A stretch of 64,000 nucleotides of DNA. It comes from Parasphingopyxis sp. CP4. GTDB lineage: Bacteria > Pseudomonadota > Alphaproteobacteria > Sphingomonadales > Sphingomonadaceae. The stretch spans positions 2,668,001 through 2,732,000 of the forward strand of contig NZ_CP051130.1 in NCBI RefSeq assembly GCF_013378055.1, given 5' to 3'. The first letter of the stretch is position 1. Each line of letters opens with the position of its first letter. Below the pieces are notes generated by a model, which saw nothing but the letters and a program-made list of their open reading frames with translations, did no database searches and was not told where the DNA came from. Shown in pieces: positions 1-64,000 of the stretch. The position numbers and the translations under genes were made by a program.

Positions 1-69
1 AACACATACCCGACGACCTATGACACGCTGGGCCGTCGCTACTCGGTTACCGGACGTCTCCGGTTCTAG
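1..69 (+). CDS. TonB-dependent receptor, C-terminal end only (partial)
   Basis: The window opens inside a gene. Frame 1 reads 22 codons ending in RYSVTGRLRF and a TAG stop. A final beta-strand that closes with a terminal phenylalanine is the usual end of an outer-membrane beta-barrel, and the two complete TonB receptors in this window also end in F. A strong terminator follows 29 bases after the stop. The family call rests only on this short tail, so another outer-membrane barrel is possible. Confidence 0.6.
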   Translation, partial: NTYPTTYDTLGRRYSVTGRLRF

Positions 70-97
70 TTAGGACGTTTGGTCACGTTCTAGTGTG

Positions 98-141
98 ATG
101 GCGGGGGTGGTTTTGGAAGTCCTACCCCCGCCATTTTTTTT
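98..141 (+). terminator. Rho-independent terminator
   Basis: An almost perfect 13-bp stem (left arm ATGGCGGGGGTGG, right arm CCTACCCCCGCCAT with one G-T pair) closes a loop of about ten bases and is followed directly by eight T residues. It lies just after the stop of the partial outer-membrane protein gene and ends its transcription unit. Confidence 0.9.
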
Positions 142-176
142 GGAGATCGAAATCTGACGTTCCGAACAGGCAGAAG

Positions 177-488
177 ATGATGGCAAAATCACTGCGATCC
201 ATGCGCGACATGATTGCGCGGCTGAGCCAGGTGCCCCACGACGAACGTCCGGCACGTGTGGCAGCGCTCGAAGCCCAGACGATCGAGCAGATTGCCGACA
301 TCAAGACTGCACAATCCAAATCCGATTCAGCATTTGACGCCTATGCCGATGCGCTTGCTATTGCGGAATTCGAAGCTCGTCTCGCTTTCTTGCGCGGACT
401 CAAATTTGATCTCGTAAAGATGCACTCATTTTCGGCGCGGACTTGGCGGTCTCAGCCCCGGTCGTCGCGCCCCAGCGTGCCTGAATAG
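177..488 (+). CDS. Small hypothetical protein (doubtful)
   Basis: A 103-residue frame follows the terminator. The first ~80 residues look like a natural helical, charged protein (DMIARLSQVPHDERPARV, then a Glu/Ala-rich helix), and codon use resembles that of the neighbours. The last ~12 codons overlap the 3' end of the convergent PadR gene and read as low-quality basic/serine sequence. The start is ATG-ATG with only a weak AGGCAG upstream. I recognise no family. It could be a real small gene or a chance frame. Confidence 0.4.
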   Translation: MMAKSLRSMRDMIARLSQVPHDERPARVAALEAQTIEQIADIKTAQSKSDSAFDAYADALAIAEFEARLAFLRGLKFDLVKMHSFSARTWRSQPRSSRPSVPE

Positions 489-1015
489 GTAAACAACATT
501 CGATCAAGCCAATCCATCCGCATCCGCAAAGCGCTCATCGAATTGTCGCGGACAAAGCTCTCGAACGGTACGTCGAGGTCGGTGTGAAAATCTTCGACCT
601 GCTTAATCTTTTCCGCGATCTTTGCCTTGGCATCGACAATCCACTCGAGACGCTCCTGCTCGGAGAGAAGGTCAAATGCCATTACGCGGGTCCGCAGCGG
701 ATCATCGAGCAGTAGATGGGCGTCCAGAATCTGGCGCGACCATACACGCAACGCATCGAGTCCAGTCTTGGTGCAGCGCCAGATTTCGGTCCCCCGGCCA
801 TCTCCTTCGACGAAGCTGCCTTCGATCAGCCCCGCTTTGTTGAAGCGGCGGATCATGGGATAGATTTGTCCCTTGCTCTTGTTGAAGGAGGCAACGGGGC
901 TTTTCCCGTATATCTGGGCGATCTGGTATCCGGTCACGGGTTCGTGGCGGCGCACGACATCCAACAGCGCGCCTTCATGCTCGCTCAGTGTTGGCAATTC
1001 TTCTTGATCGGCCAT
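452..1015 (-). CDS. PadR family transcriptional regulator
   Basis: This 187-residue protein has a PadR winged helix at about residues 8-95 (LSEHEGALLDVV, YQIAQIYGKSP, GQIYPMIRRFNKAGLIEG), followed by the helical dimerisation region typical of longer PadR/Vir-type members. PadR proteins are usually repressors that respond to aromatic or lipophilic ligands. The start ATG at 1015 has a GGGGGGA ribosome site. It lies downstream of, and on the same strand as, two acyl-CoA dehydrogenase genes but is separated by 240 bases, so it probably has its own promoter in 1016-1255. The ligand is unknown. Confidence 0.9.
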   Translation of the reverse strand: MADQEELPTLSEHEGALLDVVRRHEPVTGYQIAQIYGKSPVASFNKSKGQIYPMIRRFNKAGLIEGSFVEGDGRGTEIWRCTKTGLDALRVWSRQILDAHLLLDDPLRTRVMAFDLLSEQERLEWIVDAKAKIAEKIKQVEDFHTDLDVPFESFVRDNSMSALRMRMDWLDRMLFTYSGTLGRDDRG

Positions 1016-1255
1016 TTGTCCCCCCAGGGATCATCCATTCGATCGCATCACCCAACTGGGTCAGTAGCACTCGCAACAAGAACATTGCGTTGCCGAAGCA
1101 CCAACTCCGTCGGTGAACGGCCATATCTTCTGTAGAGGCAAGAATCCATTCCGCCATTGATCATATACCAAATCGGATGCAGCTCCCGCCGCAGTCGCCG
1201 CGCCAGACAGGCTATTGAATCCTTGAAAAATTTGGCAATTATTTTGAAATCTTGT

Positions 1256-2392
1256 TCATCCCGCCGAAAGCGCGACATGTCGTTTCATATGATGATCGAC
1301 ATTGCCAAATTCGCTGTCGAACAGCGTCAGGCGGCGGAAATAATGGCCGATTGCGAGCTCGTCGGTCATGCCCATGCCGCCATGAATCTGGATCGCTTCC
1401 TGGCCGATATGATGCGCGGCTTGTCCGACCCGAACCTTGGCGCTTGAGCTGGCCAGCTGGCGTTGGCGATCATCATCGTCGAGCCGCAAGGTGGCGAGGT
1501 AGGTCATCGATACGGACTGCTCATATTCCATGAACATATCGACCATCCGGTGCTGCAGCACCTGGAAGCTGCCGATCGCGACGCCAAACTGCTTGCGCTG
1601 GCGAGAATATTCGACCGTCATTTCATGGGCGACCTTCATTGCACCGCACGCCTCGGCGCATTGTGCGGCGATCGCTTCTGCGACAACGCGTTCGACCAGC
1701 GGCAAGCCATTGCCCTCTTCGCCGATCAGCGCATCGGCCGGGATCGAGACATTCTCGAAATAGACTTCGGAAGCGCGGCGACCGTCATAGGTCGGATAGT
1801 CACGCGCCACGACGCCATCGGCATCTTTGGCCACGACAAATACGGATACGCCGCTCGCATCACGCCGGTCTCCGCTGGTGCGCGCCGTAACGATCAGATG
1901 GGAGGCCCAGGGCGCACCGATCACGACTGCCTTGTGTCCGTTTAGGACATAACTGTCGCCATCGCGTTTCGCGGTCGTTTCGAGATCCGCAAGGTCATAG
2001 CGACCTTTGGGTTCAGCATAGGCAAAGGCGAACACCCGGCTGCCATCAATGATCGAGGCAAGGTGATCGGCCTTCTGCGCGTCAGTCCCCGCATGTTTAA
2101 GGAACCCACCTGCACAGACCACGGTTGGCACATAGGGCTCGACAACCAGGCCTTTGCCAAATTCTTCCATGACCACCAGCGAGTCGACCGGTCCCCCGCC
2201 AAAACCGCCATCGGCTTCGGAGAAGGGCATGCCGAACAGCCCGAGCTCGGCAAGTTGTGCCCAGACTTCGGGGCGCCAGCCTGCGTCGCTCTCGACGACC
2301 GTGCGGCGCGTGTCGAAATCATATTGCTCGCGCACCATTCGCGCGAGGCTGTCGCGCACCATGCCCTGTTCTTCAGTGAAGTTAAAATCCAC
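1256..2392 (-). CDS. Acyl-CoA dehydrogenase, 378 aa (partner subunit type)
   Basis: This flavoprotein has the full acyl-CoA dehydrogenase layout: N-terminal helices (MDFNFTEEQGMVRDSLARMV), a middle beta domain, and a C-terminal helical domain with QIHGGMGMTDELAIGHYFRR. It starts with GTG at 2392 behind GGGAGAG, which fits better than any ATG. It follows the 398-residue acyl-CoA dehydrogenase by 20 bases in the same operon. Paired ~380/~400-residue dehydrogenases occur as alpha2beta2 heterotetramers in steroid and bile-acid side-chain oxidation (FadE/ChsE type). Such an assembly here is inference. The substrate is probably a bulky or branched acyl-CoA. Confidence 0.93.
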   Translation of the reverse strand: MDFNFTEEQGMVRDSLARMVREQYDFDTRRTVVESDAGWRPEVWAQLAELGLFGMPFSEADGGFGGGPVDSLVVMEEFGKGLVVEPYVPTVVCAGGFLKHAGTDAQKADHLASIIDGSRVFAFAYAEPKGRYDLADLETTAKRDGDSYVLNGHKAVVIGAPWASHLIVTARTSGDRRDASGVSVFVVAKDADGVVARDYPTYDGRRASEVYFENVSIPADALIGEEGNGLPLVERVVAEAIAAQCAEACGAMKVAHEMTVEYSRQRKQFGVAIGSFQVLQHRMVDMFMEYEQSVSMTYLATLRLDDDDRQRQLASSSAKVRVGQAAHHIGQEAIQIHGGMGMTDELAIGHYFRRLTLFDSEFGNVDHHMKRHVALSAG

Positions 2393-2412
2393 GATACTCT
2401 CCCGTGTTCGAC

Positions 2413-3609
2413 CTAAAGGCCGAGAATCATTTTTGTGATGATATTGCGCTGGATCTCGTTGGATCCACCGTAGATCGAGGTTTTGCGCATGTTGAAATAG
2501 AGCGACGCCGCATGTTGGGCATAGTCGGGCCCAACCGGATACTCATTGGAACCGGCATCGGCGATATTGCTGTAATAGGGCGTGCCATAATGGCCGACAG
2601 CTTCAAGCGTCAGCTCGGTCAGGCGCTGCTGGATCTCGGTGCCCTTTACCTTGAGGATCGAGCTTTCCGGTCCCGGACCACGACCAGCTTGCTCGCCGGC
2701 CAGCGTTCGCAACTCGGTGATTTCGAGCGCGGCGAGATCAATCTCGAGCTGGCTGACCTTGCGGGCGAAATCCAGGTCGGTCATCAGCGGTTGCCCGTCA
2801 AGCGTTTCGGATTTTGCGATGTCCCGCAGATTTTCGACGCCGCGCTTTGAGCGTGCCACGCCAGCAATGCCGGAGCGTTCATGGGCGAGCAGGAACTTGG
2901 CATAGGTCCAACCCTTATTCTCTTCACCCACCAGGTTCTCGACTGGCACGCGGACGTCGGTGAGCCAGGTTTCATTCACTTCATATCCGCCGTCGATCAG
3001 CTTGATCGGGCGCACTTCAATGCCCGGCGTGTTCATGTCTACCAGGATGAAGCTGATGCCTTCCTGCGGTTTCGCGGCGTCAGGATCGGTCCGGCACAGG
3101 AAGAAACCCCAATCGGCATACTGGGCCAGCGTCGTCCAGGTTTTCTGGCCGTTGATCACATAATGATCGCCGTCGCGCACTGCAGTGGTCTTGAGCGAGG
3201 CAAGATCGGAACCGGCGCCCGGTTCGGAATAACCCTGGCACCACCAGACTTCACCGCTCTGGATGCCTGGTAGATGCTGCGCCTTCTGCTCTTCATTGCC
3301 GAAGGAGTAGATAACCGGCGCAACCATCGAAACGCCAAATGGGAGAGGCATGATCGCGTTGACCCGGGCATTTTCTTCCGACCAGATATAGCGCTGCGTC
3401 GGCGACCAGCCCGTGCCGCCATATTCAGTCGGCCAAGCGGGGGTCGACCAACCCTTTTTGCCCAGTATCTTGTGCCAGGCGAGCATGTCGTCCCGGCCCA
3501 AATCTTCACGCAAGCCAGTTTCGCGCAAATGTTCGGGGTAATTGCTCTCGATGAAAGTACGTACTTCGTCACGAAAGGCGATTTCTTCAGGGCTGAATTC
3601 CAGGTTCAT
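2413..3609 (-). CDS. Acyl-CoA dehydrogenase, 398 aa
   Basis: This protein has the N-terminal helical domain (LEFSPEEIAFRDEVRTFIES), the FAD-contact strand region WCQGYSEPGAGSDLASLKT, the TTLAQYADW segment and the C-terminal YGGSNEIQRNIITKMILGL. That ending is the classical acyl-CoA dehydrogenase flavin-site signature, and it is absent from the neighbour at 1256. The ATG at 3609 has GGAGAG upstream. It is probably the first gene of a two-gene operon with the 378-residue partner. The length is normal for the family. Confidence 0.95.
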   Translation of the reverse strand: MNLEFSPEEIAFRDEVRTFIESNYPEHLRETGLREDLGRDDMLAWHKILGKKGWSTPAWPTEYGGTGWSPTQRYIWSEENARVNAIMPLPFGVSMVAPVIYSFGNEEQKAQHLPGIQSGEVWWCQGYSEPGAGSDLASLKTTAVRDGDHYVINGQKTWTTLAQYADWGFFLCRTDPDAAKPQEGISFILVDMNTPGIEVRPIKLIDGGYEVNETWLTDVRVPVENLVGEENKGWTYAKFLLAHERSGIAGVARSKRGVENLRDIAKSETLDGQPLMTDLDFARKVSQLEIDLAALEITELRTLAGEQAGRGPGPESSILKVKGTEIQQRLTELTLEAVGHYGTPYYSNIADAGSNEYPVGPDYAQHAASLYFNMRKTSIYGGSNEIQRNIITKMILGL

Positions 3610-3745
3610 CGGACCGCTCTCCTATTCTGCGCAGCCGCATTGGCTGCGGGCTTTCCTATTCACTGACGCGGCAAGGGCAGGGCAGTCAACCCGTTATCGG
3701 GTACAGGGGGCAAATCGGACCGGATTTCTGGTGCAAAAGTGCAGA
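3610..3745. other. Intergenic region with a GC-rich hairpin
   Basis: These 136 bases separate the stop of the FtsX-like permease from the start of the acyl-CoA dehydrogenase operon, all on the minus strand. A 7-bp perfect stem (CGCAGCC, GCATT loop, GGCTGCG) lies at 3630-3648. It has no convincing T-run in either direction, so it may be a weak terminator or leader hairpin. The remainder presumably carries the promoter of the dehydrogenase operon, but I could not assign boxes. Confidence 0.3.
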
Positions 3746-6283
3746 TCAGAGCTGGCGAAGAGCGCGCGCTGGCCGCACGGACATAAGCGGAATCGCGCTG
3801 AGCAATCCGATTCCCAGCGTCAGTAAAGTTCCAGCAGCCAGAGTGCCGAGCACCACGGTCCAGTCCGGAGTCCATGTGAATTCGAAAATCTGGACAATCA
3901 CGCTCCACCCGGCGAGCAATCCCAGCCCGAGCGCCACGATCGCCAGTACCGCCGCCAACAGCGCATATTCGATCGCCTGGGTCAGGAGGATCTGCCGACG
4001 CGTTGCGCCAAGGGTCCGCATGATGACGCTGTCATAGCTGCGTACCTGGTTAGAGGCGGCGATCGCGCCGATCAGCACGGCGATACCAGCAATGATAGAG
4101 ACGGTGGCCGCAGCAATGATCGCGGCGGCCATCTGGCCGAGCAGGGTTGTCACCTGGCCGATAATCTCGCGTACTTCGATGATCGAAACGGACGGGAAGG
4201 CGGCCAGCACGGCGCGCGACAGTTCGGCCTCGTCGCCGCTCGCAAGCGCGATTGTCGAGGCGAGCGTATGCGGGGCGTCCTGCAAGGTGTTGGGCGACAT
4301 CACCATGATATAGTTGAAGCCCATCGTGTCCCAATTCACTTCGCGCAGGGAGGCGATTTCGGTTTCGATTTCACGCCCGAGAACGCTGACGACGAGTGTA
4401 TCGCCAATCTCAACGCCCATGGTGCTGGCCGCTTCGCGGTCGAGCGATACGAGCGGCGGGCCGTCATAATCGGCCGGCCACCACTCGCCATCGGTCAGGT
4501 CGCTGCCTTCGGGCAGGATATCGCTATAGGTGACGCCACGCTCACCGCGCAGGAACCAGGCGCCCTCGGGCAGTTCCTCAAGCTCGGACACCCGCTGCCC
4601 GCCAAATTCAACAATCGTCCCGCGCAGGGTCGGGACAAGATTGAGCTCGGTTCCGGCGGCTTCCTCTTCAACAATCTCTCGGAACCGCGCTTCTTCGGCG
4701 ACCGGAATATCGAGAATGAAGAAGTCGGGCGCCGTTTCGGGAACCGTGTTGCGAATTTCCGAGGTCAGGCTTGTCTGGATGCCAGCCAGCGTCACAAACA
4801 GCGTCAGTGCCAGGCCCAGCGCGATCACGATCGCTGGCGATTGCGAGCCGGGACGATGAATATTGGTGATGGCGAGCCGCAGCATAGGATTGCGGGGACG
4901 TGGAATATGTTTGGCGACGGTTCGCACGCCATAGCCCAGCGCATAAAGCAAGAGCAGCACTGCGCCGGTGGCGCCAATCACCGTGGCCGAGAACATCATT
5001 TCCCGTGCGCTCAACAGAGCAATGGCAATGATTGCGCCGCCCGCCAGAGCGACGCGGAACATGGTCCGCGCACCAATCCGGCTATGGCGTTCTACCAGGC
5101 CTCGAAACAGCGCTGCGGCCGGTTCGGTCCGGGCGCGGGCGAGGGGCGGTAATACAAACATGGTCGCGATCAGCACGCCGTAAATCGCGGCGATCAACAA
5201 GGGTATCGGGTGGAAAGAGATCCCCGGTGCAACAGGCAATAGATCGCCCATCGCTGTCACAATCAACGGCGTTGCAATCGCTCCGACGGCAAGTCCGATG
5301 ACGATCGCGAAGGCAGCGACAATACCGATCTGCACGGCATAGATGCGGGCAATATCGGACGAGGTCGCACCCAAAATCTTGAGGGTTGCGATGCCTGGGC
5401 GTTTGCGCCCGAGATAGGAGGCGACACCATTGCCGACGCCGATACCGGCGATAATCAGCGCAGTCAGGCCGATGAGCGAGAGAAATTGCCCCATCCGCTC
5501 AAAAAAGCGAAATGCGCCAGGGGACGCGCGGTCGCGATCCTTGAACTCGAACCCGGCTGAGGGGAATTGCGCTTCCAGCGCATCGGCCGCGGCGGCGGGA
5601 TCGACGCCGGGCGCGAGGCGCAGGCGATATTTGCTTTCATAAAGGCTGCCCGGCTGGATCAGACCGGTGCGGCGCAGACCGTCTATCGAGGTGATCGAGA
5701 CAGGGCCAAGGGTGAAGCCTTCGCCAACCCGGTCCGGCTCGTCGACAATGATGTCGCGGATCGTGAACTCGGCCTCGCCATAACGCAGCGGATCGCCGGG
5801 CGAGAGCAGCAGGCGATCGGCGAGCGACTGGCCGATGACAATCTCGTCAGCGGCCAGTTCAGCGGTCAGCATCCCGGATTGCAGCTCAAGATCGCCATAG
5901 AGCGGATAGATTGCGTCGACGCCCTTCAATTCGCTGAGCACCGCCTGCGGGCCGTCTTCAGCGGTGTCGGCGCGCTGTGCCATGGCCCGCATGCGGATTG
6001 TTTCGCTGAGCTCACCAGCATCGCGCATCGCGGCCAGTTCTTCGGCATTGGCCTCGCGCTGGGTCATCGCGATTTCGACATCGCCGCCCAACATGGTCTG
6101 CCCGCGCGCCGAAAGCTCGCCCGTGATCGAGGCGGTCATGCTGCCAATGGCGGCGAGAGTCGCAACGCCCAGGAACAGGCAGATGAACAATAGCCTCAGC
6201 CCGCGAAAACCGCCGGATAGATCGCGCCAGGCGATCTTGGCACTGGCGCGCCAGTCCAATGTCTTCGCAGACGATCCGCTCAT
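3746..6283 (-). CDS. ABC transporter permease, FtsX/YbbP-like
   Basis: This 845-residue membrane protein has a transmembrane helix near residues 25-50, a large periplasmic MacB-PCD-like domain, three helices at about 260-375, two more helices around 410-450, a second periplasmic domain, and a final group of three helices ending in [11 protein letters not shown]. This double FtsX layout matches the E. coli YbbP type, about 800 residues long. Its ATG overlaps the stop of the ATPase gene (ATGA). The pair is divergent from a TesA-like esterase gene, as ybbAP-tesA are in enterobacteria. The transported substrate is unknown; lipid or lipoprotein export is the usual suggestion. Confidence 0.93.
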
Positions 6284-6981
6284 GGGCGGCGATCCGAGAC
6301 GATCTTGCCGTCCTTCATTTCAACGATACGATCGCAGCGTTCGGCGAGGCTTACATCATGGGTAATGATAACGAGCGTCGAATTGGCGGCTGCTTTGCGC
6401 TCAAACAATACGTCGATGATTGAGCCACCGGTTGCGGCATCCAGATTACCCGTCGGTTCGTCGGCAAAGACAATCTTGGGCCCCGGTGCCAAGGCGCGCG
6501 CAATCGCCACCCGCTGCTGTTCGCCGCCTGAAAGCTGGGTCGGATAATGGCTCAAACGATGGCCAATACCGACGGCCTCAAGTTCTGCGGTGGCGATCTC
6601 GAACGGGTTTTCGGCGCCAGCAAGCTCCAGCGGCACAGCCACATTTTCCAGGGCCGTCATGGTTGGCAGCAGATGGAAGGATTGCAGGACGATGCCGATC
6701 CTGCCGCGCCGTGCACGGGCCAGGCCATCTTCGTCGAGCGAGGTGAAATCGACGTCCGCGACGCTGACAGAACCGCCGCTCGCCTGCTCGAGCCCGGAGA
6801 GGATCGCCATCAATGACGATTTGCCGGATCCCGATGGTCCAAGAATGGCAAGGCTCTCGCCAGCTCCTATATCGAGATCGATGCCGCGCAGGATATCGAC
6901 TTGCGCGCCAGCGCTGCCCAAGGACAGGGTGACATTGCTGGCACGGATTGCGATAGCGGCATCGCTGGCGGGATCTGACAT
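6280..6981 (-). CDS. ABC transporter ATP-binding protein, YbbA/LolD-like
   Basis: This is a 233-residue ATPase with Walker [12 protein letters not shown]-loop region LQSFHLLP, signature [15 protein letters not shown], Walker [14 protein letters not shown] and the switch histidine in [10 protein letters not shown] chose the ATG at 6981 ([12 protein letters not shown]) over an upstream TTG at 7044 because family members begin close to the first strand and the longer form would run into the divergent esterase gene. The gene overlaps the permease start by four bases, so the two are translationally coupled. It energises the FtsX-like permease from the cytoplasmic side. Confidence 0.95.
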
Positions 6982-6996
6982 CGGAAAGGGAAATCC

Positions 6997-7707
6997 TTGA
7001 ACGTGAAACTCTGCATCTATGGCGCATTGCTCTTGGCTGTCCAACCGCTTGCTGGCTGTGCAAATGACGGTGGCAGTAGCGAGCCTGCAGTTGATCGAAA
7101 TGTAGGAAGCGAAGCTGAAACCGCAACGGCCGGCCGCGAAGAATATGACGAACTGGTCGTTGCCTTTGGTGACAGCCTCTACGCTGGATACGGCCTTTCG
7201 CAGGATGAAGGATTTGCGCCGGAGCTACAGCGCGCCCTTACCGAGCGAGGCCGATCGGTGCGCGTCCTCAATGCAGGCGTGTCCGGCGATACGACCGCCG
7301 CCGGGCGCCAGCGGCTGGCCTTTACGCTGGACGGACTCGATCGCGCGCCGGATCTCGTGATCGTCGGCCTTGGCGGCAATGACATGCTGCGCGGACTGAG
7401 TCCGGAACAGACGCGGGAAAATCTCACCGCCATTCTCGATGAGCTTGAGGCGCGCGATGTCGATGCGATGCTCACGGGCATGGTCGCTGCGCCCAATCTT
7501 GGCGCGGATTATGCCGAAGCATTCAACCCGATTTATGGCGAGCTGGCTGCGCAATATGACGCGCCGCTCTATCCCTTCTTTCTCGACGGCGTGATCCAGG
7601 ATCCATCGCTGATGCTGGCAGACGGCATCCATCCGACGGCAGAAGGCATTGATCGCGTGGTCGCGCAGCTGACGGATCTCGTCGAGACGGAACTCGCTGA
7701 AGAGTAA
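6997..7707 (+). CDS. SGNH/GDSL arylesterase, TesA-like, predicted lipoprotein
   Basis: This 236-residue SGNH hydrolase has block I VAFGDSLYAGYG (nucleophile Ser), block II GVSGDTTAAG (Gly), block III GLGGNDML (Asn) and block V ADGIHPTAEG (Asp/His). The start is TTG at 6997 with AAAGGG nine bases upstream. Its N-terminus is a lipoprotein signal, with LLLAVQPLAGC giving a lipobox at Cys21. E. coli TesA is a soluble periplasmic enzyme, so lipid anchoring is a variation. It is divergent from the YbbAP-like ABC genes with only 15 bases between the two starts. It probably cleaves esters or thioesters at the membrane. Confidence 0.93.
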   Translation: MNVKLCIYGALLLAVQPLAGCANDGGSSEPAVDRNVGSEAETATAGREEYDELVVAFGDSLYAGYGLSQDEGFAPELQRALTERGRSVRVLNAGVSGDTTAAGRQRLAFTLDGLDRAPDLVIVGLGGNDMLRGLSPEQTRENLTAILDELEARDVDAMLTGMVAAPNLGADYAEAFNPIYGELAAQYDAPLYPFFLDGVIQDPSLMLADGIHPTAEGIDRVVAQLTDLVETELAEE

Positions 7708-7719
7708 GGGCGAAAACGC

Positions 7720-9588
7720 CTAGGCGCTATCGTCCGTCTTGGCGTCCCGCAGTTCCGCCATTGTCCCGGATAGTTGGGCCTCCCAATCCTCGCGCATGGC
7801 ATGGATCTTGGCGACATAGGCCTCATTTTCGTGGATCGGCACATCGATGTCATACACTGTGGCGACCTCCACCATGGACTTGCGATCGAGAGATTCAAAG
7901 GCCGCGGCCATCTGTTCCGCGTGCGGCCGATCGATCCCGAGCGCTTCAAGGACAGACCGTCCGGCGCGGATCGAACTATCATAGGATTCGCGGATAATAT
8001 CCCGGCAGCCGATCGAATAGAGATCATAGACATGGGTCCGATCGACGGCGCGCGCGACGACATGGATGTGCGGATAGTTCTGGATCACATAGCGGGTGAG
8101 GTTCGTGATCTGCTCCTTCCCATCGATGGCGATAACCAGAACCTTGGCTTCATTGATTCCGGCCGCATGCAAGAGATCGGGCCGGGTCGCATCGCCGAAA
8201 TAGGCCTTCATGCCAAAGGTGCGGATCATCTCGAGCTGGGCCGAGCTATAGTCGACAACGGTTGTCTCAAAGCCGGCACCGCGCACCAGCCGATTGACGA
8301 TCCCGCCAAAGCGGCCATGGCCGGCTATGATTATCGATTCCTGGTCATGGATCGTATCGGCCTCGCCGCCATCACTATCGGCAAAACGGGGCGCGATCAC
8401 CTTGTCGTAGAGAATGAAGAGCAAGGGGGTCAGGATCATCGACAAGGCGACGATCAGCAGCAGTTGGTCGGCGATCGCGGAGGGGATGACACCGCTGGCA
8501 ACCGTCAGCGAGAGAAGTACAAAGCCGAATTCGCCGGCCTGGGCCAAGCCCAGCGCAAACAGCCAGCGATCGGCACCGCGCAACGAGAAGAATTGCGATA
8601 ACAGCAGCAAAATCAGTATCTTTAGCGCGATCAGCCCGAGCGTAAGACCGACGATCATGGCGGCATTGGCGGAGAGCAGGTCGAAATTGATGCCGGCGCC
8701 GACGGTCATGAAGAACAGGCCGAGCAGCAGTCCGCGAAACGGATCGATATTCGATTCCAGCTCGTGTCGATATTCACTGTTGGCGAGGACCACCCCGGCA
8801 AGGAACGTGCCGAGCGCTGGCGATAGCCCGACCAGTGACATGAGCAAGGCGATGCCGACGACCATCATCAGCGCGGTCGCCGTGAACAGCTCCCGCAAGC
8901 CTGCCATCGAGACGAAGCGGAAGATTGGACGCGTGAGCAGAGCACCGCCAGCAACAACCGCGAATACCGCGCCCAATGTCACCAAGCCCGCCTGCCAGGC
9001 CGGGAGGCCTTCGACGAGGCTCAGCCCGCTGCCATGATCTTCGCCGGAGCCATGCGAAACGATTTCGACAAGCTCCGGCAGAGCGAGCAGCGGGATCAGG
9101 GCCAGCATCGGAATGACGGCAATATCCTGGAACAGCAGGACGGCGAAGCTCGATTGGCCGCCATCGCTGCGCATCAGGCCCTTCTCGTTGAGGGTCTGGA
9201 GCACGATCGCGGTTGAGGAGAGGGCGAGAACCAGTCCGATGGCGAGCGCGATCGTCCAGGGCTGGCCAAGCAATAGAGCGACACCGGTGACGGCGGCGGC
9301 GGTCCCGGTAACTTGCAATCCGCCTAGCCCCAGGAGCTTGGATCGCATTTCCCAGAGCAAGCGTGGTTCAAGCTCGAGGCCGACGAGGAACAGCATCATC
9401 ACGACGCCGAATTCTGCGAAATGCTGGACCGAGACGATGTCGACGCCAAACAGGGTGAGCGACGGGCTCAGCACCATGCCGGCGATCAGATATCCGAGCA
9501 CCGACCCAAGCCCGAAGCGGGTGGCGAGCGGCACGGCAATGACCCCGGCGATCAGGAACATGAAGATCAGCAGCAGATAGTCTGTCAT
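7720..9588 (-). CDS. CPA2 cation:proton antiporter, Kef type
   Basis: This 622-residue protein has about 12 transmembrane helices (residues 1-385, starting MTDYLLLIFMFLIAGVIAVP) of the Na/H-exchanger fold. A cytoplasmic RCK/TrkA-N domain follows at about 405-530, with the Rossmann glycines GHGRFGGIVNRLV and the acidic VVDYSSAQ strand end. Such proteins expel K+ or Na+ against protons under redox or pH control. A KefF/KefG-type partner is not adjacent. The gene is convergent with the esterase, with only 12 bases between their stops, and probably shares its strand with the transporter gene at 9629. Confidence 0.94.
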   Translation of the reverse strand: MTDYLLLIFMFLIAGVIAVPLATRFGLGSVLGYLIAGMVLSPSLTLFGVDIVSVQHFAEFGVVMMLFLVGLELEPRLLWEMRSKLLGLGGLQVTGTAAAVTGVALLLGQPWTIALAIGLVLALSSTAIVLQTLNEKGLMRSDGGQSSFAVLLFQDIAVIPMLALIPLLALPELVEIVSHGSGEDHGSGLSLVEGLPAWQAGLVTLGAVFAVVAGGALLTRPIFRFVSMAGLRELFTATALMMVVGIALLMSLVGLSPALGTFLAGVVLANSEYRHELESNIDPFRGLLLGLFFMTVGAGINFDLLSANAAMIVGLTLGLIALKILILLLLSQFFSLRGADRWLFALGLAQAGEFGFVLLSLTVASGVIPSAIADQLLLIVALSMILTPLLFILYDKVIAPRFADSDGGEADTIHDQESIIIAGHGRFGGIVNRLVRGAGFETTVVDYSSAQLEMIRTFGMKAYFGDATRPDLLHAAGINEAKVLVIAIDGKEQITNLTRYVIQNYPHIHVVARAVDRTHVYDLYSIGCRDIIRESYDSSIRAGRSVLEALGIDRPHAEQMAAAFESLDRKSMVEVATVYDIDVPIHENEAYVAKIHAMREDWEAQLSGTMAELRDAKTDDSA

Positions 9589-9628
9589 TGCGTTTCAGTC
9601 CCCGTGCGAAATGTCATCTGCTGGCCGC

Positions 9629-10282
9629 TTAGCTCATCGGCGATTCATCCAGGCGCTTGGCCAGCTTTACGATCAGGATGATCAGTGGCGGCACGAGCAC
9701 GGCCGAAAGGACGATTTTGGCGAGCATCTGGCCCATGATCAGCGAACCAATCGGGAATTCGCCGTAAAAGGCCACGGTAACGAAAATCAGTGTGTCGAGG
9801 GACTGGCTCAGCGCTGAGGCGATCGCACCGCGAACCATGACCCCGAAACCACTATCGCCAGCGGCACCGCGCAAGGCGGAGAAGATCTTCACATTGAGCA
9901 GCAGCGAGACGCCATAGGCGATCGGGCCAGCCAGCATGATGCGTGGGGTTTGCGCCATAACTGTCTCGAAAGAAGAGAGATTCCCTGCTGGCATTTCCGA
10001 CGAAGCCGGGAGCGAGAGGACGAGCACGATCAGCAGTACCGATACGGCCAGCGGGATAAATCCGAACAGCACGAGGCGGTTGGCTGTGCCCTGGCCATGG
10101 ATCTGCGCGATCGCGCTGGAGATGACCACCAGCATCAAAAATGCGAAGATTCCGGCTTCCACCGCAAGCGGTCCCAGCGCAACCTGTTTAAAGGCAAGAA
10201 CCCCGGCTATGCAGGTCATCCCGCCATAGAGGATTGAAAAAACGAAGAGTGAGCGCGATAGCGGTGCGGGTGCAGTTGACAT
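9629..10282 (-). CDS. VUT/YhhQ-like family transporter (queuosine precursor type)
   Basis: This 217-residue protein has six hydrophobic helices and the family region ASALSQSLDTLIFVTVAFYGE, in which the polar S-Q-S-L-D-T cluster is characteristic of YhhQ (DUF165). E. coli YhhQ imports the queuosine precursors preQ0/preQ1. The start ATG at 10282 follows AGGATAGGGAA. It lies 40 bases upstream of the Kef antiporter on the same strand. The substrate assignment comes from the family only. Confidence 0.88.
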   Translation of the reverse strand: MSTAPAPLSRSLFVFSILYGGMTCIAGVLAFKQVALGPLAVEAGIFAFLMLVVISSAIAQIHGQGTANRLVLFGFIPLAVSVLLIVLVLSLPASSEMPAGNLSSFETVMAQTPRIMLAGPIAYGVSLLLNVKIFSALRGAAGDSGFGVMVRGAIASALSQSLDTLIFVTVAFYGEFPIGSLIMGQMLAKIVLSAVLVPPLIILIVKLAKRLDESPMS

Positions 10283-10369
10283 CGCAATTCCCTATCCTGT
10301 TCTTGGCTTCGACAAAAGAGGGGCGGTCAACAAGAACCGCTCAAGGACACGCAACAAAGTGAGAGCCGA

Positions 10370-11356
10370 TTGACCGATACCGATTTTGACGTGCTGGCGA
10401 TTGGCGATGCCGTGGTCGATGTGATCGCGCCGGCGGATGAAGCGCTGCTGGCCGAAGTGGGTGTGCCCAAGGGATCGATGCGGACGATCGACTGGGAGGA
10501 AGCGCAGCAACTATATGCGCGGATGGGCCCGGCTCAGGAAACGAGCGGCGGATCGGCCGCCAACAGCATGGCGGGTATCGCTGCGCTTGGCGGACGCGCG
10601 GCCTTTATTGGCCAGATCGGTTCCGACCAGCTGGGCACGATCTTCGCGCATGACATTCGTGCCCAGGGCGTGGCCTTTGATACCCCGGCGCTCACCGAGG
10701 ATATTACAACCGGCCGCTGCCTGATTCTAGTCACGCCGGACGCCCAACGCACGATGAATACCTATCGTGGAGCGTCGGAACATCTGTCCGTCGATGGTGT
10801 CGATGCCGACCAGATTGCCCGTGCGACAATCGTTTATCTCGAAGCCTATCTCTGGGATCACGCACCGCCGCGCGCTGCAATGAAACATGCGGCGGATCTT
10901 GCGCATAAAGCAGGTCGGCCGGTGGCCTTCACCCTATCGGACATAGCGTGCATCGATCGCCATCGCCCGGATTTTCGCGCACTGCTCGAAAGCGGGCGCG
11001 TCGATATCCTGTTCGGAAACGAAGAAGAAGCGCGCGCGCTGGCGGGACGAACGGATCTGGACGAAGCGGTTGCCGAACTTGGCGAGCATGTCGATCTGTG
11101 CGTCATTACACGCGGGGAGCATGGCGCATTGGCAGCGCAGGGCGGCGCAACGATTACCGTTTCGGCGGTCCGCCCGCGCGCCATCGTCGATACGACCGGG
11201 GCTGGCGACCTATTCGCCGCTGGCTTCCTCGCCAGCCATGCGCGTGGCCGCCCGCTGGAGACAAGCCTGATGCTCGGCGCCCGCACAGCGGCCGAGGTGA
11301 TTGCCGATTACGGCGCCCGCCCGCTCGGAAAACTCTCCCATCTCGTCGATGATTGA
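10370..11356 (+). CDS. PfkB family carbohydrate kinase, probable adenosine kinase
   Basis: This 328-residue ribokinase-fold enzyme has the N-terminal substrate motif TSGGSAANSMAGIAALGG, the lid region, and the C-terminal PfkB signature DTTGAGDLFAAGFL with the catalytic Asp and anion hole. Bacterial homologues of this size with the DFDVLAIGDAVVDVI start are usually called adenosine kinase (adenosine + ATP to AMP). The start is TTG at 10370 with GAGAG upstream. The following genes encode a nucleotide hydrolase and a nucleoside transporter, which supports a role in salvage. Confidence 0.93.
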   Translation: MTDTDFDVLAIGDAVVDVIAPADEALLAEVGVPKGSMRTIDWEEAQQLYARMGPAQETSGGSAANSMAGIAALGGRAAFIGQIGSDQLGTIFAHDIRAQGVAFDTPALTEDITTGRCLILVTPDAQRTMNTYRGASEHLSVDGVDADQIARATIVYLEAYLWDHAPPRAAMKHAADLAHKAGRPVAFTLSDIACIDRHRPDFRALLESGRVDILFGNEEEARALAGRTDLDEAVAELGEHVDLCVITRGEHGALAAQGGATITVSAVRPRAIVDTTGAGDLFAAGFLASHARGRPLETSLMLGARTAAEVIADYGARPLGKLSHLVDD

Positions 11357-11431
11357 CCGTTTACAAGCGCGGGATCGGACTGCATGCCCAGCAGGTCTTC
11401 CCACACGGAAATTAATGCCGGGGGCAATTGA

Positions 11432-12001
11432 ATGAAGAGATTGGCGGTATATTGCGGGGCGAACAGCGGCGCGGACCCGCTCTTTGCCGATACAGCCGAG
11501 CAGCTTGGCGCCGAAATGGCCAAGCGCGATATCGGCCTTGTCTATGGCGGTGGTAAGCTGGGGCTTATGGGAATCATTGCCGATTCCGTGCTCGCCGGTA
11601 ATGGCGAAGTTCATGGCGTCATTCCTGAAGCTTTAGTTGATCTCGAAGTCGCGCATCAGGGGCTGACCGAATTGCATATCGTTACGTCTATGCATGAGCG
11701 CAAAGCCAAGATGACCGATCTGTGCGACGGCTTCATCGCAATGCCTGGCGGCATCGGGACGCTCGATGAATTGTTCGAAGCCTGGTCCTGGAATGCGCTC
11801 GGCTATCACGCCAAGCCTTTTCTGCTGCTCAATACCGGTGGGTTCTGGGATTCCATGATCAGCTTTGTCGATCATGTGGTGGCCAATGGCTTTATTTCAG
11901 AGGCGCGACGCGAGCAAATGCTGGTCGCGACCCAGATTGGCGATGCGATCGAGCAACTTGCGCACGCTGCCAACGGCGCCAAACAAGGGATGACCTGGTA
12001 A
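11432..12001 (+). CDS. LOG family protein (TIGR00730), nucleoside-5'-monophosphate phosphoribohydrolase
   Basis: This 189-residue Rossmann-like protein begins MKRLAVYCGANSGADP and carries the LOG motif PGGIGTLDELFEAWSW plus the arginine helix MHERKAKM. LOG proteins remove ribose 5-phosphate from (cytokinin) nucleoside monophosphates. It lies between the adenosine kinase gene and the nucleoside transporter gene (whose start is 1 base after its stop), so a role in nucleotide salvage is consistent. The start ATG at 11432 follows GGGGGCAATTGA. Confidence 0.94.
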   Translation: MKRLAVYCGANSGADPLFADTAEQLGAEMAKRDIGLVYGGGKLGLMGIIADSVLAGNGEVHGVIPEALVDLEVAHQGLTELHIVTSMHERKAKMTDLCDGFIAMPGGIGTLDELFEAWSWNALGYHAKPFLLLNTGGFWDSMISFVDHVVANGFISEARREQMLVATQIGDAIEQLAHAANGAKQGMTW

Positions 12002-12002
12002 T

Positions 12003-13244
12003 ATGGATATCACCAGCATTTTGATGAGCCTGGCGGGTATGGCCTTGATCCTTGGGCTCGCTTTGTTGCTCTCCTCCAATCGCAAGGCCATCCGGTTGCG
12101 CGTCGTCAGCGCTGCGTTCGGTTTGCAGGCGGGTATCGCCGTACTCGTGCTTTATTCCGATTGGGGCCGGGCCGCGATTGCCGGCATGGCGCGCGGTGTA
12201 TCGAACCTGCTGGGCTATGCGCAGGAAGGGACGAACTTCATCTTCGGCCCGCTCGCCACTCCGGAAATTGGCGGCAACAGCTTTGCGATTGCCGCGCTTC
12301 CGGTGATCATCTTTTTCGCCTCGCTCGTCTCGATTCTCTATTATCTCGGCATCATGCAGTTCATCATCAAATGGGTCGGCGGCGGAATCCAGAAGGTGAC
12401 CGGCATCACCAAGGTTGAGTCGCTATGTGCGGCGGCGAACATCTTTGTTGGCCAATCGGAATCGCCGCTGGTGATCCGGCCCTATCTGGCTACCCTTACA
12501 CCCGCGCAGCTGTTCACCGTGATGAGCGTTGGCATGGCCGGCGTCGCCGGGACCATCCTGGCCGCCTATGCGGCGATGGGGATCCAGATTGATTATCTGC
12601 TCGCGGCCGCCTTCATGTCAGCGCCCGGTGGGATACTGATGGCAAAGATCATCATGCCCGATCGGCCCGAAGATCTGGCAGCCGAACCGGCGACCCCGGT
12701 CGATGTCCAATATGAAGAAGAAAAGCCGGCCAATGTCATCATGGCCGCGTCGATGGGCGCACAAACCGGCGTGAAAATCGCCGTGATGGTCGGTGCGATG
12801 GTGCTGTCCTTTGTCGCGCTGGTCGCGCTCGCCAATGGGTTGCTCGCAGGGGCAGGTAGCTGGTTTGGCTATCCCGAGCTCAGCTTCCAGCAGCTTGTCG
12901 GCTATATCTTTGCCCCGATCATGTATTTGATCGGTATTCCCTGGGATGAATCACTGGCCGCCGGCGGCCTGTTCGGCACCAAGATCGTGCTCAATGAATT
13001 TGTCGCCTTTATCGCACTGGGAGCGGGTGAGGGTGGATTGTCGGAGCGTAGCGTAGCGATCGTTACCTTTGCGCTATGCGGGTTCGCGAACATCCTGTCG
13101 ATTGCGATCCAGATGGCCGTAACAGGCGGGCTCGCGCCCAACCAGCGCCCGGTTATCGCGCGGCTGGGCTTGAAAGCACTGGCCGCCGGTTCGCTTGCAA
13201 ATTTGATGAGTGCAGCCCTCGCGGGATTGATGCTGAGCGTGTAA
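12003..13244 (+). CDS. Concentrative nucleoside transporter, NupC family
   Basis: This 413-residue polytopic membrane protein has the CNT motifs GQSESPLVIRPYL (nucleoside and Na/H binding), TVMSVGMAGVAGTILAAYA and GTKIVLNEFVAF. It starts one base after the LOG gene stop, so the two are co-transcribed. It imports nucleosides with a cation gradient and, with the kinase upstream and the cytidine deaminase downstream, completes a salvage group. The length matches NupC (about 400). Confidence 0.95.
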   Translation: MDITSILMSLAGMALILGLALLLSSNRKAIRLRVVSAAFGLQAGIAVLVLYSDWGRAAIAGMARGVSNLLGYAQEGTNFIFGPLATPEIGGNSFAIAALPVIIFFASLVSILYYLGIMQFIIKWVGGGIQKVTGITKVESLCAAANIFVGQSESPLVIRPYLATLTPAQLFTVMSVGMAGVAGTILAAYAAMGIQIDYLLAAAFMSAPGGILMAKIIMPDRPEDLAAEPATPVDVQYEEEKPANVIMAASMGAQTGVKIAVMVGAMVLSFVALVALANGLLAGAGSWFGYPELSFQQLVGYIFAPIMYLIGIPWDESLAAGGLFGTKIVLNEFVAFIALGAGEGGLSERSVAIVTFALCGFANILSIAIQMAVTGGLAPNQRPVIARLGLKALAAGSLANLMSAALAGLMLSV

Positions 13245-13287
13245 AGTCGGCGCAATATTGAGTCATTAGCGTTCATAGGAATTCATT

Positions 13288-14223
13288 GTGCCTGATACGA
13301 TTGCTTCGGTTTCTCTCCAGGATTCGGACCGGGATGCGGCCGCCTTTGCGGACGAGATCGGCAATTCCTTCAAAACCTATGGTTTCGCGATCGTATCCGA
13401 TCACGGCATATCCAGCGATCTGATCGCCGAGGCTGATGCGAAGCTGCGCGAATTTTTCGCGCTGCCGGAAGAGGTGAAGCGGAGATATTTTATTGAAGGT
13501 GGTGGCGGCGCGCGCGGCTATACGCCGTTCGGCATTGAAGTCGCCAAGGATGCGACCGAACACGACCTGAAGGAATTCTGGCATGTCGGGCGCTCATTGC
13601 CCGAGGGCCATCGCTTTGCGGATTTGATGCCGCCCAATATTTGGCCCGAAGAGGTAGAGGGCTTTCACGAAACCTTCGCCGCGCTGTATGATGCACTGGA
13701 AGGTGCGGGCATGCGGATCCTGACCGCGATCGCCACCTATCTAGGCCTCGCCCCGGATTTCTTCGACGATACTGTGGAAGATGGCAACTCGGTGATGCGG
13801 CTCATTCACTATCCGCCTGTGCCGGCCGATGCGCCGGGTGTCCGTGCTGCAGCCCATGAGGACATCAACACCATCACATTATTGCTGGGCGCCGAAGAAG
13901 CAGGTCTCGAACTGCTTGATGCCAATGGTGAATGGTTGCCCGTTAAACCGCGCGAGGGCGAGTTGGCGGTCAATATCGGCGATATGTTGCAGCGGCTGAC
14001 CAATCATGTGCTGCCTTCGACAACGCATCGGGTGGTCAACCCGGCACCCGAAAGGCGCCGCTTTTCGCGCTACTCCATGCCGTTTTTTCTGCATTTCAAG
14101 CCTGATTACATGATTGAAACGCTGCCGAGCTGCATTGGCGAGGGCAAGCCCAATCGCTATCCCGAGCCGCTCAGCTCGCATGATTATCTGCTGGAACGCC
14201 TGCGCGAGATCAATCTGGTCTAG
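13288..14223 (+). CDS. 2-oxoglutarate/Fe(II)-dependent oxygenase, isopenicillin-N-synthase-like
   Basis: This 311-residue protein has the N-terminal DIOX_N domain (residues ~10-120) and a double-stranded beta-helix. Iron ligands are visible as HED (residue ~190) and the His of STTHRVV, and the co-substrate arginine appears in FSRYSMPFF (an RxS motif). The start is GTG at 13288. Bacterial members of this family are widespread and mostly uncharacterised, and despite the family name they rarely make penicillins. It lies 43 bases after the nucleoside transporter gene and could act on a nucleoside or purine, but this is a guess. Confidence 0.92.
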   Translation: MPDTIASVSLQDSDRDAAAFADEIGNSFKTYGFAIVSDHGISSDLIAEADAKLREFFALPEEVKRRYFIEGGGGARGYTPFGIEVAKDATEHDLKEFWHVGRSLPEGHRFADLMPPNIWPEEVEGFHETFAALYDALEGAGMRILTAIATYLGLAPDFFDDTVEDGNSVMRLIHYPPVPADAPGVRAAAHEDINTITLLLGAEEAGLELLDANGEWLPVKPREGELAVNIGDMLQRLTNHVLPSTTHRVVNPAPERRRFSRYSMPFFLHFKPDYMIETLPSCIGEGKPNRYPEPLSSHDYLLERLREINLV

Positions 14224-14229
14224 CCGGCG

Positions 14230-14694
14230 CTAGCCGTCTGCATCTTTAAGATTTTTCGGTCCAAAGCTGGCGGGCAGAAGCGCTGCGATCGTCGTGGTTG
14301 AAACCGTCTCACCATCGCCTGATGCACTGATCACTTGGATATCATGATCAGCGAGATCACTGGCCTCGGCAATTGCCTGGCGACAGCCACCACAGGGTGT
14401 CACGGCCTGGGCGCCGACTAGCATTCCATCGTCACCCAGATGGCCACCGGCCACGGCGATGCGGCGGATCTTGCTAAGCCCAAATGCCTGTTGCGCGGAA
14501 GTCAGCGCGGAAATCTCCGCACAGGTTCCGAGCCGATAGCAGGCATTTTCCATATTGCTGCCAGTGGCGATGCTGCCATCCTCGGCTTCGATCGCACAGC
14601 CAACGGAAAAACCGGAATAGGGCGCATAGGCCCTGGTTGCTGCTTTGCGGGCACGCTCAATCAGTGCGGCCGCGCTGTCATCTTTGTCTGCCAT
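14230..14694 (-). CDS. cdd: Cytidine deaminase
   Basis: This 154-residue zinc enzyme has the catalytic TCAEISAL (zinc ligand Cys and proton-shuttle Glu) and TPCGGCRQ (two zinc Cys) motifs, plus NMENACY for substrate contact. The three-cysteine ligand set indicates the tetrameric short-form enzyme. It converts cytidine or deoxycytidine to uridine. It is convergent with the oxygenase gene (6 bases apart) and fits the nucleoside-salvage group to its left. Confidence 0.95.
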   Translation of the reverse strand: MADKDDSAAALIERARKAATRAYAPYSGFSVGCAIEAEDGSIATGSNMENACYRLGTCAEISALTSAQQAFGLSKIRRIAVAGGHLGDDGMLVGAQAVTPCGGCRQAIAEASDLADHDIQVISASGDGETVSTTTIAALLPASFGPKNLKDADG

Positions 14695-14736
14695 GGGCAG
14701 GTCTTAGACGAGAGGCGGCCGATCACCAATATTGCT

Positions 14737-15516
14737 TTATGCCGCCAGGCCATGCTCCGCAGCGGGTTCGGCTTCCAACCATTCCCAGGCTTCAGCTTCC
14801 TTGTCCGCATCAAAGGCACGAATCTCGACCCGGAACAGTGGATCGAGCGCTTCGATCATCGTCGCCATCCAAGGCGGCGCACCGACGACGGCATAGCGGT
14901 TGAGCGTGCGGATCATGCCCCGCTTCATCGCCCAAAAATCCTCGTCGACGATTCCGGCAGGAGAGAAGCCAGCATAATTTTTGAACCGTCCCAAAAGCCG
15001 CTTGGGTTGGTCATTTTCCAGCATCTCGTTGAAATGCTCGGATAGGGCGTCCATTTCAGCCGCCGATATCTTGCCACTGAGCTCAAATCCCAGCACGTCG
15101 GGATTATTGGTTTCGATGATGCTGAAGGCAGCGCGATGCGGCAGCTCCGTCTCGCCCTTGGCCCAGGCGAGCGCCTGGTCGCGCTCGTCCATCGTGAAGG
15201 TTTCGTATGAAATGCCGGGCAGCAGAGCACTTTCGATACGGGCGGCCCAGCGGAGCCAACTCGTATCGGTCACCACAGCAATCCGACCGAGCTTCTCGCG
15301 CTTGCCAACCAATTGCCAGCCGCGCGACATGATCAGCGTAAAGCCGTCCGTCTCGAAGCCTTCATAATCGGCGATCTCGCAATAGAAATGCGTCTCGTCG
15401 TTATTCTCGACTGCATATTCGAGCTTTTCCATTAGCGCATTCATCTCCTTGTGGGAGACATGGCCACTGACTTGCACGGCAATCACCGTATCATCGCTGG
15501 GAAGAAAATTGAGCAT
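14737..15516 (-). CDS. SpoIIAA-like (STAS/SEC14-type) protein with two domains
   Basis: The 259-residue product contains two SpoIIAA-like repeats. Domain 1 covers about residues 1-125 (GHVSHKEMNALMEKLE, WLRWAARIESALLPGISYETF) and domain 2 about 130-250 (GKISAAEMDALSEHFNEML, WMATMIEALDPLFRVEIRAF). Each ends in the xEAxxW helix of this family. I chose ATG 15516 (MLNFLPSDD) because a perfect ACCTCC/GGAGGT site lies 5 bases before it; a longer frame starting at 15597 lacks one. The function is unknown; single-domain relatives are small cytosolic proteins. Confidence 0.88.
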   Translation of the reverse strand: MLNFLPSDDTVIAVQVSGHVSHKEMNALMEKLEYAVENNDETHFYCEIADYEGFETDGFTLIMSRGWQLVGKREKLGRIAVVTDTSWLRWAARIESALLPGISYETFTMDERDQALAWAKGETELPHRAAFSIIETNNPDVLGFELSGKISAAEMDALSEHFNEMLENDQPKRLLGRFKNYAGFSPAGIVDEDFWAMKRGMIRTLNRYAVVGAPPWMATMIEALDPLFRVEIRAFDADKEAEAWEWLEAEPAAEHGLAA

Positions 15517-15659
15517 AATTACCTCCGTCTCATGAGTTTCTATCACCAATGGACACACGATATCGGGCGAGTCGCAGAATGCATTGATCTCGGGCAAATT
15601 TCGAAAATTTAGTCCTGCGGATTAGCGGGAATCTGTCATTTTTGACCCAGGCGGCACGT

Positions 15660-16181
15660 TCAGGCGTGCAAACCGGTTCCCGGTGTGAAGGCGGGGTCAT
15701 CTGGGTGCACAGCCGTCGACACCCGTGACTCTTCACACAATGTGCGTTTGTAGAGCGCGCCATTCTTGAACCAATGCCAGGTGCGTGAGCGGCGATCGCC
15801 AATATCGCCCATTACGATAATCTCGACGAAATTGGCGCCGGGTTCGTCGCGGCGCGTGAGGTTGAGCATCAGGATTTCGTCTTCCGTTTCCCAGGCATAG
15901 CCATGGAAGGTCGGCATGTCCCACCATAGTTTCCCATCGCGATAGACGCCGGGAAGCATGGCGCGTTGCTCCTGGCCATCGGCCCAGCGGAACAGGTTGT
16001 GCTGGACATAGGCGATGTCACCGGACGACGGGAATTCGCAGACTATCCGCGCATCATGGTAATCAATCTCGGTACCGTTGGTGTCTACGTGGCGATAGGT
16101 GCCTTCCCAGACACCGGCATGTTTGACCATTGCAGGCATTGAATCGGCCAGGATCGCCTTATTGTTGCTCGGAATGCCCAT
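15660..16181 (-). CDS. DUF3598-like protein
   Basis: This 173-residue protein is rich in beta-strand. It has HAGVWEGTYRHVDTNGTE near the N-terminus and several tryptophan-rich strands (WWDMPTFHGYAWETED, RTWHWFKNG), which suggests a lipocalin-like barrel as in DUF3598 proteins. No catalytic motif is evident. It is divergent from the LysR gene at 16277, with 95 bases between starts, so it is a plausible LysR target. The function is unknown. Confidence 0.75.
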   Translation of the reverse strand: MGIPSNNKAILADSMPAMVKHAGVWEGTYRHVDTNGTEIDYHDARIVCEFPSSGDIAYVQHNLFRWADGQEQRAMLPGVYRDGKLWWDMPTFHGYAWETEDEILMLNLTRRDEPGANFVEIIVMGDIGDRRSRTWHWFKNGALYKRTLCEESRVSTAVHPDDPAFTPGTGLHA

Positions 16182-16276
16182 TGGGTCTCCCTTGTGTGAA
16201 TCACCACATATTTACCACAGCCAAATTGATCGATTCCAACAACCAATGGTATAGGGCGCCCAGCCAGGAGAGAGAT

Positions 16277-17248
16277 ATGAAGGACAGTCACCTTCGCAGT
16301 CGATTTATCAAACCATCGATGGATCCACGAAAATTGCAGCATTTCCTGGCCGTTTATGATTTGCGTCATTTCGGCCGGGCCGCCACGGATAACGGTGTTA
16401 CGCAGCAGGCGATCTCGAAGAGTGTGAAAAAGCTAGAGGAACAGCTTGGCGTCGAGCTGTTCGAGCGCGGACCCTATGGTCCGGCACCAACAATCTTCGC
16501 GCATTCCCTGGCGCGGCGCGCCAAGGTTATTCTTTCCGAAGCACGGCTGGCGGCGGCTGAGCTCAGCGCTCTTCGCGGGGTGGAAGACGGCTATGTCCGG
16601 GCCGGGATCGGCTGGTCCTTCGTTTCGCGGATCGCGCCGCAGACATTACTCCGCTATCGCCGGCGCCGTCCGAATATCAAGGTTAGCCTGTCGACCGGAT
16701 CGTCCGACATATTGTTCGAGCGCTTGTTGAACGGCGAAGTCGAATTCGTGTCCAGCTGCCCATTACCGAACTTTGAGATCGATCCTCTGCTGGAAAGCCA
16801 ACCCTTGTTTCACGACGCGGATCTGATCGTCATGCGCCATGATCATCCGCTTGCTGGTCGTTCCGATGTAACGCTTGCCGATCTGTCTCAGCAGACCTGG
16901 GCAACCTCGGGTACGTTGGGTGGCCGGTGGCGGAAGATCTGCTCGACCTTTCTGGCAGCCGGTGTCGAACCGCCGACCAATACGATCGATATGGATTCGG
17001 TCGGTATTGCCAAGGCGATGATCGCCCAGAGTGATTGTATTGCGCTATTGTCTAGCGAACTGGTGATCAACGAAACCATGGCTGGCCAGTTCCATACGCT
17101 CCACCGCACAGAATTTCCTTCCGAACGCATCGGTATGCTGGTCACCCGGCGGAGCTCGGCCCTGCAGCCAGCTGCGCAGGCCCTGATTCATGATCTGTTG
17201 GAGGTTACCGATAGTTTGCGGCCCGGGATCGCGAAGGCAGCAGCATAG
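16277..17248 (+). CDS. LysR family transcriptional regulator
   Basis: This 323-residue regulator has a helix-turn-helix at about residues 15-75 (DPRKLQHFLAVYDLRHFGRA, then VTQQAISKSVKKLEEQLG) and a LysR substrate-binding domain beyond residue 100. I chose ATG 16277 because AGGAGAGAG lies directly upstream; the frame extends back to 16130 without support. It sits between the DUF3598-like gene and the first TTTGTCCGGACAAA operator/TonB receptor, at the left edge of the catabolic region, and may control that edge. The ligand is probably a small aromatic or organic acid. Confidence 0.93.
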   Translation: MKDSHLRSRFIKPSMDPRKLQHFLAVYDLRHFGRAATDNGVTQQAISKSVKKLEEQLGVELFERGPYGPAPTIFAHSLARRAKVILSEARLAAAELSALRGVEDGYVRAGIGWSFVSRIAPQTLLRYRRRRPNIKVSLSTGSSDILFERLLNGEVEFVSSCPLPNFEIDPLLESQPLFHDADLIVMRHDHPLAGRSDVTLADLSQQTWATSGTLGGRWRKICSTFLAAGVEPPTNTIDMDSVGIAKAMIAQSDCIALLSSELVINETMAGQFHTLHRTEFPSERIGMLVTRRSSALQPAAQALIHDLLEVTDSLRPGIAKAAA

Positions 17249-17305
17249 ACTACCATCAGTTGTAGCAAGCAATTTACGAGTTGTTGGCCATCACGCGCCC
17301 ATGCG

Positions 17306-17355
17306 TGGTTGCTTGGCCACACTATTTATATAATGATTAATTTGTCCGGACAAAT
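17306..17355 (+). promoter_or_regulatory. Promoter with palindromic operator (site A) for the TonB receptor gene
   Basis: A perfect -10 box TATAAT lies at 17329-17334, with a weak -35 TGGTTG 17 bases before it (17306-17311). The 16-bp palindrome ATTTGTCCGGACAAAT occupies 17340-17355, exactly where transcription would start. This placement suggests repression. The same palindrome recurs at seven other places in the window. The distance to the start codon is 59 bases. Confidence 0.8.
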
Positions 17356-17414
17356 CTTGAGTGGGTCGAGATATTGTCATAGTCAGATAGCGATTGGGTT
17401 TAGGGAGAAACAAA

Positions 17415-19868
17415 ATGGTCGCCACTAGCACGGGTTTTAAACTTACATTGTCAGGGGCGGCGCTTGCCGCGGCTCTCGCATCGGCTCCGGCCCATGCGCA
17501 AGCGGAAGGCGACACACCGGTCGCCGGTCAAAGCGGCCTCGGCACGATTGTGGTGACCGCGCAGCGGCGTGAGGAAAATGTCCAGGACATTCCGATCGCG
17601 ATTTCCTCCTTTTCCCCAGACGAACTCGCATCGCGCGGTATTGGAAACACGCTTGAGCTGGGTGAGTTCATTCCCAACCTGATTGCGCAGAACAATACCG
17701 GGCTTGGCGCAGCCAATGCCTACTTCCTGCGCGGTATCGGCAACACCGAGTCGATCGCTACCTTCGATCCGCCGATCGGCACCTATGTCGACCAGGTTTA
17801 TATGGCGCGTCAGAACGGCAACAATCTGAGCCTGTTCGATGTCGAGCGTGTCGAAGTGTTGCGTGGGCCTCAGGGAACCCTGTTCGGCCGCAACACGACC
17901 GGTGGTGCGATCAGCATCGTATTGCGTGAGCCGGGCGATGAGTTCGGTGGCTTTGCCGAAATCGGTTATGGCCGCTTCGATCGGATCATGGTCCGCGGCT
18001 CGATGGATATCCCGGTCAGCGACACGGCAGGTTTCAAGGTCAGCGGCTATTATCAGGACGATGATGGCTATGTGCAGAACATTACGACCGGCGAAACGTT
18101 GAACGATAATGATGGTTATGGCGCGCGCATTGCGTTCCGCCTGGCGGCCGACATTGCCGAATGGAACATCGCCTATGCGCGGATCAACAATGACGGCGAA
18201 AATATGCTGAATTTCCCGTGTCGTTCTATTGATCCAGCAACACCGGCAAGTTGCAGCACGCGTTTTGCAACAACCGGGGCATCTGAAACCAGCGCCGGCC
18301 CGGTTCCCGGTATATCGGGACGCAAGGCAAATTACGGCCTGGGCAGTCGCTCGGATATGGATTTGGTTACGTCAAACCTTGAGCTCGAGCTTGGTGATAA
18401 CCTCTCGGTTGCGTTCATCACCGGCTATCAGAGCCTGGTCCAGCAGTTCAATCTCGACTTTTTCGATGGTCGGTTCGGGCCGAACGCGGGCAATCCATTC
18501 CCAGCGGTGATCGGCTCGCCCTTCGGTGGTTTCAATATCTTCAATGATCAGGAAAACACGCAGATTACCCAGGAAGTGCGCTTCAACGGGTCATTTGGCG
18601 ATGGCTTGGTCGACTATGTGGCGGGCGGCTATTATTTCTATGAGGAAACCCGCACTGACTTTGCCGATCTGTTCGGTGCCGTCGGCTTCCCGTTCCTGCT
18701 CGCCGATCGTGTGATCGACAATGATGCGGAAGCCTTTGCGCTCTACGCACAGGCTGACGTGAACTTCACCGATGAGTTCACCTTCACCGCCGGTCTCCGC
18801 TGGACGGATGAGGAAAAGACCTTCCAGATCCGCGATAATCGCCCGGTGTGTAATGGCGACCAGGCGGCTCCCGGCTGTCTCAGTAACTTCAACCTGGTCG
18901 CGACTAACGGCGCAACGATTCCCGATGAGCAATCGGTGAGCATCTTCACCCCGCGTTTTGCGTTGAGCTATGAACCAAATGACGATCTGTTGTTCTTCAT
19001 CTCGGCGACCCGCGGGTTCAAGTCGGGCGGCTGGAATGCTCGCGGTACGTCAGGCTCGGAACTGTTGCCTTTCGGTCCGGAGACGACCTGGAGCTATGAA
19101 GCGGGCGTTCGCAGTGAGTTTTGGGACAATATGGCTCGCCTGAACGTGACGGCCTACTATGCCGATACGAGCGGATTGCAGACGCCGTCTGCCTTTGTCC
19201 GCGGAAATGGCACAATCGCCTTCATCACGCGTAACTTTGCCGATTATGAGAATTACGGCATCGAAGCGGAACTGACGCTGGCACCAGCGGATGGACTCAA
19301 CATCTTTGCAAGCCTTGGTTGGCAGGACGATCAGTATAGTATTGATCGCAACGCGCCGGCTGTCGATCAGTTCGGTGTGAGCTCGGTGGCGTCCCAGCAA
19401 GCGACGTGTCTTGCGGCACTGGCAGGTGGCATGACCTCGCCAGCATGCGGCGCCGGTATCGTCACACCGGACGGAAGCATTGCCGATCCAGTGCGTACAC
19501 CGGACTGGTCCATTGCCGGCGGCATCAGCTATGAAATGCCGCTGGGTGACAATTGGACACTGACACCAACGGTGAATGCGGCCTTCCGCTCATCCTATGA
19601 ATCCGGCACCAGCAATGTGACGATTTACCAATCAGGTCCGGGCATGTTCAACACGACGGGCAACGGCCAATATGTGATTGGTTCGTATAATGACGGCTAT
19701 GTTGTGGTGAATGCCGGAATTACGCTGGCCGAAGTTGAAGAGGGACTGCAAGTTTCGCTGACTTGCACCAATTGCTTCAGCGAAGATTATAACTCCTCAA
19801 CCCTGGCCAATACGACTTACTACAATGCGCCAGGTACTTGGATGGTTCGGGCCCGCTACGACTTCTAG
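17415..19868 (+). CDS. TonB-dependent receptor (817 aa)
   Basis: An outer-membrane importer. Its signal peptide (LTLSGAALAAALASAPAHAQA) is followed by a TonB-box-like stretch and the plug domain at residues ~45-165 (GTIVVTAQRREENVQDIPIA, YFLRGIGNT, VEVLRGPQGTLFGRNTTGGA), then a 22-strand barrel ending in WMVRARYDF. ATG 17415 has AGGGAG upstream; a TTG seven codons earlier is rejected. Such plugs are typical of sphingomonad receptors for aromatic or lipophilic compounds rather than siderophores, but the ligand cannot be read. Site A overlies its promoter and a strong terminator follows it, so it is a single-gene unit. Confidence 0.96.
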   Translation: MVATSTGFKLTLSGAALAAALASAPAHAQAEGDTPVAGQSGLGTIVVTAQRREENVQDIPIAISSFSPDELASRGIGNTLELGEFIPNLIAQNNTGLGAANAYFLRGIGNTESIATFDPPIGTYVDQVYMARQNGNNLSLFDVERVEVLRGPQGTLFGRNTTGGAISIVLREPGDEFGGFAEIGYGRFDRIMVRGSMDIPVSDTAGFKVSGYYQDDDGYVQNITTGETLNDNDGYGARIAFRLAADIAEWNIAYARINNDGENMLNFPCRSIDPATPASCSTRFATTGASETSAGPVPGISGRKANYGLGSRSDMDLVTSNLELELGDNLSVAFITGYQSLVQQFNLDFFDGRFGPNAGNPFPAVIGSPFGGFNIFNDQENTQITQEVRFNGSFGDGLVDYVAGGYYFYEETRTDFADLFGAVGFPFLLADRVIDNDAEAFALYAQADVNFTDEFTFTAGLRWTDEEKTFQIRDNRPVCNGDQAAPGCLSNFNLVATNGATIPDEQSVSIFTPRFALSYEPNDDLLFFISATRGFKSGGWNARGTSGSELLPFGPETTWSYEAGVRSEFWDNMARLNVTAYYADTSGLQTPSAFVRGNGTIAFITRNFADYENYGIEAELTLAPADGLNIFASLGWQDDQYSIDRNAPAVDQFGVSSVASQQATCLAALAGGMTSPACGAGIVTPDGSIADPVRTPDWSIAGGISYEMPLGDNWTLTPTVNAAFRSSYESGTSNVTIYQSGPGMFNTTGNGQYVIGSYNDGYVVVNAGITLAEVEEGLQVSLTCTNCFSEDYNSSTLANTTYYNAPGTWMVRARYDF

Positions 19869-19898
19869 GTCCGTTTCCTTCGGGGAGCGAATTATATT

Positions 19899-19950
19899 GA
19901 AGGGATGGCAGCGCCGTTTTCCCGTGGCGCGGCTGTCCCTTCTCTTATGT
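19899..19950 (+). terminator. Rho-independent-like terminator after the TonB receptor gene
   Basis: A long hairpin (17 positions, one mismatch and two G-T pairs) forms between GAAGGGATGGCAGCGCC at 19899-19915 and its counterpart at 19926-19942, with a ten-base loop. It is followed by TCTTAT, a modest T-run. It separates the receptor gene from the next operator-controlled unit. Confidence 0.75.
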
Positions 19951-19995
19951 CGGTTCCCTATGTGAGCCCGCTGTGTCTGGGTTTCTGGGCATAAG

Positions 19996-20011
19996 AGTTG
20001 TCCGGACAAAT
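19996..20011 (+). promoter_or_regulatory. Palindromic operator, site B
   Basis: AGTTGTCCGGACAAAT matches the recurrent 16-bp palindrome except for one base (G at 19997). The inner 12 bases are perfectly symmetric. It lies 49 bases before the amine oxidase start. A TTG inside the palindrome opens a false in-frame extension of that gene. Confidence 0.8.
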
Positions 20012-20060
20012 TTCTGCGGCTATCCTCTCCCATACGCAATCAGGCAGTGGGAGCAAAGCC

Positions 20061-21473
20061 ATGGTTGGATTATCGCGACGGGGTTTTCTGAAAGCCAGCG
20101 GAGCCACCGCGCTGCTGCTTAACACATCGCATGCACGAGCGAATGAAGCTGCCGATGTGATAGTCCTTGGCGCCGGTCTCGCGGGTCTTCATGCCGCGCT
20201 GCAGCTGGCTGATGCGGGTGCATCTGTGATCGTGCTTGAGGCCAAGGAGCGTGCTGGTGGTCGGGTGCAAACCTTGTTCGATCTGCCAGGCATTCCCGAA
20301 GCCGGCGGCACCCAATTGAGCTCCAACTATCGCCGGTTTGTGGGTTTGGCCGAGCGGTTTGAGATTCCGTTGATGGAAGATTCCCCAATGCAGCGGGATG
20401 GCGCGCCCGAGTTATATGTCGCCATGCGCGGCCAGTCCGTATTGCCGGATCAATGGGCCGGTCACCCGCTCAATCCCTTTGATGGCCCGCTTGCCAACTT
20501 GCCGCCATGGGCCCTGCCATTTGCGGCAATGGGCCGCGATAATCCGCTGCCCGAAATCGCCAGCTGGCGCGATCCCGACTTTGCCGAATGGGATAAGCCC
20601 GTCTCCGAACATCTTGGCTGGACGAGCGAACAGCTACGTCTCGGTTTCGGGATCAATCCTGGATATGGTGCCTCGGCCTATAGCCAGTCGACGTTGATGT
20701 GGTTTCAGATCATGAAAGCTATTGCCGCGCCCGGCGGTCGGCTCCTGACGGTAGATGGCGGCAATCAGAGAGTTCCCAATGCGATGGCTGCAGCGTTGGG
20801 AGACAGGGTGCGTTACGGCAGGGCCGCTCGCCATATCGAGAGCGATGCGGACGGTGTCGTTGTGAGGACAATGGACGGATCCACCTATCGCGGGCGCGAT
20901 TGCGTGATCACTCTACCAACGAGTGCGTTGCGAACGGTTGATATCGACCCGGCCCCGCCGCGATTGCAGCAGCGCGGCATTCGCAGTTTACCGTATAATC
21001 GGGTTGTACGTGCCTATTTCGTGCCGGAGCGGCGTTATTGGGAGGAGGATGGCCTACCGCCCTCGATCTGGAGTGACAGCTATGCCGGCCGAATCTTCGC
21101 GCTGCGGGGTGGCGGCGGAACGGAAATCACGATGATGCAAAGCTTCATCACGGGTCGCGCGGCCGAACTTCTGGATCGCATGCCGCAATCCGATGCTATG
21201 GCGCTGATCCAGGCCGAAATTGAACACGTACGGCCGGCAGCGCGCGGAGCATTGCGACCCGTTGCCTATGTCAGCTGGGGCAATGATCCTTATGCCGGTG
21301 GTGCCTATGCCTGTTGGGCTCCCGGTCAGATTAGCGCTTTCGCCGATGCCGTGTCGCAGCCGCATGGCCGACTGACCTTTGCAGGCGAGCATACTGCCGT
21401 CCGCGCGCGGGGTATTGAGGGCGCACTTGAATCTGCCGAACGCGCGGTGCGGGAGGTATCGGCACGCAATTAG
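20061..21473 (+). CDS. Flavin monoamine oxidase family protein with Tat signal
   Basis: This 470-residue FAD enzyme starts at ATG 20061 after GGGAG. The N-terminus carries a twin-arginine signal (SRRGFLKASGATALLL), so the folded flavoprotein should be exported to the periplasm. After it come the FAD dinucleotide motif VIVLGAGLAGLHAALQLADAG, GGRV, and the C-terminal FAD motif LTFAGEHTAVRARGIEGALESA. The family oxidises primary or secondary amines, or amino-acid-like substrates, to imines/aldehydes with H2O2. It is followed after 28 bases by a Tat-exported esterase gene and controlled by site B. Confidence 0.94.
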   Translation: MVGLSRRGFLKASGATALLLNTSHARANEAADVIVLGAGLAGLHAALQLADAGASVIVLEAKERAGGRVQTLFDLPGIPEAGGTQLSSNYRRFVGLAERFEIPLMEDSPMQRDGAPELYVAMRGQSVLPDQWAGHPLNPFDGPLANLPPWALPFAAMGRDNPLPEIASWRDPDFAEWDKPVSEHLGWTSEQLRLGFGINPGYGASAYSQSTLMWFQIMKAIAAPGGRLLTVDGGNQRVPNAMAAALGDRVRYGRAARHIESDADGVVVRTMDGSTYRGRDCVITLPTSALRTVDIDPAPPRLQQRGIRSLPYNRVVRAYFVPERRYWEEDGLPPSIWSDSYAGRIFALRGGGGTEITMMQSFITGRAAELLDRMPQSDAMALIQAEIEHVRPAARGALRPVAYVSWGNDPYAGGAYACWAPGQISAFADAVSQPHGRLTFAGEHTAVRARGIEGALESAERAVREVSARN

Positions 21474-21501
21474 GAGCAGCTGAGAACGAGGGGCAGCACA
21501 G

Positions 21502-22368
21502 ATGTCCATGCATGATCGATTATCACTCTCGCGTCGTAAGGTGCTTGGTGCAGCGGCCGCTACATCCGCGCTGGGTATTTCGGTACAAGCGCTTGGGCAG
21601 GATCAGGTCGCGAGCGCAAGAGAGCCGCGGACGACATTTCTGTTGGTCCATGGCGCTTGGCACGGCGGGTGGTGTTGGCGCGACGTCCGCGCCGTTCTTG
21701 AGGGTGCGGGCCACCGGGTTATTACACCCACATTGTCCGGGCTTGGCGAACGGGCGCATCTCATGTCGCCGGAAATCGGTCTGGCGACCCATATCGAAGA
21801 TATCCTCGCGGTGATCCGGTTCGAGGATTTGTCGAATTTTGTGCTGGTCGGCCATAGCTATGGCGGCATGGTGATCACCGGTGTTGTCGATGCCATGCGC
21901 GATCGCATTTCGCATATCGTCTATCTCGACGCTGCGCGGCCGACGCACGGTCAATCGATGATCACGCAGGGGCCGGACCGGCCCGTCGCCGTGATCGAGC
22001 AAACCGAAGCGGCGCTGCGCAGGCTGGCGCCTGACGGGGCCGCAATGAACGCGTTCCCGCCAGAGCTGTTGGGAATTCCGGCTGATCACCCCAGCTATGG
22101 CTGGGTCGCAGAACGGCTGACACCTCATCCGCTCAAGACCTGGCTCGACCCCATCGCGCTCGAAAATGGAGGATCGGACGGGTTGGCGCGTAGCTATATT
22201 CACTGCACCGATCCGGTTCTGCCAAATAGCAGCTTTCCGTGGCATGCCGCGGAAACCGAAGCGGATCCAACCTGGCACTATCGGGCACTCGCGACTGGGC
22301 ATGATGCGATGATCACCGCACCACGAGAAACGGCGGCACTCCTTTTGGAGGCCGCCGTAACTGCGTGA
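21502..22368 (+). CDS. Alpha/beta hydrolase, salicylate-esterase/MES-like, Tat-exported
   Basis: This 288-residue protein begins with a Tat signal (SRRKVLGAAAATSALGISVQA). It has the oxyanion region LLVHGAWHGGWCWRDV, the nucleophile elbow GHSYGG, and a C-terminal GHDAMITAPRE with the catalytic His. This layout is that of plant methylesterase/hydroxynitrile-lyase-like enzymes and bacterial salicylate esterases. Its natural ester is unknown. It is co-transcribed with the amine oxidase, so both probably act in the periplasm on a compound entering through the nearby TonB receptors. Confidence 0.93.
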   Translation: MSMHDRLSLSRRKVLGAAAATSALGISVQALGQDQVASAREPRTTFLLVHGAWHGGWCWRDVRAVLEGAGHRVITPTLSGLGERAHLMSPEIGLATHIEDILAVIRFEDLSNFVLVGHSYGGMVITGVVDAMRDRISHIVYLDAARPTHGQSMITQGPDRPVAVIEQTEAALRRLAPDGAAMNAFPPELLGIPADHPSYGWVAERLTPHPLKTWLDPIALENGGSDGLARSYIHCTDPVLPNSSFPWHAAETEADPTWHYRALATGHDAMITAPRETAALLLEAAVTA

Positions 22369-22387
22369 CGAAATTGTTCGCTTGGCT

Positions 22388-24871
22388 TTAGAAGCCGGCG
22401 CTTACCGCAACACCGAAGTGACGGCTGCGGCGCAGCGAACCAACAAAGCTCCGACGGAAGCTGTTATCGGCATCTGCATAGCGCAGAACCAGCGGTGAGC
22501 TGTCTTCGTTCGTCAGGTTGTTGACGTAGAAGTGGACCCGATAATTGTCGTTCTGAACGCCGATCCGGGCATTCACCAATGTCGTGTCTCCATTGTTGAT
22601 CAGGTTATGCACCTGAGAGAAGACGCGGCTGCGATGGCTGATATTCGCACCAGCGAAGAATTCCCAACCGCCGCTGCCAATGTCCGTACGATAATCAATA
22701 TCGGCAAACATCGTGTGGCGTGAGGTACGCGGAATCTGCCGTCCGGCAATCGATCCGAAGAGCGCGTTGCCCGAGCCGCAAGGCTGGGTGATGAACTGCA
22801 ATCCCGTCGAGCAATTGTTCAGACCATCATCGCGGATATCGTTGAGCAGACCTTCATTCTGATCAAACCCGCTCGTGAATTCCGGATCAAGCAACGTATA
22901 GTTGGCCGTGAAGGTCCAGTTCGGGTTCGGACGAACCTGCGCTTCAATTTCAAAGCCCATGATCCGCGCATCACCGGCATTGGTGATGGCCGAGACCGTA
23001 TTGTTGGCCGCCTGTACATTCTGGGTCAGCTGATAACCGTCTATCTCGTTCAAGAAGGCGGCAAAGTTCAGCGTGAGATCACCGAACTGGTTCTTTGAAC
23101 CGATTTCATACGAAACAGCATCTTCCTGCTCATAGGTTGGAACACCAGCGGCAATGGCGGTGATGCCATTGAAACCGCCCGGCTTCGTACCCGTGGCGAA
23201 CACGGCGTAGAAGAGATTGTCCGGCGTCATCTGATAGCTCAGGGTGATCCGCGGATCGAAGCTGTCAAAAGTAGCCCGCGCCATGGACTGATTAAGGATC
23301 GGTCCGCCTTCATCCTGTTCTACGGCGCTGAAGTTGATCCGCTCAGACGCGTAGCGACCTTCGACCGTCAGCTCGAGATTGTCGGTGATGTCGATGCCGA
23401 CCGAACCGAAAATGGCGAGGTTGCGGATATCGGTTTCCGTCATGTCCCGTGAGTTGGGGGTCGACGGACCAAAGAACGGAACAATGCTCCCGCAGATTGG
23501 ATTTGCCGCACATAGAGCAAGCTGTTGTCCAAAGGCTGCGCCGAAACTGGCTCCAGCCTGAGCACCGGCATTGGCCGGGACCTGGCGAACATCCTGCGTG
23601 TCTTCGCTCTGATCGAAATAATAACCACCAAGCAGGAAGCGGAAGCCATCGCCTTCATAAGCGAGCCGCAATTCCTGGCTGATATCTGTCGTATCGGTCA
23701 GGCCTTCAAAGCTGAAGTCCACCGTTGCCCCGACATAGCCATATTGGAATGGGGGGAAGGGGAAGCCCGCAAACGGGAAACCACCGGGCGTGAAGACTGC
23801 TGTCTGGAATGCGCCCGCTGCGTAATCGGCATCCGAACGGAACAATGTGTCGCGATCGTTAAAGCCGGTGAGCGATGTCAGAGTCATCTCTTCGCTCAGA
23901 TCGATTTCGATCCGGGCCGAGAGATTGAGCGTATCGATAAAGGTGCCTGCCCGATTGCCGGCAGCAAATTGGATGCTCGGATCCGCGGTGATCACGCCGG
24001 GTTGCAGCGTGCCGCAGAAATAGCGGCCTGCACCGCCATAGAGCGTACCATTATCGAAGATGCAGTTATTCTGGGTGGCATCTTGCGAGAAGAGTGCGGC
24101 CTGGCCGTCATCGACTTCCGAATAATAGCCACGCAGGCGCACCCGTACCGGGCTGCCGGTCGGCTCATAGGCAATGACGCCGGAGAAGGTGAGCGATTCT
24201 TCCTGGCCGAAGGTGACGCCGGTGACCGGATTGCGATGCTCGCCGCCGAAATCATACCAGCGGACCTGCGCCCCAGCGGTCAGGCCGTCGGCAAGGCCGC
24301 CTTCGATGTTTGCGGTCAGCTCATAGCGATCATCTTCGGACGCATCGAAGCTGATACGGCCGCCGAACTCATCGCTCGGCGAGCGGGTGACGATGTTGAT
24401 CGCCCCCGAATAGGTGTTGCGTCCATAGAGCGCTGATTGCGGGCCTTTGACGACTTCGAGCCGTTCGATATCGTCGACATTATAGTCGGAGATCGAACCG
24501 GTGATGTAGATGCCGTCGATAAAGGTCGCGACGCCGGAATCGCCAAGGATATTGGCTTGGCCGCGAATGACCGGACGGTTGGAATCGCGCCCGAACTCGT
24601 TGTCGAAGCTCAGACCGGCCGTCGTATTGGCGATGTCGGTCAGATCCTGCAGGTTGAGCTGCTCGATCGTCTCCGCTGTCGCCACAGCAACCGAAACCGG
24701 CGCGTTCTGCAGCGCTTCATTGCGCCGCCGTGCAGTCACGATGATCGGCGCATTGCCGGAGGACGAAGCGAGTGCGTCGCCGCTTGTCTGCGCGCTGGCC
24801 GCGCCCGGCAAAGCGATTGCGGCAATGCCGGCCGTTGTGGCCAGCAAAAAACCCTTGTTACGTGAAATCAT
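22388..24871 (-). CDS. TonB-dependent receptor (827 aa)
   Basis: An outer-membrane importer with a signal peptide (FLLATTAGIAAIALPGAASAQ), a plug at about residues 40-165 (PIIVTARRRNEALQNAPVSV, VIRGQANILGDSGVATFIDG, LEVVKGPQSALYGRNTYSGA) and a barrel ending in SRHFGVAVSAGF. It is only distantly similar to the receptor at 17415. Transcription starts from a well-formed promoter overlapped by site C. It is convergent with the esterase gene. The ligand is unknown. Confidence 0.96.
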   Translation of the reverse strand: MISRNKGFLLATTAGIAAIALPGAASAQTSGDALASSSGNAPIIVTARRRNEALQNAPVSVAVATAETIEQLNLQDLTDIANTTAGLSFDNEFGRDSNRPVIRGQANILGDSGVATFIDGIYITGSISDYNVDDIERLEVVKGPQSALYGRNTYSGAINIVTRSPSDEFGGRISFDASEDDRYELTANIEGGLADGLTAGAQVRWYDFGGEHRNPVTGVTFGQEESLTFSGVIAYEPTGSPVRVRLRGYYSEVDDGQAALFSQDATQNNCIFDNGTLYGGAGRYFCGTLQPGVITADPSIQFAAGNRAGTFIDTLNLSARIEIDLSEEMTLTSLTGFNDRDTLFRSDADYAAGAFQTAVFTPGGFPFAGFPFPPFQYGYVGATVDFSFEGLTDTTDISQELRLAYEGDGFRFLLGGYYFDQSEDTQDVRQVPANAGAQAGASFGAAFGQQLALCAANPICGSIVPFFGPSTPNSRDMTETDIRNLAIFGSVGIDITDNLELTVEGRYASERINFSAVEQDEGGPILNQSMARATFDSFDPRITLSYQMTPDNLFYAVFATGTKPGGFNGITAIAAGVPTYEQEDAVSYEIGSKNQFGDLTLNFAAFLNEIDGYQLTQNVQAANNTVSAITNAGDARIMGFEIEAQVRPNPNWTFTANYTLLDPEFTSGFDQNEGLLNDIRDDGLNNCSTGLQFITQPCGSGNALFGSIAGRQIPRTSRHTMFADIDYRTDIGSGGWEFFAGANISHRSRVFSQVHNLINNGDTTLVNARIGVQNDNYRVHFYVNNLTNEDSSPLVLRYADADNSFRRSFVGSLRRSRHFGVAVSAGF

Positions 24872-24891
24872 TATTCCCTCCCAAAACTCCC

Positions 24892-24905
24892 GGACTGATC
24901 AGTCC
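24892..24905. promoter_or_regulatory. 14-bp palindrome in the receptor gene leader
   Basis: GGACTGATCAGTCC is a perfect 14-bp palindrome 20 bases upstream of the TonB receptor start codon, inside the predicted 5' leader. Palindromes of this type are common TetR-family operators. It differs from the TTTGTCCGGACAAA sites and I did not find a second copy. Confidence 0.45.
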
Positions 24906-24916
24906 AAGTCTACAGT

Positions 24917-24961
24917 AAATTTGTCCAGACAAATTTTAATTTTGATACAGTGAAATCTCAA
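24917..24961 (-). promoter_or_regulatory. Promoter with palindromic operator (site C) for the second TonB receptor gene
   Basis: Read on the minus strand, -35 TTGAGA (24956-24961) and -10 TAAAAT (24933-24938) are separated by exactly 17 bases. The operator at 24917-24936 (plus strand AAATTTGTCCAGACAAATTT) is symmetric over 20 bases except at the centre. It overlaps the -10 and the start point, as expected for a repressor site. The distance to the ATG is 45 bases. Confidence 0.85.
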
Positions 24962-24998
24962 ACTGTGGCGCAAGTGCAACGCATCTGTTGTGGTAATG

Positions 24999-26081
24999 TT
25001 AGGCTTGGTTGTGGTCAGCGAAACCCGCTGGACACCGGATTACGTCGATTCCGAGCAGTTCGGTATCTGGCGTGAGATAATCGGAACGGACCGGTTCGTT
25101 CCGAGCAAGATCTGTCGACAGATAGCGCGCATTATTGTCGCACAATATGGTCGCAACCGGGCAATCCGCACCGCGTTCGGCAATCACCTGCAGTGCAGCG
25201 AGCAGATTGGCCCCACTCGATATCCCGACGCCAAGGCCAAGCCGATTGGCCAATTGCTGGGCCATCAGTATTGCATCGCCATCCGCAACGGCAAGCACCG
25301 GCGCAAGCTCGTCCAGCTTCACAATATCGGGGATGAACTCGTCGGAGACACCCTGAATGCGATGATGACCGACCTTGTGACCGGTCGACAGGGTCGGCGA
25401 TTCAGCCGGCTCCACAGGGTGGACGGCAATGTCATGGCCGTTGGTCGCACAATAGCGCGCGGCGCCCATCACGGTTCCACCCGTGCCCACGCCGGCAACA
25501 AAAGCGGCGGGGTTCACGCCAATACTCGCCATCTGCGCGTATAGCTCTGGCATGGTGCCATCGGCATGCGCGCGCCAGTTATCGTCATTCTCAAACTGTC
25601 GCGACAAGAAGGCGCCCTCGCGCTTTGCCATGGCTTCGGCCCGGGCGATCGCACCGAGAAAGCCGCCTTCGTCCTTCGAAACCAGTTTCAGTTCCGCGCC
25701 ATGCCCGGCAAGCAGCGCGCGTCGCTCGGCGCTCATCCAGTCCGGCATGAAGATTGTGACCGGATGGCCGAGCGCTCGACCCAGGGCCGCAAGGGCAATA
25801 CCGGCATTGCCGCTGGTTGCTTCGACAATCGGCTGGCCAGGCTGCAATTCGCCGCGTTCCTTCGCGCGCGACAGGATGCCATGCGCCATCCTATCCTTGA
25901 TCGATCCGGTCAGATTGAGAAACTCGGCCTTGGCATAGACGGTCGCCTGATCGCCGCGAAAGCGCAAATGAATGGCGATCAATGGGGTCTGGCCAACCAG
26001 CTCTCGCAATGGCGCGCAGCACGGTTGCATCGTCGAGGATGCGTGTGGCTGACGATGCGCCAACACGGGTTCAGTAAGCAC
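24999..26081 (-). CDS. PLP-dependent cysteine synthase family protein
   Basis: This 360-residue fold-type II PLP enzyme has the PLP lysine motif LTGSIKDRMAHG, the substrate loop EATSGNAGIALAALG and the phosphate-binding GVGTGGTVMGAARY. The family includes O-acetylserine sulfhydrylase and cystathionine-type enzymes; here the N-terminus is extended by ~25 residues and the C-terminus is not the usual CysK form. It is divergent from an Lrp/AsnC regulator with 114 bases between starts. This suggests control by an amino acid and perhaps a degradative (desulfhydrase or deaminase) role. The exact reaction is uncertain. Confidence 0.9.
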   Translation of the reverse strand: MLTEPVLAHRQPHASSTMQPCCAPLRELVGQTPLIAIHLRFRGDQATVYAKAEFLNLTGSIKDRMAHGILSRAKERGELQPGQPIVEATSGNAGIALAALGRALGHPVTIFMPDWMSAERRALLAGHGAELKLVSKDEGGFLGAIARAEAMAKREGAFLSRQFENDDNWRAHADGTMPELYAQMASIGVNPAAFVAGVGTGGTVMGAARYCATNGHDIAVHPVEPAESPTLSTGHKVGHHRIQGVSDEFIPDIVKLDELAPVLAVADGDAILMAQQLANRLGLGVGISSGANLLAALQVIAERGADCPVATILCDNNARYLSTDLARNEPVRSDYLTPDTELLGIDVIRCPAGFADHNQA

Positions 26082-26195
26082 GAATATCTCTCCTACGGAC
26101 TGTCAAAGCTAAACAGTCGAAACTGAGAAATCATCGCCAAAATTTCAGCTTTTTGGGCTTATATGGTGCAAAATATTCTGATAATAGCCACTAAT

Positions 26196-26654
26196 ATGAA
26201 AAATATTGATGATACCGATCGCCAGATACTGGGCCTGTTGCAAGAGGATGCAACGCGCTCGCTTGAGACGATTGCCGAGCATTTGTCGTTATCGGTCAAT
26301 AATGTCTGGCGGCGCGTGAAGCGGTTGGAAGGCGATGGCGTGATCGCCCGCCGGGTGGCGCTGGTCGATCCGGAGGCAGTCGGGCTTAATGTCACGGTGT
26401 TCGTCGCGATCAAGACCAATGATCACAGCGAAGGCTGGCTTGAATCCTTCGCCAAGGCCGCCCGGGCTCTACCCGAAGTCGTCGAGCTGTATCGTATGGC
26501 CGGCGATGTCGACTATTTCGTCAAGCTGCTGGTCCGCGACGTCGGCGATTATGATCGCGTCTACCGCAAGCTCATCGCCACCGCGCCAATGAGCGATGTG
26601 AGCGCCAGCTTTGCGATGGAGCGCATCAAATTCGATACCGCCGTGCCGTTATAG
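26196..26654 (+). CDS. Lrp/AsnC family transcriptional regulator
   Basis: This ~152-residue regulator has an N-terminal winged helix (IDDTDRQILGLLQEDATRSLE, SVNNVWRRVKRLEGDGVI) and a C-terminal RAM ligand domain (VFVAIKTNDHSEGWLESFAK, AGDVDYFVKLLVRDVGDYD). I start it at ATG 26196 (MKNIDDTD) as in family members; ATG 26163 would add eleven unusual residues, and neither start has a clear ribosome site. The AT-rich stretch 26082-26195 shared with the divergent PLP enzyme gene probably carries Lrp-type sites. It likely controls that neighbour. Confidence 0.92.
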   Translation: MKNIDDTDRQILGLLQEDATRSLETIAEHLSLSVNNVWRRVKRLEGDGVIARRVALVDPEAVGLNVTVFVAIKTNDHSEGWLESFAKAARALPEVVELYRMAGDVDYFVKLLVRDVGDYDRVYRKLIATAPMSDVSASFAMERIKFDTAVPL

Positions 26655-26660
26655 TGGAGA

Positions 26661-27833
26661 TCAGGCGACGGCGCCGGCTTCTTTCAGCGCCGCGATGTCG
26701 CTTTCCGAATAGCCCAGGCCGGACAAAACCTGATCGCTTTGGTCGCCCGGTTCGGGAAGCTGGTCAGGCCCGCCAGTGCGCGAGCCGTTCATGTCGATCG
26801 GCAAGACCGGTAGCTGGACCGTGCGACCATCGGTCAGTGTGACATCCTGCAACCCGCCACTGGCGGCCAGATGCGGATCGTCGAACAATTCCTCCGGCTT
26901 GCCGATGGGCGCAAAGGGGAGGCCGGTGCCGTCGAGCTTTGCGATCAGCTCGGCGCTGGTAAATGTCTTCATCAGTGCTCGGATCTCGGGCATGATCTCG
27001 TCTCGGGCTTCGACACGGGAATTATTCTCACGCAGTTCCTCGCGCGCCCACAGATCGTCCAATCCAAACAGCGCGCAGAATTTCTCCCACAGCGCGTCGG
27101 TCACCACGCCGACAAAAACCGGCTCATCGGCCGTTTCGAACACATCATAGATGGCCCAGGCGGACACCCGTGCGGGCATGGGCGCAGCCGCCTGGCCGGT
27201 CACCGCCTTTTGCGCCATATGCTGGCCGACCAGATAAACTGTCGTCTCGAACAAGGACGCCTGCACTTTCTGGCCGCGCCCAGACCGATGGCGTTCTTCA
27301 ACCGCGGCGAGGATCGCGATAACGCCAAACATGCCGCCGGTTACATCGATCACGCTGGCTCCGGCGCGCAACGGCTTGCCGGGCGGGCCGGTCATATAAG
27401 CAAGCCCGCCCATCATCTGGGCAACTTCGTCCAGTGCGGTGCGGTTTTCATAGGGGCCGGGCAGAAAGCCTTTTTCCGAGCAGTAAATGAGGCGCGGATT
27501 GGTTTCGGCGAGCGCGTCATAGCCAAGGCCCAGTTTTTCCATTGCTCCGGGACGGTAATTCTCGATCAGGATATCAGCGCTCTCGACCAGCTTTTGCGCG
27601 GCCTCGAGCCCCTGCGGGTCCTTGAGATTGAGGCACAGGCTTTGCTTGTGGCGATTATACATGGGGAAATAGCCGCCGCCTGACCCGAGCAGGCGCCGGG
27701 TCCTATCGCCTCCGATCGGTTCGACGCGAACAACCTCCGCGCCGAGTTCGGCGAGCATTGCGCCGGCTGCCGGTCCCATCACCATATGCGTGAATTCAAC
27801 GACCTTGAGGCCCGAAAGCGGTCCATCACCCAT
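26661..27833 (-). CDS. CaiB/BaiF family (class III) CoA-transferase
   Basis: This 390-residue enzyme has the family N-terminus LKVVEFTHMVMGPAAGAMLAELGAEV, RHKQSLCLNLK and the catalytic aspartate in ASVIDVTGG. It moves CoA between carboxylates through an aspartyl-CoA intermediate. Its start overlaps the stop of the HMG-CoA-lyase-like gene (TAATG). In this operon (hydrolase, LeuC, LeuD, lyase, CoA-transferase) it could activate a 2-hydroxy dicarboxylic acid for cleavage by the lyase. That order of reactions is inferred. The length is normal. Confidence 0.94.
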   Translation of the reverse strand: MGDGPLSGLKVVEFTHMVMGPAAGAMLAELGAEVVRVEPIGGDRTRRLLGSGGGYFPMYNRHKQSLCLNLKDPQGLEAAQKLVESADILIENYRPGAMEKLGLGYDALAETNPRLIYCSEKGFLPGPYENRTALDEVAQMMGGLAYMTGPPGKPLRAGASVIDVTGGMFGVIAILAAVEERHRSGRGQKVQASLFETTVYLVGQHMAQKAVTGQAAAPMPARVSAWAIYDVFETADEPVFVGVVTDALWEKFCALFGLDDLWAREELRENNSRVEARDEIMPEIRALMKTFTSAELIAKLDGTGLPFAPIGKPEELFDDPHLAASGGLQDVTLTDGRTVQLPVLPIDMNGSRTGGPDQLPEPGDQSDQVLSGLGYSESDIAALKEAGAVA

Positions 27834-28762
27834 TATGCCGCCTCCTCAAAGCCAAGCGGTAATCCCGCATCCGGTGTAAATCCGTAGAGAGGTTCGCCTG
27901 GTAAGGCGGCGGCGACGATCTCGCGCACCGTGAGCAGCTTGGGAAGGTCGATCCCGGTTTCGAGATCCATCGCTTCGAGCATGAAGACAAGATCTTCGGT
28001 CACGATATTGCCAGACGCGCCCGGCGCGAATGGGCAACCGCCCAATCCGCCGAGCGAGGCATCGAATGTCGTGATCCCTTCCTCAAGCCCGGCCACCACA
28101 TTGGCGAGGCCAAGACCGCGGGTATTGTGCAGGTGGAGTGTGTTGAGCTTGTCCGCGCCAACCGCATCTTTCACCTTGCGAACAAGGCGTCGCACCTGTT
28201 CGGGATTGGCATAGCCGGTCGTGTCGGAAAGGCCGACTTCGGCGACCCCTGCTTCCATGGACGCTTCGGCAAGGCGCACGACCTGGTCTTCGGCCACGGG
28301 GCCCTCGATGGTGCAGCCAAAGGCCGTCGACAGACCGACTTCAAAATGCGGGCGCGCGCCGTCCGGCTGGGCTGCGACAAGCTCTGCAATTGCGCGGATC
28401 TCGGCCAGCATGGCCGGGTGATCCTTGCGCACATTGTTGATGCTGTGTGTTTCGGACATCGAGAAGGGGATCGACATTTTGTCGACGCCGGCTTCGATCG
28501 CCCGTTCTGCGCCTTTGAGATTGGGGATCAGGGCAACGACATCGAGGTTCGGGAGTGTCTTGGCAAAGGCGACCAGTTCGGCGGTATCCGCCATTTGCGG
28601 CAGCAATGATGGCGGCACGAAACTGCCCACCTCAATCTCGGACACGCCTGCTGCGGCTTCGGCTTCGATCCAGGCTTTCTTGGCGTCGAGCGGCATGACC
28701 CGATCGATGCTTTGGAGCCCGTCTCGCGGGCCGACTTCTGAGATATGGATATGGCCGGTCAT
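27833..28762 (-). CDS. Hydroxymethylglutaryl-CoA lyase family protein
   Basis: This ~309-residue TIM-barrel lyase has ISEVGPRDGLQSIDR (metal and substrate site) and the signature GGLGGCPFAPGASGNIVTED with the catalytic cysteine. The family cleaves 3-hydroxy-3-methylglutaryl-CoA to acetoacetate and acetyl-CoA, and relatives cleave citramalyl-CoA-like substrates. I chose ATG 28762, which has GGGAG eight bases upstream and overlaps the LeuD stop (ATGA), over a frame extension to 28816. Coupling to LeuCD and a CoA-transferase, without leucine-degradation partners such as methylcrotonyl-CoA carboxylase, argues for a substrate other than classical HMG-CoA. Confidence 0.94.
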   Translation of the reverse strand: MTGHIHISEVGPRDGLQSIDRVMPLDAKKAWIEAEAAAGVSEIEVGSFVPPSLLPQMADTAELVAFAKTLPNLDVVALIPNLKGAERAIEAGVDKMSIPFSMSETHSINNVRKDHPAMLAEIRAIAELVAAQPDGARPHFEVGLSTAFGCTIEGPVAEDQVVRLAEASMEAGVAEVGLSDTTGYANPEQVRRLVRKVKDAVGADKLNTLHLHNTRGLGLANVVAGLEEGITTFDASLGGLGGCPFAPGASGNIVTEDLVFMLEAMDLETGIDLPKLLTVREIVAAALPGEPLYGFTPDAGLPLGFEEAA

Positions 28763-29376
28763 GTGGGGTCTCCCAAATATATCCAGGGTCGCGCCTGGCG
28801 GTCCGCCTGTTGCCACGCGGCAATGCTATCGGTGTTTTTGAGTGTCAGGTCGATGGCGTCCAGCCCCTCGGTCAGCATCGCCCTGGCTTCCTCGGCAATG
28901 GTGAAATCCCAGCGGTGATCATCATCCAGCATCACGGTCTGGGCGGGCAGGTCGATGGTAACGGGCGAGTTGGCAGCGGCGATCTCATCTATGGCGGCAC
29001 GGTCGAGCGCGAGCGGCAACACGCCGTTCCGCACGGCATTGCCGGCGAAAATGGGCGCAAAGCTCTCCGCGATAATCGCTCGAATGCCATATTCGGCGAG
29101 GGCCCAAACCGCATGTTCACGGCTCGATCCGCAACCGAAATTGCGACCCGACAGCAAGACCTGGCTGCCGGAATAAGCGGGTTTATTGAGGACAAAATCA
29201 GGATCCGGATCGCGTCCGCCAATCTTTGTGTAGCGATGTCCGGCAAACAGGCCGTCGGCGAGGCCGGTCTTGCCTGTGCTCTTCATCTCGCGCGACGGAA
29301 TGATCTGGTCTGTATCCACATTGTCGCGGAGAAACGGTGCGGGCAGGGCGGTGAATATGGTGAGCGGTTCAGCCAT
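28759..29376 (-). CDS. leuD: LeuD-like hydro-lyase small subunit (3-isopropylmalate dehydratase family)
   Basis: The 205-residue swivel domain has NVDTDQIIPSREMK and the hallmark GRNFGCGSSREHAVWAL. With the LeuC-like subunit it forms an aconitase-type hydro-lyase that moves or adds water across a branched dicarboxylic acid. I chose ATG 29376 (MAEPLTIF) with GGAAAG upstream. It is separated from LeuC by an inverted repeat rather than by the usual short junction. Its partners (lyase, CoA-transferase, operator site D) suggest a degradative hydratase such as citraconate or dimethylmaleate hydratase, rather than leucine synthesis. This is inference. Confidence 0.92.
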   Translation of the reverse strand: MAEPLTIFTALPAPFLRDNVDTDQIIPSREMKSTGKTGLADGLFAGHRYTKIGGRDPDPDFVLNKPAYSGSQVLLSGRNFGCGSSREHAVWALAEYGIRAIIAESFAPIFAGNAVRNGVLPLALDRAAIDEIAAANSPVTIDLPAQTVMLDDDHRWDFTIAEEARAMLTEGLDAIDLTLKNTDSIAAWQQADRQARPWIYLGDPT

Positions 29377-29398
29377 GGGAGTCTTTCCGCTCAAGAAA

Positions 29399-29488
29399 CC
29401 GTTTGGGCTGAGCCTGTCGAAGCCCTGCAGTTTCTTCTGCTGACCGCTTTGAAGAAGTACAGCCCTTCGACAGGCTCAGGGCGAACGG
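29399..29488. repeat. Dispersed inverted repeat (GAGCCTGTCGAAG type)
   Basis: Two near-perfect arms of 28 bases (29399-29426 and 29461-29488) face each other with a 34-base spacer. Their core, CTGAGCCTGTCGAAG, is a motif I know as a frequent intergenic repeat in sphingomonads and some other proteobacteria. It sits between the leuC stop and the leuD start and would fold as a hairpin in the operon mRNA. Confidence 0.85.
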
Positions 29489-29508
29489 ATTCATTGTAAT
29501 GCCGTGCA

Positions 29509-30888
29509 TCACTGTGCCTCCCTTGGGTCGGCAATGGCGCCTGCCAATGCGCTGGCCACCACGGTTTCGGGGCTGGCAATATGGGTTTTGACATTGGGCC
29601 CTTGGCGGCTTTCGAAATTGCGATTGGTCGAGGAGATGACGCGCGCGCCCTCGCCAAAGCTTTCGCCGCCGGAATAGAAGCACATTGAACAGCCGCTCTC
29701 GCGCCACTCAAAGCCGGCGTCGGTGAACAGCCGGTCAATGCCCTCGGCCTCCGCGGCGCGTTTGACATGGCTCGAGCCGGGCACGCAGATTGCCGTGATT
29801 CCCTCGGCAATATGTTTGCCCTTGAGCATCGCCGAGGCGCGGCGGAGGTCGGAGAGGCGGCTATTGGTGCAACTGCCGATAAAGGCGGCATCGATTGCAA
29901 GGCCCTTCAGCGGCTGGCCGGGTTTCAGGGCCATATAAGACAGTGGACGCGGCTCGGCATCGTCGGGAACTTGGCCATCGATGGTGACGCTCGCTTCCGG
30001 GCTGGTGCCCCAGCTGACCATCGGTGCGATCATTGCGGCATCGATCCGGATTTCCGCATCGAAATGCGCGCCGGGGTCGCTTGCGAGAGCCTGCCAATGT
30101 GTGAGTGCCGTATCCCATTGTTTGCCGGTCGGCGCATATCGGCGATCCTCCAGCCAGGCATAGGTCTTCTCATCGGGGGCGATGAAGCCGCTCATCGCGG
30201 AAAATTCGGTCACCATGTTGCACAGCGTCATCCGGCCTTCCATCGACAGGGCGCGTACCGCTTCGCCGGCAAATTCTACCGCATGGCCCTTGCCGCCGGC
30301 CGCGCCATGGACCGCGATCAGCGCGAGGATCATATCCTTGGGCGTCACCCCTGGCGGCAGCGCGCCATCAAATGTCACGCGCATCGATTTGGGCTTGTCG
30401 AGACGTAATGTGCCGGTCGCCATTGCATGCTCGGCTTCGGACGATCCGATGCCCCAGGCGAGAGCGCCAAAGGCCCCCTGGGTGCAGGTATGGCTGTCTG
30501 GCGCGATCAACGTGCACCCGGGCAGGACGATGCCCAGCTCGGGCGAGATGACATGAACGATCCCCTGATCGGGATCCGTTACATCGAACAGAGTGATGCC
30601 GGCCGCCTCGGCAGCGGCACGCAACTCGGTGATAAATATCTGTCCGCCGGGCATCAGGGTCTGGTCGCCGCGGCCGGGACGGGTATCAACAATATGATCG
30701 GCGACCGCAAAGACGCGGGCCGGGTCCGCGACGGTCCGCCCGGCTTCGGCCAGCGCGTTGAGCGCGGCAGGGCCGGTCCGCTCGTGCAGGAAGACCCGGT
30801 CGATCGCGATCAGCTGCGCGCCGCCCGGAAGGTCGGCAACCGCGTGGCTGTCCCATAATTTATCGAAAAGGCTGGTCGCTGCGCTCAG
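29509..30888 (-). CDS. leuC: LeuC-like hydro-lyase large subunit, apparent CTG start
   Basis: The 459-residue aconitase-fold subunit has the [4Fe-4S] cysteine in GSCTNSR, the pair in SGCSMC, and the normal N-terminus LFDKLWDSHAV with VFAVADHIVDT. Between the upstream stop and residue ~79 there is no ATG, GTG or TTG in frame, although the missing N-terminal residues are encoded. Translation most likely starts at CTG 30886-30888, which overlaps the hydrolase stop (CTGA) and has AAGGGAG eight bases upstream. It works with the LeuD-like subunit. The catabolic operon context suggests hydration of a branched unsaturated dicarboxylate. Confidence 0.9.
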   Translation of the reverse strand: MSAATSLFDKLWDSHAVADLPGGAQLIAIDRVFLHERTGPAALNALAEAGRTVADPARVFAVADHIVDTRPGRGDQTLMPGGQIFITELRAAAEAAGITLFDVTDPDQGIVHVISPELGIVLPGCTLIAPDSHTCTQGAFGALAWGIGSSEAEHAMATGTLRLDKPKSMRVTFDGALPPGVTPKDMILALIAVHGAAGGKGHAVEFAGEAVRALSMEGRMTLCNMVTEFSAMSGFIAPDEKTYAWLEDRRYAPTGKQWDTALTHWQALASDPGAHFDAEIRIDAAMIAPMVSWGTSPEASVTIDGQVPDDAEPRPLSYMALKPGQPLKGLAIDAAFIGSCTNSRLSDLRRASAMLKGKHIAEGITAICVPGSSHVKRAAEAEGIDRLFTDAGFEWRESGCSMCFYSGGESFGEGARVISSTNRNFESRQGPNVKTHIASPETVVASALAGAIADPREAQ

Positions 30889-32264
30889 GATGCTGCTCCC
30901 TTGTGGCGATCGAGCAGAGCTTCATGCCAAGCGCGTGCGGCGCGGGCCTGGAGCAGCTCAAGATGCTCGATGGCGAGCTTTTCAGGCGCCAGATCGCCAG
31001 GATCGAAGGCACGCGCATGGTCCGCATCGGCGGCGTACCAGGGCTCGTAGAAATGCCGCGCGCGCACGACCTGCCAGGCGGTCGTCAGATAGGCGCCGAA
31101 CCGGTCCGGCGTCAGATCCGGATAGAGCTGGGCTGGATCGCCTGTTGGGGCGCTGGGACCATCAATGGTTGCGGCGCTGAACGAGTCCGCGATCGCACCG
31201 ATCACCGCCTGCCACCTTTGCCAGTCGGTGGGTGCATCGCCGGTCCAGTCATCAGAGAGGCCATGGCCCGGAAGATCGATATGCAGGGTCCCGCTGTCCG
31301 CTTGTGCAGCACTGGCCCGCCCCGGCGCATGCAGGATCAGCGCGTCCGCACCCGGATCGCCGCGCCAATGTATCAGGCCGTCAAAGCCGCCATGGGCAAT
31401 CGCGACAAAGCCGCGATCTGGTGCTTCGGGCAACTCGGGTGCCGGTGCATGATCGCCGTTCCGCAAATGATCGAGGCTCGCTTGCTGGTGATCGGCCGGC
31501 GTCTCGACCTTGCGGGCCGACCAGCCTGTCGGCATCTCGCCCAACCGATCGATATGCTCCTGCAACGGATCGCCATCATAGGCGGTGATCAGGCACGGCG
31601 GCATCGCTGCATCAGCCGGCGGAATATCCCGCGGCGCACGGAGCACCGCGCCATAGCCCGCCTGATAGGCGTTCCCGGCGTCGAGCATCTCGCGGACGAC
31701 AGCGTTAACGCGTACCGGATCCGCATGAGCCACCGATAGCCGATGCGCTTCATCGGTCGCGAACCAGGGGAAGAACCAGCTTTGCTCGAGGATCCGGTTC
31801 CATAGCCAGGTCAGATGCTCGCCATAATCACTCGGATGAAAGGGCGGGAGATAGGCATCGCCAAACAGCTCCATTTCCGCTGGCGTCCAGACGGCATAAC
31901 CGCCCATGGCAACCCGGCTGAAGCGATCGGGCTGTTGCTTCACCGCCGTCATCAGGATGATCGCACCCGAATGAAACCCATAGGCGGCGCAGTGATCAAT
32001 CCCGAGCGCATCGAGCAGATCATGCACGGCAGCCGCGAAATCATTGATGTCTGGATTGCCCGGCAGCGGATCGGACTGGCCAAACCCTGGCGTGTCGGGC
32101 GCTATACAGGTGAAATGCGGCGACCATGTCTCCATGAGCGCCTCATATTCAGCCGAGCTGCGCGGAGATTGGTGGATCATCAGCAGGATCGGTCCGGATC
32201 CTGCCTTGCGATAATGCACCGTGCGATTGCCGATGCGAATGAAATGGCGAGTGATGGTCATCAT
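30885..32264 (-). CDS. Alpha/beta hydrolase with degenerate second half (459 aa)
   Basis: Residues 1-270 are an alpha/beta hydrolase (oxyanion loop MIHQSPRSSAEY, PDTPGFGQSD). The nucleophile elbow reads YGFHSGA, so the usual GxSxG serine position holds His and the Ser lies one residue later. Residues ~300-450 look like a second, degenerate hydrolase core (ALILHAPGRASAAQ, LHIDLPGHGLSDDW). Most relatives are about 280 residues long, so this is a fusion or internal duplication. It is the first gene of the operon continuing into leuC, leuD, the lyase and CaiB. AGGAG directly precedes ATG 32264; ATG 32261 is also possible. Confidence 0.9.
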   Translation of the reverse strand: MMTITRHFIRIGNRTVHYRKAGSGPILLMIHQSPRSSAEYEALMETWSPHFTCIAPDTPGFGQSDPLPGNPDINDFAAAVHDLLDALGIDHCAAYGFHSGAIILMTAVKQQPDRFSRVAMGGYAVWTPAEMELFGDAYLPPFHPSDYGEHLTWLWNRILEQSWFFPWFATDEAHRLSVAHADPVRVNAVVREMLDAGNAYQAGYGAVLRAPRDIPPADAAMPPCLITAYDGDPLQEHIDRLGEMPTGWSARKVETPADHQQASLDHLRNGDHAPAPELPEAPDRGFVAIAHGGFDGLIHWRGDPGADALILHAPGRASAAQADSGTLHIDLPGHGLSDDWTGDAPTDWQRWQAVIGAIADSFSAATIDGPSAPTGDPAQLYPDLTPDRFGAYLTTAWQVVRARHFYEPWYAADADHARAFDPGDLAPEKLAIEHLELLQARAARAWHEALLDRHKGAAS

Positions 32265-32269
32265 CTCCT

Positions 32270-32300
32270 AATTTGTCCGGACAAATTTGTCTCGACAAGT
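32270..32300. promoter_or_regulatory. Tandem palindromic operators (site D) between divergent operons
   Basis: AATTTGTCCGGACAAATT (32270-32287) is a perfect 18-bp palindrome. A second, degenerate copy, ATTTGTCTCGACAAGT (32285-32300), overlaps its edge, which suggests cooperative binding by two dimers. It lies 5 bases upstream of the alpha/beta hydrolase start and 45 bases upstream of the isochorismatase start, so it can control both operons. I found no clear -35/-10 pair for either direction. Confidence 0.85.
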
Positions 32301-32345
32301 CTTTTCTTTCTGCGCACTATACGCCGGAGGAGAAAAGGAGACGAG

Positions 32346-33029
32346 ATGGCCGATCTGATGGGCACCAAAATGGTCAGCGACGGCAAGACGGCGCGCGAGA
32401 TTTTCGAGGCGGTGATGGCCAATCCTGCGCGCAAGAAATTCGGCTTTGGCGAGAAGCTCGCGATCGTCAATGTCGACATCCAGCGCGCCTATACGGACCT
32501 TGAAAGTTTCAAGACGTCTTATGTTACGGATCCGGACCAGATTGCCTATGTGAACCGGATTTCTGCGCTTGCCCGGGCCAAGGACATGCCGGTAATCTGG
32601 TCGCGTGTGGCCTATAAGGCGGACGCCGGCGATGCGGGCATCTGGGGAACCCGAACCGATACCGAAGACAGTTTGCAGAACATCAAATATGATAGCGAGC
32701 GGCATGAATTCGATCCGCGCTGCGAGATCGATTCCGACGACATGACCTATACCAAACGCATGCCGAGTGCCTTTTTTGAGACACCCCTCGCCAGCTATCT
32801 GACCTGGCACAAGATCGACACGGTGGTTGTCACCGGCGGGTCGACCTCTGGTTGTGTCCGCGCAACCGCTGTCGATTCGCTGTCGCATGGCTATCGCACG
32901 ATCGTCCCGATAGAGACCTGTGCGGACAAGCATGAAAGCTATCATTTCGCCAACCTCACCGATCTCCAGCTCAAATATGCGGATGTCGAACCGGTTCAGG
33001 CGGTGATCGACTGGCTGGAGGCGCGCTAG
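32346..33029 (+). CDS. Isochorismatase-family amidohydrolase (N-carbamoylsarcosine amidase-like)
   Basis: This 227-residue cysteine hydrolase has the catalytic Asp in VNVDIQRAY, a Lys in SRVAYKAD and the nucleophile Cys in GGSTSGCVRATAVDSLSHGY. The cis-peptide and Glu region (ETCADKHESYHFANL) is typical of N-carbamoylsarcosine and maleamate amidohydrolases. These enzymes release NH3 from small linear amides or ureides. I chose ATG 32346 with AAAGGAGACGAG upstream; the open frame runs back to 31815 antisense to the hydrolase and is not coding. It is the first gene of a nine-gene operon under site D. Confidence 0.94.
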   Translation: MADLMGTKMVSDGKTAREIFEAVMANPARKKFGFGEKLAIVNVDIQRAYTDLESFKTSYVTDPDQIAYVNRISALARAKDMPVIWSRVAYKADAGDAGIWGTRTDTEDSLQNIKYDSERHEFDPRCEIDSDDMTYTKRMPSAFFETPLASYLTWHKIDTVVVTGGSTSGCVRATAVDSLSHGYRTIVPIETCADKHESYHFANLTDLQLKYADVEPVQAVIDWLEAR

Positions 33030-33913
33030 TGCGGGAGGGCGAAGCAGATCCCGGCCTGTATGAGTTCAAGGCCTGGCGCGGGCGACCGAAGATTCGCTGG
33101 CCCGAAGGCAAGACATGTGCCGTCTGGGTCGCGCCCAATCTTGAATTTTACGAACTCGATCCGCCGGCCAATCCGCATCGCAAGAGCTGGCCCAAGCCGC
33201 ATCCCGATGTCGTCGGCTACAGCCATCGCGATCATGCCAATCGCGTCTCGCATTGGCGGATGGCCGATGTGATGAGCAAATATGGCTTTCCCGGTTCGGT
33301 CAGCCTGTCAGTCGCGCTCTGCGATCACATCCCCGAGGTCGTCGAAGATGCCAATGCGCGCGGCTGGGAGTTTTTCAGCCATGGGATTTACAACACACGC
33401 TACAGCTACGGCATGGACGAGGCGCAAGAACGCGCGATCATCGAGGACTCAATCGAGACGGTAAAGCGCGCAACCGGGCAGCAGATCCGCGGATGGCTTG
33501 CCCCGGCGCTCACCCATACGCCGCGTACGCTCGATCTGATTGCCGAATATGGTCTCGATTATACCTGCGACCTTTATCATGATGACCAGCCGACCGATGT
33601 TGCGGTTGCCAAAGGGCAGCTGACCGCCATCCCCTACAGCCTTGAAGTCAATGATCATTATGGCTTTTTCATCTATAATATGAGCCCGCGGGACTATGCG
33701 GATACGTTGATCCGACAGTTTGAAAGGCTCGCCACGGAAGGCGAGGAATCAGGCACAGTGATGTGCATACCGTTGCACAGCTATCTGATCGGTCAGCCGC
33801 ACCGGATCGGGCCATTCGAAGAGGTGTTGAAACATATCGCCAATGACGGGCGTGCCTGGATCGCCCGGGCCGGGGAAATAGTCGATGCGTTTCGGGAGCA
33901 GGGCGATGATTAG
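33029..33913 (+). CDS. Polysaccharide deacetylase family protein, PuuE-like (1)
   Basis: This 294-residue NodB-fold protein starts with GTG overlapping the previous stop (TAGTG), with TGGAGG upstream. It resembles the allantoinase-like branch (WPEGKTCAVWVAPNLEFYELD, FFSHGIYNTRYSYGM, RGWLAPALTHTPRTLDLIAEYGLDY). The HxxxH metal pair of true chitin deacetylases is not kept (HGIYN), as in PuuE-type amidohydrolases that open cyclic ureides. Next to an N-carbamoylsarcosine amidase-like gene, ring-opening of a cyclic amide is a reasonable role, but the substrate is unknown. Confidence 0.92.
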   Translation: MREGEADPGLYEFKAWRGRPKIRWPEGKTCAVWVAPNLEFYELDPPANPHRKSWPKPHPDVVGYSHRDHANRVSHWRMADVMSKYGFPGSVSLSVALCDHIPEVVEDANARGWEFFSHGIYNTRYSYGMDEAQERAIIEDSIETVKRATGQQIRGWLAPALTHTPRTLDLIAEYGLDYTCDLYHDDQPTDVAVAKGQLTAIPYSLEVNDHYGFFIYNMSPRDYADTLIRQFERLATEGEESGTVMCIPLHSYLIGQPHRIGPFEEVLKHIANDGRAWIARAGEIVDAFREQGDD

Positions 33914-33933
33914 CGTTTCAAAATCAAGACCGC

Positions 33934-34027
33934 GTCTTTGCGAGCGTAGCGAAGCAATCCAGGGCCGTTCGCGCCACGCTGGATTGCCGCGTCGCTCCGA
34001 AACAAGTTCGGGCCTCCTCGCAATGAC
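33934..34027. repeat. Dispersed palindromic repeat (GCGAAGCAATCCAG type)
   Basis: GCGTAGCGAAGCAATCCAG is followed by an imperfect inverted copy (CTGGATTGCCGCGTCGCT) and then CCTCGCAATGAC, which pairs with GTCTTTGCGAG at the left edge. This matches a repeat I know from many sphingomonad and alphaproteobacterial intergenic regions. It lies inside the operon between two deacetylase genes, in a 153-base gap that otherwise holds only the next ribosome site. Confidence 0.85.
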
Positions 34028-34066
34028 GACTGCAAATTCTCAGCTGTTCCGTCGAGGAGTCCCATC

Positions 34067-34990
34067 ATGACCCTCGATCCCAGCTATCTCGAATATCCCA
34101 GCCGCCGGCGCGGCATGGATCATGACCATTATCCCTATAGCCGTTTCGATACGCGCGATCCGATCGTCTGGCCGGATGGAAAAACGGTCGCGATCTGGCC
34201 GGTGATCAGCCTGGAGTGGTTTCCGATTACGCCAGAGGACGATCCGTTTCGCGCGCCCGGCCATATGCAGACCGCCTATCCCGATTATCGCCACTATACG
34301 TCGCGCGAATATGGCAGCCGTGTCGGCCTGTATCGCCTCCTCGATGCATTTGAAGCCATAGGTGCGAAAATCTCGGTCGCCGCCAACAGCGCGATTGCTG
34401 AACGCTATCCGGAAATTATCGAAGCCATTGTTGCCGGGGGTCACGAATTGATTGCCCATTCGACCGATATGAACGGCACCATCGCCAGCGGAATGCCGGC
34501 GGAGGAAGAGCGGACGTTGATCGCGCAATCGGTGGAAACTTTAGAACGCGTCAGCGGCACGCGCCCGCGCGGTTGGCTATCGATTGCCCGGTCGCAAAGC
34601 TTCAATACCGCCAAGCTGCTTGCCGAGGCTGGTCTCGATTATATGTGCGACTGGGTGAATGACGAACTGCCCTATCATTTTGCCACCGATGCCGGTGAGA
34701 TCGTCAATATCCCGCTCAATCATGAGCTTTCCGATCGCCAGATCGTCAATGTGCAGCAGCAATCGGCGGACAGTTATGTCCAGCAGATCCGCGATGCCTA
34801 TGACTGGTTGTCTCGCGAGGCCGCAGACCATGGCGGCCGCATGCTGCCGCTGCATCTGACGCCTTATATTATGGGCCTGCCCTATCGGATGCACGCATTC
34901 GACGCGTTGGCCCGCTGGCTTGCCGAACAGCCGGGCGCCTGGATCACCCGCGGCGATGCAATTCTTGATCAGTGGAAGGAACAGGCGTGA
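34067..34990 (+). CDS. Polysaccharide deacetylase family protein, PuuE-like (2)
   Basis: A 307-residue paralogue of the preceding deacetylase (WPDGKTVAIWPVISLEWFPI, LIAHSTDMNGTIASGMPAEE, RPRGWLSIARSQSFNTAKLL). The metal His pair is again not conserved (HSTDM), so it may act as a metal-independent amidohydrolase rather than a sugar deacetylase. ATG 34067 follows CGAGGAGT. Its stop overlaps the aldehyde dehydrogenase start (GTGA). Two such proteins could form one complex or act on two stereoisomers. Confidence 0.92.
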   Translation: MTLDPSYLEYPSRRRGMDHDHYPYSRFDTRDPIVWPDGKTVAIWPVISLEWFPITPEDDPFRAPGHMQTAYPDYRHYTSREYGSRVGLYRLLDAFEAIGAKISVAANSAIAERYPEIIEAIVAGGHELIAHSTDMNGTIASGMPAEEERTLIAQSVETLERVSGTRPRGWLSIARSQSFNTAKLLAEAGLDYMCDWVNDELPYHFATDAGEIVNIPLNHELSDRQIVNVQQQSADSYVQQIRDAYDWLSREAADHGGRMLPLHLTPYIMGLPYRMHAFDALARWLAEQPGAWITRGDAILDQWKEQA

Positions 34991-36408
34991 AGGTCCGTAA
35001 TCCGCGAACTGGCGAATATGACTATGAAATTTCGCCGCTGGGCCCCGATGCCGTCGCCGCACGGGCACAGGCGTTGCGCGCGGCGCAACCGGCCTGGGCG
35101 GCGCTGACGCCTGAAGAGCGTGGGGTTATTTTGTGCCGTTGGGCCGACGCCGTCGAAGCGCATCGCCAACCACTGTTTGAAGCCTTGCGGGCCGATACAG
35201 GCCGGTCGATGATCGCAGCGGTTGAAGTGGATGGCTTGCCCCGGTCCTTGCGCCGTTGGGCCGAGATCGCACCACATCTGATCGCCCAGCACAGCCTGGT
35301 TGACGTGCCAAGCGCCAATCCGACCGTAACCAACTCTACCCGGCTCGTTCCCTTTCCATTGTTCGGCGCCATCGCGCCCTGGAATTTTCCGATCGTGCTG
35401 TCGACAATTGATGCGATTCCCGCGCTTGCTGCCGGCTGTGCGGCGCTTGTTAAACCGTCTGAGGTGACGCCGCGCTTCATCGAACCGCTTCGCGAGACGA
35501 TTGGCCAAGTACCGGAGCTTGTGGCGGTATTAGCCTTTATCGAAGGCGATGCGGAGACCGGCAAGGCGTTGATCGCCAATGTCGATTATGTCTGCTTCAC
35601 CGGTTCGGTGGCCACGGGCCGCAAGGTTGCGGAAGCCGCAGCCCAAGCCTTCATCCCGGCCAATCTTGAGCTTGGCGGCAAGGATCCGATGCTGATCCTG
35701 GCGAGCGCCGATCCGGAACGCGCGGCGAAGACGGCCCTGCGATCAAGCGTGGTGGCCACTGGCCAGGCCTGTCAGTCGATTGAGCGTATCTATGTCGCCC
35801 GTGAAATCTACGAACCGTTTCTCGAGGCCCTGGTTCGCGAAGCTGAAACGGTTGAACTCAACTATCCCGATATCGAGTCTGGCCAGATCGGCCCGTTCAT
35901 CTTCCCGCCTCAGGCAGACAAGGTAGCGCAGCATATAAATGCGGCGCGCGATGCGGGCGCGCGCGTCCTGACTGGCGGGGAAATCGAAACGCGTGGCGGC
36001 GGGAAATATCTGCGCCCGACGATCATTGCCGATGCGACAGACGATATGGCGGTCGTGCGCGAAGAAACCTTCGGACCGGTGCTGCCGGTCATGGCCTTTG
36101 ATTCGGTCGAAGATGCAATCGCGGCGGCAAATCACAGCGAATATGGCCTGTCGGCTGCGGTGCTTGCCGGCAGCGCAGCAGAAGCAGAGGCCGTGGGTGT
36201 CCAGCTCGAAGCCGGGGCGATTTCGATCAATGATGGATCAATGACCTCAATGGTCTGGGACGCAGAAAATACGAGCTTCAAACTGTCCGGCATGGGTCCG
36301 TCCCGCATGGGCGAGAGCGGCTTGCTCCGCTTTTTCCGCAAACAGGCGCTGATCCGCCAGAATGCAGACCCCGCCACGATTGCCGATTTTTCCGAGGGAG
36401 GAATATGA
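34987..36408 (+). CDS. Aldehyde dehydrogenase (NAD(P)-dependent)
   Basis: This 473-residue enzyme has the ALDH motifs APWNFPIVLSTIDAIPALAA, the general-base ELGGKDP, the catalytic Cys in GQACQSIERIYV, and EETFGPVLPVMAF. It starts with GTG at 34987, overlapping the deacetylase stop, with GGAAGGA upstream; an ATG five codons earlier is less likely. It oxidises an aldehyde intermediate to the acid. The substrate could be an aldehyde from the amine oxidase or from ring opening, but this is inference. Confidence 0.95.
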   Translation: MKVRNPRTGEYDYEISPLGPDAVAARAQALRAAQPAWAALTPEERGVILCRWADAVEAHRQPLFEALRADTGRSMIAAVEVDGLPRSLRRWAEIAPHLIAQHSLVDVPSANPTVTNSTRLVPFPLFGAIAPWNFPIVLSTIDAIPALAAGCAALVKPSEVTPRFIEPLRETIGQVPELVAVLAFIEGDAETGKALIANVDYVCFTGSVATGRKVAEAAAQAFIPANLELGGKDPMLILASADPERAAKTALRSSVVATGQACQSIERIYVAREIYEPFLEALVREAETVELNYPDIESGQIGPFIFPPQADKVAQHINAARDAGARVLTGGEIETRGGGKYLRPTIIADATDDMAVVREETFGPVLPVMAFDSVEDAIAAANHSEYGLSAAVLAGSAAEAEAVGVQLEAGAISINDGSMTSMVWDAENTSFKLSGMGPSRMGESGLLRFFRKQALIRQNADPATIADFSEGGI

Positions 36409-37037
36409 TGCGTGTATTGCCAAAATTGAGCCTGGCCATGGCGGCCTGCGGCCTGGCCTTTGCCGGGCCCGCGATCGCCCAACAGGCATCGCCCGGTGTT
36501 GAAGCACCGGAAGAAGCCCGGCCGACGGATTTTCGGCGGGTCAGCCTGATCGTTCGCGATATCGAGACCTCACTCGCGCTCTATCGCGACGTGTTTGGTT
36601 TCCAGATCAACTACGATACCGAAGTGAATATGTCGGGTGTTGCTCTCCCCGCGGGTGAGCCGGGCGCACGGGCGCGACTGGTGTTGGCGAGCGCCAACGA
36701 TCCGTGGATCGGCTGGGTTGGCTTCCTGCAATGGCTCGATCCGGCGCTGCCCGATCCCGGGCCTTATCCCACCCGGCTTGCTATCGGCGATCATGTAATG
36801 GTGATGAATACCGATGATGCCATCGCGCGTTGCGCGGCGGCGCTTGAGGTGCCCGGCGTTTCGATGACTGCGCCTGCCCGGCTGCAGGAATATCCCGGTC
36901 GCAATGGTGCGCCGCCCATCCGCGTGATCGGTTGCAACATCTTCGATCCGGACGGCAATGCAATCGAGATCAACCAGCTGCTGCGCGAGGGCGATGAAGT
37001 CCCTGCCAGTCTTGAACAGGGTGAAACGGTCGATTGA
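36405..37037 (+). CDS. Secreted VOC (glyoxalase/dioxygenase superfamily) protein
   Basis: This 210-residue protein has a signal peptide (LSLAMAACGLAFAGPAIAQQ) followed by a vicinal-oxygen-chelate domain (VSLIVRDIETSLALYRDVFGF, CNIFDPDGNAIEINQL). VOC proteins are metal-dependent lyases, isomerases or dioxygenases, or ligand binders, and secreted members are uncommon. It overlaps the aldehyde dehydrogenase stop and is followed directly by another exported protein, so part of this pathway is probably periplasmic. Confidence 0.9.
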   Translation: MMRVLPKLSLAMAACGLAFAGPAIAQQASPGVEAPEEARPTDFRRVSLIVRDIETSLALYRDVFGFQINYDTEVNMSGVALPAGEPGARARLVLASANDPWIGWVGFLQWLDPALPDPGPYPTRLAIGDHVMVMNTDDAIARCAAALEVPGVSMTAPARLQEYPGRNGAPPIRVIGCNIFDPDGNAIEINQLLREGDEVPASLEQGETVD

Positions 37038-38266
37038 TGGGTTTCTCCGCCGTCCTTCTGGCCGGGATGCTCCAGGCTGCTAGCCCGGTTTGCGACACGC
37101 CGGTCTATATGGTGGTGGCGGGGCCGACCCATGATCGCGAACGGATGATGGCCTATGGTCAGGCGATTGCAGAATCGCAGATATATGAGCGGCTTGGCGG
37201 CTATTATATCAACTCACCGCGCGCGGTTGCGACTTTTGAGGGTGAAGCGCCGGTGGGCTATGCGACACTGATTGTCCGCTTTCCCTGCCTCGCCAATGCC
37301 GAGGCGTTCTGGAACAGCGATGTCTATCAAAATGATATTCTCCCGCTGCGCCAGAATCCGAGCGCCGGGGATTATTTCGTCACTGTTTATCCTGAAATCC
37401 CGATCCGGTCGGACATGGTCGGCAAGGTGGGTGAGGCAGACTATCTGGTACGGTTCGAAGGCGCGGATGTTCCCGAGCGCGTGACCTATAATGACCCGCC
37501 TGGCGTTGTTCTGGGCGGCGATGCGGAAACGGCGGAACGCGGTGATCCTGGCAGCGGCTGGCCCGATGCGGCTTTGCTCCGCCGCGATGCGGAGACCGGC
37601 GAGGCCTGGCGGATCAGCACCGGTGATGCGCGAACGGTCTCGATCGGTGCAGCGCCCGCGCTCACGGAATTCTATGTCATTCGCGGCGGGACGAATTTCA
37701 GCGGCGATCGGATCGCGACCGGCGATTATGCGCGGATCGGGGCGGGCCATGTGCTGGGTGATGTGGAGATCGACGCGGGGACGCGGCTTTTGATGTTTCG
37801 CTTTCCCGAAGGCGCGGATGCGAGCCCGCAGCCAGAGCCCTTGATCGTGCGTGCCGTCGATACCGAATGGACGACCGGGACCGTAGCGCTCGAGGCGGGC
37901 GCCGAAGCACCGTTGATGATCCGGCGCCTGTTCACTGATCCTGAAACCGGCGCGCGCACCCATCTGGTGCGGCTTGCTGCTGGGGTGTCGGTGCCCTGGG
38001 AAATCCATACGACGGCCGAGGAGGGCTATCTGCTCAATGGCGATTATCGGCTTGCCGAATGCCTGCCGAGCGGCCGCCGCGATTTCGCCTATCAGCCTGG
38101 CGGTTATTTCTATCGACCCGCTGGCATCTTGCACAGCGGGCCGGACTCGACGACAACCACCGGCGCAACCTGGCTGATCCGGACCCCGCGGACCCTGGAC
38201 GCATTATTCTACCCGGCCTGCCCAAGCGTAGCGGCTGCGCCGGACGCTCATGAGGAGGACAATTGA
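37037..38266 (+). CDS. Secreted DUF1330-cupin fusion protein
   Basis: This 409-residue protein starts at ATG 37037 (TGATG overlap with the VOC gene). After a short signal peptide (FSAVLLAGMLQAAS) comes a DUF1330-like alpha+beta barrel at about residues 20-115 (YMVVAGPTHDRERMMAYGQAI, AVATFEGEAPVGYATLIVRFP). A long cupin part (residues ~170-400) follows, with two half-barrels (FYVIRGGTNFSGDRIATGDY, and VPWEIHTTAEEGYLLNGDYRLAE with the H...E and later H metal ligands). I know no standard enzyme with this combination. It may isomerise or cleave a pathway intermediate in the periplasm. Confidence 0.85.
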   Translation: MGFSAVLLAGMLQAASPVCDTPVYMVVAGPTHDRERMMAYGQAIAESQIYERLGGYYINSPRAVATFEGEAPVGYATLIVRFPCLANAEAFWNSDVYQNDILPLRQNPSAGDYFVTVYPEIPIRSDMVGKVGEADYLVRFEGADVPERVTYNDPPGVVLGGDAETAERGDPGSGWPDAALLRRDAETGEAWRISTGDARTVSIGAAPALTEFYVIRGGTNFSGDRIATGDYARIGAGHVLGDVEIDAGTRLLMFRFPEGADASPQPEPLIVRAVDTEWTTGTVALEAGAEAPLMIRRLFTDPETGARTHLVRLAAGVSVPWEIHTTAEEGYLLNGDYRLAECLPSGRRDFAYQPGGYFYRPAGILHSGPDSTTTTGATWLIRTPRTLDALFYPACPSVAAAPDAHEEDN

Positions 38267-39453
38267 TGACCCCGACCCTGCAACATCCGATGAAACCGGA
38301 TCTGACTGTCGAGGAAGCCGCGCGCGGCCGGTTCGTTTCCGGTATTCGCAGCCTCATCCTCAATGATCTCGCCGCCGATATGCGCGCCGGCTATGACAAA
38401 CGTGCCGAGCCGGCTTTCCGCCGCGAACATGGCCGCTCACCCGAGACCAGCCGGGAAGCGCATCTCGCGCTGCGCGGCGATCCGGCGTTCAACATATACA
38501 GCGCGATGCGGGTCCAGGCGCAGAAAATGGTCTGGGCCAGCGTTGCCGATATCGTCGATCGCGATCTCGACCGGATGGAAGCAGAAGCCGCCAAGGTTGC
38601 CGATGCGCCGGGTTCGCTGTCGCTCAATGCAGAGCTTGATGTGCCGCGCAATGTCGATGCGATCGACGTCCATCTGATGCCGGGATCCTATACGCGTGGT
38701 GCCGATTCGCTTGAGGCTGGTGCGGTCTATGACCAGGGGCTGGCGGTCTTTTCGATGGGACTGATGGGCGCCAATCTCGACGATATCGGGCTGTCCATGG
38801 CGCGCTATGTCCAGGGCAAATATCCGGATTTCAAACCCGAGCGGATCCTCGATACGGGCTGCACGATTGGTCATAATACCCTGCCCTGGAAACAGGCCTA
38901 TCCCGATGCCCGGCTCGATGCGATCGACGCGGCGCCCGGTGGCCTGCGCTATGCCTCGGCGCGCGCAAAGATGCAGGGTCAGGACGTGCATTTCGCCCAG
39001 ATGTCCGCCGATGCGCTCGATTATCCGGACGAGAGCTTCGATCTCGTCTGGTCATCCATGTTCCTGCATGAGCTGTCTAAGAAGACCCGCGCGGAGGCCT
39101 TTGCAGAAGCCTATCGCGTGCTGCGTCCCGGTGGATTGCTGCTGCATATGGAGCTGCCGCCGAACGACCAGATGGATGCGTTTGATGGCTTCTATCTCGA
39201 TTGGGACAGCTATTATAACTCCGAGCCATTCTACAAAGGCTATCGCGACGAGAGTCCGCCGGAGCTATGCGAACGCGCGGGCTTTGCCGCCGATGACTAT
39301 ATCCAGTTCGTTGTGCCGAGCATCGGTATCTATGGCGAACAGGCCGTCGCCGAAACGATCGCCGCCGAAGAGGGCGAAGCGGTGGGCCAGGAAACCACTG
39401 GCCGACTGGCCGAGGGCGTGATGTGGTTTGGCTTTGGAGCCTGGAAACGATGA
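38266..39453 (+). CDS. Class I SAM-dependent methyltransferase (1) with N-terminal extension
   Basis: This ~395-residue protein has an alpha-helical N-terminal region of about 190 residues and a methyltransferase domain beyond it (PERILDTGCTIGHNTLPW is motif I, LDAIDAAP motif II, ESFDLVWSSMFLHEL and LRPGGLLLHMELPP). ATG 38266 has GAGGAGG upstream. It is clearly paralogous to the protein at 44893-46116, both sharing PGSY and TIGHN segments. Each is followed by a small partner gene through an ATGA overlap. The substrate is unknown. Confidence 0.92.
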   Translation: MTPTLQHPMKPDLTVEEAARGRFVSGIRSLILNDLAADMRAGYDKRAEPAFRREHGRSPETSREAHLALRGDPAFNIYSAMRVQAQKMVWASVADIVDRDLDRMEAEAAKVADAPGSLSLNAELDVPRNVDAIDVHLMPGSYTRGADSLEAGAVYDQGLAVFSMGLMGANLDDIGLSMARYVQGKYPDFKPERILDTGCTIGHNTLPWKQAYPDARLDAIDAAPGGLRYASARAKMQGQDVHFAQMSADALDYPDESFDLVWSSMFLHELSKKTRAEAFAEAYRVLRPGGLLLHMELPPNDQMDAFDGFYLDWDSYYNSEPFYKGYRDESPPELCERAGFAADDYIQFVVPSIGIYGEQAVAETIAAEEGEAVGQETTGRLAEGVMWFGFGAWKR

Positions 39454-39728
39454 GCGACACGCAGCCGGAGGATCCAAAGACACCGCCAATCAAACCGGAA
39501 GACGCGCCGGACAGCATTTACGGACCGGACGGCAAGCCGCGATTCTTTACCGAACCCGGCATGGATCGCTTTGTCGCTGTTGTCATGAACCTTGCCCAGG
39601 AGATGTGGGTGCAGGAAGAGCGGCTGATGGCGCTCGAGGGCACGGACGTTGATCCCGATGCGCGCGAAGCGAAACTCAAATCCTTTATCGATCGGGTTTT
39701 CGCGCCGATCCGCGAACCGGACCAATAA
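39450..39728 (+). CDS. Small partner protein of methyltransferase (1)
   Basis: This 92-residue protein has a disordered Pro/Asp-rich N-terminus and then a helical segment (MDRFVAVVMNLAQEMWVQEE, RLMALEG, SFIDRVFAPIREPDQ). Its start ATG overlaps the methyltransferase stop. It shares the helix pattern and the C-terminal I-x-R-V/Y...R-x-P-x-Q ending with the product at 44537-44896, which is coupled in the same way to the paralogous methyltransferase. It is probably a subunit or chaperone of that enzyme. No known family is recognised. Confidence 0.8.
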   Translation: MSDTQPEDPKTPPIKPEDAPDSIYGPDGKPRFFTEPGMDRFVAVVMNLAQEMWVQEERLMALEGTDVDPDAREAKLKSFIDRVFAPIREPDQ

Positions 39729-39767
39729 AAGTACCGACCGGATTTTCGGACGACCCTTGACTCTAAG

Positions 39768-39785
39768 CTACCTATCACTAGGTAG
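39768..39785. promoter_or_regulatory. Probable TetR self-operator
   Basis: CTACCTATCACTAGGTAG has 7-bp perfect arms with a 4-base spacer and ends five bases before the TetR start codon. This is a classical place for an autoregulatory TetR-family operator. It differs from the TTTGTCCGGACAAA palindrome. Confidence 0.7.
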
Positions 39786-39790
39786 GGAGC

Positions 39791-40351
39791 ATGGATACGC
39801 GCACTTCTCTTCTCGATGCGGCTGAACAGGTGGGCCGGGCCCGCGGGTTTGACGGGTTCAGCTATGCAGATCTCGCCAAGGCGGTCGGCATACGCAAGGC
39901 CAGCATCCATCATCATTTCCCGACCAAGGGCGATCTCGCACTCGCGCTCATCCAGCGCTACCGGGCCGATTTCTTTGAGCGGCTTGCCCATATCGGCACG
40001 CGCTATGATCGCGCTGGCGATCGCTTGAGGGCCTATGTGCAACTTTATCGCGACGCCCTGTCGCAGGGCGACAAAACCTGTCTCTGCGTTGCATTTGGCG
40101 TGGCGCCGGACAGTATCCCGGCCCCGGTTGGCCTGGAAATCCGTCAATTCCATGCCGAGAGCCTGGCCTGGCTCGAAACGCTGTTCGCGCTCGGCCGCGA
40201 CGATGTTTCAATCGAATCCATTGGCGATCCGGTCCGTGAAGCGGCCGCCTGCCTTGCCCAGATGGAAGGCGGACAGCTGGTCGCCCGGGCCGCCAAAGAC
40301 GTCACTTTGTTCGACGATGCGTTAAGCCTTTTATTGGCGCGGATCAGATGA
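39791..40351 (+). CDS. TetR/AcrR family transcriptional regulator
   Basis: This 186-residue regulator has the N-terminal helix-turn-helix at residues ~3-50 (RTSLLDAAEQVGRARGFDGF, SYADLAKAVGIRKASIHHHFPTK) and a helical ligand domain with CLCVAFGVAPDSIP. It is of the short-chain YcdC/AcrR type. The inverted repeat at 39768 directly before the start suggests self-repression. It is followed by the cupin gene, its likely second target. The inducer is unknown. Confidence 0.93.
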   Translation: MDTRTSLLDAAEQVGRARGFDGFSYADLAKAVGIRKASIHHHFPTKGDLALALIQRYRADFFERLAHIGTRYDRAGDRLRAYVQLYRDALSQGDKTCLCVAFGVAPDSIPAPVGLEIRQFHAESLAWLETLFALGRDDVSIESIGDPVREAAACLAQMEGGQLVARAAKDVTLFDDALSLLLARIR

Positions 40352-40386
40352 TTGCGCCTGAAATTCCATCATTTGTTAACCATGCC

Positions 40387-40430
40387 TGCCAACTAGTAGG
40401 GTGGCAACGATAATATCTGCTATCAGCAGA
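40387..40430. promoter_or_regulatory. Two inverted repeats upstream of the cupin gene
   Basis: TGCCA (40387-40391) pairs with TGGCA (40402-40406), and TCTGCT ATC AGCAGA at 40416-40430 is a 6-3-6 inverted repeat. They sit 16-59 bases before the cupin start and may be regulator sites or a leader hairpin. Neither resembles the TetR operator or the regulon palindrome. Confidence 0.35.
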
Positions 40431-40445
40431 ACTGGAAGGACTGTC

Positions 40446-41108
40446 ATGCGAATCAATGCCGATTTCACCGAACGCGCGGTCGTCAGGCCCGGTGATATAG
40501 ACTGGGTGGCTTCGCCCATGCCCGGTGTCGAGCGCCAGATGCTCGATCGGATCGGCGAAGAGGTGGCGCGGGCGACATCGCTCGTCCGCTATGCGCCGCA
40601 ATCCTATTTCTCGGAGCATGAACATGGCGGCGGCGAAGAATTCTTCGTCATCGATGGTGTCTTCTCCGATGAGACGGGCGACTATCCGGCGGGAACCTAT
40701 GTTCGCAATCCGATCGGCTCGCGCCATACGCCGCACAGCGATGATGGCTGCACAATCTTCGTGAAGCTCCATCAATTCGCAGCCAAGGACAGCGCTCAAT
40801 TTTCCATCGATACTCGCACCGCGCAATTCCTGTCCGGCCCCGCCAAGGGGCTCACCGTCTTGCCGCTCCATGAGTTCGGCACCGAGTCGGTGGCGCTGGT
40901 CCGTTGGGAACCCGGTACGCGATTTTCTGGCCATCGCCATTGGGGCGGCGAGGAGATTCTCGTGCTCGAAGGCGTGTTCCAGGATGAGCATGGCGACTAT
41001 CCAGCTGGGACCTGGCTGCGCAATCCGCACCTGTCGGAACATCACCCCTTCTCAGACGAAGGCTGTCTCATCTATGTGAAGACCGGCCATCTACCAGAGC
41101 CGGAATAG
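40446..41108 (+). CDS. Double ChrR-like cupin protein
   Basis: This 220-residue protein is made of two ChrR-type cupin domains: residues ~45-115 (HEHGGGEEFFVIDGVFSDE, YPAGTYVRNPIGSRHTP) and ~140-215 (HRHWGGEEILVLEGVFQDEH, YPAGTWLRNPHLSEHHP). In ChrR this domain binds zinc and senses singlet oxygen or organic peroxides, but here the sigma-binding domain is absent. ATG 40446 follows GGAAGGA. It is probably co-regulated with the TetR gene. It could be a detoxifying dioxygenase or peroxide sensor. Confidence 0.9.
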   Translation: MRINADFTERAVVRPGDIDWVASPMPGVERQMLDRIGEEVARATSLVRYAPQSYFSEHEHGGGEEFFVIDGVFSDETGDYPAGTYVRNPIGSRHTPHSDDGCTIFVKLHQFAAKDSAQFSIDTRTAQFLSGPAKGLTVLPLHEFGTESVALVRWEPGTRFSGHRHWGGEEILVLEGVFQDEHGDYPAGTWLRNPHLSEHHPFSDEGCLIYVKTGHLPEPE

Positions 41109-41113
41109 GCCCG

Positions 41114-42268
41114 TCACATTTCCGCGGTCACCGGATTATAATCCATCATCTCGCGATTGTTCACCGGCGCGCCGGCGGGCTTGAACGTGTCGGGATCAAT
41201 CGCCTGGGTCATTTGGCCCTGGCGGATCGACATGTCGTGGAGCAGCTCGGTACGTGGCTTGCGGACGGCCTCATAGCGCGCCAGCGCATCGGGTATTTCG
41301 TCTTCCAATTCAAAGGCTTTGGCGAGCGCATAGCCGTCTTCGATGGCCATCGCCGCGCCCATGCCGAGAAAGGGCAACATGGCGTGCGCGGCATCACCCA
41401 TCAATGTGACACGGCCCTGCGCCCATTGCGATAAGGGTGCCCGATCATACAGGCCCCATTTGATGATTGATGTCGCCTGGTCGATCAGCCCCATGACATC
41501 CGGGTGCCAGTCGGCAAAGCTTGCGCGCACTTCATCCTGTGTCGCCGCGATCGACCAGCCTTCTTCAATCCGCTCTGTAGTTTCGGCAAGGCCGGCACAG
41601 TTCACCACCTCGCCTCCCGACATGGTGTAGCGATTGAAAGTGCGTTTGGGTCCGATGAAGATCGCGCTGCGACCCAGCTCCATATAGGGCGCCGCCTGGG
41701 CCATTGGCACGAGGAAGCGATAGGCGACGTGATCGGTGAAACGCGGTTCGTCGCCCGGCCATAATTGTTCGCGCACGGCAGAGCGGACGCCATCGCAACC
41801 CACCAGCACATCGCCCTCGGCCGTATCGCCATTGGCAAAATAGGCGGTGACCGAATTGTCATCTTGCTCACAGCGCGTCAGCCTATGATCGGTTACAATT
41901 TCTGCACCCAGGGCTTCGGCTTTGGCGATCAATATGTCCTGGAGGTCGGCGCGATAGATGTGGCGGACGATATTGGCGACCCCGTCGTCAGGCTTCCCAT
42001 CGCCATGGTCATGTGCGCCCATCAGCACCCGGGCGGTCCGATAATGGAGGAAAGGCAGGGTGCCGGCAGGGCAGGCGCGTCCTGCCACTTTCTCCTGAAT
42101 GTCGAGCGCGCGAAACACATGTTGCGCGCCAAGGCCCAAGGTCAGGCCGGCGCCGGTTTGTTCGATTTTCGAGGCTGCCTCATGCACTTCGACCCCGAAA
42201 CCGCGCTGACACAGGGCTATCGCCGCTGTCAGTCCGCCCAGTCCGGCACCGATGATGAGGATTTTCAA
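41114..42268 (-). CDS. FAD-dependent aromatic monooxygenase (salicylate/6-hydroxynicotinate hydroxylase type)
   Basis: This ~384-residue group A flavoprotein hydroxylase has KILIIGAGLGGLTAAIAL (FAD), the DG motif GCDGVRSAVREQLW, and the GD motif LMGDAAHAMLPFLGMGAAMAIEDG. The most likely start is TTG 42268 with AGGTG upstream, which leaves 14 bases after the previous gene; the open frame to 42379 would overlap that gene by 97 bases. Enzymes of this group hydroxylate phenolic or pyridine acids with NAD(P)H and O2, sometimes with decarboxylation. It is controlled from site E through the gene at 42283. Confidence 0.93.
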   Translation of the reverse strand: MKILIIGAGLGGLTAAIALCQRGFGVEVHEAASKIEQTGAGLTLGLGAQHVFRALDIQEKVAGRACPAGTLPFLHYRTARVLMGAHDHGDGKPDDGVANIVRHIYRADLQDILIAKAEALGAEIVTDHRLTRCEQDDNSVTAYFANGDTAEGDVLVGCDGVRSAVREQLWPGDEPRFTDHVAYRFLVPMAQAAPYMELGRSAIFIGPKRTFNRYTMSGGEVVNCAGLAETTERIEEGWSIAATQDEVRASFADWHPDVMGLIDQATSIIKWGLYDRAPLSQWAQGRVTLMGDAAHAMLPFLGMGAAMAIEDGYALAKAFELEDEIPDALARYEAVRKPRTELLHDMSIRQGQMTQAIDPDTFKPAGAPVNNREMMDYNPVTAEM

Positions 42269-42282
42269 ATGCGCACCTGCGG

Positions 42283-43008
42283 CTAGAAACGATCCAGTTC
42301 TACGAGCTCGTACCGATTCATCATATAGCCATCGATGCTGCCCTTCACGAGCAGCGAATCCTCGTCGGCGGTGATCCACATGTCGAAATCAGGATGTTGG
42401 GTGCCGCCCATGCCGGGGCCATCGTCATAATAGCGATAATGGCGACAATCGAAGGTGCCCGCGGCCACGGTTACGGTCTCTTCGCCGACATATTCCATGC
42501 CGATATTCACTTCCGAAATCAGCGGCGGCGTCGCACCGCGATGATCGGGTGAGGGAACAAAGACGCGGATCATCCGCTTGTGCGGTCCTTTGGCGAGATC
42601 CATGCACTGGGTCAGGAAGCCATCGCCGACCACTGGATGCGTACCAAAGCCATCAATCGCACCGCCCATCGGCATGCGCTGAGAGAGACGGCCGATCGAC
42701 GGGCCGAAGCTCTCGCAATCAATGACCTCATTTTCCCAGTCGGCATGCAGCCAGCCGGAGCCGAGATAGTCGTCGCCCAGAGTGAGATGGACATGCAGGT
42801 CCGTCGGTCGGTTGTCGGCGTCGAGATGATAGATGATGTCGCGCAATACGGTCGGTTCGGGTTCTTCGATTTCGCAGCGCGCGCGCATGATGGTCGAGCC
42901 GTCGCCATGATGGGTGAAGGTAAACCATTCACGGCCACGTTCGCGACCTTCCCATTCCGGTTTGGTCGAGGTGTAGCTGATCTTCCCGCTGACCGTTCGA
43001 TGCTGCAT
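42283..43008 (-). CDS. Conserved hypothetical protein, beta-rich
   Basis: A 241-residue protein without signal peptide or transmembrane helix. It has alternating strands (GREWFTFTHHGDGSTIMRAR, DNRPTDLHVHLTLGDDYLGS) and a C-terminal part, VTVAAGTFDCRHYRYYDD... DFDMWITADEDSLLVKG, that resembles the DUF3108/lipoprotein-sorting type of open beta-barrel. I cannot name a family with certainty. ATG 43008 has AGGGAG upstream; the open frame back to 43098 runs through operator site E and is rejected. It is the first gene of a unit with the flavin hydroxylase. Confidence 0.8.
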   Translation of the reverse strand: MQHRTVSGKISYTSTKPEWEGRERGREWFTFTHHGDGSTIMRARCEIEEPEPTVLRDIIYHLDADNRPTDLHVHLTLGDDYLGSGWLHADWENEVIDCESFGPSIGRLSQRMPMGGAIDGFGTHPVVGDGFLTQCMDLAKGPHKRMIRVFVPSPDHRGATPPLISEVNIGMEYVGEETVTVAAGTFDCRHYRYYDDGPGMGGTQHPDFDMWITADEDSLLVKGSIDGYMMNRYELVELDRF

Positions 43009-43068
43009 GACGACTCCCTTATTTGGTCGTTTTTGACCATGCCCGTGCATTTTGGACTTGCCAAGTGA

Positions 43069-43086
43069 AATTTGTCCGGACAAATT
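43069..43086. promoter_or_regulatory. Palindromic operator, site E
   Basis: AATTTGTCCGGACAAATT is a perfect 18-bp palindrome between divergent genes, 60 bases from the leftward start (43008) and 24 bases from the rightward start (43111). A weak rightward promoter (TTGCCA at 43058-43063, 17 bases, CAAATT) would place the operator in its spacer. Confidence 0.85.
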
Positions 43087-43110
43087 AGGAGCAATCATAG
43101 GAGGGGCGTA

Positions 43111-43803
43111 ATGGAATTTCTAATAGCCAATGAGCTGAGCATCCTGCGCTGGGTGCATATCCTGGCCATGGTCTATTGGTTGGGCGGTGAATGGGGGGTC
43201 TTCCAGACCAGCTATCATGTCACCAATCCGGCGCTGTCCCTTGAAGAACGGCGGCGGCATATGGAAACCGCCTATCGCATCGACATCCTTGCGCGCACCG
43301 GCATTGTGCTGCTGCTGCCGCTCGGCCTGCATATGGGCAAGATCTATGGCTTTGTGCCGATGCTTGATGGTGCGGGTGTCTGGTGGATGTGGCTGTTCTT
43401 TGCGATTTGGCTGGCGATGACCTGGACGGCCTTCCTCAAGCGCGAGACCGATATCGGTATCAAGGTAACCAAGGCAGAAGAGCTGCTGCGCTATCCGCTG
43501 ATAGGCGCATTGTTTGTCGTGTCCTTCATGGCCTTTGACGGTTCGGGTCCGATCGAGACCAGCGCCGGCAATCACTGGTATCCGGCCAAGATGGCGCTCT
43601 ACGCTTTTGCGCTGTGCATCGGCTTGTTCCTGCGGCTTGTCATGCGCCGCTGGACGAGTCGCTTCCGCAAGCTTGCCGAAGGTCCCGATGCAGCCGAAGA
43701 AGCGGCGTTGGCCCGTGAGATCGGCCAGGCGCGGATCTCGGCCTATATATACTGGATCACGATTGCGAGCGTGTGTTTCCTGGGAGCGGTCAAACCCTTT
43801 TAG
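43111..43803 (+). CDS. Integral membrane protein (1), possibly redox/CopD-like
   Basis: This 230-residue protein has about six transmembrane helices. It begins LRWVHILAMVYWLGGEWGVF and ends YWITIASVCFLGAVKPF. ATG 43111 follows AGGAGGGG. It shares the H-x6-W-L-G-x3-GVF motif of helix 1 and the terminal GxVKPxF with the protein at 51243, which also faces a regulon operator. A conserved His in helix 1 recalls CopD or cytochrome-b561-like proteins, but no heme pair is certain. The function is unknown; a membrane partner or transporter of the pathway is possible. Confidence 0.85.
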   Translation: MEFLIANELSILRWVHILAMVYWLGGEWGVFQTSYHVTNPALSLEERRRHMETAYRIDILARTGIVLLLPLGLHMGKIYGFVPMLDGAGVWWMWLFFAIWLAMTWTAFLKRETDIGIKVTKAEELLRYPLIGALFVVSFMAFDGSGPIETSAGNHWYPAKMALYAFALCIGLFLRLVMRRWTSRFRKLAEGPDAAEEAALAREIGQARISAYIYWITIASVCFLGAVKPF

Positions 43804-43811
43804 GGCGCTGC

Positions 43812-44537
43812 TTACATCTTGCTCATGATGCGATCGGCGAGACCCGGCGATAGGCGCTGAACGCGCTTTAGAAGCTTGGTCTTGCCGATAAAGATATTGG
43901 CCCGATTGCTGCGCATGCCTGAGACGATTTCGGCAGCGCAGTCTTGCGGTGATATCTTCATGCGGGCGGTTCCGCGGCCCGCTGTCATCGCGGTGTCGAC
44001 CATCGGCGGCAGCGCTTCGACGACATGAATATCTTTGCCATCGAGCTGATAGCGGAGCGATTTCGTGAAACTCCGCAAGCCGGCCTTGGACGCGCAATAA
44101 CCCGGAGACGATGCCTTTGGCGCGAGAGCGAGGCCTGATGTCACATTGACGATCATTGCTTCGCGAGCCGCTTCCAGCTTCGGCATGAAGCCAGCGATCA
44201 GGCGAACCGGAACATGATAATTGAGGAACATTTCCTGTTCGAGGGCGTCGAGCGGCGCATCAGCCCCTATCTGCGCGTCGACTTGGGTCCCGGCATTGTT
44301 GATCAGGATGTCGAGTGTCGCGTCACCATAGCTCGCAACTAGCGCGTCACATCCCTCCGCTGTGCCAAGATCACATTGGATCGTGCGAAAGCCATCCTGT
44401 TCGGCCGCGGCGCATTTTTCTGCACTCCGCCCGCAAATGATCACATTCGCGCCGGTTGCTTTCAGCTGGTTCGCCAGTTCCCGTCCGATTCCGTCGGTAG
44501 AGCCGGTGATCAATATGCTTTTATTGTTGAGGTCCAT
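43812..44537 (-). CDS. Short-chain dehydrogenase/reductase
   Basis: This 241-residue NAD(P)-dependent oxidoreductase has the cofactor motif LITGSTDGIGREL, NNAG, the catalytic Ser in VTSGLAL and the YCASKAGLRSF Tyr/Lys pair. It is in the operon methyltransferase (2)-small partner-SDR, and its ATG overlaps the partner stop (TAATG). It likely oxidises or reduces an alcohol/ketone intermediate. It belongs to the classical SDR type. Confidence 0.94.
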   Translation of the reverse strand: MDLNNKSILITGSTDGIGRELANQLKATGANVIICGRSAEKCAAAEQDGFRTIQCDLGTAEGCDALVASYGDATLDILINNAGTQVDAQIGADAPLDALEQEMFLNYHVPVRLIAGFMPKLEAAREAMIVNVTSGLALAPKASSPGYCASKAGLRSFTKSLRYQLDGKDIHVVEALPPMVDTAMTAGRGTARMKISPQDCAAEIVSGMRSNRANIFIGKTKLLKRVQRLSPGLADRIMSKM

Positions 44538-44896
44538 TAACTGTCGCGTAGCTCGTCCACGACATCCTGTACAGGTGGTTCAAAGTCCTCAAGCGCTTGC
44601 AGCGCCTGGTGCGGGCCGCGCATGACGCGCGCGATATATTCGCGGATCAGTTCGCCGCGTTCCTGCCCAGCCTCGCGATCGGGCTCATAGGCTTCGATAT
44701 CGGCGCGGCTGATCGTGCCGTTCGCATCCAATAGCCGCTCGACCGTATCGAGCCGCTCGCGCAGCACGGATACTTCGCCGATCACCGCCATCAGCATGGA
44801 GAGCATTTTCTCTTCTTCGGCATCGCCGAGGAAATCGGGGCGTTTGCCCTTGGCCTTGAGATTGGCCCGGGTCATCCAGTCCATGTCTTCGGTCAT
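44537..44896 (-). CDS. Small partner protein of methyltransferase (2)
   Basis: This 119-residue helical protein (MTEDMDWMTRANLKAKGK, MLSMLMAVIGEVSVLRERLD, TVERLLDANG, LIREYIARVMRGPHQALQ) has a likely coiled coil at residues ~30-65. I start it at ATG 44896, overlapping the methyltransferase stop (ATGA). The open frame to 44950 is rejected. It corresponds to the small gene at 39450, which shares the same coupling and helix pattern. Unknown family, probable enzyme subunit. Confidence 0.82.
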   Translation of the reverse strand: MTEDMDWMTRANLKAKGKRPDFLGDAEEEKMLSMLMAVIGEVSVLRERLDTVERLLDANGTISRADIEAYEPDREAGQERGELIREYIARVMRGPHQALQALEDFEPPVQDVVDELRDS

Positions 44897-46116
44897 TCTG
44901 CGGCCTCCTGCATGGCTTCGGCATTTTTCCAGGCGCCATAGGCATTCCACACCGCAGCGCGGCCATGATCTTCGACCTCGCCGGTCGGCGCTTCGGGGAA
45001 GATATCGCTATCCACGACGGCGCGGACGCCAATCGTGAACAGTTCGTCCCGGTCAAAGCCAGCCGTCTCCATCACGGCCTTGAGATCAAGCGCATGCATC
45101 GCAGACCAGAAGGGCTCGTTGTTGTTGAACGCATCCCAATCGCGGATAAATTGCTCATAAAGCGGCATATCATCGGAATATTGCGGCTGTTCGACATGCA
45201 TCATCAGCCCGTCATCGGCGAGAACGCGATAGCCTTCCGTGATGATCCTGGGCAGCGCCTTGCCGCTCAACTCGTGCAGGAACATGGTTGTCTGCACCCA
45301 ATCGAAATGGCCATCCTCCCAGCGCGAAAGATCTTCGGCATTGGCCTGGATGAAGCGGATATTGGTGACGCCGAGCGCCTGGGCGCGGGCATGGCCATAG
45401 CGCAAGGATGGCGCGGCTGTATCGATCGCAATCACTTCGGCATCGGGATAGGCGAGCGCAATCGGCAGCGCGTTGTGGCCGATGGTCGATCCGATATCGA
45501 GGATCCGTTTCGGCTGCCAGCCGGGCCGTTCCTTTTGCGCCCATTCGGCCACTGCCTGGCCGCCGCCATCGCTGAGCGAGCCGAGTGCACCGCCGGTCGT
45601 GGCAAAGAGACCGCAATCATAATTGGCACCGGCCGAAACATCGCCGGGGCGTTCTTCGCCATGATAGCTGCCGGGCATGCAGTGAATATCGACCGCTGCC
45701 TGATAGCGCGGCACTTCGATTTCCGGATGGAGTTCGAGCGTATCCTTGTCCGCGTTGAGCTCATCGGCCTTGGCGTCGAGTGCGTCGAGCTGACGCAGCA
45801 CCATCGCCCGGCCATTTTGCTGGCGCATCTCCATCGAATTGCGTTTCAGTGCGGACCAGAAGCTGTGAAACGGATCGGCGTTCATCGCGTGGCGAATCTC
45901 GAACCGGTCCTTGGGCTCGCGGCCATGCTCCTTTACAAAGGCGGGCAGCACCCGCTTGTCATAGGCAAGCTTGTTGCCCGGGCCGAGCGATCCGGCAAGG
46001 AACTTGTTGAGATTTGCCAGAAAATCGAACCGAGCGGCTTCATCATGTTTCGGCTCGGGAAACATGGCGTGCCGGGCAACGGCGGTATAGGGCGGGGCGA
46101 CGTCGATCTTGCTCAT
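44893..46116 (-). CDS. Class I SAM-dependent methyltransferase (2) with N-terminal extension
   Basis: This 407-residue paralogue of the methyltransferase at 38266 has an N-terminal helical region, the shared EIEVPRYQAAVDIHCMPGSY segment, and the catalytic core (PKRILDIGSTIGHNALPIAL, VIAIDTAAP, HFDWVQTTMFLHELSG, LADDGLMMHVEQP). It is the first gene of a three-gene operon driven by a promoter with operator site F. The length is much greater than that of a minimal methyltransferase (~250). The substrate is unknown. Confidence 0.93.
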   Translation of the reverse strand: MSKIDVAPPYTAVARHAMFPEPKHDEAARFDFLANLNKFLAGSLGPGNKLAYDKRVLPAFVKEHGREPKDRFEIRHAMNADPFHSFWSALKRNSMEMRQQNGRAMVLRQLDALDAKADELNADKDTLELHPEIEVPRYQAAVDIHCMPGSYHGEERPGDVSAGANYDCGLFATTGGALGSLSDGGGQAVAEWAQKERPGWQPKRILDIGSTIGHNALPIALAYPDAEVIAIDTAAPSLRYGHARAQALGVTNIRFIQANAEDLSRWEDGHFDWVQTTMFLHELSGKALPRIITEGYRVLADDGLMMHVEQPQYSDDMPLYEQFIRDWDAFNNNEPFWSAMHALDLKAVMETAGFDRDELFTIGVRAVVDSDIFPEAPTGEVEDHGRAAVWNAYGAWKNAEAMQEAAE

Positions 46117-46157
46117 CCTGTCTCTCCAAAGCGGTCCGATATCGTGAGTCTTGGATC

Positions 46158-46185
46158 AGTATAATTAGTCCGGACAAATTTCCAA
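46158..46185 (-). promoter_or_regulatory. Promoter with palindromic operator (site F) for the methyltransferase (2) operon
   Basis: On the minus strand -35 TTGGAA (46180-46185) and -10 TATACT (46158-46163) are 16 bases apart. The operator AATTAGTCCGGACAAATT (46163-46180, one mismatch at 46167) fills this spacer almost exactly, so bound regulator would block RNA polymerase. The start codon is 46 bases downstream. Confidence 0.85.
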
Positions 46186-46193
46186 ACCATGAT

Positions 46194-47339
46194 CTAGATC
46201 AAGCCGGCTGCGATCATCCTTTCAATCACTGCTTCCTGGGTCCGCCGGAAGTAATCCCGGTCCGGAACCTGCGGGGTATCGCCGTCCATCATGCCGTTCG
46301 CAGCATGGATTTCCGTGCCACCATAAATGGGCGCAAACAGCTCCAGGCGCTGGCGGGCGAGGAAGTTGGTCATGCTCGGCGTGCGCCGACCTTCGCGCAG
46401 CGCTTCGATATCGACAGTGGCGAAGGCGGTGAAGGTTTCGCCGGAATTGGATTCGGCCACCACCCGGCCCTTCCAGTCCACCACCTGCGAATTGCCATCG
46501 GCCGAGGCAAGCGGCAGCGAGCTGCCTTCGATGCCCGCGGTATTGGCGGACACAACATAGGCCATATTTTCGAAAGCCCGCGCCTGTTTGGCGATGTCCT
46601 TGGGCGTATCGAGCGGTGACCCGATTTCCGAGGAGCTATGCACAAAGACTTCCGCACCGCGCAAGGCATGGGCGCGGGCGATTTCAGGATAGAGGATTTC
46701 TTCCGAGGCCACCGCTGCGAGATTGCCGATCTCGGTCCGTGCCACCGGGAACACGCCGTCCAGGCCATAGATATCGAGATAGCGCGACCAGACATCATGC
46801 GGGGTGGGCGCGAACATCGAATTCAACCGGCGATAGCGCAGCACGACCTCGCCCGAGGGCGCGATCACAAAGCTGGTCTGAAAGTAGAAATCCGGGAAAT
46901 GATCATCGGCTTCATAGGCATTGCCGGCGATGAACATGTTGAGCCGCTCGGCAACACCGCCCAGCGCTTCATATTCCGGCCCGCCAATTTCCAGCGCCGC
47001 CTTGTCGGCAAAATCGGGGATCGAGATCCGGCCCGGATAGCTGGTCAGCACATATTCGGGGAGCACGGCGAGCCGCACCGGATGGCCGCCATATTGCTCG
47101 ATAAAGATGCTGGCCGAGCGCAATTTGGTTTCGATTTCGCCGATCATCGCCATCATCTGCGCGCGTGCCGTCTCGCGATCGGGCGCTGCCTCGACCGAGC
47201 GGGCAGCGAGCTGCAGGCCGAGGGCGGAGTAAAGCGGTGTATCAGCCATGCTGTCTTCCTGCGCCATAAGGCCGGCATTGGGCAAGGGCAGCATGCTCGC
47301 GAGCATCGCTGCCATGATCTGCCGCCGGTCCAAATACAT
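46194..47339 (-). CDS. Nitrilase superfamily protein with altered catalytic triad, Tat-like signal
   Basis: This ~381-residue carbon-nitrogen hydrolase fold has the Glu in AVLPEYVLTSYPG. The region that normally supplies the catalytic Lys reads VLRYRRLNSMF, and the normal Cys loop reads AAVASEEILYPE. The Glu-Lys-Cys triad therefore appears as Glu-Arg-Ser. The N-terminus (MYLDRRQIMAAML) looks like a Tat signal. I chose ATG 47339 over TTG 47345. The Cys change implies loss of ordinary nitrilase chemistry or use of serine. It is the last gene of the DUF1838-MFS-flavin oxidase operon. Confidence 0.88.
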   Translation of the reverse strand: MYLDRRQIMAAMLASMLPLPNAGLMAQEDSMADTPLYSALGLQLAARSVEAAPDRETARAQMMAMIGEIETKLRSASIFIEQYGGHPVRLAVLPEYVLTSYPGRISIPDFADKAALEIGGPEYEALGGVAERLNMFIAGNAYEADDHFPDFYFQTSFVIAPSGEVVLRYRRLNSMFAPTPHDVWSRYLDIYGLDGVFPVARTEIGNLAAVASEEILYPEIARAHALRGAEVFVHSSSEIGSPLDTPKDIAKQARAFENMAYVVSANTAGIEGSSLPLASADGNSQVVDWKGRVVAESNSGETFTAFATVDIEALREGRRTPSMTNFLARQRLELFAPIYGGTEIHAANGMMDGDTPQVPDRDYFRRTQEAVIERMIAAGLI

Positions 47340-47345
47340 GCTCAA

Positions 47346-48905
47346 TCATTCCAGTCCGAGCGATCCCGGGTTCATCAAACCACGCGGATCGACCTGCTTT
47401 TTCACCGCGAGCAGCAGCGCTTCGGCCGCCGGATCCAGGCTGTCCCGATAGCGATAGGTGCGGCCGATCTGGAAATGCACCGCGCCATGGTCATGGAACA
47501 GATCGACCAGCGCGGCCTTGAGTGCCTTGGCGAGCTCCCAGGCCTCCGGATTCTCATCGAGCACCGGCAGCTTCGCGAAATGATCGGCGTCCATCGTATA
47601 TTCGTGCGCCGGGTTCGACGCGTCGGGCCAGTAAAGGCACGGCTCGATCAGCGTCCCGGCTCCGCCCACCGCGGCAATCAGCGTCCCGGTAAAAATGCCA
47701 AGCCGTTCCATCTCCGCGCTATGCGTTTCGAACAAGGCTTCGATCGCGGCATAACAGGCCTGCGCCCGGGAATGCGGGACCAGGCCATGGACCGGGGCCC
47801 AGCGTTCGCCGCCCGGACCAAGCACGGAGTTAAGCGGACCAAAGGGATTGGCGCGGATGATCTTGGGAATCGTGTTTTCGGTCTCGCGGCCACCATGCTC
47901 GACAGCCAGGGCGGTCGCCTGTTCGATATCGGCGTCGGCGGCCGACTGGATGCGGCCCTCGCTCAATATATGGAGCGAGAATTTTGCATCCTTCAGGAAG
48001 TTCCGGCCGGCGGTCACCACCTTGGCGCCCTCTTTCAGCGCTTTCAGCACGCTGCCCTGCTTCTTCATCATATTGCCCAGCGCTTTGACATCGGATGTCA
48101 TGCTGTCGCGCTGCATGCGGATCGCATTGAGATTGGGATCGAACCCAAAACATTCGGTCGCAACGCCCGCCCGCTCGATCGCCGCCATCGCGCCGAGGAC
48201 ACCTTCGCGCGTGTCGAAGATGAAGCTCGCATAGCCATGGGCTTCGGCATCGCGCACCAGCCGCAAGGTGATCGCTGCCTTCATGCCGAGCGCGCCGGTA
48301 TCGGCGAGGAACAGCCCTGTCAGGTCGGGGCCATAGGGCCGCGAAAAATCGCTGCCGGTACGCATGATTGTGCCATCGGCCAACACGACCTCCAACGCGA
48401 CACAGCTTTGGACAGCCGTGCCATAGCGGCCCGAGCCCCAGAAAACGCCGTTCTGGCTCATCCCGCCGCCAACCGTCGCTTTCAGTCCGGATAGAGTGCC
48501 CCAAAATGCGGTGCGCAAGCCTTGCGGTTGCAGGGCCTCATGCAGTGCCGCCCAGGTGCAACCGGGTTCGACGGTAACCGTCATATCCTCGGCATTGATC
48601 TCGAGGATCCGGTCCATCTTTTTGAGATCACACAGCACTGCGCCGCTTTGGGTCGGCGTATAGCCGCCGGTATAGCTCATGCCGCCGCCGCGCGGGATGA
48701 CGGCTATATCGCGCGATGTTGCGGCTGCAACGGCGGCGGCCAGCTGGTCCTTATTGTTTGGCACCACAACGGCCAGCAGATCCGCGCCGCGCGCGTACAG
48801 ATCATGCGCATGGAATTCGAGGCTTTCGGCATCGCTGAGAATCTGCGCCCCGCTTGCCGCCAAATCGGCAAGCACTCCACTGTCATTGTCTGCCAGGCTA
48901 GCCAT
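47346..48905 (-). CDS. FAD-binding oxidase, vanillyl-alcohol oxidase/GlcD-like
   Basis: This 519-residue flavoenzyme has a PCMH-type FAD domain at about 40-235 (VIPRGGGMSYTGGYTPTQSGAVLCDL, TVEPGCTWAALHEAL, GLKATVGGGMSQNGVFWGSG) and a C-terminal FAD-oxidase cap. Relatives include 4-cresol dehydrogenase, eugenol/vanillyl-alcohol oxidase and D-lactate dehydrogenase. Its ATG overlaps the MFS stop (TGATG). It probably oxidises a hydroxy acid or para-alkyl phenol from the imported compound. Confidence 0.93.
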   Translation of the reverse strand: MASLADNDSGVLADLAASGAQILSDAESLEFHAHDLYARGADLLAVVVPNNKDQLAAAVAAATSRDIAVIPRGGGMSYTGGYTPTQSGAVLCDLKKMDRILEINAEDMTVTVEPGCTWAALHEALQPQGLRTAFWGTLSGLKATVGGGMSQNGVFWGSGRYGTAVQSCVALEVVLADGTIMRTGSDFSRPYGPDLTGLFLADTGALGMKAAITLRLVRDAEAHGYASFIFDTREGVLGAMAAIERAGVATECFGFDPNLNAIRMQRDSMTSDVKALGNMMKKQGSVLKALKEGAKVVTAGRNFLKDAKFSLHILSEGRIQSAADADIEQATALAVEHGGRETENTIPKIIRANPFGPLNSVLGPGGERWAPVHGLVPHSRAQACYAAIEALFETHSAEMERLGIFTGTLIAAVGGAGTLIEPCLYWPDASNPAHEYTMDADHFAKLPVLDENPEAWELAKALKAALVDLFHDHGAVHFQIGRTYRYRDSLDPAAEALLLAVKKQVDPRGLMNPGSLGLE

Positions 48906-50200
48906 CAGGCGAGCGCCTCCTGCGCATTTTCGGGCTCGGGTTCTGGAAATTCTGTCGGGTATCGTCCGAGCAAGAGCAGTAATCCACCACCGACAACAAA
49001 GCCTCCGATCGCAACCGTCAAAATCGGATCGAAGCTTCCCGTGCGATCAAACACCTGGGCGTATATCAGCGGCGACGAAGCCGAGAACAGACCGAACGGC
49101 ATATAGAGCATGCCATATATCTTGCCATAATGCGCCATCCCGAAATAGCGTCCGGTGAGATAGGCGATCAGGTCGCTTTCGGCGCCAGCGGCAAAGCCGA
49201 GCAGGAAACCGGCAGCTGCGGCCAGCGGGAATGTGATATTTTCACCGAGCAAGATCCAGGCTGAAATGGCCGGCAGGCAGAGCAGCGGGAAGGCCACAAA
49301 ACCTTGCCAGAAGCGATCGAGCAGCGCGCCTGTAATCAGCCGTCCGGCAAAGATGCCAATGCCAAGTATCCCCATGACCGTTGCCTGGGTCTGCGTATCG
49401 ATATCACGCAAACCGAGCATGCGCGGCATATTGATAAAAGCACCGCCGAACGATGTGGCAATCAGCGCGATCGACAGCCAGATGATCCAGAACCGATAGT
49501 CTCTGAGTGCCATGCCGAGGGTCACACCGGTCAACTTTCCGGTTGCGCTCTCAATGGCCTTGGGTCGTTCATCGGGTCGCGGTTCGCGGAACAAGAAGAA
49601 ACTAATGATCAGCGCGGCTATCGGAAACGCTCCCATGATTAAGAACATTTCTCGCCAGCCGAAATTCGTGATCGCCCAGACCGCGACCTGCGGCACGACC
49701 ATAGCGGCTAGGCTAGTTCCCATCAGCAAGATTCCGAGCGCTAGCCCGCGATGCTTGAAGAACCACAGATTGATTGCGCGGCTCCAGGTCACCGGCGTCG
49801 ATCCGATGCCTACGAAGCCGACAACAACCCAAAAGCCGTAATAGATATAGAGCGTTGACGGGTCGTTTGCGGTTGGCGTCAGCGATATCGCCGCAAAGGC
49901 GAGGGCAAAGGCGAATAGTGACCAAAGGGCCACCGGACGCACACCGAACCGATCTGCCATGGCGCCGAACACAGGCGCCAGGAAGGATGCAATCACTCCG
50001 AAAATCGTAATCGGTAACACCGCCTGCGTCTGGCTCCAGCCGAACTCGGCCGCCAATGGCGCGGCGGTGAAGCCGATGATATTATAGGGAATAGGCGAGG
50101 CGCCGCAGGCAACGCCGAGAACCCCCGCGAGCAAAGTCTTCCAGCCGAGGCTGAATTCATTCCGTTCGCTGTCGCTCTCGGCCCCTGCGGCGCTAGCCAT
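48905..50200 (-). CDS. MFS transporter, oxalate/formate or monocarboxylate-like
   Basis: This 431-residue protein has 12 transmembrane helices (first WKTLLAGVLGVACGASPIPYNIIG) and the MFS loop GAMADRFGVRPVALWS between helices 2 and 3. A cytoplasmic loop rich in charged residues lies near the middle, and it is similar to MFS carriers of organic acids. Its ATG overlaps the DUF1838 stop (TAATG). It most likely imports a pathway intermediate across the inner membrane. Confidence 0.93.
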   Translation of the reverse strand: MASAAGAESDSERNEFSLGWKTLLAGVLGVACGASPIPYNIIGFTAAPLAAEFGWSQTQAVLPITIFGVIASFLAPVFGAMADRFGVRPVALWSLFAFALAFAAISLTPTANDPSTLYIYYGFWVVVGFVGIGSTPVTWSRAINLWFFKHRGLALGILLMGTSLAAMVVPQVAVWAITNFGWREMFLIMGAFPIAALIISFFLFREPRPDERPKAIESATGKLTGVTLGMALRDYRFWIIWLSIALIATSFGGAFINMPRMLGLRDIDTQTQATVMGILGIGIFAGRLITGALLDRFWQGFVAFPLLCLPAISAWILLGENITFPLAAAAGFLLGFAAGAESDLIAYLTGRYFGMAHYGKIYGMLYMPFGLFSASSPLIYAQVFDRTGSFDPILTVAIGGFVVGGGLLLLLGRYPTEFPEPEPENAQEALA

Positions 50201-51132
50201 TATTCGCTATGTCCGGCTGCCGGGGAGTCTTCGCCTTCGGCCGCGCGCATTTCGTCGATCATCTGGCGGAAGACCGTCCAGGTGGTCGCATTGGGTCGCG
50301 CATCGTCACCCGGAGGCGGTGCGGTATATTCCGGATAGTTCGCCTCGATCTCATTGCGCAGCACTTCAGGCAGTTCGTCATAACCGCCGCGCAGTTTGGA
50401 ACCGACCGCGTTGAAGATCATCTGGCCTTCGCGGCTGCGCATCCGCATCCAGGGAAGCCAGGCTGCTACACGAACCCAACTTACCGTCGGATAGGCGGTC
50501 GCATTGTCTGTATCGAGAATATCGTCAGCGCGTGCGGCGAAATCGAAAATCTCCATCGCCTGATACATGTTGCCGACATATTCTTGATAATCGCCGCCCA
50601 GCGGGTTGGTGTAGAACAGCGGGACTTCGAACGGGATCAGCACCCAATCGCCAATCTGGCGATAGGTGGAAATCGAATAGGGCGATCCATCACGTCCCAC
50701 CGGAAAATTCGGGGCGCGCATGTTCACCGGATCATTGGCAACATGCATTACGGGTACGGTTTCACCGGTCCAGGGATTCTCCCATTCGCGGAGCACTTCG
50801 CCGGTTTCCGGATCGGTATAGAGCATGATTTCACGGCTGACCTGGCGATAACCGGTGCCGCGCTCTGGATCCGTAACGCTAACGCATTGGCGGATATTCA
50901 TGCCTTCAAGGTTGAAAACGTGCCGGTCGCGTTCACCGCGAACCCGTGAATAGCCGCGGCCCGACCAGTAATAGACGGCTGGCTCGCCATCGGCTTCACC
51001 ACATTGCAGACGCTTGGATATTTCTACCGCGTCTTCCGGGACATTGGGATCGAGCGTGCGCGCTTCGGCAGCCATTCCCATTCCTGCAAGCGCCATTGTC
51101 GCGCATGCCAGTGTCAATTTCTTCAAACCCAT
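50200..51132 (-). CDS. DUF1838 family secreted protein
   Basis: This 310-residue protein has a signal peptide (LTLACATMALAGMGMAAEAR). The mature part has the DUF1838 hallmarks GYSRVRGERDRHVFNLEGMNIRQC, PVMHVANDPVN and LFYTNPLGGDYQEYVGNMYQAMEIFDF. The family is beta-rich, often found next to catabolic genes, and without known function. It is the first gene of the operon with the MFS carrier, flavin oxidase and nitrilase-like protein, and faces operator site G (43 bases upstream). Confidence 0.88.
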   Translation of the reverse strand: MGLKKLTLACATMALAGMGMAAEARTLDPNVPEDAVEISKRLQCGEADGEPAVYYWSGRGYSRVRGERDRHVFNLEGMNIRQCVSVTDPERGTGYRQVSREIMLYTDPETGEVLREWENPWTGETVPVMHVANDPVNMRAPNFPVGRDGSPYSISTYRQIGDWVLIPFEVPLFYTNPLGGDYQEYVGNMYQAMEIFDFAARADDILDTDNATAYPTVSWVRVAAWLPWMRMRSREGQMIFNAVGSKLRGGYDELPEVLRNEIEANYPEYTAPPPGDDARPNATTWTVFRQMIDEMRAAEGEDSPAAGHSE

Positions 51133-51175
51133 TGAACCTCTCCCCTAGTCAAATTCTGTCCTGTAAGCCGTGCAT

Positions 51176-51193
51176 AATTTGTCCGGACAAATT
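51176..51193. promoter_or_regulatory. Palindromic operator, site G
   Basis: AATTTGTCCGGACAAATT is perfect over 18 bp, between divergent genes (43 bases to 51132, 49 bases to 51243). On the minus strand a consensus -35, TTGACA (51201-51206), lies just upstream, so the palindrome would sit in the spacer and -10 of the leftward promoter, as at site H. Confidence 0.85.
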
Positions 51194-51242
51194 TTGACTT
51201 TGTCAATGGCCCGAGTCATAGCGGAGTGCAAGGGGAGTTTCT

Positions 51243-51926
51243 ATGTCGCTCGATACTTTGGCGTATCCAACGCTTGTTTACATCCATCTGCTGCTTTTCG
51301 TCTTGTGGCTTGGCGCGGATGTTGGTGTTTTTCTGCTCGGACAGCATTTTCGCAAACGCGAAAACTATACGCTGGAGCAGCGACTCGCGCTCCTCAAGAT
51401 GCTCGTCATTGTCGATATGACCCCGCGCAGCGCATGGGCGCTAATGGTACCGATCTCATTGTCTGTGCTCGCTGCAGGTAACTGGTGGGCAGTGCCGGGA
51501 TGGTTGCTGATTGCCAGCTGGGTGGTTGGAGCCTTCTGGCTCTGGCTGGTCTGGGATGCGCATAATCATGATCAGACGCCGCGCGCGGCGCGCGACCGGG
51601 CGATTGAAAACTGGCTCAAATACGGCCTGACGGCTTTCTATCTCTGGCTCGGTATCCAGTCGCTGGTGACGGGCGCACCGCTCGATCAGTCTTGGATTGC
51701 CTGGAAAGCGGTGCTGTTCGGCGCCATCTTCGCAGCCGCGATCATGATCGATGTCGCCTTCAAGCCGGTCGGAGCCCAGCTCGGCAAGCTGCTTGAAGAA
51801 GGATCCAGCGACGAGACCGAGCTGCCGCTGCGCGCAACCATGGATCGCACCCGCATATGGGTCTGGATCGTTTATCTGCTGCTGATCGCGACATCCTATC
51901 TGGGCGTGGTAAAGCCGGTTTTCTAA
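51243..51926 (+). CDS. Integral membrane protein (2), paralogue of the protein at 43111
   Basis: This 227-residue protein has six or seven transmembrane helices. It starts YIHLLLFVLWLGADVGVFLL and ends YLLLIATSYLGVVKPVF. It shares the helix-1 H...WLG...GVF motif and the GxVKPxF tail with the protein at 43111, though overall similarity is low. ATG 51243 follows AAGGGGAG. It is a single-gene unit under site G. Its function is unknown, but having one such protein beside each of two operators suggests a membrane role in the pathway. Confidence 0.85.
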   Translation: MSLDTLAYPTLVYIHLLLFVLWLGADVGVFLLGQHFRKRENYTLEQRLALLKMLVIVDMTPRSAWALMVPISLSVLAAGNWWAVPGWLLIASWVVGAFWLWLVWDAHNHDQTPRAARDRAIENWLKYGLTAFYLWLGIQSLVTGAPLDQSWIAWKAVLFGAIFAAAIMIDVAFKPVGAQLGKLLEEGSSDETELPLRATMDRTRIWVWIVYLLLIATSYLGVVKPVF

Positions 51927-51957
51927 GCAAATAGTTTCGTAATGCGTCAATCGGCGC

Positions 51958-51988
51958 TTGACTTTAAATTTGTCCGGACAAATTGTAC
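51958..51988 (+). promoter_or_regulatory. Palindromic operator, site H, with -35 element
   Basis: TTGACT (51958-51963) is a good -35 box. The perfect palindrome AATTTGTCCGGACAAATT at 51967-51984 begins three bases later and would fill the spacer. The -10 (around TTGTAC, 51983-51988) is weak, which suits a regulated promoter. It is 39 bases before the CitE-like gene. Confidence 0.8.
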
Positions 51989-52023
51989 GGCAAGAAGTGT
52001 GATAGGGAGTGAACTGACAGGTC

Positions 52024-52848
52024 ATGGGCGGATTGAGTTCGATATTATTCGTACCCGGATCGCGACCGGATCGGTTCGCCAAGGCGGCTGAAACGGCCGC
52101 AGACCTGATCTGTATCGACCTTGAAGATGCCGTTGCACCCGACGGCAAAGACGCCGCCCGCGATGCGGCCATCGCTTCCCTTGAAACGCTGGACCCGGCT
52201 GGCGTCGCGATTCGCATCAATGGGCTCAAGACAGCCGATGGTTTGCGGGACTTGCTCGCGCTGCGCGATGCGGCCATCCTGCCACAGCTGGTTTTCATTC
52301 CGATGGTCGAAAGCGCGACCGAGGTAGAAATTGCCGCTGCCGTGCTGGGCGATCGGGCGCCTGGCCTTGTCCCGCTGATAGAAACCGTCAAAGGCCTGCG
52401 CGCCGGCGACGCGATTGCGGCAAGCCCCGGCGTTGCGGCGATGATGTTTGGCGGGGGTGATTTTTCGGCCGAGCTTGGAACCGATCTTGCCTGGGAGCCT
52501 TTGCTGGCGGCACGCAGCGCGTTCGTCATGTCATCGGCATCGGGCCGGGTGCCGGCGATCGATGTACCTTTCATCCTGCTCGACGATGATGCAGGCCTTG
52601 CAGAGGAAGTTCTCCGGGCCAAGGCTCTCGGTTTTGCGGCCAAGGCGGCGATCCATCCCAAACAGGTCGATGCGATCAATCGGATCATGCGCCCCAGCGA
52701 AGCGGAGCTTGCCGAAGCGCGCGAGGCGCTGGCCGCGTTTGCCGAAGCGGGTGGGAAAGTTATTCGCCATAATGGAAAAATGCTCGAAGCGCCGGTGATC
52801 AAGCGGTTCGAGGCAATGCTAGGTATCAAGGGGAAAGATAATGCGTGA
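52024..52848 (+). CDS. HpcH/HpaI (CitE-like) CoA-ester lyase
   Basis: This 274-residue TIM-barrel enzyme has SILFVPGSRPDRFAKA, the metal/CoA segment LICIDLEDAV and VAIRINGL. Such proteins cleave or form malyl-CoA, beta-methylmalyl-CoA or citramalyl-CoA. With the MaoC dehydratase and the CaiB transferases downstream this is the same enzyme set used for itaconate and mesaconate breakdown. The order of steps is inferred. It is the first gene of the operon under site H. Confidence 0.95.
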   Translation: MGGLSSILFVPGSRPDRFAKAAETAADLICIDLEDAVAPDGKDAARDAAIASLETLDPAGVAIRINGLKTADGLRDLLALRDAAILPQLVFIPMVESATEVEIAAAVLGDRAPGLVPLIETVKGLRAGDAIAASPGVAAMMFGGGDFSAELGTDLAWEPLLAARSAFVMSSASGRVPAIDVPFILLDDDAGLAEEVLRAKALGFAAKAAIHPKQVDAINRIMRPSEAELAEAREALAAFAEAGGKVIRHNGKMLEAPVIKRFEAMLGIKGKDNA

Positions 52849-53350
52849 CGGAGTTGTCGAAGTCTCACCGGGCCGGTTTCGGGAGACATTCGGTCGCTAT
52901 TTCGAGGATTTCGAAGTCGGCCATATCTATGAGCACCGTCCGGGTCGCACGATTACGGACACGGACAATGTGCATTTCACCTTGCTGACGATGAACACCC
53001 ATCCCGCGCATTTCGACTATGAATTCGCCTCAAAAACGGAATTCAAAAAGCCGCTGGTCTGCTCGCCGCTGACGGTAGCGCTGATGGTTGGCATGAGTGT
53101 TTCGGATACCAGCCAGAAGGCGGTTGCCAATCTTGGCTGGGACAAGATCAAGCTGACCCATCCACTGTTCCCCGGCGATACGCTCTACGCGGAGAGCGAG
53201 GTGCTCGATAAGCGCGAGTCCAGCTCGCGCCCGGAACAGGGGATCGTGACCGTCAAGACGATCGGCAAGAACCAGCATGGCGATGTGGCCTGCACTTTCG
53301 AGCGGACAATGCTCATCTGGAAGCGCGGCTTTGGCAATGCCGACGATTAG
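52841..53350 (+). CDS. MaoC family hydratase/dehydratase
   Basis: This 169-residue hot-dog protein has HFTLLTMNTHPAHFDYEFA as the hydratase-2-like active-site helix. This is the single-domain type related to mesaconyl-CoA/itaconyl-CoA hydratases. Its ATG lies inside the end of the CitE-like gene (8-base overlap), with AAGGGGA upstream. It probably hydrates an enoyl-CoA to the substrate of the lyase. Confidence 0.94.
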   Translation: MRDGVVEVSPGRFRETFGRYFEDFEVGHIYEHRPGRTITDTDNVHFTLLTMNTHPAHFDYEFASKTEFKKPLVCSPLTVALMVGMSVSDTSQKAVANLGWDKIKLTHPLFPGDTLYAESEVLDKRESSSRPEQGIVTVKTIGKNQHGDVACTFERTMLIWKRGFGNADD

Positions 53351-53362
53351 GAGACGTTAGAG

Positions 53363-54541
53363 ATGGCCACCGCCCCCGATACCAGCCGCCCGCCAATGGA
53401 TCCGTCCGAAGAAACGGCGTTGCTCGATTCCATCCAGAAATGGATCGATCGTGAAGTCCGCCCGGTCGTGATGAAGCATGACCATGGCGATATCTGGCCG
53501 GAAGAACTGGTCGACCAGATGGCCGAGATGGGTCTGTTCGGTGCAACGATCGGAGAGGAATATGGCGGGCTTGGCCTGCCGGCGACTACCTACGCAAAAA
53601 TCGTCGCGCTGATCTCCTCCTATTGGATGGCGCTTACCGGTATCTTCAATTCGCACCTGATCATGGCGGCGGCCGTCGAACGGTTCGGCACGGCTGAGCA
53701 AAAAGCGAAATGGCTGCCCAAATTCGCGACCGGCGAGATTCGTGGCGGCCTCGCGCTGACCGAGCCCAATGCCGGTACCGATCTCCAGGCGATCAAGGCG
53801 ACGGCAGTCCGTGACGGCGATGATTATGTCATCAACGGCACAAAGACCTGGATTTCCAACGGTATTCACGGATCCTGCTTCGCGCTGCTGGTGAAGACTG
53901 ACACCAAGATTGACCCCCGCTACAAGGGCATCAGCCTGATGATCGCGCCCAAGGGCGAAGGCTTCACCACCGGGCACAAGTTTGACAAGCTCGGCTATAA
54001 GGCGATCGACAGTGCCGAGCTGATCTTCGACAATTACCGGATTCCGGCTGACAATCTGATCGGCGGCGTGGAAGGCCATGGCTTTTTCCAGGCCACGGGA
54101 GGTCTTGAACTCGGCCGGATCAATGTCGCGGCGCGCGGCGTGGGCCTTGCCGAAGGATCGCTCCGACTGGCGACCGAATATGCGCAGGTGCGCGAAACGA
54201 TGGGCAAGCCGATTGCCGAGCATCAGGCGATCCAGCTCAAGCTCGGCGAGATGGTCACCCGGGCCCAGGCGGCGCGGCTGCTGACCATCGAGGCGGCGGG
54301 CGCCTATGATCGCGGCGAACGCTGCGACATGGAAGCAGGCATGGCGAAATATTTCGCGTCCGAAGCGGCCGTGAAAAATTCCGAAGAATCGCTGCGCATC
54401 CATGGCGGTTACGGCTATTCCAAGGAATATGACATTGAGCGCTATTATCGCGACTCGATCCTGATGTGCATCGGTGAGGGGACCAATGAAATGCAGCGCA
54501 TGATCATCTCCAAACAATGGGTCAAACGGAACCCGGTGTGA
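53363..54541 (+). CDS. Acyl-CoA dehydrogenase (392 aa)
   Basis: This 392-residue flavoprotein carries LTEPNAGTDLQAIKATAVRDG, IHGGYGYSKEYDIERYYRDS and the terminal GEGTNEMQRMIISKQWVK. These are the normal glutaryl/isovaleryl/short-branched type motifs, including the catalytic-region E in the GEGTNE loop. It follows MaoC by 12 bases and overlaps the first CaiB gene. It likely introduces the double bond that MaoC then hydrates. Confidence 0.95.
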   Translation: MATAPDTSRPPMDPSEETALLDSIQKWIDREVRPVVMKHDHGDIWPEELVDQMAEMGLFGATIGEEYGGLGLPATTYAKIVALISSYWMALTGIFNSHLIMAAAVERFGTAEQKAKWLPKFATGEIRGGLALTEPNAGTDLQAIKATAVRDGDDYVINGTKTWISNGIHGSCFALLVKTDTKIDPRYKGISLMIAPKGEGFTTGHKFDKLGYKAIDSAELIFDNYRIPADNLIGGVEGHGFFQATGGLELGRINVAARGVGLAEGSLRLATEYAQVRETMGKPIAEHQAIQLKLGEMVTRAQAARLLTIEAAGAYDRGERCDMEAGMAKYFASEAAVKNSEESLRIHGGYGYSKEYDIERYYRDSILMCIGEGTNEMQRMIISKQWVKRNPV

Positions 54542-55734
54542 GCGATCGACCTCTTCCCCTTGCCGGTTACCGGATCCTCAGCGCCGAACAATATGGCGCC
54601 GGTCCCTATGGCACGATGTTCCTCGCCCAGCTGGGCGCGGAGGTCATCAAGATCGAACCACCCAAGGGCGGGGACACGGCGCGCGCCGTTGGGCCGCATT
54701 TCCTGCGCGAAGCGGAAAGTCTCTATTTTCAGACATTTAACTATAATAAACGCTCGCTGACCTTGAACCTCCAGAGCGAGGAAGGGCGCGAGATACTGCG
54801 CAAGCTCGCTGCCAACGCGCATGCGGTCGCCAATAATCTGCGCGGCGATCTGCCGGAGCGGCTGGGGCTCACCTATGACGCGCTAAAGGATGTGAACCCG
54901 GCGCTCGTCTGCGCCCATCTCTCCGCCTATGGCCGCGACAATGAGCGCGCCAAATGGCCGGGCTATGATTATCTGATGCAGGCCGAAGCGGGCTTCCTGT
55001 CGCTGACCGGAGAGCCGGATGGACCGCCGGTGCGCTTCGGATTGTCGATGGTCGATTTCATGACCGGCACGATGATGGCGGTGGGCCTGCTCGCCGCATT
55101 GACCGATGCCGAGCGCTCCGGGTTTGGCCGCGATATCGATGTCGATCTGCTATCAGCTGCAGCCCATCAAATGAGCTATCCCGGCCTCTGGTATATGAAC
55201 GAGAATGACGTGACGCCGCGCGCACCCTTTGGCGCGCATCCCACGGCCACGCCGAGCCAGATGTTCCGCACCGCCGATGGCTGGATGTTTGTCATGGCGC
55301 AGCTTCCCAAATTCTGGTCGATCCTGGTCGAGGAAATCGGCCGGCCCGACCTGGCATCGGATGAGCGGTTCGACACACCCGCCAGTCGCCGCGACAATCG
55401 CGAGGCGCTGACGGCGGAGCTTGAGGGCGTATTCACCGCCCAACCGACCGCCCATTGGGTCGATCTGCTCAAAGGCAAGATGCCGGTTGCTCCGGTTAAC
55501 TCGCTCGAAGAGGCGATGGATAATCCGTTCCTCGAGGAAACCGGTATGATCGATCATGTCGACCATCCCGATCGCGACCAAATCAAGGTGCTGACCAGCC
55601 CGATCAAGGTGGATGGCGATCGGCTTCCGGTTGAAGCCGGGCCACTACTCGGCGCGGATAGCGCGGATATCCTGGCCGAACTCGGTTATGACGCCGATGC
55701 GGTAGCTGAGCTCAAACAAAGCGGCATCGTTTAA
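54538..55734 (+). CDS. CaiB/BaiF family CoA-transferase (2)
   Basis: This ~398-residue protein has the class III transferase N-terminus (GYRILSAEQYGAGPYGTMFL, GAEVIKIEPPKGGDTAR) and the catalytic Asp in LSMVDFMTG. I prefer GTG 54538, overlapping the dehydrogenase stop (GTGA), over ATG 54517, which lacks a ribosome site. It is one of two adjacent CoA-transferases, only partly alike, which may form a heterodimer or act on different acids. Confidence 0.93.
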   Translation: MSDRPLPLAGYRILSAEQYGAGPYGTMFLAQLGAEVIKIEPPKGGDTARAVGPHFLREAESLYFQTFNYNKRSLTLNLQSEEGREILRKLAANAHAVANNLRGDLPERLGLTYDALKDVNPALVCAHLSAYGRDNERAKWPGYDYLMQAEAGFLSLTGEPDGPPVRFGLSMVDFMTGTMMAVGLLAALTDAERSGFGRDIDVDLLSAAAHQMSYPGLWYMNENDVTPRAPFGAHPTATPSQMFRTADGWMFVMAQLPKFWSILVEEIGRPDLASDERFDTPASRRDNREALTAELEGVFTAQPTAHWVDLLKGKMPVAPVNSLEEAMDNPFLEETGMIDHVDHPDRDQIKVLTSPIKVDGDRLPVEAGPLLGADSADILAELGYDADAVAELKQSGIV

Positions 55735-55737
55735 TCC

Positions 55738-56826
55738 ATGGGGCAGCTGGACGGCATCACGGTGATCGACCTGTCGCTGTTCCTGCCGGGCCCGATGGCG
55801 ACAATGATGATGGCCGATCAGGGCGCCGAGGTTATCAAGATCGAACCGGCTGCCGGCGATCCGGCGCGGCAGATGGCGCCCGAAGAGGCGGGACAGTCCG
55901 TCTGGTTCCGCAATCTCAACCGCGGCAAAAAGAGCATCGTGCTCGATCTCAAAAATGACGACGGCACCGCCCGGCTGCGCGAATTGATCGCCACGGCGGA
56001 CGTGTTCGTCGAAGGCTTTCGCCCCGGTGTGATGCAGCGCCTGGGCTTTGACTATGAAGCCGTTTCGGCGATCAACCCGCGCATCATCTATTGTTCGATC
56101 TCCGCCTTTGGGCAGGAGGGCGCGATGGCCCATCATCCGGCGCATGATCTTGCCGTCCAGGCATTGACCGGCTTTCTCTCCGTCAATGATGGTGCGGATG
56201 GAACGCCCGTGGTGCCCGGCGTGCCGTCTGCCGATATGGCGGCCGGGCTTACCGCGCTTTCGGCCATCCTGATGGCGCTGATCGGTCGGGAGAAGAGCGG
56301 GCAGGGCGACTATATCGACGCGACGATGTTCGAAGCGATGCTGCCCTGGTGCGCGCATATTGCTGGCGGATCGATTGCTGGTGGCGCGCCGCCGCGCTCC
56401 CAATCCCAACGTTCGCTGGGTGGTGCGGCCTTCTATAACGTTTATGCAACCAAGGATGGTCGCCATGTCGCGCTCGGCGCGCGCGAAATGAAATTCGTCA
56501 CCAACCTGCTGACGGCGCTTGACCGAACTGACCTGATCCCGCTCGGCGAAGCGGAGGCTGGGGAGCCCCAGGCCGAATTGCGCGCCTTTTTGGCCGAGGC
56601 ATTTCTTGCCAAGACCCGCGACGAATGGATTGCATGGTTTGCTGACAAGGATGTCGCTTTCTCACCGGTGCTCGATTTCAGTGAGGCTTTGCAGAGCGAT
56701 CTTGTCGCCGAACGCGAAATGTTGGTCGAGGTAGATGGCAGCCATCAAATCGCGCCCGCGATCCGCTTTAAACACGCATCATCGCGGCCGCTGGGTGCGG
56801 CGCCCGATCTGGATGAGCAGGGATGA
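55738..56826 (+). CDS. CaiB/BaiF family CoA-transferase (3)
   Basis: This 362-residue class III CoA-transferase (ITVIDLSLFLPGPMATMMMA, GAEVIKIEPAAGDPARQ) has the catalytic Asp in PSADMAAGL. It starts three bases after the preceding transferase gene, so it ends the operon that begins with the CitE-like lyase. It is shorter than its neighbour, typical of alpha-methylacyl-CoA racemase-sized members; racemase activity is an alternative to transfer. Confidence 0.93.
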   Translation: MGQLDGITVIDLSLFLPGPMATMMMADQGAEVIKIEPAAGDPARQMAPEEAGQSVWFRNLNRGKKSIVLDLKNDDGTARLRELIATADVFVEGFRPGVMQRLGFDYEAVSAINPRIIYCSISAFGQEGAMAHHPAHDLAVQALTGFLSVNDGADGTPVVPGVPSADMAAGLTALSAILMALIGREKSGQGDYIDATMFEAMLPWCAHIAGGSIAGGAPPRSQSQRSLGGAAFYNVYATKDGRHVALGAREMKFVTNLLTALDRTDLIPLGEAEAGEPQAELRAFLAEAFLAKTRDEWIAWFADKDVAFSPVLDFSEALQSDLVAEREMLVEVDGSHQIAPAIRFKHASSRPLGAAPDLDEQG

Positions 56827-56834
56827 GTGCGGTT

Positions 56835-57572
56835 CTAGCCTTCGGCGTCGATATGCATCGAATAGGCGAAGCGATCACCGGGATGGTGGCTGGCCGAAAT
56901 CTCGAAGATCCGGTTCTTCGCGTCACGATAGGCGCGCAGGATCCGCAAAGTCGGCGCACGCCGCGAAATGCCAAGGCCCTTGGCGATGTCGGCACTCGCG
57001 CCGACCGCCTGGATATCCTGCGTCACATAGGCAACGCGCACACCGGCCAGTTCTTCCAGCTGGCGGAAGATTGTGACCTGGGAAGATCGGATCTCGGCCG
57101 CGGCTTCCGCATAATCACCATGGACATAGGCATCGGTGATCGCGATCGGTTTGGGATCGCCCAGCCGGGTCCGCACACCTTGGAACTGGTACCAGTCACC
57201 CTCGGTGTCGCCGCTGACATGGTCGGCAATCCGTCGCGGCAGGGCCGTCAGTCCGACCGGTTTGAAATCATATTGGGTATCCCGCGCATATTGCAGCAGC
57301 TCACCAACATTGGAGAGCGGCTGGTGCAGCGTGCCGCCACGCGCGGCCGCTGGCTGTATCACTGTGCCCGATCCGCGTTTGCGCTGGATAAGCCCTTCGG
57401 CAACCAAGCGACGCAGCGCTTCGCGCACCGTATACCGGCTCACGCCATGTTCGCGGCACAATTCGGTTTCGGTCGGGAACTGCCCCTCTTCGCTCAGATC
57501 GCCGCTCAAAATGGCTGCGCGCAGCGAATCGGCAAGCTGGACGTAACGGGGTTTTGCAGCGGCGTCGGACAA
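56835..57572 (-). CDS. GntR family regulator with UTRA domain (HutC/DasR type)
   Basis: This ~245-residue regulator has an N-terminal winged helix (RYVQLADSLRAAILSGDLSE, TELCREHGVSRYTVREALRR, LIQRKRGSGTVI) and a C-terminal UTRA ligand domain (residues ~95-240). The only suitable start is TTG 57572 with AAAGGGAAAA upstream; the open frame to 58271 runs antisense to the next gene. HutC/DasR proteins bind palindromes with GT-N2-4-AC cores such as GTCTAGAC, close to the GTCCGGAC core of the recurrent operator. It is therefore the best candidate regulator. It is divergent from the MmgE operon. Confidence 0.93.
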   Translation of the reverse strand: MSDAAAKPRYVQLADSLRAAILSGDLSEEGQFPTETELCREHGVSRYTVREALRRLVAEGLIQRKRGSGTVIQPAAARGGTLHQPLSNVGELLQYARDTQYDFKPVGLTALPRRIADHVSGDTEGDWYQFQGVRTRLGDPKPIAITDAYVHGDYAEAAAEIRSSQVTIFRQLEELAGVRVAYVTQDIQAVGASADIAKGLGISRRAPTLRILRAYRDAKNRIFEISASHHPGDRFAYSMHIDAEG

Positions 57573-57613
57573 GAAATTTTCCCTTTGCGGCTTCAGGCCA
57601 GAGCGGTGGCTGT

Positions 57614-58858
57614 ATGAGCGAACCGCTTCTGACGCAACTTTCAGAAAGATTAGCGCGACCCGTCGGCGAAAGCGATAGGCAGCGTGCGCGCTTGCATTTG
57701 CTCGACTGGCTGGCCTGTGTTGCAGGGGCGCGGAAGAGTGAAGTGGCCCAAGCTTTCTTCGCTGGCTTTCAAGGTGATCCGAAGCTGAAGGCCGCATATC
57801 TCGGCAACCTTCTCGAAATGGACGATGTGCACCGCACAGCGTTGCTGCATCCCGGCCCGGTAATCTGGCCATCGGCAATTCGCGGTGCTTCGGATAAGTT
57901 TGAAGTCGATGGCCTAGACGCGGTCCTCGACGCTGCGATCTGTGGGTATGAAGCGATGATTGCGATTGGCGCGAGCCTTGATGCGCATCACTATGCCCAT
58001 TGGCATCCCACAACCTCGGCCGGTATGTTCGGCGCGGCAGCCGCAGAAGCAGCAGTTGCGCAATTGGACGTGTCACATATGGCCAATGCACTGGCGCTGG
58101 CTGGTTCGGTGACTGGAGGCTTTTGGCAGCTCCGTCATAGCAGCAACCAAGCCAAGCAATGGCATTTGCTGCATCTGGGACTGACCGGCTGGCAAGCGAC
58201 CGAAATGGCTGAAGCCGGTGTGACAGGACCGCTTGATCTGTTGGAAGGTCAGCAGGGCCTGTACGCTGCAATGACTAAGGAGCCCGGTCCGCTCGCGAAC
58301 AATGGCGATAGCTGGCTCATCCATACGGTTAGCTTCAAGCCTTTTGCGGCATGCCGCCATGCCCATCCGGCGATCGATGCGGCGATGGAGTTGCGCAAGG
58401 CGGGCAAGCTCGCTGCGCCATTCCATGTCGAAAGCTATGCGGATGCCCTGGCCTTTTGCGATCGGCCCGGTCCGGTGACCGAGCTCGATGCGAAATTCTC
58501 GCTCCAGCATTCGGTGGCGGTCGTCGCGGACGGTCGCGATGCCAAGCCTGAAGATTTCACCGAAGAGGCGATTGCAGCGCTGGCCGATCTCCGTGCGCAG
58601 GTTACGGTGGCCGAGGACCCGGCGATAACGGAGCGCTATCCGGCCCATTTCGGCGCGCGGGTGAATGGGTTGGAACTGGTCGATACGCTTGGCGATCCGG
58701 AGAGACCGGTGGACGAAGCGGCGATTATCGCCAAGATGGAAAGCCTTGCCGCATGGGGCGGTTTGGACGCAGCCGAGGCCGACCGGGCGGTGGAGATCGC
58801 TTTACGCGGCGACAAAGCCGAGGCGGTGGAAGCTTTATTGGAGGACTGGCTGACATGA
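57614..58858 (+). CDS. MmgE/PrpD family protein (1)
   Basis: This 414-residue all-helical/lid-type protein has LHLLDWLACVAGARKSEVA, TTSAGMFGAAAAEAA and FAACRHAHPAIDA with its characteristic His cluster. The family includes 2-methylcitrate dehydratase, cis-aconitate decarboxylase and iminodisuccinate epimerase. I chose ATG 57614 (MSEPLLTQL) because the extension to 57554 overlaps the GntR start. It is the first gene of a six-gene operon and is coupled by ATGA to a second MmgE/PrpD gene. The reaction is unknown. Confidence 0.92.
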   Translation: MSEPLLTQLSERLARPVGESDRQRARLHLLDWLACVAGARKSEVAQAFFAGFQGDPKLKAAYLGNLLEMDDVHRTALLHPGPVIWPSAIRGASDKFEVDGLDAVLDAAICGYEAMIAIGASLDAHHYAHWHPTTSAGMFGAAAAEAAVAQLDVSHMANALALAGSVTGGFWQLRHSSNQAKQWHLLHLGLTGWQATEMAEAGVTGPLDLLEGQQGLYAAMTKEPGPLANNGDSWLIHTVSFKPFAACRHAHPAIDAAMELRKAGKLAAPFHVESYADALAFCDRPGPVTELDAKFSLQHSVAVVADGRDAKPEDFTEEAIAALADLRAQVTVAEDPAITERYPAHFGARVNGLELVDTLGDPERPVDEAAIIAKMESLAAWGGLDAAEADRAVEIALRGDKAEAVEALLEDWLT

Positions 58859-60162
58859 GCGGCACGGCACGCCTCCTGGATTTCGCGTCGAGCGATCATG
58901 CGCTTCCCGATAGCGCGCGCGCGGCCTCGCTACGCCTGCTGGCCGATACTCTGGCGGGCGGCGCGGCGGGCGCGATGTCCGATGAAGCCCAGCATTTGCT
59001 GAGCGCCGTGCGCAATTGGGGTGAGGGTGGCAAGGCGCGCCTGATTGGTCTTGAAGACCGCCTCCCTGCGCCGTCTGCGGCCTGGTTCAACGGTTTCGCG
59101 GTCCATTGCCTCGAATGGGACGCGGTGCACGAACCGGCGGTTGTCCATGCGCTGTCGGTTGCTACCGCCGCATTGCTCGCTGCATCGGACCGGCAAGGCG
59201 GCAGCGATCCAGATGTCTTTCTCACCGCGCTCGCGGTCGGGGTCGATATCGCCAGCGGCATGGGTGTCGCGGCGACGGGCGCGATGGAGTTTTTCCGCCC
59301 GGCCACGGCTGGCGTGATCGGTGCGTCCTTGGCCGTCGCAAGGCTGGAAGGGCTGGCGCCCGAACGCTTCGCCGATGTGCTCGGCCTCGCATATTCGCAA
59401 GCGGGTGGCACGATGCAGGCGCATGTCGAAGCCTCGGTCGCGCTGCCCTTGCAGATCGGCAATGCCGCCCGCGCCGCGATCACCGCCGTCGATCTGGCCA
59501 AGGCCGGCATGGATGGCCCGCATGACGGGATTGAAGGCCCGTTCGGCTATTTCGAGCTATTCGAGCCCGGCGATCTGAGCCGCTACACCGATAGGATCGG
59601 CGCGCGCTGGCTAATCGAGGAGGTCAGCACCAAGCCCTTCCCGTCAGGTCGGGCGAGCCATGGCGTGCTGGGTACGATCGATAATATGCTGCGCGCGGGG
59701 GAGCTGGATGCGAATGCCGTCGCCAGTGTCGATATCGCAGCCCCGCCGCTGATCAACCGGCTCGTCGGCCGGCCCTATACGCCCGATATGGCGCCGAGCT
59801 ATGCGCGGCTCTGCCTTGCGTTCCTGTTGCCGCTGATGCTGCGCGACGGGATCGTCAATCCGGCCTGTTTTACGCCGGACCAGTTTACCGATCCTGCGCT
59901 CCGTGCGCTGGCGGAGAAGGTGACTGTCCGGCTCGACGATAATCCCGATCCCAATGCGCTCGCCCCGCAACAGCTGGCGATCACGCTGACCGATGGCAGC
60001 CGGATCGAGCGCATCATTACCGACAATCTTGGCAGCCCGGATGCGCCGATGAGCGCCGATCAGGCCGCCGCCAAATATGATCTGTGCCGCACGCTTGCAT
60101 CGCCCGATGGAGACGTGCGGCTGTTCGATAAACCCCTTAGCTATGCAACGGACCCGCAATGA
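58855..60162 (+). CDS. MmgE/PrpD family protein (2)
   Basis: A 435-residue paralogue of the protein before it (ASLRLLADTLAGGAAGAMS, WFNGFAVHCLEWDAVHEPA, TKPFPSGRASHGVLGTI). ATG 58855 overlaps the upstream stop with GGAGG upstream; an open frame back to 58753 is rejected. Adjacent, coupled MmgE paralogues may make a heteromer, as in some two-subunit dehydratases. Its stop overlaps the CoA-ligase start. Confidence 0.92.
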   Translation: MSGTARLLDFASSDHALPDSARAASLRLLADTLAGGAAGAMSDEAQHLLSAVRNWGEGGKARLIGLEDRLPAPSAAWFNGFAVHCLEWDAVHEPAVVHALSVATAALLAASDRQGGSDPDVFLTALAVGVDIASGMGVAATGAMEFFRPATAGVIGASLAVARLEGLAPERFADVLGLAYSQAGGTMQAHVEASVALPLQIGNAARAAITAVDLAKAGMDGPHDGIEGPFGYFELFEPGDLSRYTDRIGARWLIEEVSTKPFPSGRASHGVLGTIDNMLRAGELDANAVASVDIAAPPLINRLVGRPYTPDMAPSYARLCLAFLLPLMLRDGIVNPACFTPDQFTDPALRALAEKVTVRLDDNPDPNALAPQQLAITLTDGSRIERIITDNLGSPDAPMSADQAAAKYDLCRTLASPDGDVRLFDKPLSYATDPQ

Positions 60163-61520
60163 GTTTTCCGACCTATTTTGAAGCCTTTGACGCTCAACAG
60201 ATGCTGGCCGATTATCCGGTCGGCGAAGATTTCGTCGCCCGCTACACCGCCATGTCGCGCGATGAGCTGCATGCGATCCAGGATGCGCAGTTTAAGACGC
60301 TGATGAAGCGCGGCTGGGAAATTCCCTTTTATCAGCGGCTTTGGGGCGCGCAGGGGATTGAGCCCGGCGATATCCAGGGGTTGGCCGATATCACCAAGCT
60401 GCCAGTGTACGACAAGACCGACCTGATGGCCTCGGTGAATGACTATCCGCCTTATGGCGATTTTGACGGGCGCGGCAGTGACCCGGTTGTCTTCCACACG
60501 ACAAGCGGGACGACCGGGCGGCCCCAGCCATTGATGTTCGGCCCCAAGGGCCGCGAGGTCACAAACCTGCTCGTCGGCCGCATGTATCGCTGGATGGGTT
60601 TGCAGTCCGACGATGTGATCCAGTCGGTCTATGGCCATGGTATGATCAATGGCGGCCATTATATTCGCGAGGCCGTCACCCATTTCACCAATTCGCTGTT
60701 CTTGAGCGCGGGGACCGGGATCGAGACGCGCTCGGTAAACCAGGTCAATCTGATGGCCGATTTCGGCGTCACCTGCATGGTGGGTTTCGTTGACTATGTC
60801 CGCAAGCTCGCTGAAGTGGCGGAAGCCGAGAAGCTGTTCGACCGGATCAAGCTGCGGATGATCATCGGCCATCTGGGTACCGAGGATCGCGCCTCGACCG
60901 AAGATGCCTGGCACGGTGCCAAGGCCTATGACTGGTATGGCGTGGGCGACACCGGATCGATTGCCGGCGAGGGGCCAGACCGGAACGGGCTCTATGTGTG
61001 GGAAGATGCACAGTTTCTCGAGCTGCTCGATGTCGATAGCGGCGCAGCGGTTGCGCAAGGCGATACCGGCGACATGGTCGTCACCTGTCTGTTCAAGGAC
61101 GATATCGCGCCGTGCATCCGCTTCAACACCCATGATGTGACCGAAGAACTGTCCGGCACCAATGATACGGGCATGGTTTTCAAACGGATTTCGGGCTTCA
61201 AGGGCCGCAGCGACAATATGGTCAAGCTGCGCGGCATCAACATCTTCCCGCATGCGATCGGCGCGATCATCGAAAACCGCGGTGACCTGACCGGCGAATA
61301 TGTCTGCCGAGTGACGCGCGATGAGGCTGGCCGCGATGATATGCAGGTCACGCTCGAAAGCCGGGGCGGCACCGACGCCGGCGAGATTGGCGAACTGTTG
61401 CGCAAGGGCATTGGCATCGAGGTCGGCGTTGAGCTGGTCGGGATCGGCGACACCGCCAAGGACACGCAGATCGATGTCCGGCAAAAACCGATCCGGCTGA
61501 TTGACGAGAGGAAGATTTGA
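60159..61520 (+). CDS. Phenylacetate-CoA ligase family (PaaK-like) AMP-forming ligase
   Basis: This 453-residue adenylating enzyme has the P-loop TTSGTTGRPQPLMF, a mid-region aromatic motif AYDWYGVGDTG and a C-terminal domain with ISGFKGRSDNMVKLRGINIFP. It activates an aromatic or small carboxylic acid to its CoA thioester with ATP. The start ATG overlaps the second MmgE stop (ATGA). It supplies CoA esters to the downstream and neighbouring CoA-dependent enzymes. Confidence 0.94.
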   Translation: MSFPTYFEAFDAQQMLADYPVGEDFVARYTAMSRDELHAIQDAQFKTLMKRGWEIPFYQRLWGAQGIEPGDIQGLADITKLPVYDKTDLMASVNDYPPYGDFDGRGSDPVVFHTTSGTTGRPQPLMFGPKGREVTNLLVGRMYRWMGLQSDDVIQSVYGHGMINGGHYIREAVTHFTNSLFLSAGTGIETRSVNQVNLMADFGVTCMVGFVDYVRKLAEVAEAEKLFDRIKLRMIIGHLGTEDRASTEDAWHGAKAYDWYGVGDTGSIAGEGPDRNGLYVWEDAQFLELLDVDSGAAVAQGDTGDMVVTCLFKDDIAPCIRFNTHDVTEELSGTNDTGMVFKRISGFKGRSDNMVKLRGINIFPHAIGAIIENRGDLTGEYVCRVTRDEAGRDDMQVTLESRGGTDAGEIGELLRKGIGIEVGVELVGIGDTAKDTQIDVRQKPIRLIDERKI

Positions 61521-62827
61521 CCGAAGCGGCTCATCATCATGGCGTGGCCGCGCTGCTGGCCCTTTATCGGGCGGGCGCGCTGATGCCGTCCGACGTCGTC
61601 GATGCGACGTTGGACCGGATCGCTGCGCTAAATGGCGATCTCAACGCGTTTGTCGAGCTAGACGAAGCCGGTGCGTTACAAGCCGCAGCAGAAAGCGATC
61701 GGCAGATTCTCTCCGCCGCGCCGCGTCCGCTCGAAGGTGTACCGGTGGCGATCAAAACCAATATCGATGTCGAAGGCCTGGTGACGAGCGCGGGGATTGA
61801 GGCCCGCAAGGATTATGTGGCCGAGAGCGATGCGCAGGTCGTGGCTGATCTACGCGATGCCGGGGCGATCATTCTCGGCACGCTTAACATGGAAGAAGCG
61901 GCGCTGGGCGCAAAAACCGACAATCCCTGGCTCGGGGCGGCACAGAACCCGCATCGGATCGGATACACACCGGGAGGCTCTTCCGGCGGGAGCGGCGCGG
62001 CGGTTGCTGCTGGCCTGTGCGTCGCGGCGCTGGGGACCGACACGCTCGGTTCGGTCCGCGTGCCATCCGCCTATTGCGGCGTTTATGGCCTGAAGCCGAC
62101 CTATGGTGCGATCTCACAAAACGGCCTCGAAATATGCGAAGGCTCGCTCGATGTTATCGGCCCGCTGGCGCGCTCGCTTGGTGATCTCGAGATCATCTCG
62201 CGCGTGCTTATCGACATGGACGATGCTCAGCCGATTGGTGCACCGGCGCTGCTCGAAGGATTGGGCGATGTGGAATGCGAACCAGCGGTTCTCACGGCAT
62301 ACGAGAAGGCATGCGAGCTCACCGGTGCGAGCGCCAGCTTCTCGCTGCCTGACCCGCTGACGCGTATCCGCTTTGCCGGGTTCATCGCCGCGGCCCGGGC
62401 GCTCCATGCCCATCTCGCCGAATTGCGCGCGAGCGATCCGGAAGGCCTGTCAGACAATCTGAAATTCCTCATAGATATCGGCCCCAAGCGCGATGCGGCG
62501 GATCTGGCTGAAGACCAAGCTGTGCTCGAACGCACCCGCGCAACGATCCAATCGGTGGTAGCTGAGCACGGAGCGATCCTGCTGCCGACCATGCCGCAAG
62601 CGGCGTTCCCGCACAGCGATAAGGCACCTGCCAATCAGGCCGATTTCACCTGTCTGGCGAATATCGCGGGGCTACCGTCGCTCAGCATTCCGGCGGGTAC
62701 CAACGAACACGGCCTGCCGGTCGCGATCCAGTTGATCGGAGCGGCAGGCAATGAAGCGGGGCTGTTCGCACTTGCGCGCGGCCTCGATACGCAATTGGAC
62801 GGCTATCGCCCGCCCGATCTATTCTAG
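61517..62827 (+). CDS. Amidase signature family protein
   Basis: This 436-residue amidase has the Ser-cisSer-Lys triad: Lys in GVPVAIKTNIDV, cis-Ser and Ser in GGSSGGSGAAVAAG, with the TLGSVRVPSAYCGVYGLKPTYG segment. It starts with TTG 61517, overlapping the ligase stop (TTGA), with GAGAGGAAG upstream. It cleaves an amide or transfers the ammonia. Together with the isochorismatase and the nitrilase-like protein it suggests nitrogen in the substrate. Confidence 0.94.
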   Translation: MTEAAHHHGVAALLALYRAGALMPSDVVDATLDRIAALNGDLNAFVELDEAGALQAAAESDRQILSAAPRPLEGVPVAIKTNIDVEGLVTSAGIEARKDYVAESDAQVVADLRDAGAIILGTLNMEEAALGAKTDNPWLGAAQNPHRIGYTPGGSSGGSGAAVAAGLCVAALGTDTLGSVRVPSAYCGVYGLKPTYGAISQNGLEICEGSLDVIGPLARSLGDLEIISRVLIDMDDAQPIGAPALLEGLGDVECEPAVLTAYEKACELTGASASFSLPDPLTRIRFAGFIAAARALHAHLAELRASDPEGLSDNLKFLIDIGPKRDAADLAEDQAVLERTRATIQSVVAEHGAILLPTMPQAAFPHSDKAPANQADFTCLANIAGLPSLSIPAGTNEHGLPVAIQLIGAAGNEAGLFALARGLDTQLDGYRPPDLF

Positions 62828-62851
62828 AGAGAGAGACAAGAGGAGAGAGAC

Positions 62852-63160
62852 ATGCGCATCATCGTATTGTTCAACCTGAAAGACGGCGTCAGCGTCGCAG
62901 AATATGAAGAATGGGCCAAGACGCGCGATATACCGGGCGTAAATGCACTGGGATCGGTCAGCGGCTTCACGGTCCACAAGGCCAGCGGCGTGTTCGGCGA
63001 TGACAGCGCCAAGCCTGTCTATGACTATTTCGAGATTATCGACATTACGGACATGGACGCCTTTGTCGGCGATATCTCGACCGAGGAATTCCAGGCGGCT
63101 GCCGCGCCGTTCCAGGACTATGCGGACAATCCGCAATTCATCCTGACCGAAGATCTGTAG
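62852..63160 (+). CDS. HapK/REDY-like small protein
   Basis: This 102-residue ferredoxin-like alpha+beta barrel protein (RIIVLFNLKDGVSVAEYEEW, FEIIDITDMDAFVGDIST) resembles the REDY-like HapK family, known from prodigiosin clusters, in which a pyrrole intermediate is handled. ATG 62852 has GAGGAGAGA upstream. Here it lies in a catabolic operon between an amidase and an SDR gene. It could be a small monooxygenase, a tautomerase-like enzyme or a ligand-binding protein. Confidence 0.85.
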   Translation: MRIIVLFNLKDGVSVAEYEEWAKTRDIPGVNALGSVSGFTVHKASGVFGDDSAKPVYDYFEIIDITDMDAFVGDISTEEFQAAAAPFQDYADNPQFILTEDL

Positions 63161-63170
63161 GAGAGACGCA

Positions 63171-63971
63171 ATGGGCCGCTTTTCGGGCAAGACCATCATT
63201 GTCACCGGTTCGGGCCGCGAAAAGGGGCTGGGCCAGGGCATCCTTCAGCATTTCGCCGATGAGGGCGCGAATTGCGTCGTTTCGGATCTCGAAATCGGTG
63301 AAGAAGCCGAACGCGTGGCCGAGGAATTGCGAGGCCGCGGCGCGGATGTTGCAACGATCGCCTGCGATGTCAGTGATGCCGCCCAGTGTCAGGGGTTGGT
63401 TGAGCAAACGGTCGAACGGTTCGGCGCGATCGACATCATGGTCAATAATGCAGGGATCGGTTTCTTGATGAAGCCCCTGCTCGAAGTCGACACGGCCAAG
63501 GAATGGGATCCGGTAATCGCGGTCAATCTCTCGGGCGCGTTTTACTGCACCCAGGCCGCCGCCAAGGCGATGGTCGCGGCCGGCAATGGCGGGCGGATCA
63601 TCAATATTGCCAGCCAGGCCGCCAAGACCGGCTTTCCGCACCTGCCAGCCTATGTCAGCTCCAAGCATGGCATGGTCGGCCTGACACGCGCGAGCGCGGT
63701 TGAGCTCGGCGCGCACGGCATCACTGTCAATGCGGTCTGCCCCAATCATGTAACGACGGCCTTGGGCGCGGAGCAGAATGAATATTTCTCCAAGCTTTTG
63801 GGCTTTGACAGCGTTGAGGCGTATCTTGCCAATATGAGCGCGAAGAATCCGATGGGACGTCCGGGGCTGCCGACCGATACAGCCGCGGCCTGCGGTTGGC
63901 TTGCGAGTGAAGAGGCGATCTACGTAACCGGCGAAGCGCTCAACGTGTCGGGCGGCGAGGAAATGCACTAG
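63171..63971 (+). CDS. Short-chain dehydrogenase/reductase
   Basis: This 266-residue SDR has the N-terminal glycine motif KTIIVTGSGREKGLGQGIL (with an unusual insertion of two to three residues), NNAGIGFL, the catalytic Tyr/Lys in AYVSSKHGMVGLT and the C-terminal LNVSGGEEMH. Start ATG 63171 follows GGAGAGACGCA. It is the last gene seen of the operon that begins at 57614; the 29 bases that follow are non-coding or the next gene's leader. Confidence 0.94.
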   Translation: MGRFSGKTIIVTGSGREKGLGQGILQHFADEGANCVVSDLEIGEEAERVAEELRGRGADVATIACDVSDAAQCQGLVEQTVERFGAIDIMVNNAGIGFLMKPLLEVDTAKEWDPVIAVNLSGAFYCTQAAAKAMVAAGNGGRIINIASQAAKTGFPHLPAYVSSKHGMVGLTRASAVELGAHGITVNAVCPNHVTTALGAEQNEYFSKLLGFDSVEAYLANMSAKNPMGRPGLPTDTAAACGWLASEEAIYVTGEALNVSGGEEMH

Positions 63972-64000
63972 GCAGAAATTGCGCGAGCCCGCCCGGAACG

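Follow-up and report, generated by a model that had tools for sequence, protein, structure and literature searches.

We found that nine copies of one palindrome, AATTTGTCCGGACAAATT, lie within a single 54-kb catabolic gene cluster of Parasphingopyxis sp. CP4, before genes that keep the palindrome in other genomes of Sphingomonadales, and that the palindrome co-occurs across the order with a HutC-type GntR regulator encoded at 56835-57572 (minus strand). Positions refer to the window, i.e. the whole 64-kb stretch of DNA analysed. The palindrome is very probably the operator of this regulator, which would act as a repressor released by a compound of the pathway and would govern the cluster as one regulon. 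In particular, a dimer of the regulator would bind the half-sites TTGTCC/GGACAA near the promoter, 5-58 nt from the start codon, and exclude RNA polymerase, until a pathway compound at the UTRA domain made it leave the operator. Release would turn on about 11 transcription units of the window together, with genes for two TonB receptors, a transporter, amide-/imide-type hydrolases and flavoenzymes as well as for two CoA-dependent routes that handle branched dicarboxylic acids. Confinement, conserved targets and co-occurrence with the regulator all support the large catabolic regulon that an earlier note on this DNA had proposed.

Occurrence of the palindrome in the window and the genome

We detected eight matches to AATTTGTCCGGACAAATT in the window at up to three mismatches, and 100 dinucleotide shuffles of the window gave a mean of 0.00 matches. 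Four copies had no mismatch and were thus perfect over 18 bp (32270, 43069, 51176 and 51967), those at 17339, 24918 and 46163 had one mismatch, the first of them being perfect over the inner 16 bp, and the copy at 19995 had two. At the same threshold the whole 2.96-Mb genome contained nine sites, 9/9 inside the 54-kb stretch, and a reversed control pattern had 0 matches genome-wide. The ninth site (G000:C1:2739234, one mismatch) lies 7.2 kb beyond the window end. In a profile scan of 84 kb the nine sites scored at least 27.5 bits, a degenerate copy at 32284 scored 15.8 and the next match -2.2, with a profile trained on sites chosen for their likeness to the consensus. The distance from site to start codon was 5 to 58 nt at ten targets; the site at 19995, outside that list, was read from the sequence as 48 nt upstream of an ATG at 20061.

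The earlier note had listed eight copies in the window, with coordinates correct within one base, and had rightly counted five as perfect over 16-18 bp (the four 18-bp copies and that at 17339); its distance of 5-60 bases to start codons also agrees with ours. The ninth site, outside the window, adds to its list. A motif scattered over the genome would have spoken against its regulon, and all nine copies fall within the cluster.

Genes of the cluster and their putative operators

The putative operators, reported without strand, are described here from left to right. Operator A (AATTTGTCCGGACAAATC, 17339..17356, 33.3 bits) stands 58 nt before TonB-dependent receptor 1 (17415..19868, plus strand; family scan) and has identical letters in the congeners G776 and G780. 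Operator B (GAGTTGTCCGGACAAATT, 19995..20012, 30.0 bits) precedes a flavin amine oxidase and an alpha/beta hydrolase, ABH1 (20058..22368, plus), and is the least conserved site: the G780 copy has three mismatches, and the position in G776 holds no site at up to four mismatches. Operator C (AATTTGTCCAGACAAATT, 24918..24935) precedes TonB-dependent receptor 2 (22388..24871, minus) and shares 3 bases with the -10 of the top promoter-like match in the stretch scanned. Operator D, a perfect 18-mer (32270..32287), separates two putative units: a leftward one (26661..32264, minus) with ABH2, LeuC-like, LeuD-like and HMG-CoA-lyase-like (HMGL) proteins and class III CoA transferase 1, and a rightward one (within 32346..39453, plus) with an isochorismatase-fold amidohydrolase (IsoCh), two PuuE-like polysaccharide-deacetylase-family hydrolases (PDA1 and PDA2), an aldehyde dehydrogenase, VOC and DUF1330/cupin proteins and the methyltransferase MT1.

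Operator E (43069..43086, perfect) lies between an FAD monooxygenase with a weakly DUF3108-like protein (25.6 bits, cut-off 26; 41114..43053, minus) and a membrane protein without Pfam family, TM1 (43111..43803, plus). Operator F (AATTAGTCCGGACAAATT, 46163..46180) precedes the methyltransferase MT2, orf137 and an SDR (43812..46116, minus), occupies the spacer of a promoter-like match TTGGAA-16-TATACT, and again has identical letters in G776 and G780. Operator G (51176..51193, perfect) separates DUF1838, an MFS transporter, an FAD-linked oxidase and a carbon-nitrogen hydrolase (46194..51132, minus) from the membrane protein TM2 (51243..51926, plus; DUF2269 at 25.6 bits, below the cut-off of 28). 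Operator H (51967..51984, perfect) comes immediately after TTGACTTTA in the putative promoter of a unit with a CitE/RipC-like lyase, a MaoC/RipB-like hydratase, an acyl-CoA dehydrogenase and CoA transferases 2 and 3 (52024..56826, plus). Two MmgE/PrpD proteins, a PaaK-like CoA ligase and an amidase (57611..62827, plus) adjoin the regulator; this unit has no operator of its own in this genome. The earlier tally of two TonB receptors and two membrane proteins stands, while its six catabolic operons become at least seven by orientation.

The low-confidence fold model of DUF1838 (pLDDT 60) gave TM-scores below 0.4 for all of the 50 matches listed. The gene beside the ninth site had no usable match in Pfam and NCBIfam, and a search of PDB sequences with a profile built from 10 relatives gave no relevant match; a bilin-lyase (CpcT-like) assignment, which came from a likeness seen by eye, was dropped.

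Conservation across Sphingomonadales

We searched 396 genomes of Sphingomonadales separately for the exact 14-mer and for the regulator. The site was present in 33 genomes, from 18 of the 84 genera sampled, the regulator in 39 and both in 29 (hypergeometric P 2.7e-31, kinship ignored). For 33 of the 39 regulator genomes, genes were mapped in regions picked around GntR. The site was found before the citE-like gene in 28/28 genomes where the gene was mapped, before DUF1838 in 22/22, TonB2 in 12/12, ABH2 in 21/22 and IsoCh in 21/23, followed by TM2 (21/27) and TM1 (6/12). Retention was weaker for the amine oxidase (2/12), DUF3108 (6/28) and MT2 (7/20), and PrpD1 was preceded by a site in 1/24 genomes. 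Orthologous regions thus keep the motif, most completely at citE, DUF1838 and TonB2, in the comparison that the earlier note had proposed.

Within the genus, 3 of 10 genomes carry the regulator, with 9, 8 and 8 sites, and one other genome has a single site; absence of the regulator from the other seven, some of them incomplete, suggests that this catabolic trait is accessory. In one genome, G105, some 414 kb separate the regulator from the IsoCh/ABH2 part, which retains a perfect site, as expected for a regulator acting in trans; this genome also has two further exact 14-mers elsewhere, located within long reading frames and not adjacent to any cluster gene.

Ten genomes had the regulator without the exact 14-mer; five of the six fetched have nearby sites with 1-3 mismatches, and no site was found in the region fetched from G293. 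Four genomes had the 14-mer without a regulator at the cut-off. One of these, G002, belongs to another family and has a regulator narrowly under the cut-off (4.9e-40), 33% identical with a near-identical recognition helix, and sites before the regulator and before LeuC- and DUF3108-like genes, so that chance was partly rejected as the explanation for motif-only genomes. G003 and G023 have only 31-32% relatives, and in both the site precedes a gene judged by eye to be thiolase-like. In G019 the 14-mer lies inside long reading frames and is probably a chance match.

The candidate regulator

The 245-residue protein encoded at 56835..57572 combines an N-terminal GntR winged helix (PF00392, 72.4 bits, cut-off 27; Pfam 2.4e-20) with a C-terminal UTRA domain (PF07702, 63.2 bits, cut-off 23.8; 3e-17), an arrangement that it shares with NagR/YvoA, DasR and HutC. 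It is the only UTRA match of the whole genome and co-occurs with the site, and the GntR protein named in the earlier note therefore remains the best candidate. No operator lies upstream of its own gene in this genome. An apparent stop codon in the Erythrobacter ani regulator was set aside, since residue 237 of 238 translated is its natural end.

The closest solved relatives are the YvoA/NagR chains 2wv0 and 4u0v. In NagR, according to PMC4333415, Arg38 contacts G-5 and Arg48 contacts G-4. The corresponding bases of the operator described here are T (-5) and G (-4). Every row aligned over the Arg48 position shows Arg there, while S, T, A or G occupies the Arg38 position, with N in L092 and Q in the distant L093. 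The guanine at -4 and the predicted helix-3 arginine, which NagR has as well, would thus agree with HutC-type contacts, whereas the NagR/DasR type fails at -5, where T stands in place of G and the matching residue is not arginine. The top NCBIfam match of the regulator is the HutC histidine repressor, TIGR02018, at 92.2 bits, far under the cut-off of 220. The targets also differ from those of NagR, DasR and HutC: no amino-sugar or histidine gene was recognised among them, nor any hut gene in the family scans. The centre of the operator here is CG, in place of the TA of the dre site.

Mode of control and alternative explanations

Regarding the promoters, 27/28 of those at citE have TTGAC no more than 14 nt upstream of the operator. 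Elsewhere, TTG[A/T]C precedes the proximal site at DUF1838 in 2/12, at TonB1 in 6/13 and at TonB2 in 2/7, and is absent before the site in 26 TM2, 21 IsoCh, 9 MT2, 6 TM1 and 5 DUF3108 promoters, so that a -35-like element is common only at citE and ABH2. Promoter-like matches were not commoner than in shuffles. We infer repression from the position of the operators, and for these two reasons its support is weaker than that for binding. The repressor role had earlier been drawn from sites lying on promoters; the overlap of operator C with a -10 and the place of operator F in a spacer hold, and the promoter matches themselves stay at shuffle level.

The degenerate tandem copy (32284..32301, 4 mismatches, 15.8 bits), already pointed out in the earlier note, does exist and can be read, at least in part, as a -35-like element: it holds CTTGTCGAG on the minus strand, in the ABH2 promoter. 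The leftward CTTGTCGAG is the part kept in nearly all relatives, with TTG[A/T]C in 19/21 genomes. Since only this part stands out in 17/21 relatives, we rejected a plain second operator, and CTTGTCGAG looks like the -35 box of a leftward promoter. The full degenerate palindrome at up to four mismatches occurs in 4/21 genomes (its own, G319, G355 and G387), and G780 also carries a fuller copy; because of these, the copy may in some genera double as a weak second operator.

Three further regulators are encoded within the window, namely LysR (16286; family scan), TetR (39791; family scan) and an Lrp-like protein (26163; named from sequence), and one of them might read the operator while GntR only travels along. 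We consider this very unlikely: GntR played no part in finding the 33 site-bearing genomes, and 29 of them encode it, while in the 33 genomes fetched LysR was mapped in 4, Lrp in 4 and TetR in 1, a comparison in which the GntR-centred choice of regions favours GntR. An even palindrome with GTC/GAC arms also suits a HutC-type dimer, and LysR sites are usually of the T-N11-A form. Many near-identical copies in a single region could also be produced by a copied repeat element, mobile or structural and without regulatory function. The chance of this is practically negligible, given that the flanks of the copies differ within their own genome, that 1/136 copies lies inside a mapped gene (33 genomes), that the sites stay at orthologous promoters across genera despite reshuffled gene order, and that odd letters of single sites are preserved in congeners.

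If GntR is taken as the protein that binds, it might still act as an activator, or as activator and repressor at once. NagR of B. thuringiensis, also GntR/HutC, is called pleiotropic and dual in the title of a paper, and most targets have no -35-like TTGAC beside the site. Against this, the site comes after the -35-like element at citE and ABH2, and the positions on a -10-like hexamer (C), in a spacer (F) and 5-58 nt from the start codon are typical of repression, which makes an activating role unlikely and repression the preferred reading.

Pathway and substrate

The enzyme families suggest that the substrate is an amide- or imide-bearing compound whose breakdown ends in itaconate-like branched acids. 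The CitE-like and MaoC-like proteins resemble RipC (231 bits, below the cut-off of 375) and RipB (242 bits, below 340) of the itaconate Rip pathway (RipABC / Ict-Ich-Ccl). Unlike that pathway, the operon here has two CoA transferases and an acyl-CoA dehydrogenase, and the regulon holds several C-N hydrolases. PDA1 and PDA2 match the PuuE allantoinase (TIGR03212) at 106.6 and 121 bits, far below the cut-off of 424.6, and the nearest match of IsoCh is an N-carbamoylsarcosine amidohydrolase chain; in contrast to PuuE and N-carbamoyl amidohydrolase routes, no other ureide gene was recognised here by family scans.

About 30 genes would be tied to one switch, including several without assigned function (DUF1838, the two membrane proteins and the Pfam-less family beside the ninth site), and therefore they probably serve a single substrate. 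With the regulator and its 18-mer that substrate could be named directly through the inducer, and the order-wide collection of sites and regulators would lend itself to study of the specificity code of HutC-type proteins. A bolder reading, which we hold to be distinctly unlikely, is that the regulon is a whole undescribed sphingomonad pathway for a nitrogen-bearing ring compound, e.g. maleimide-type fragments of chlorophyll, heme or bilins. If so, the TonB receptors and exported oxidases would import and open the ring compound, opening of the imide and removal of ammonia would fall to the PuuE-like and isochorismatase-fold enzymes, and cleavage of the resulting alkyl-maleates to central metabolites to the LeuCD/HMGL and RipBC-like enzymes.

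Literature on DUF1838, cyclic imide hydrolases with polysaccharide deacetylases, methylvinylmaleimide in bacteria, Parasphingopyxis and isochorismatase-linked degradation in Erythrobacter contained, at listing level, nothing naming such a pathway, and the 12-mer itself gave only a Drosophila match at that level. The type of switch is known; within the literature searched, the regulon and the substrate of these marine bacteria look undescribed. Finally, at the same listing level, the DUF1838 literature concerned a Streptomyces cluster and that on methylvinylmaleimide concerned fossil heme.

Palindromic sites and the genes behind them

We searched the window for the palindrome AATTTGTCCGGACAAATT, allowing up to three mismatches, and recovered the eight copies claimed in the earlier note (operators A to H, at 17339, 19995, 24918, 32270, 43069, 46163, 51176 and 51967), against a mean of 0.00 in 100 shuffled windows. 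The same search of the whole genome (the window is bases 2668001-2732000 of one 2,963,413-base contig) gave nine sites, the eight of the window and one at 2739234, and the reversed control pattern had no match in the whole genome. The motif is therefore not scattered: all nine sites are confined to 54 kb, and the chance of nine random places sharing such a stretch is of the order of 1e-13 by hand arithmetic. A site profile built from 127 sites of other genomes, which were picked at two mismatches or fewer and make it partly circular, scored the nine sites at 27.5-36.5 bits and the degenerate copy at 32284 at 15.8 bits, while the next-best place in the 84 kb scanned reached -2.2 bits.

The distance from site to start was 5-58 nt for ten targets; operator B, outside that list, stands 48 nt from a start by reading. 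Predicted operons were delimited from gene orientation and spacing rather than from transcripts. The units behind a site were TonB receptor 1, an amine oxidase-hydrolase, TonB receptor 2, MT2-orf137-SDR (MT, methyltransferase) and citE-MaoC-acyl-CoA dehydrogenase-two CoA transferases. Divergent pairs sharing a site were ABH2-LeuC-LeuD-HMGL-CoA transferase with IsoCh-PDA1-PDA2-ALDH-VOC-DUF1330-MT1 (ABH2, alpha/beta hydrolase; HMGL, HMG-CoA-lyase-like; IsoCh, isochorismatase-fold amidohydrolase; PDA, PuuE-like hydrolases), DUF3108-FAD monooxygenase with the small membrane protein TM1, and DUF1838-MFS-FAD oxidase-CN hydrolase with TM2. The ninth site, 7 kb past the window end, lies between two divergent genes (L037:6398-7201 and L037:7294-8064, on flanking region L037), whose products look secreted by eye and matched no Pfam family at E 1. 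Relatives of the first product were present in 29 of the 41 genomes searched, and both proteins are possibly new families tied to the regulon.

Candidate regulator and its co-occurrence with the site

No UTRA match turned up in the genome besides the GntR/UTRA protein encoded at 56835-57572 on the minus strand. With the cut-off set at E 1e-40, this protein was present in 39 of the 396 genomes of the order, and the exact 14-mer TTTGTCCGGACAAA in 33 (27 of them with at least two copies); the reversed control 14-mer occurred in 6 of 396, counted from the table. Site and regulator were found together in 29 genomes (hypergeometric P 2.7e-31, kinship ignored). Ten genomes had the regulator without the exact 14-mer; six of these were fetched and five carried sites at 1-3 mismatches, the region of G293 having none at that range. 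In the own genus, three of ten genomes had the regulator and carried 9, 8 and 8 sites at two mismatches or fewer, and one of the seven regulator-less genomes had a single match. Among 385 genomes spread over the class, the regulator was found at the same cut-off only in the own genome. A further scan, run on named genomes, yielded seven loci; among them were a Parasphingopyxis MAG at 95% identity, Erythrobacter ani and Altererythrobacter lutimaris at 57-61% and, at 30%, a Kiloniellales MAG.

Four genomes had the site without the regulator at cut-off. G002 has a relative just over the cut (34% identity, 4.9e-40), with DUF1838- and PrpD-like neighbours and a site with two mismatches roughly 85-90 nt upstream (locus L178), an apparent autoregulation by a regulator with a diverged effector domain. 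This protein is 33% identical overall, with an almost unchanged recognition helix. G003 and G023, which belong to a different family within the order, had only 31-32% relatives of the regulator; their palindromes (loci L008 and L009) precede, by 85 and 113 nt, a gene judged thiolase-like by eye. In G019 the regulator match covered just the DNA-binding part, and the site was inside long reading frames.

Repressors of HutC type that act at palindromic sites are well known. Comparative regulon reconstructions in Proteobacteria include HutC in Sphingomonadales, and the GntR-family regulators tabulated in that work include BioR, FadR, GlcC, HutC, HypR, LldR, NagQ and PdhR, for other pathways (PMC5343134). 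A literature search with the 12-mer returned only a Drosophila match. Within searches on the 12-mer and on Sphingomonadales HutC regulons the operator is undescribed; the kind of switch is already known, and this site and regulon appear new.

Passages of PMC4333415 describe that in NagR Arg38 meets G-5, Arg48 meets G-4 and the wing Gly69 reaches the minor groove. The Arg48 and Gly69 positions were always Arg and Gly in the regulators aligned over them. At the Arg38 position the close group has S, T, A or G, regulator locus L092 has N, and the distant L093 has Q. Position -4 of the sites is G and position -5 is T, at 0.99 each, a figure partly due to how sites were chosen. Such residues and bases fit a HutC-type protein with specificity moved at one base.

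Pathway suggested by the enzyme families

Compared with itaconate degradation, the CitE-like protein was nearest to RipC and the MaoC-like protein to RipB, both below the NCBIfam cut-off. PrpD2 was nearest to cis-aconitate decarboxylase and IDS-epimerase chains, IsoCh to N-carbamoylsarcosine amidohydrolase and PDA1 to PuuE allantoinase. LeuC and LeuD scored over the subfamily cut-offs for isopropylmalate dehydratase subunits, as did HMGL for hydroxymethylglutaryl-CoA lyase, and the cluster also has a carbon-nitrogen hydrolase and an amidase. Because of these families, the cluster suggests a pathway in which amide, imide or ureide bonds would be hydrolysed before branched unsaturated dicarboxylic acids are cleaved in CoA-dependent steps. 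In family scans of the cluster proteins, the equivalog-domain match of LeuD, which names a broad enzyme class, was the sole one over an equivalog-type cut-off, and no match named a substrate.

Conservation of sites and promoter placement

Of the 39 regulator-bearing genomes, 33 supplied regions, the own genome among them (G014, G121, G155, G238, G354 and G385 were omitted), and these regions held 136 sites at two mismatches or fewer. One of the 136 sites was inside a mapped gene, and 20 were more than 200 bases from any mapped start, since only window genes were mapped. Orthologous regions in related sphingomonads keep the motif. Counted over the genomes in which each gene was mapped, the site preceded citE in 28/28, DUF1838 in 22/22, TonB receptor 2 in 12/12, ABH2 in 21/22, IsoCh in 21/23, TM2 in 21/27 and TonB receptor 1 in 15/18. 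It was less constant before TM1 (6/12), MT2 (7/20), DUF3108 (6/28), MFS (3/28), the amine oxidase (2/12) and GntR itself (2/29), partly because gene order differs; order is reshuffled across genera and the sites remain with their promoters. The PrpD-PrpD-CoA ligase-amidase part (57611-62827) and a third PuuE-like gene behind it (L037:29-895) usually adjoin the regulator. Since the site is rarely present there (PrpD1, 1/24), these genes, the third PuuE-like one included, may be expressed constitutively or under another control.

The congeners G776 and G780 retain the letters by which sites 17339, 24918 and 46163 depart from the consensus; site 19995 is not kept there. In G105 the regulon is split, the IsoCh/ABH2 part lying ~414 kb from the regulator with a perfect site retained; two further 14-mers of this genome, both inside long reading frames, look like chance. 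G387 has a perfect site at a distance of ~1.5 Mb from the cluster; a reading frame that looks dehydrogenase-like by eye begins 232 nt downstream of it.

At the citE promoter, TTGACTTTA was directly 5' of the operator in 23 of 28 genomes and TTGAC at most 14 nt before it in 27. TTG[A/T]C was present at the ABH2 promoter in 19/21 genomes, and the same -35-like element at DUF1838 in 2/12, TonB receptor 1 in 6/13 and TonB receptor 2 in 2/7; none was found near the site at TM2, IsoCh, MT2, TM1 or DUF3108. The best promoter-like match of 17200-25100 has its -10 partly under operator C, and operator F occupies the spacer of another, placements that fit the earlier note's reading of promoter overlap at C and F; at operator A, TATAAT just upstream was seen by eye only. 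Match totals showed no excess over shuffles (5 vs 4.4 and 4 vs 5.0). Operator E begins ~8 bases past a third match. A dimer bound at such positions would block polymerase.

Finally, several relatives (G232, G391, G197 and G380 among them) have paired operators at a constant start-to-start spacing, 39-40 bp in citE/DUF1838 intergenic regions and 42-43 bp in TM2/TonB receptor 1 regions.
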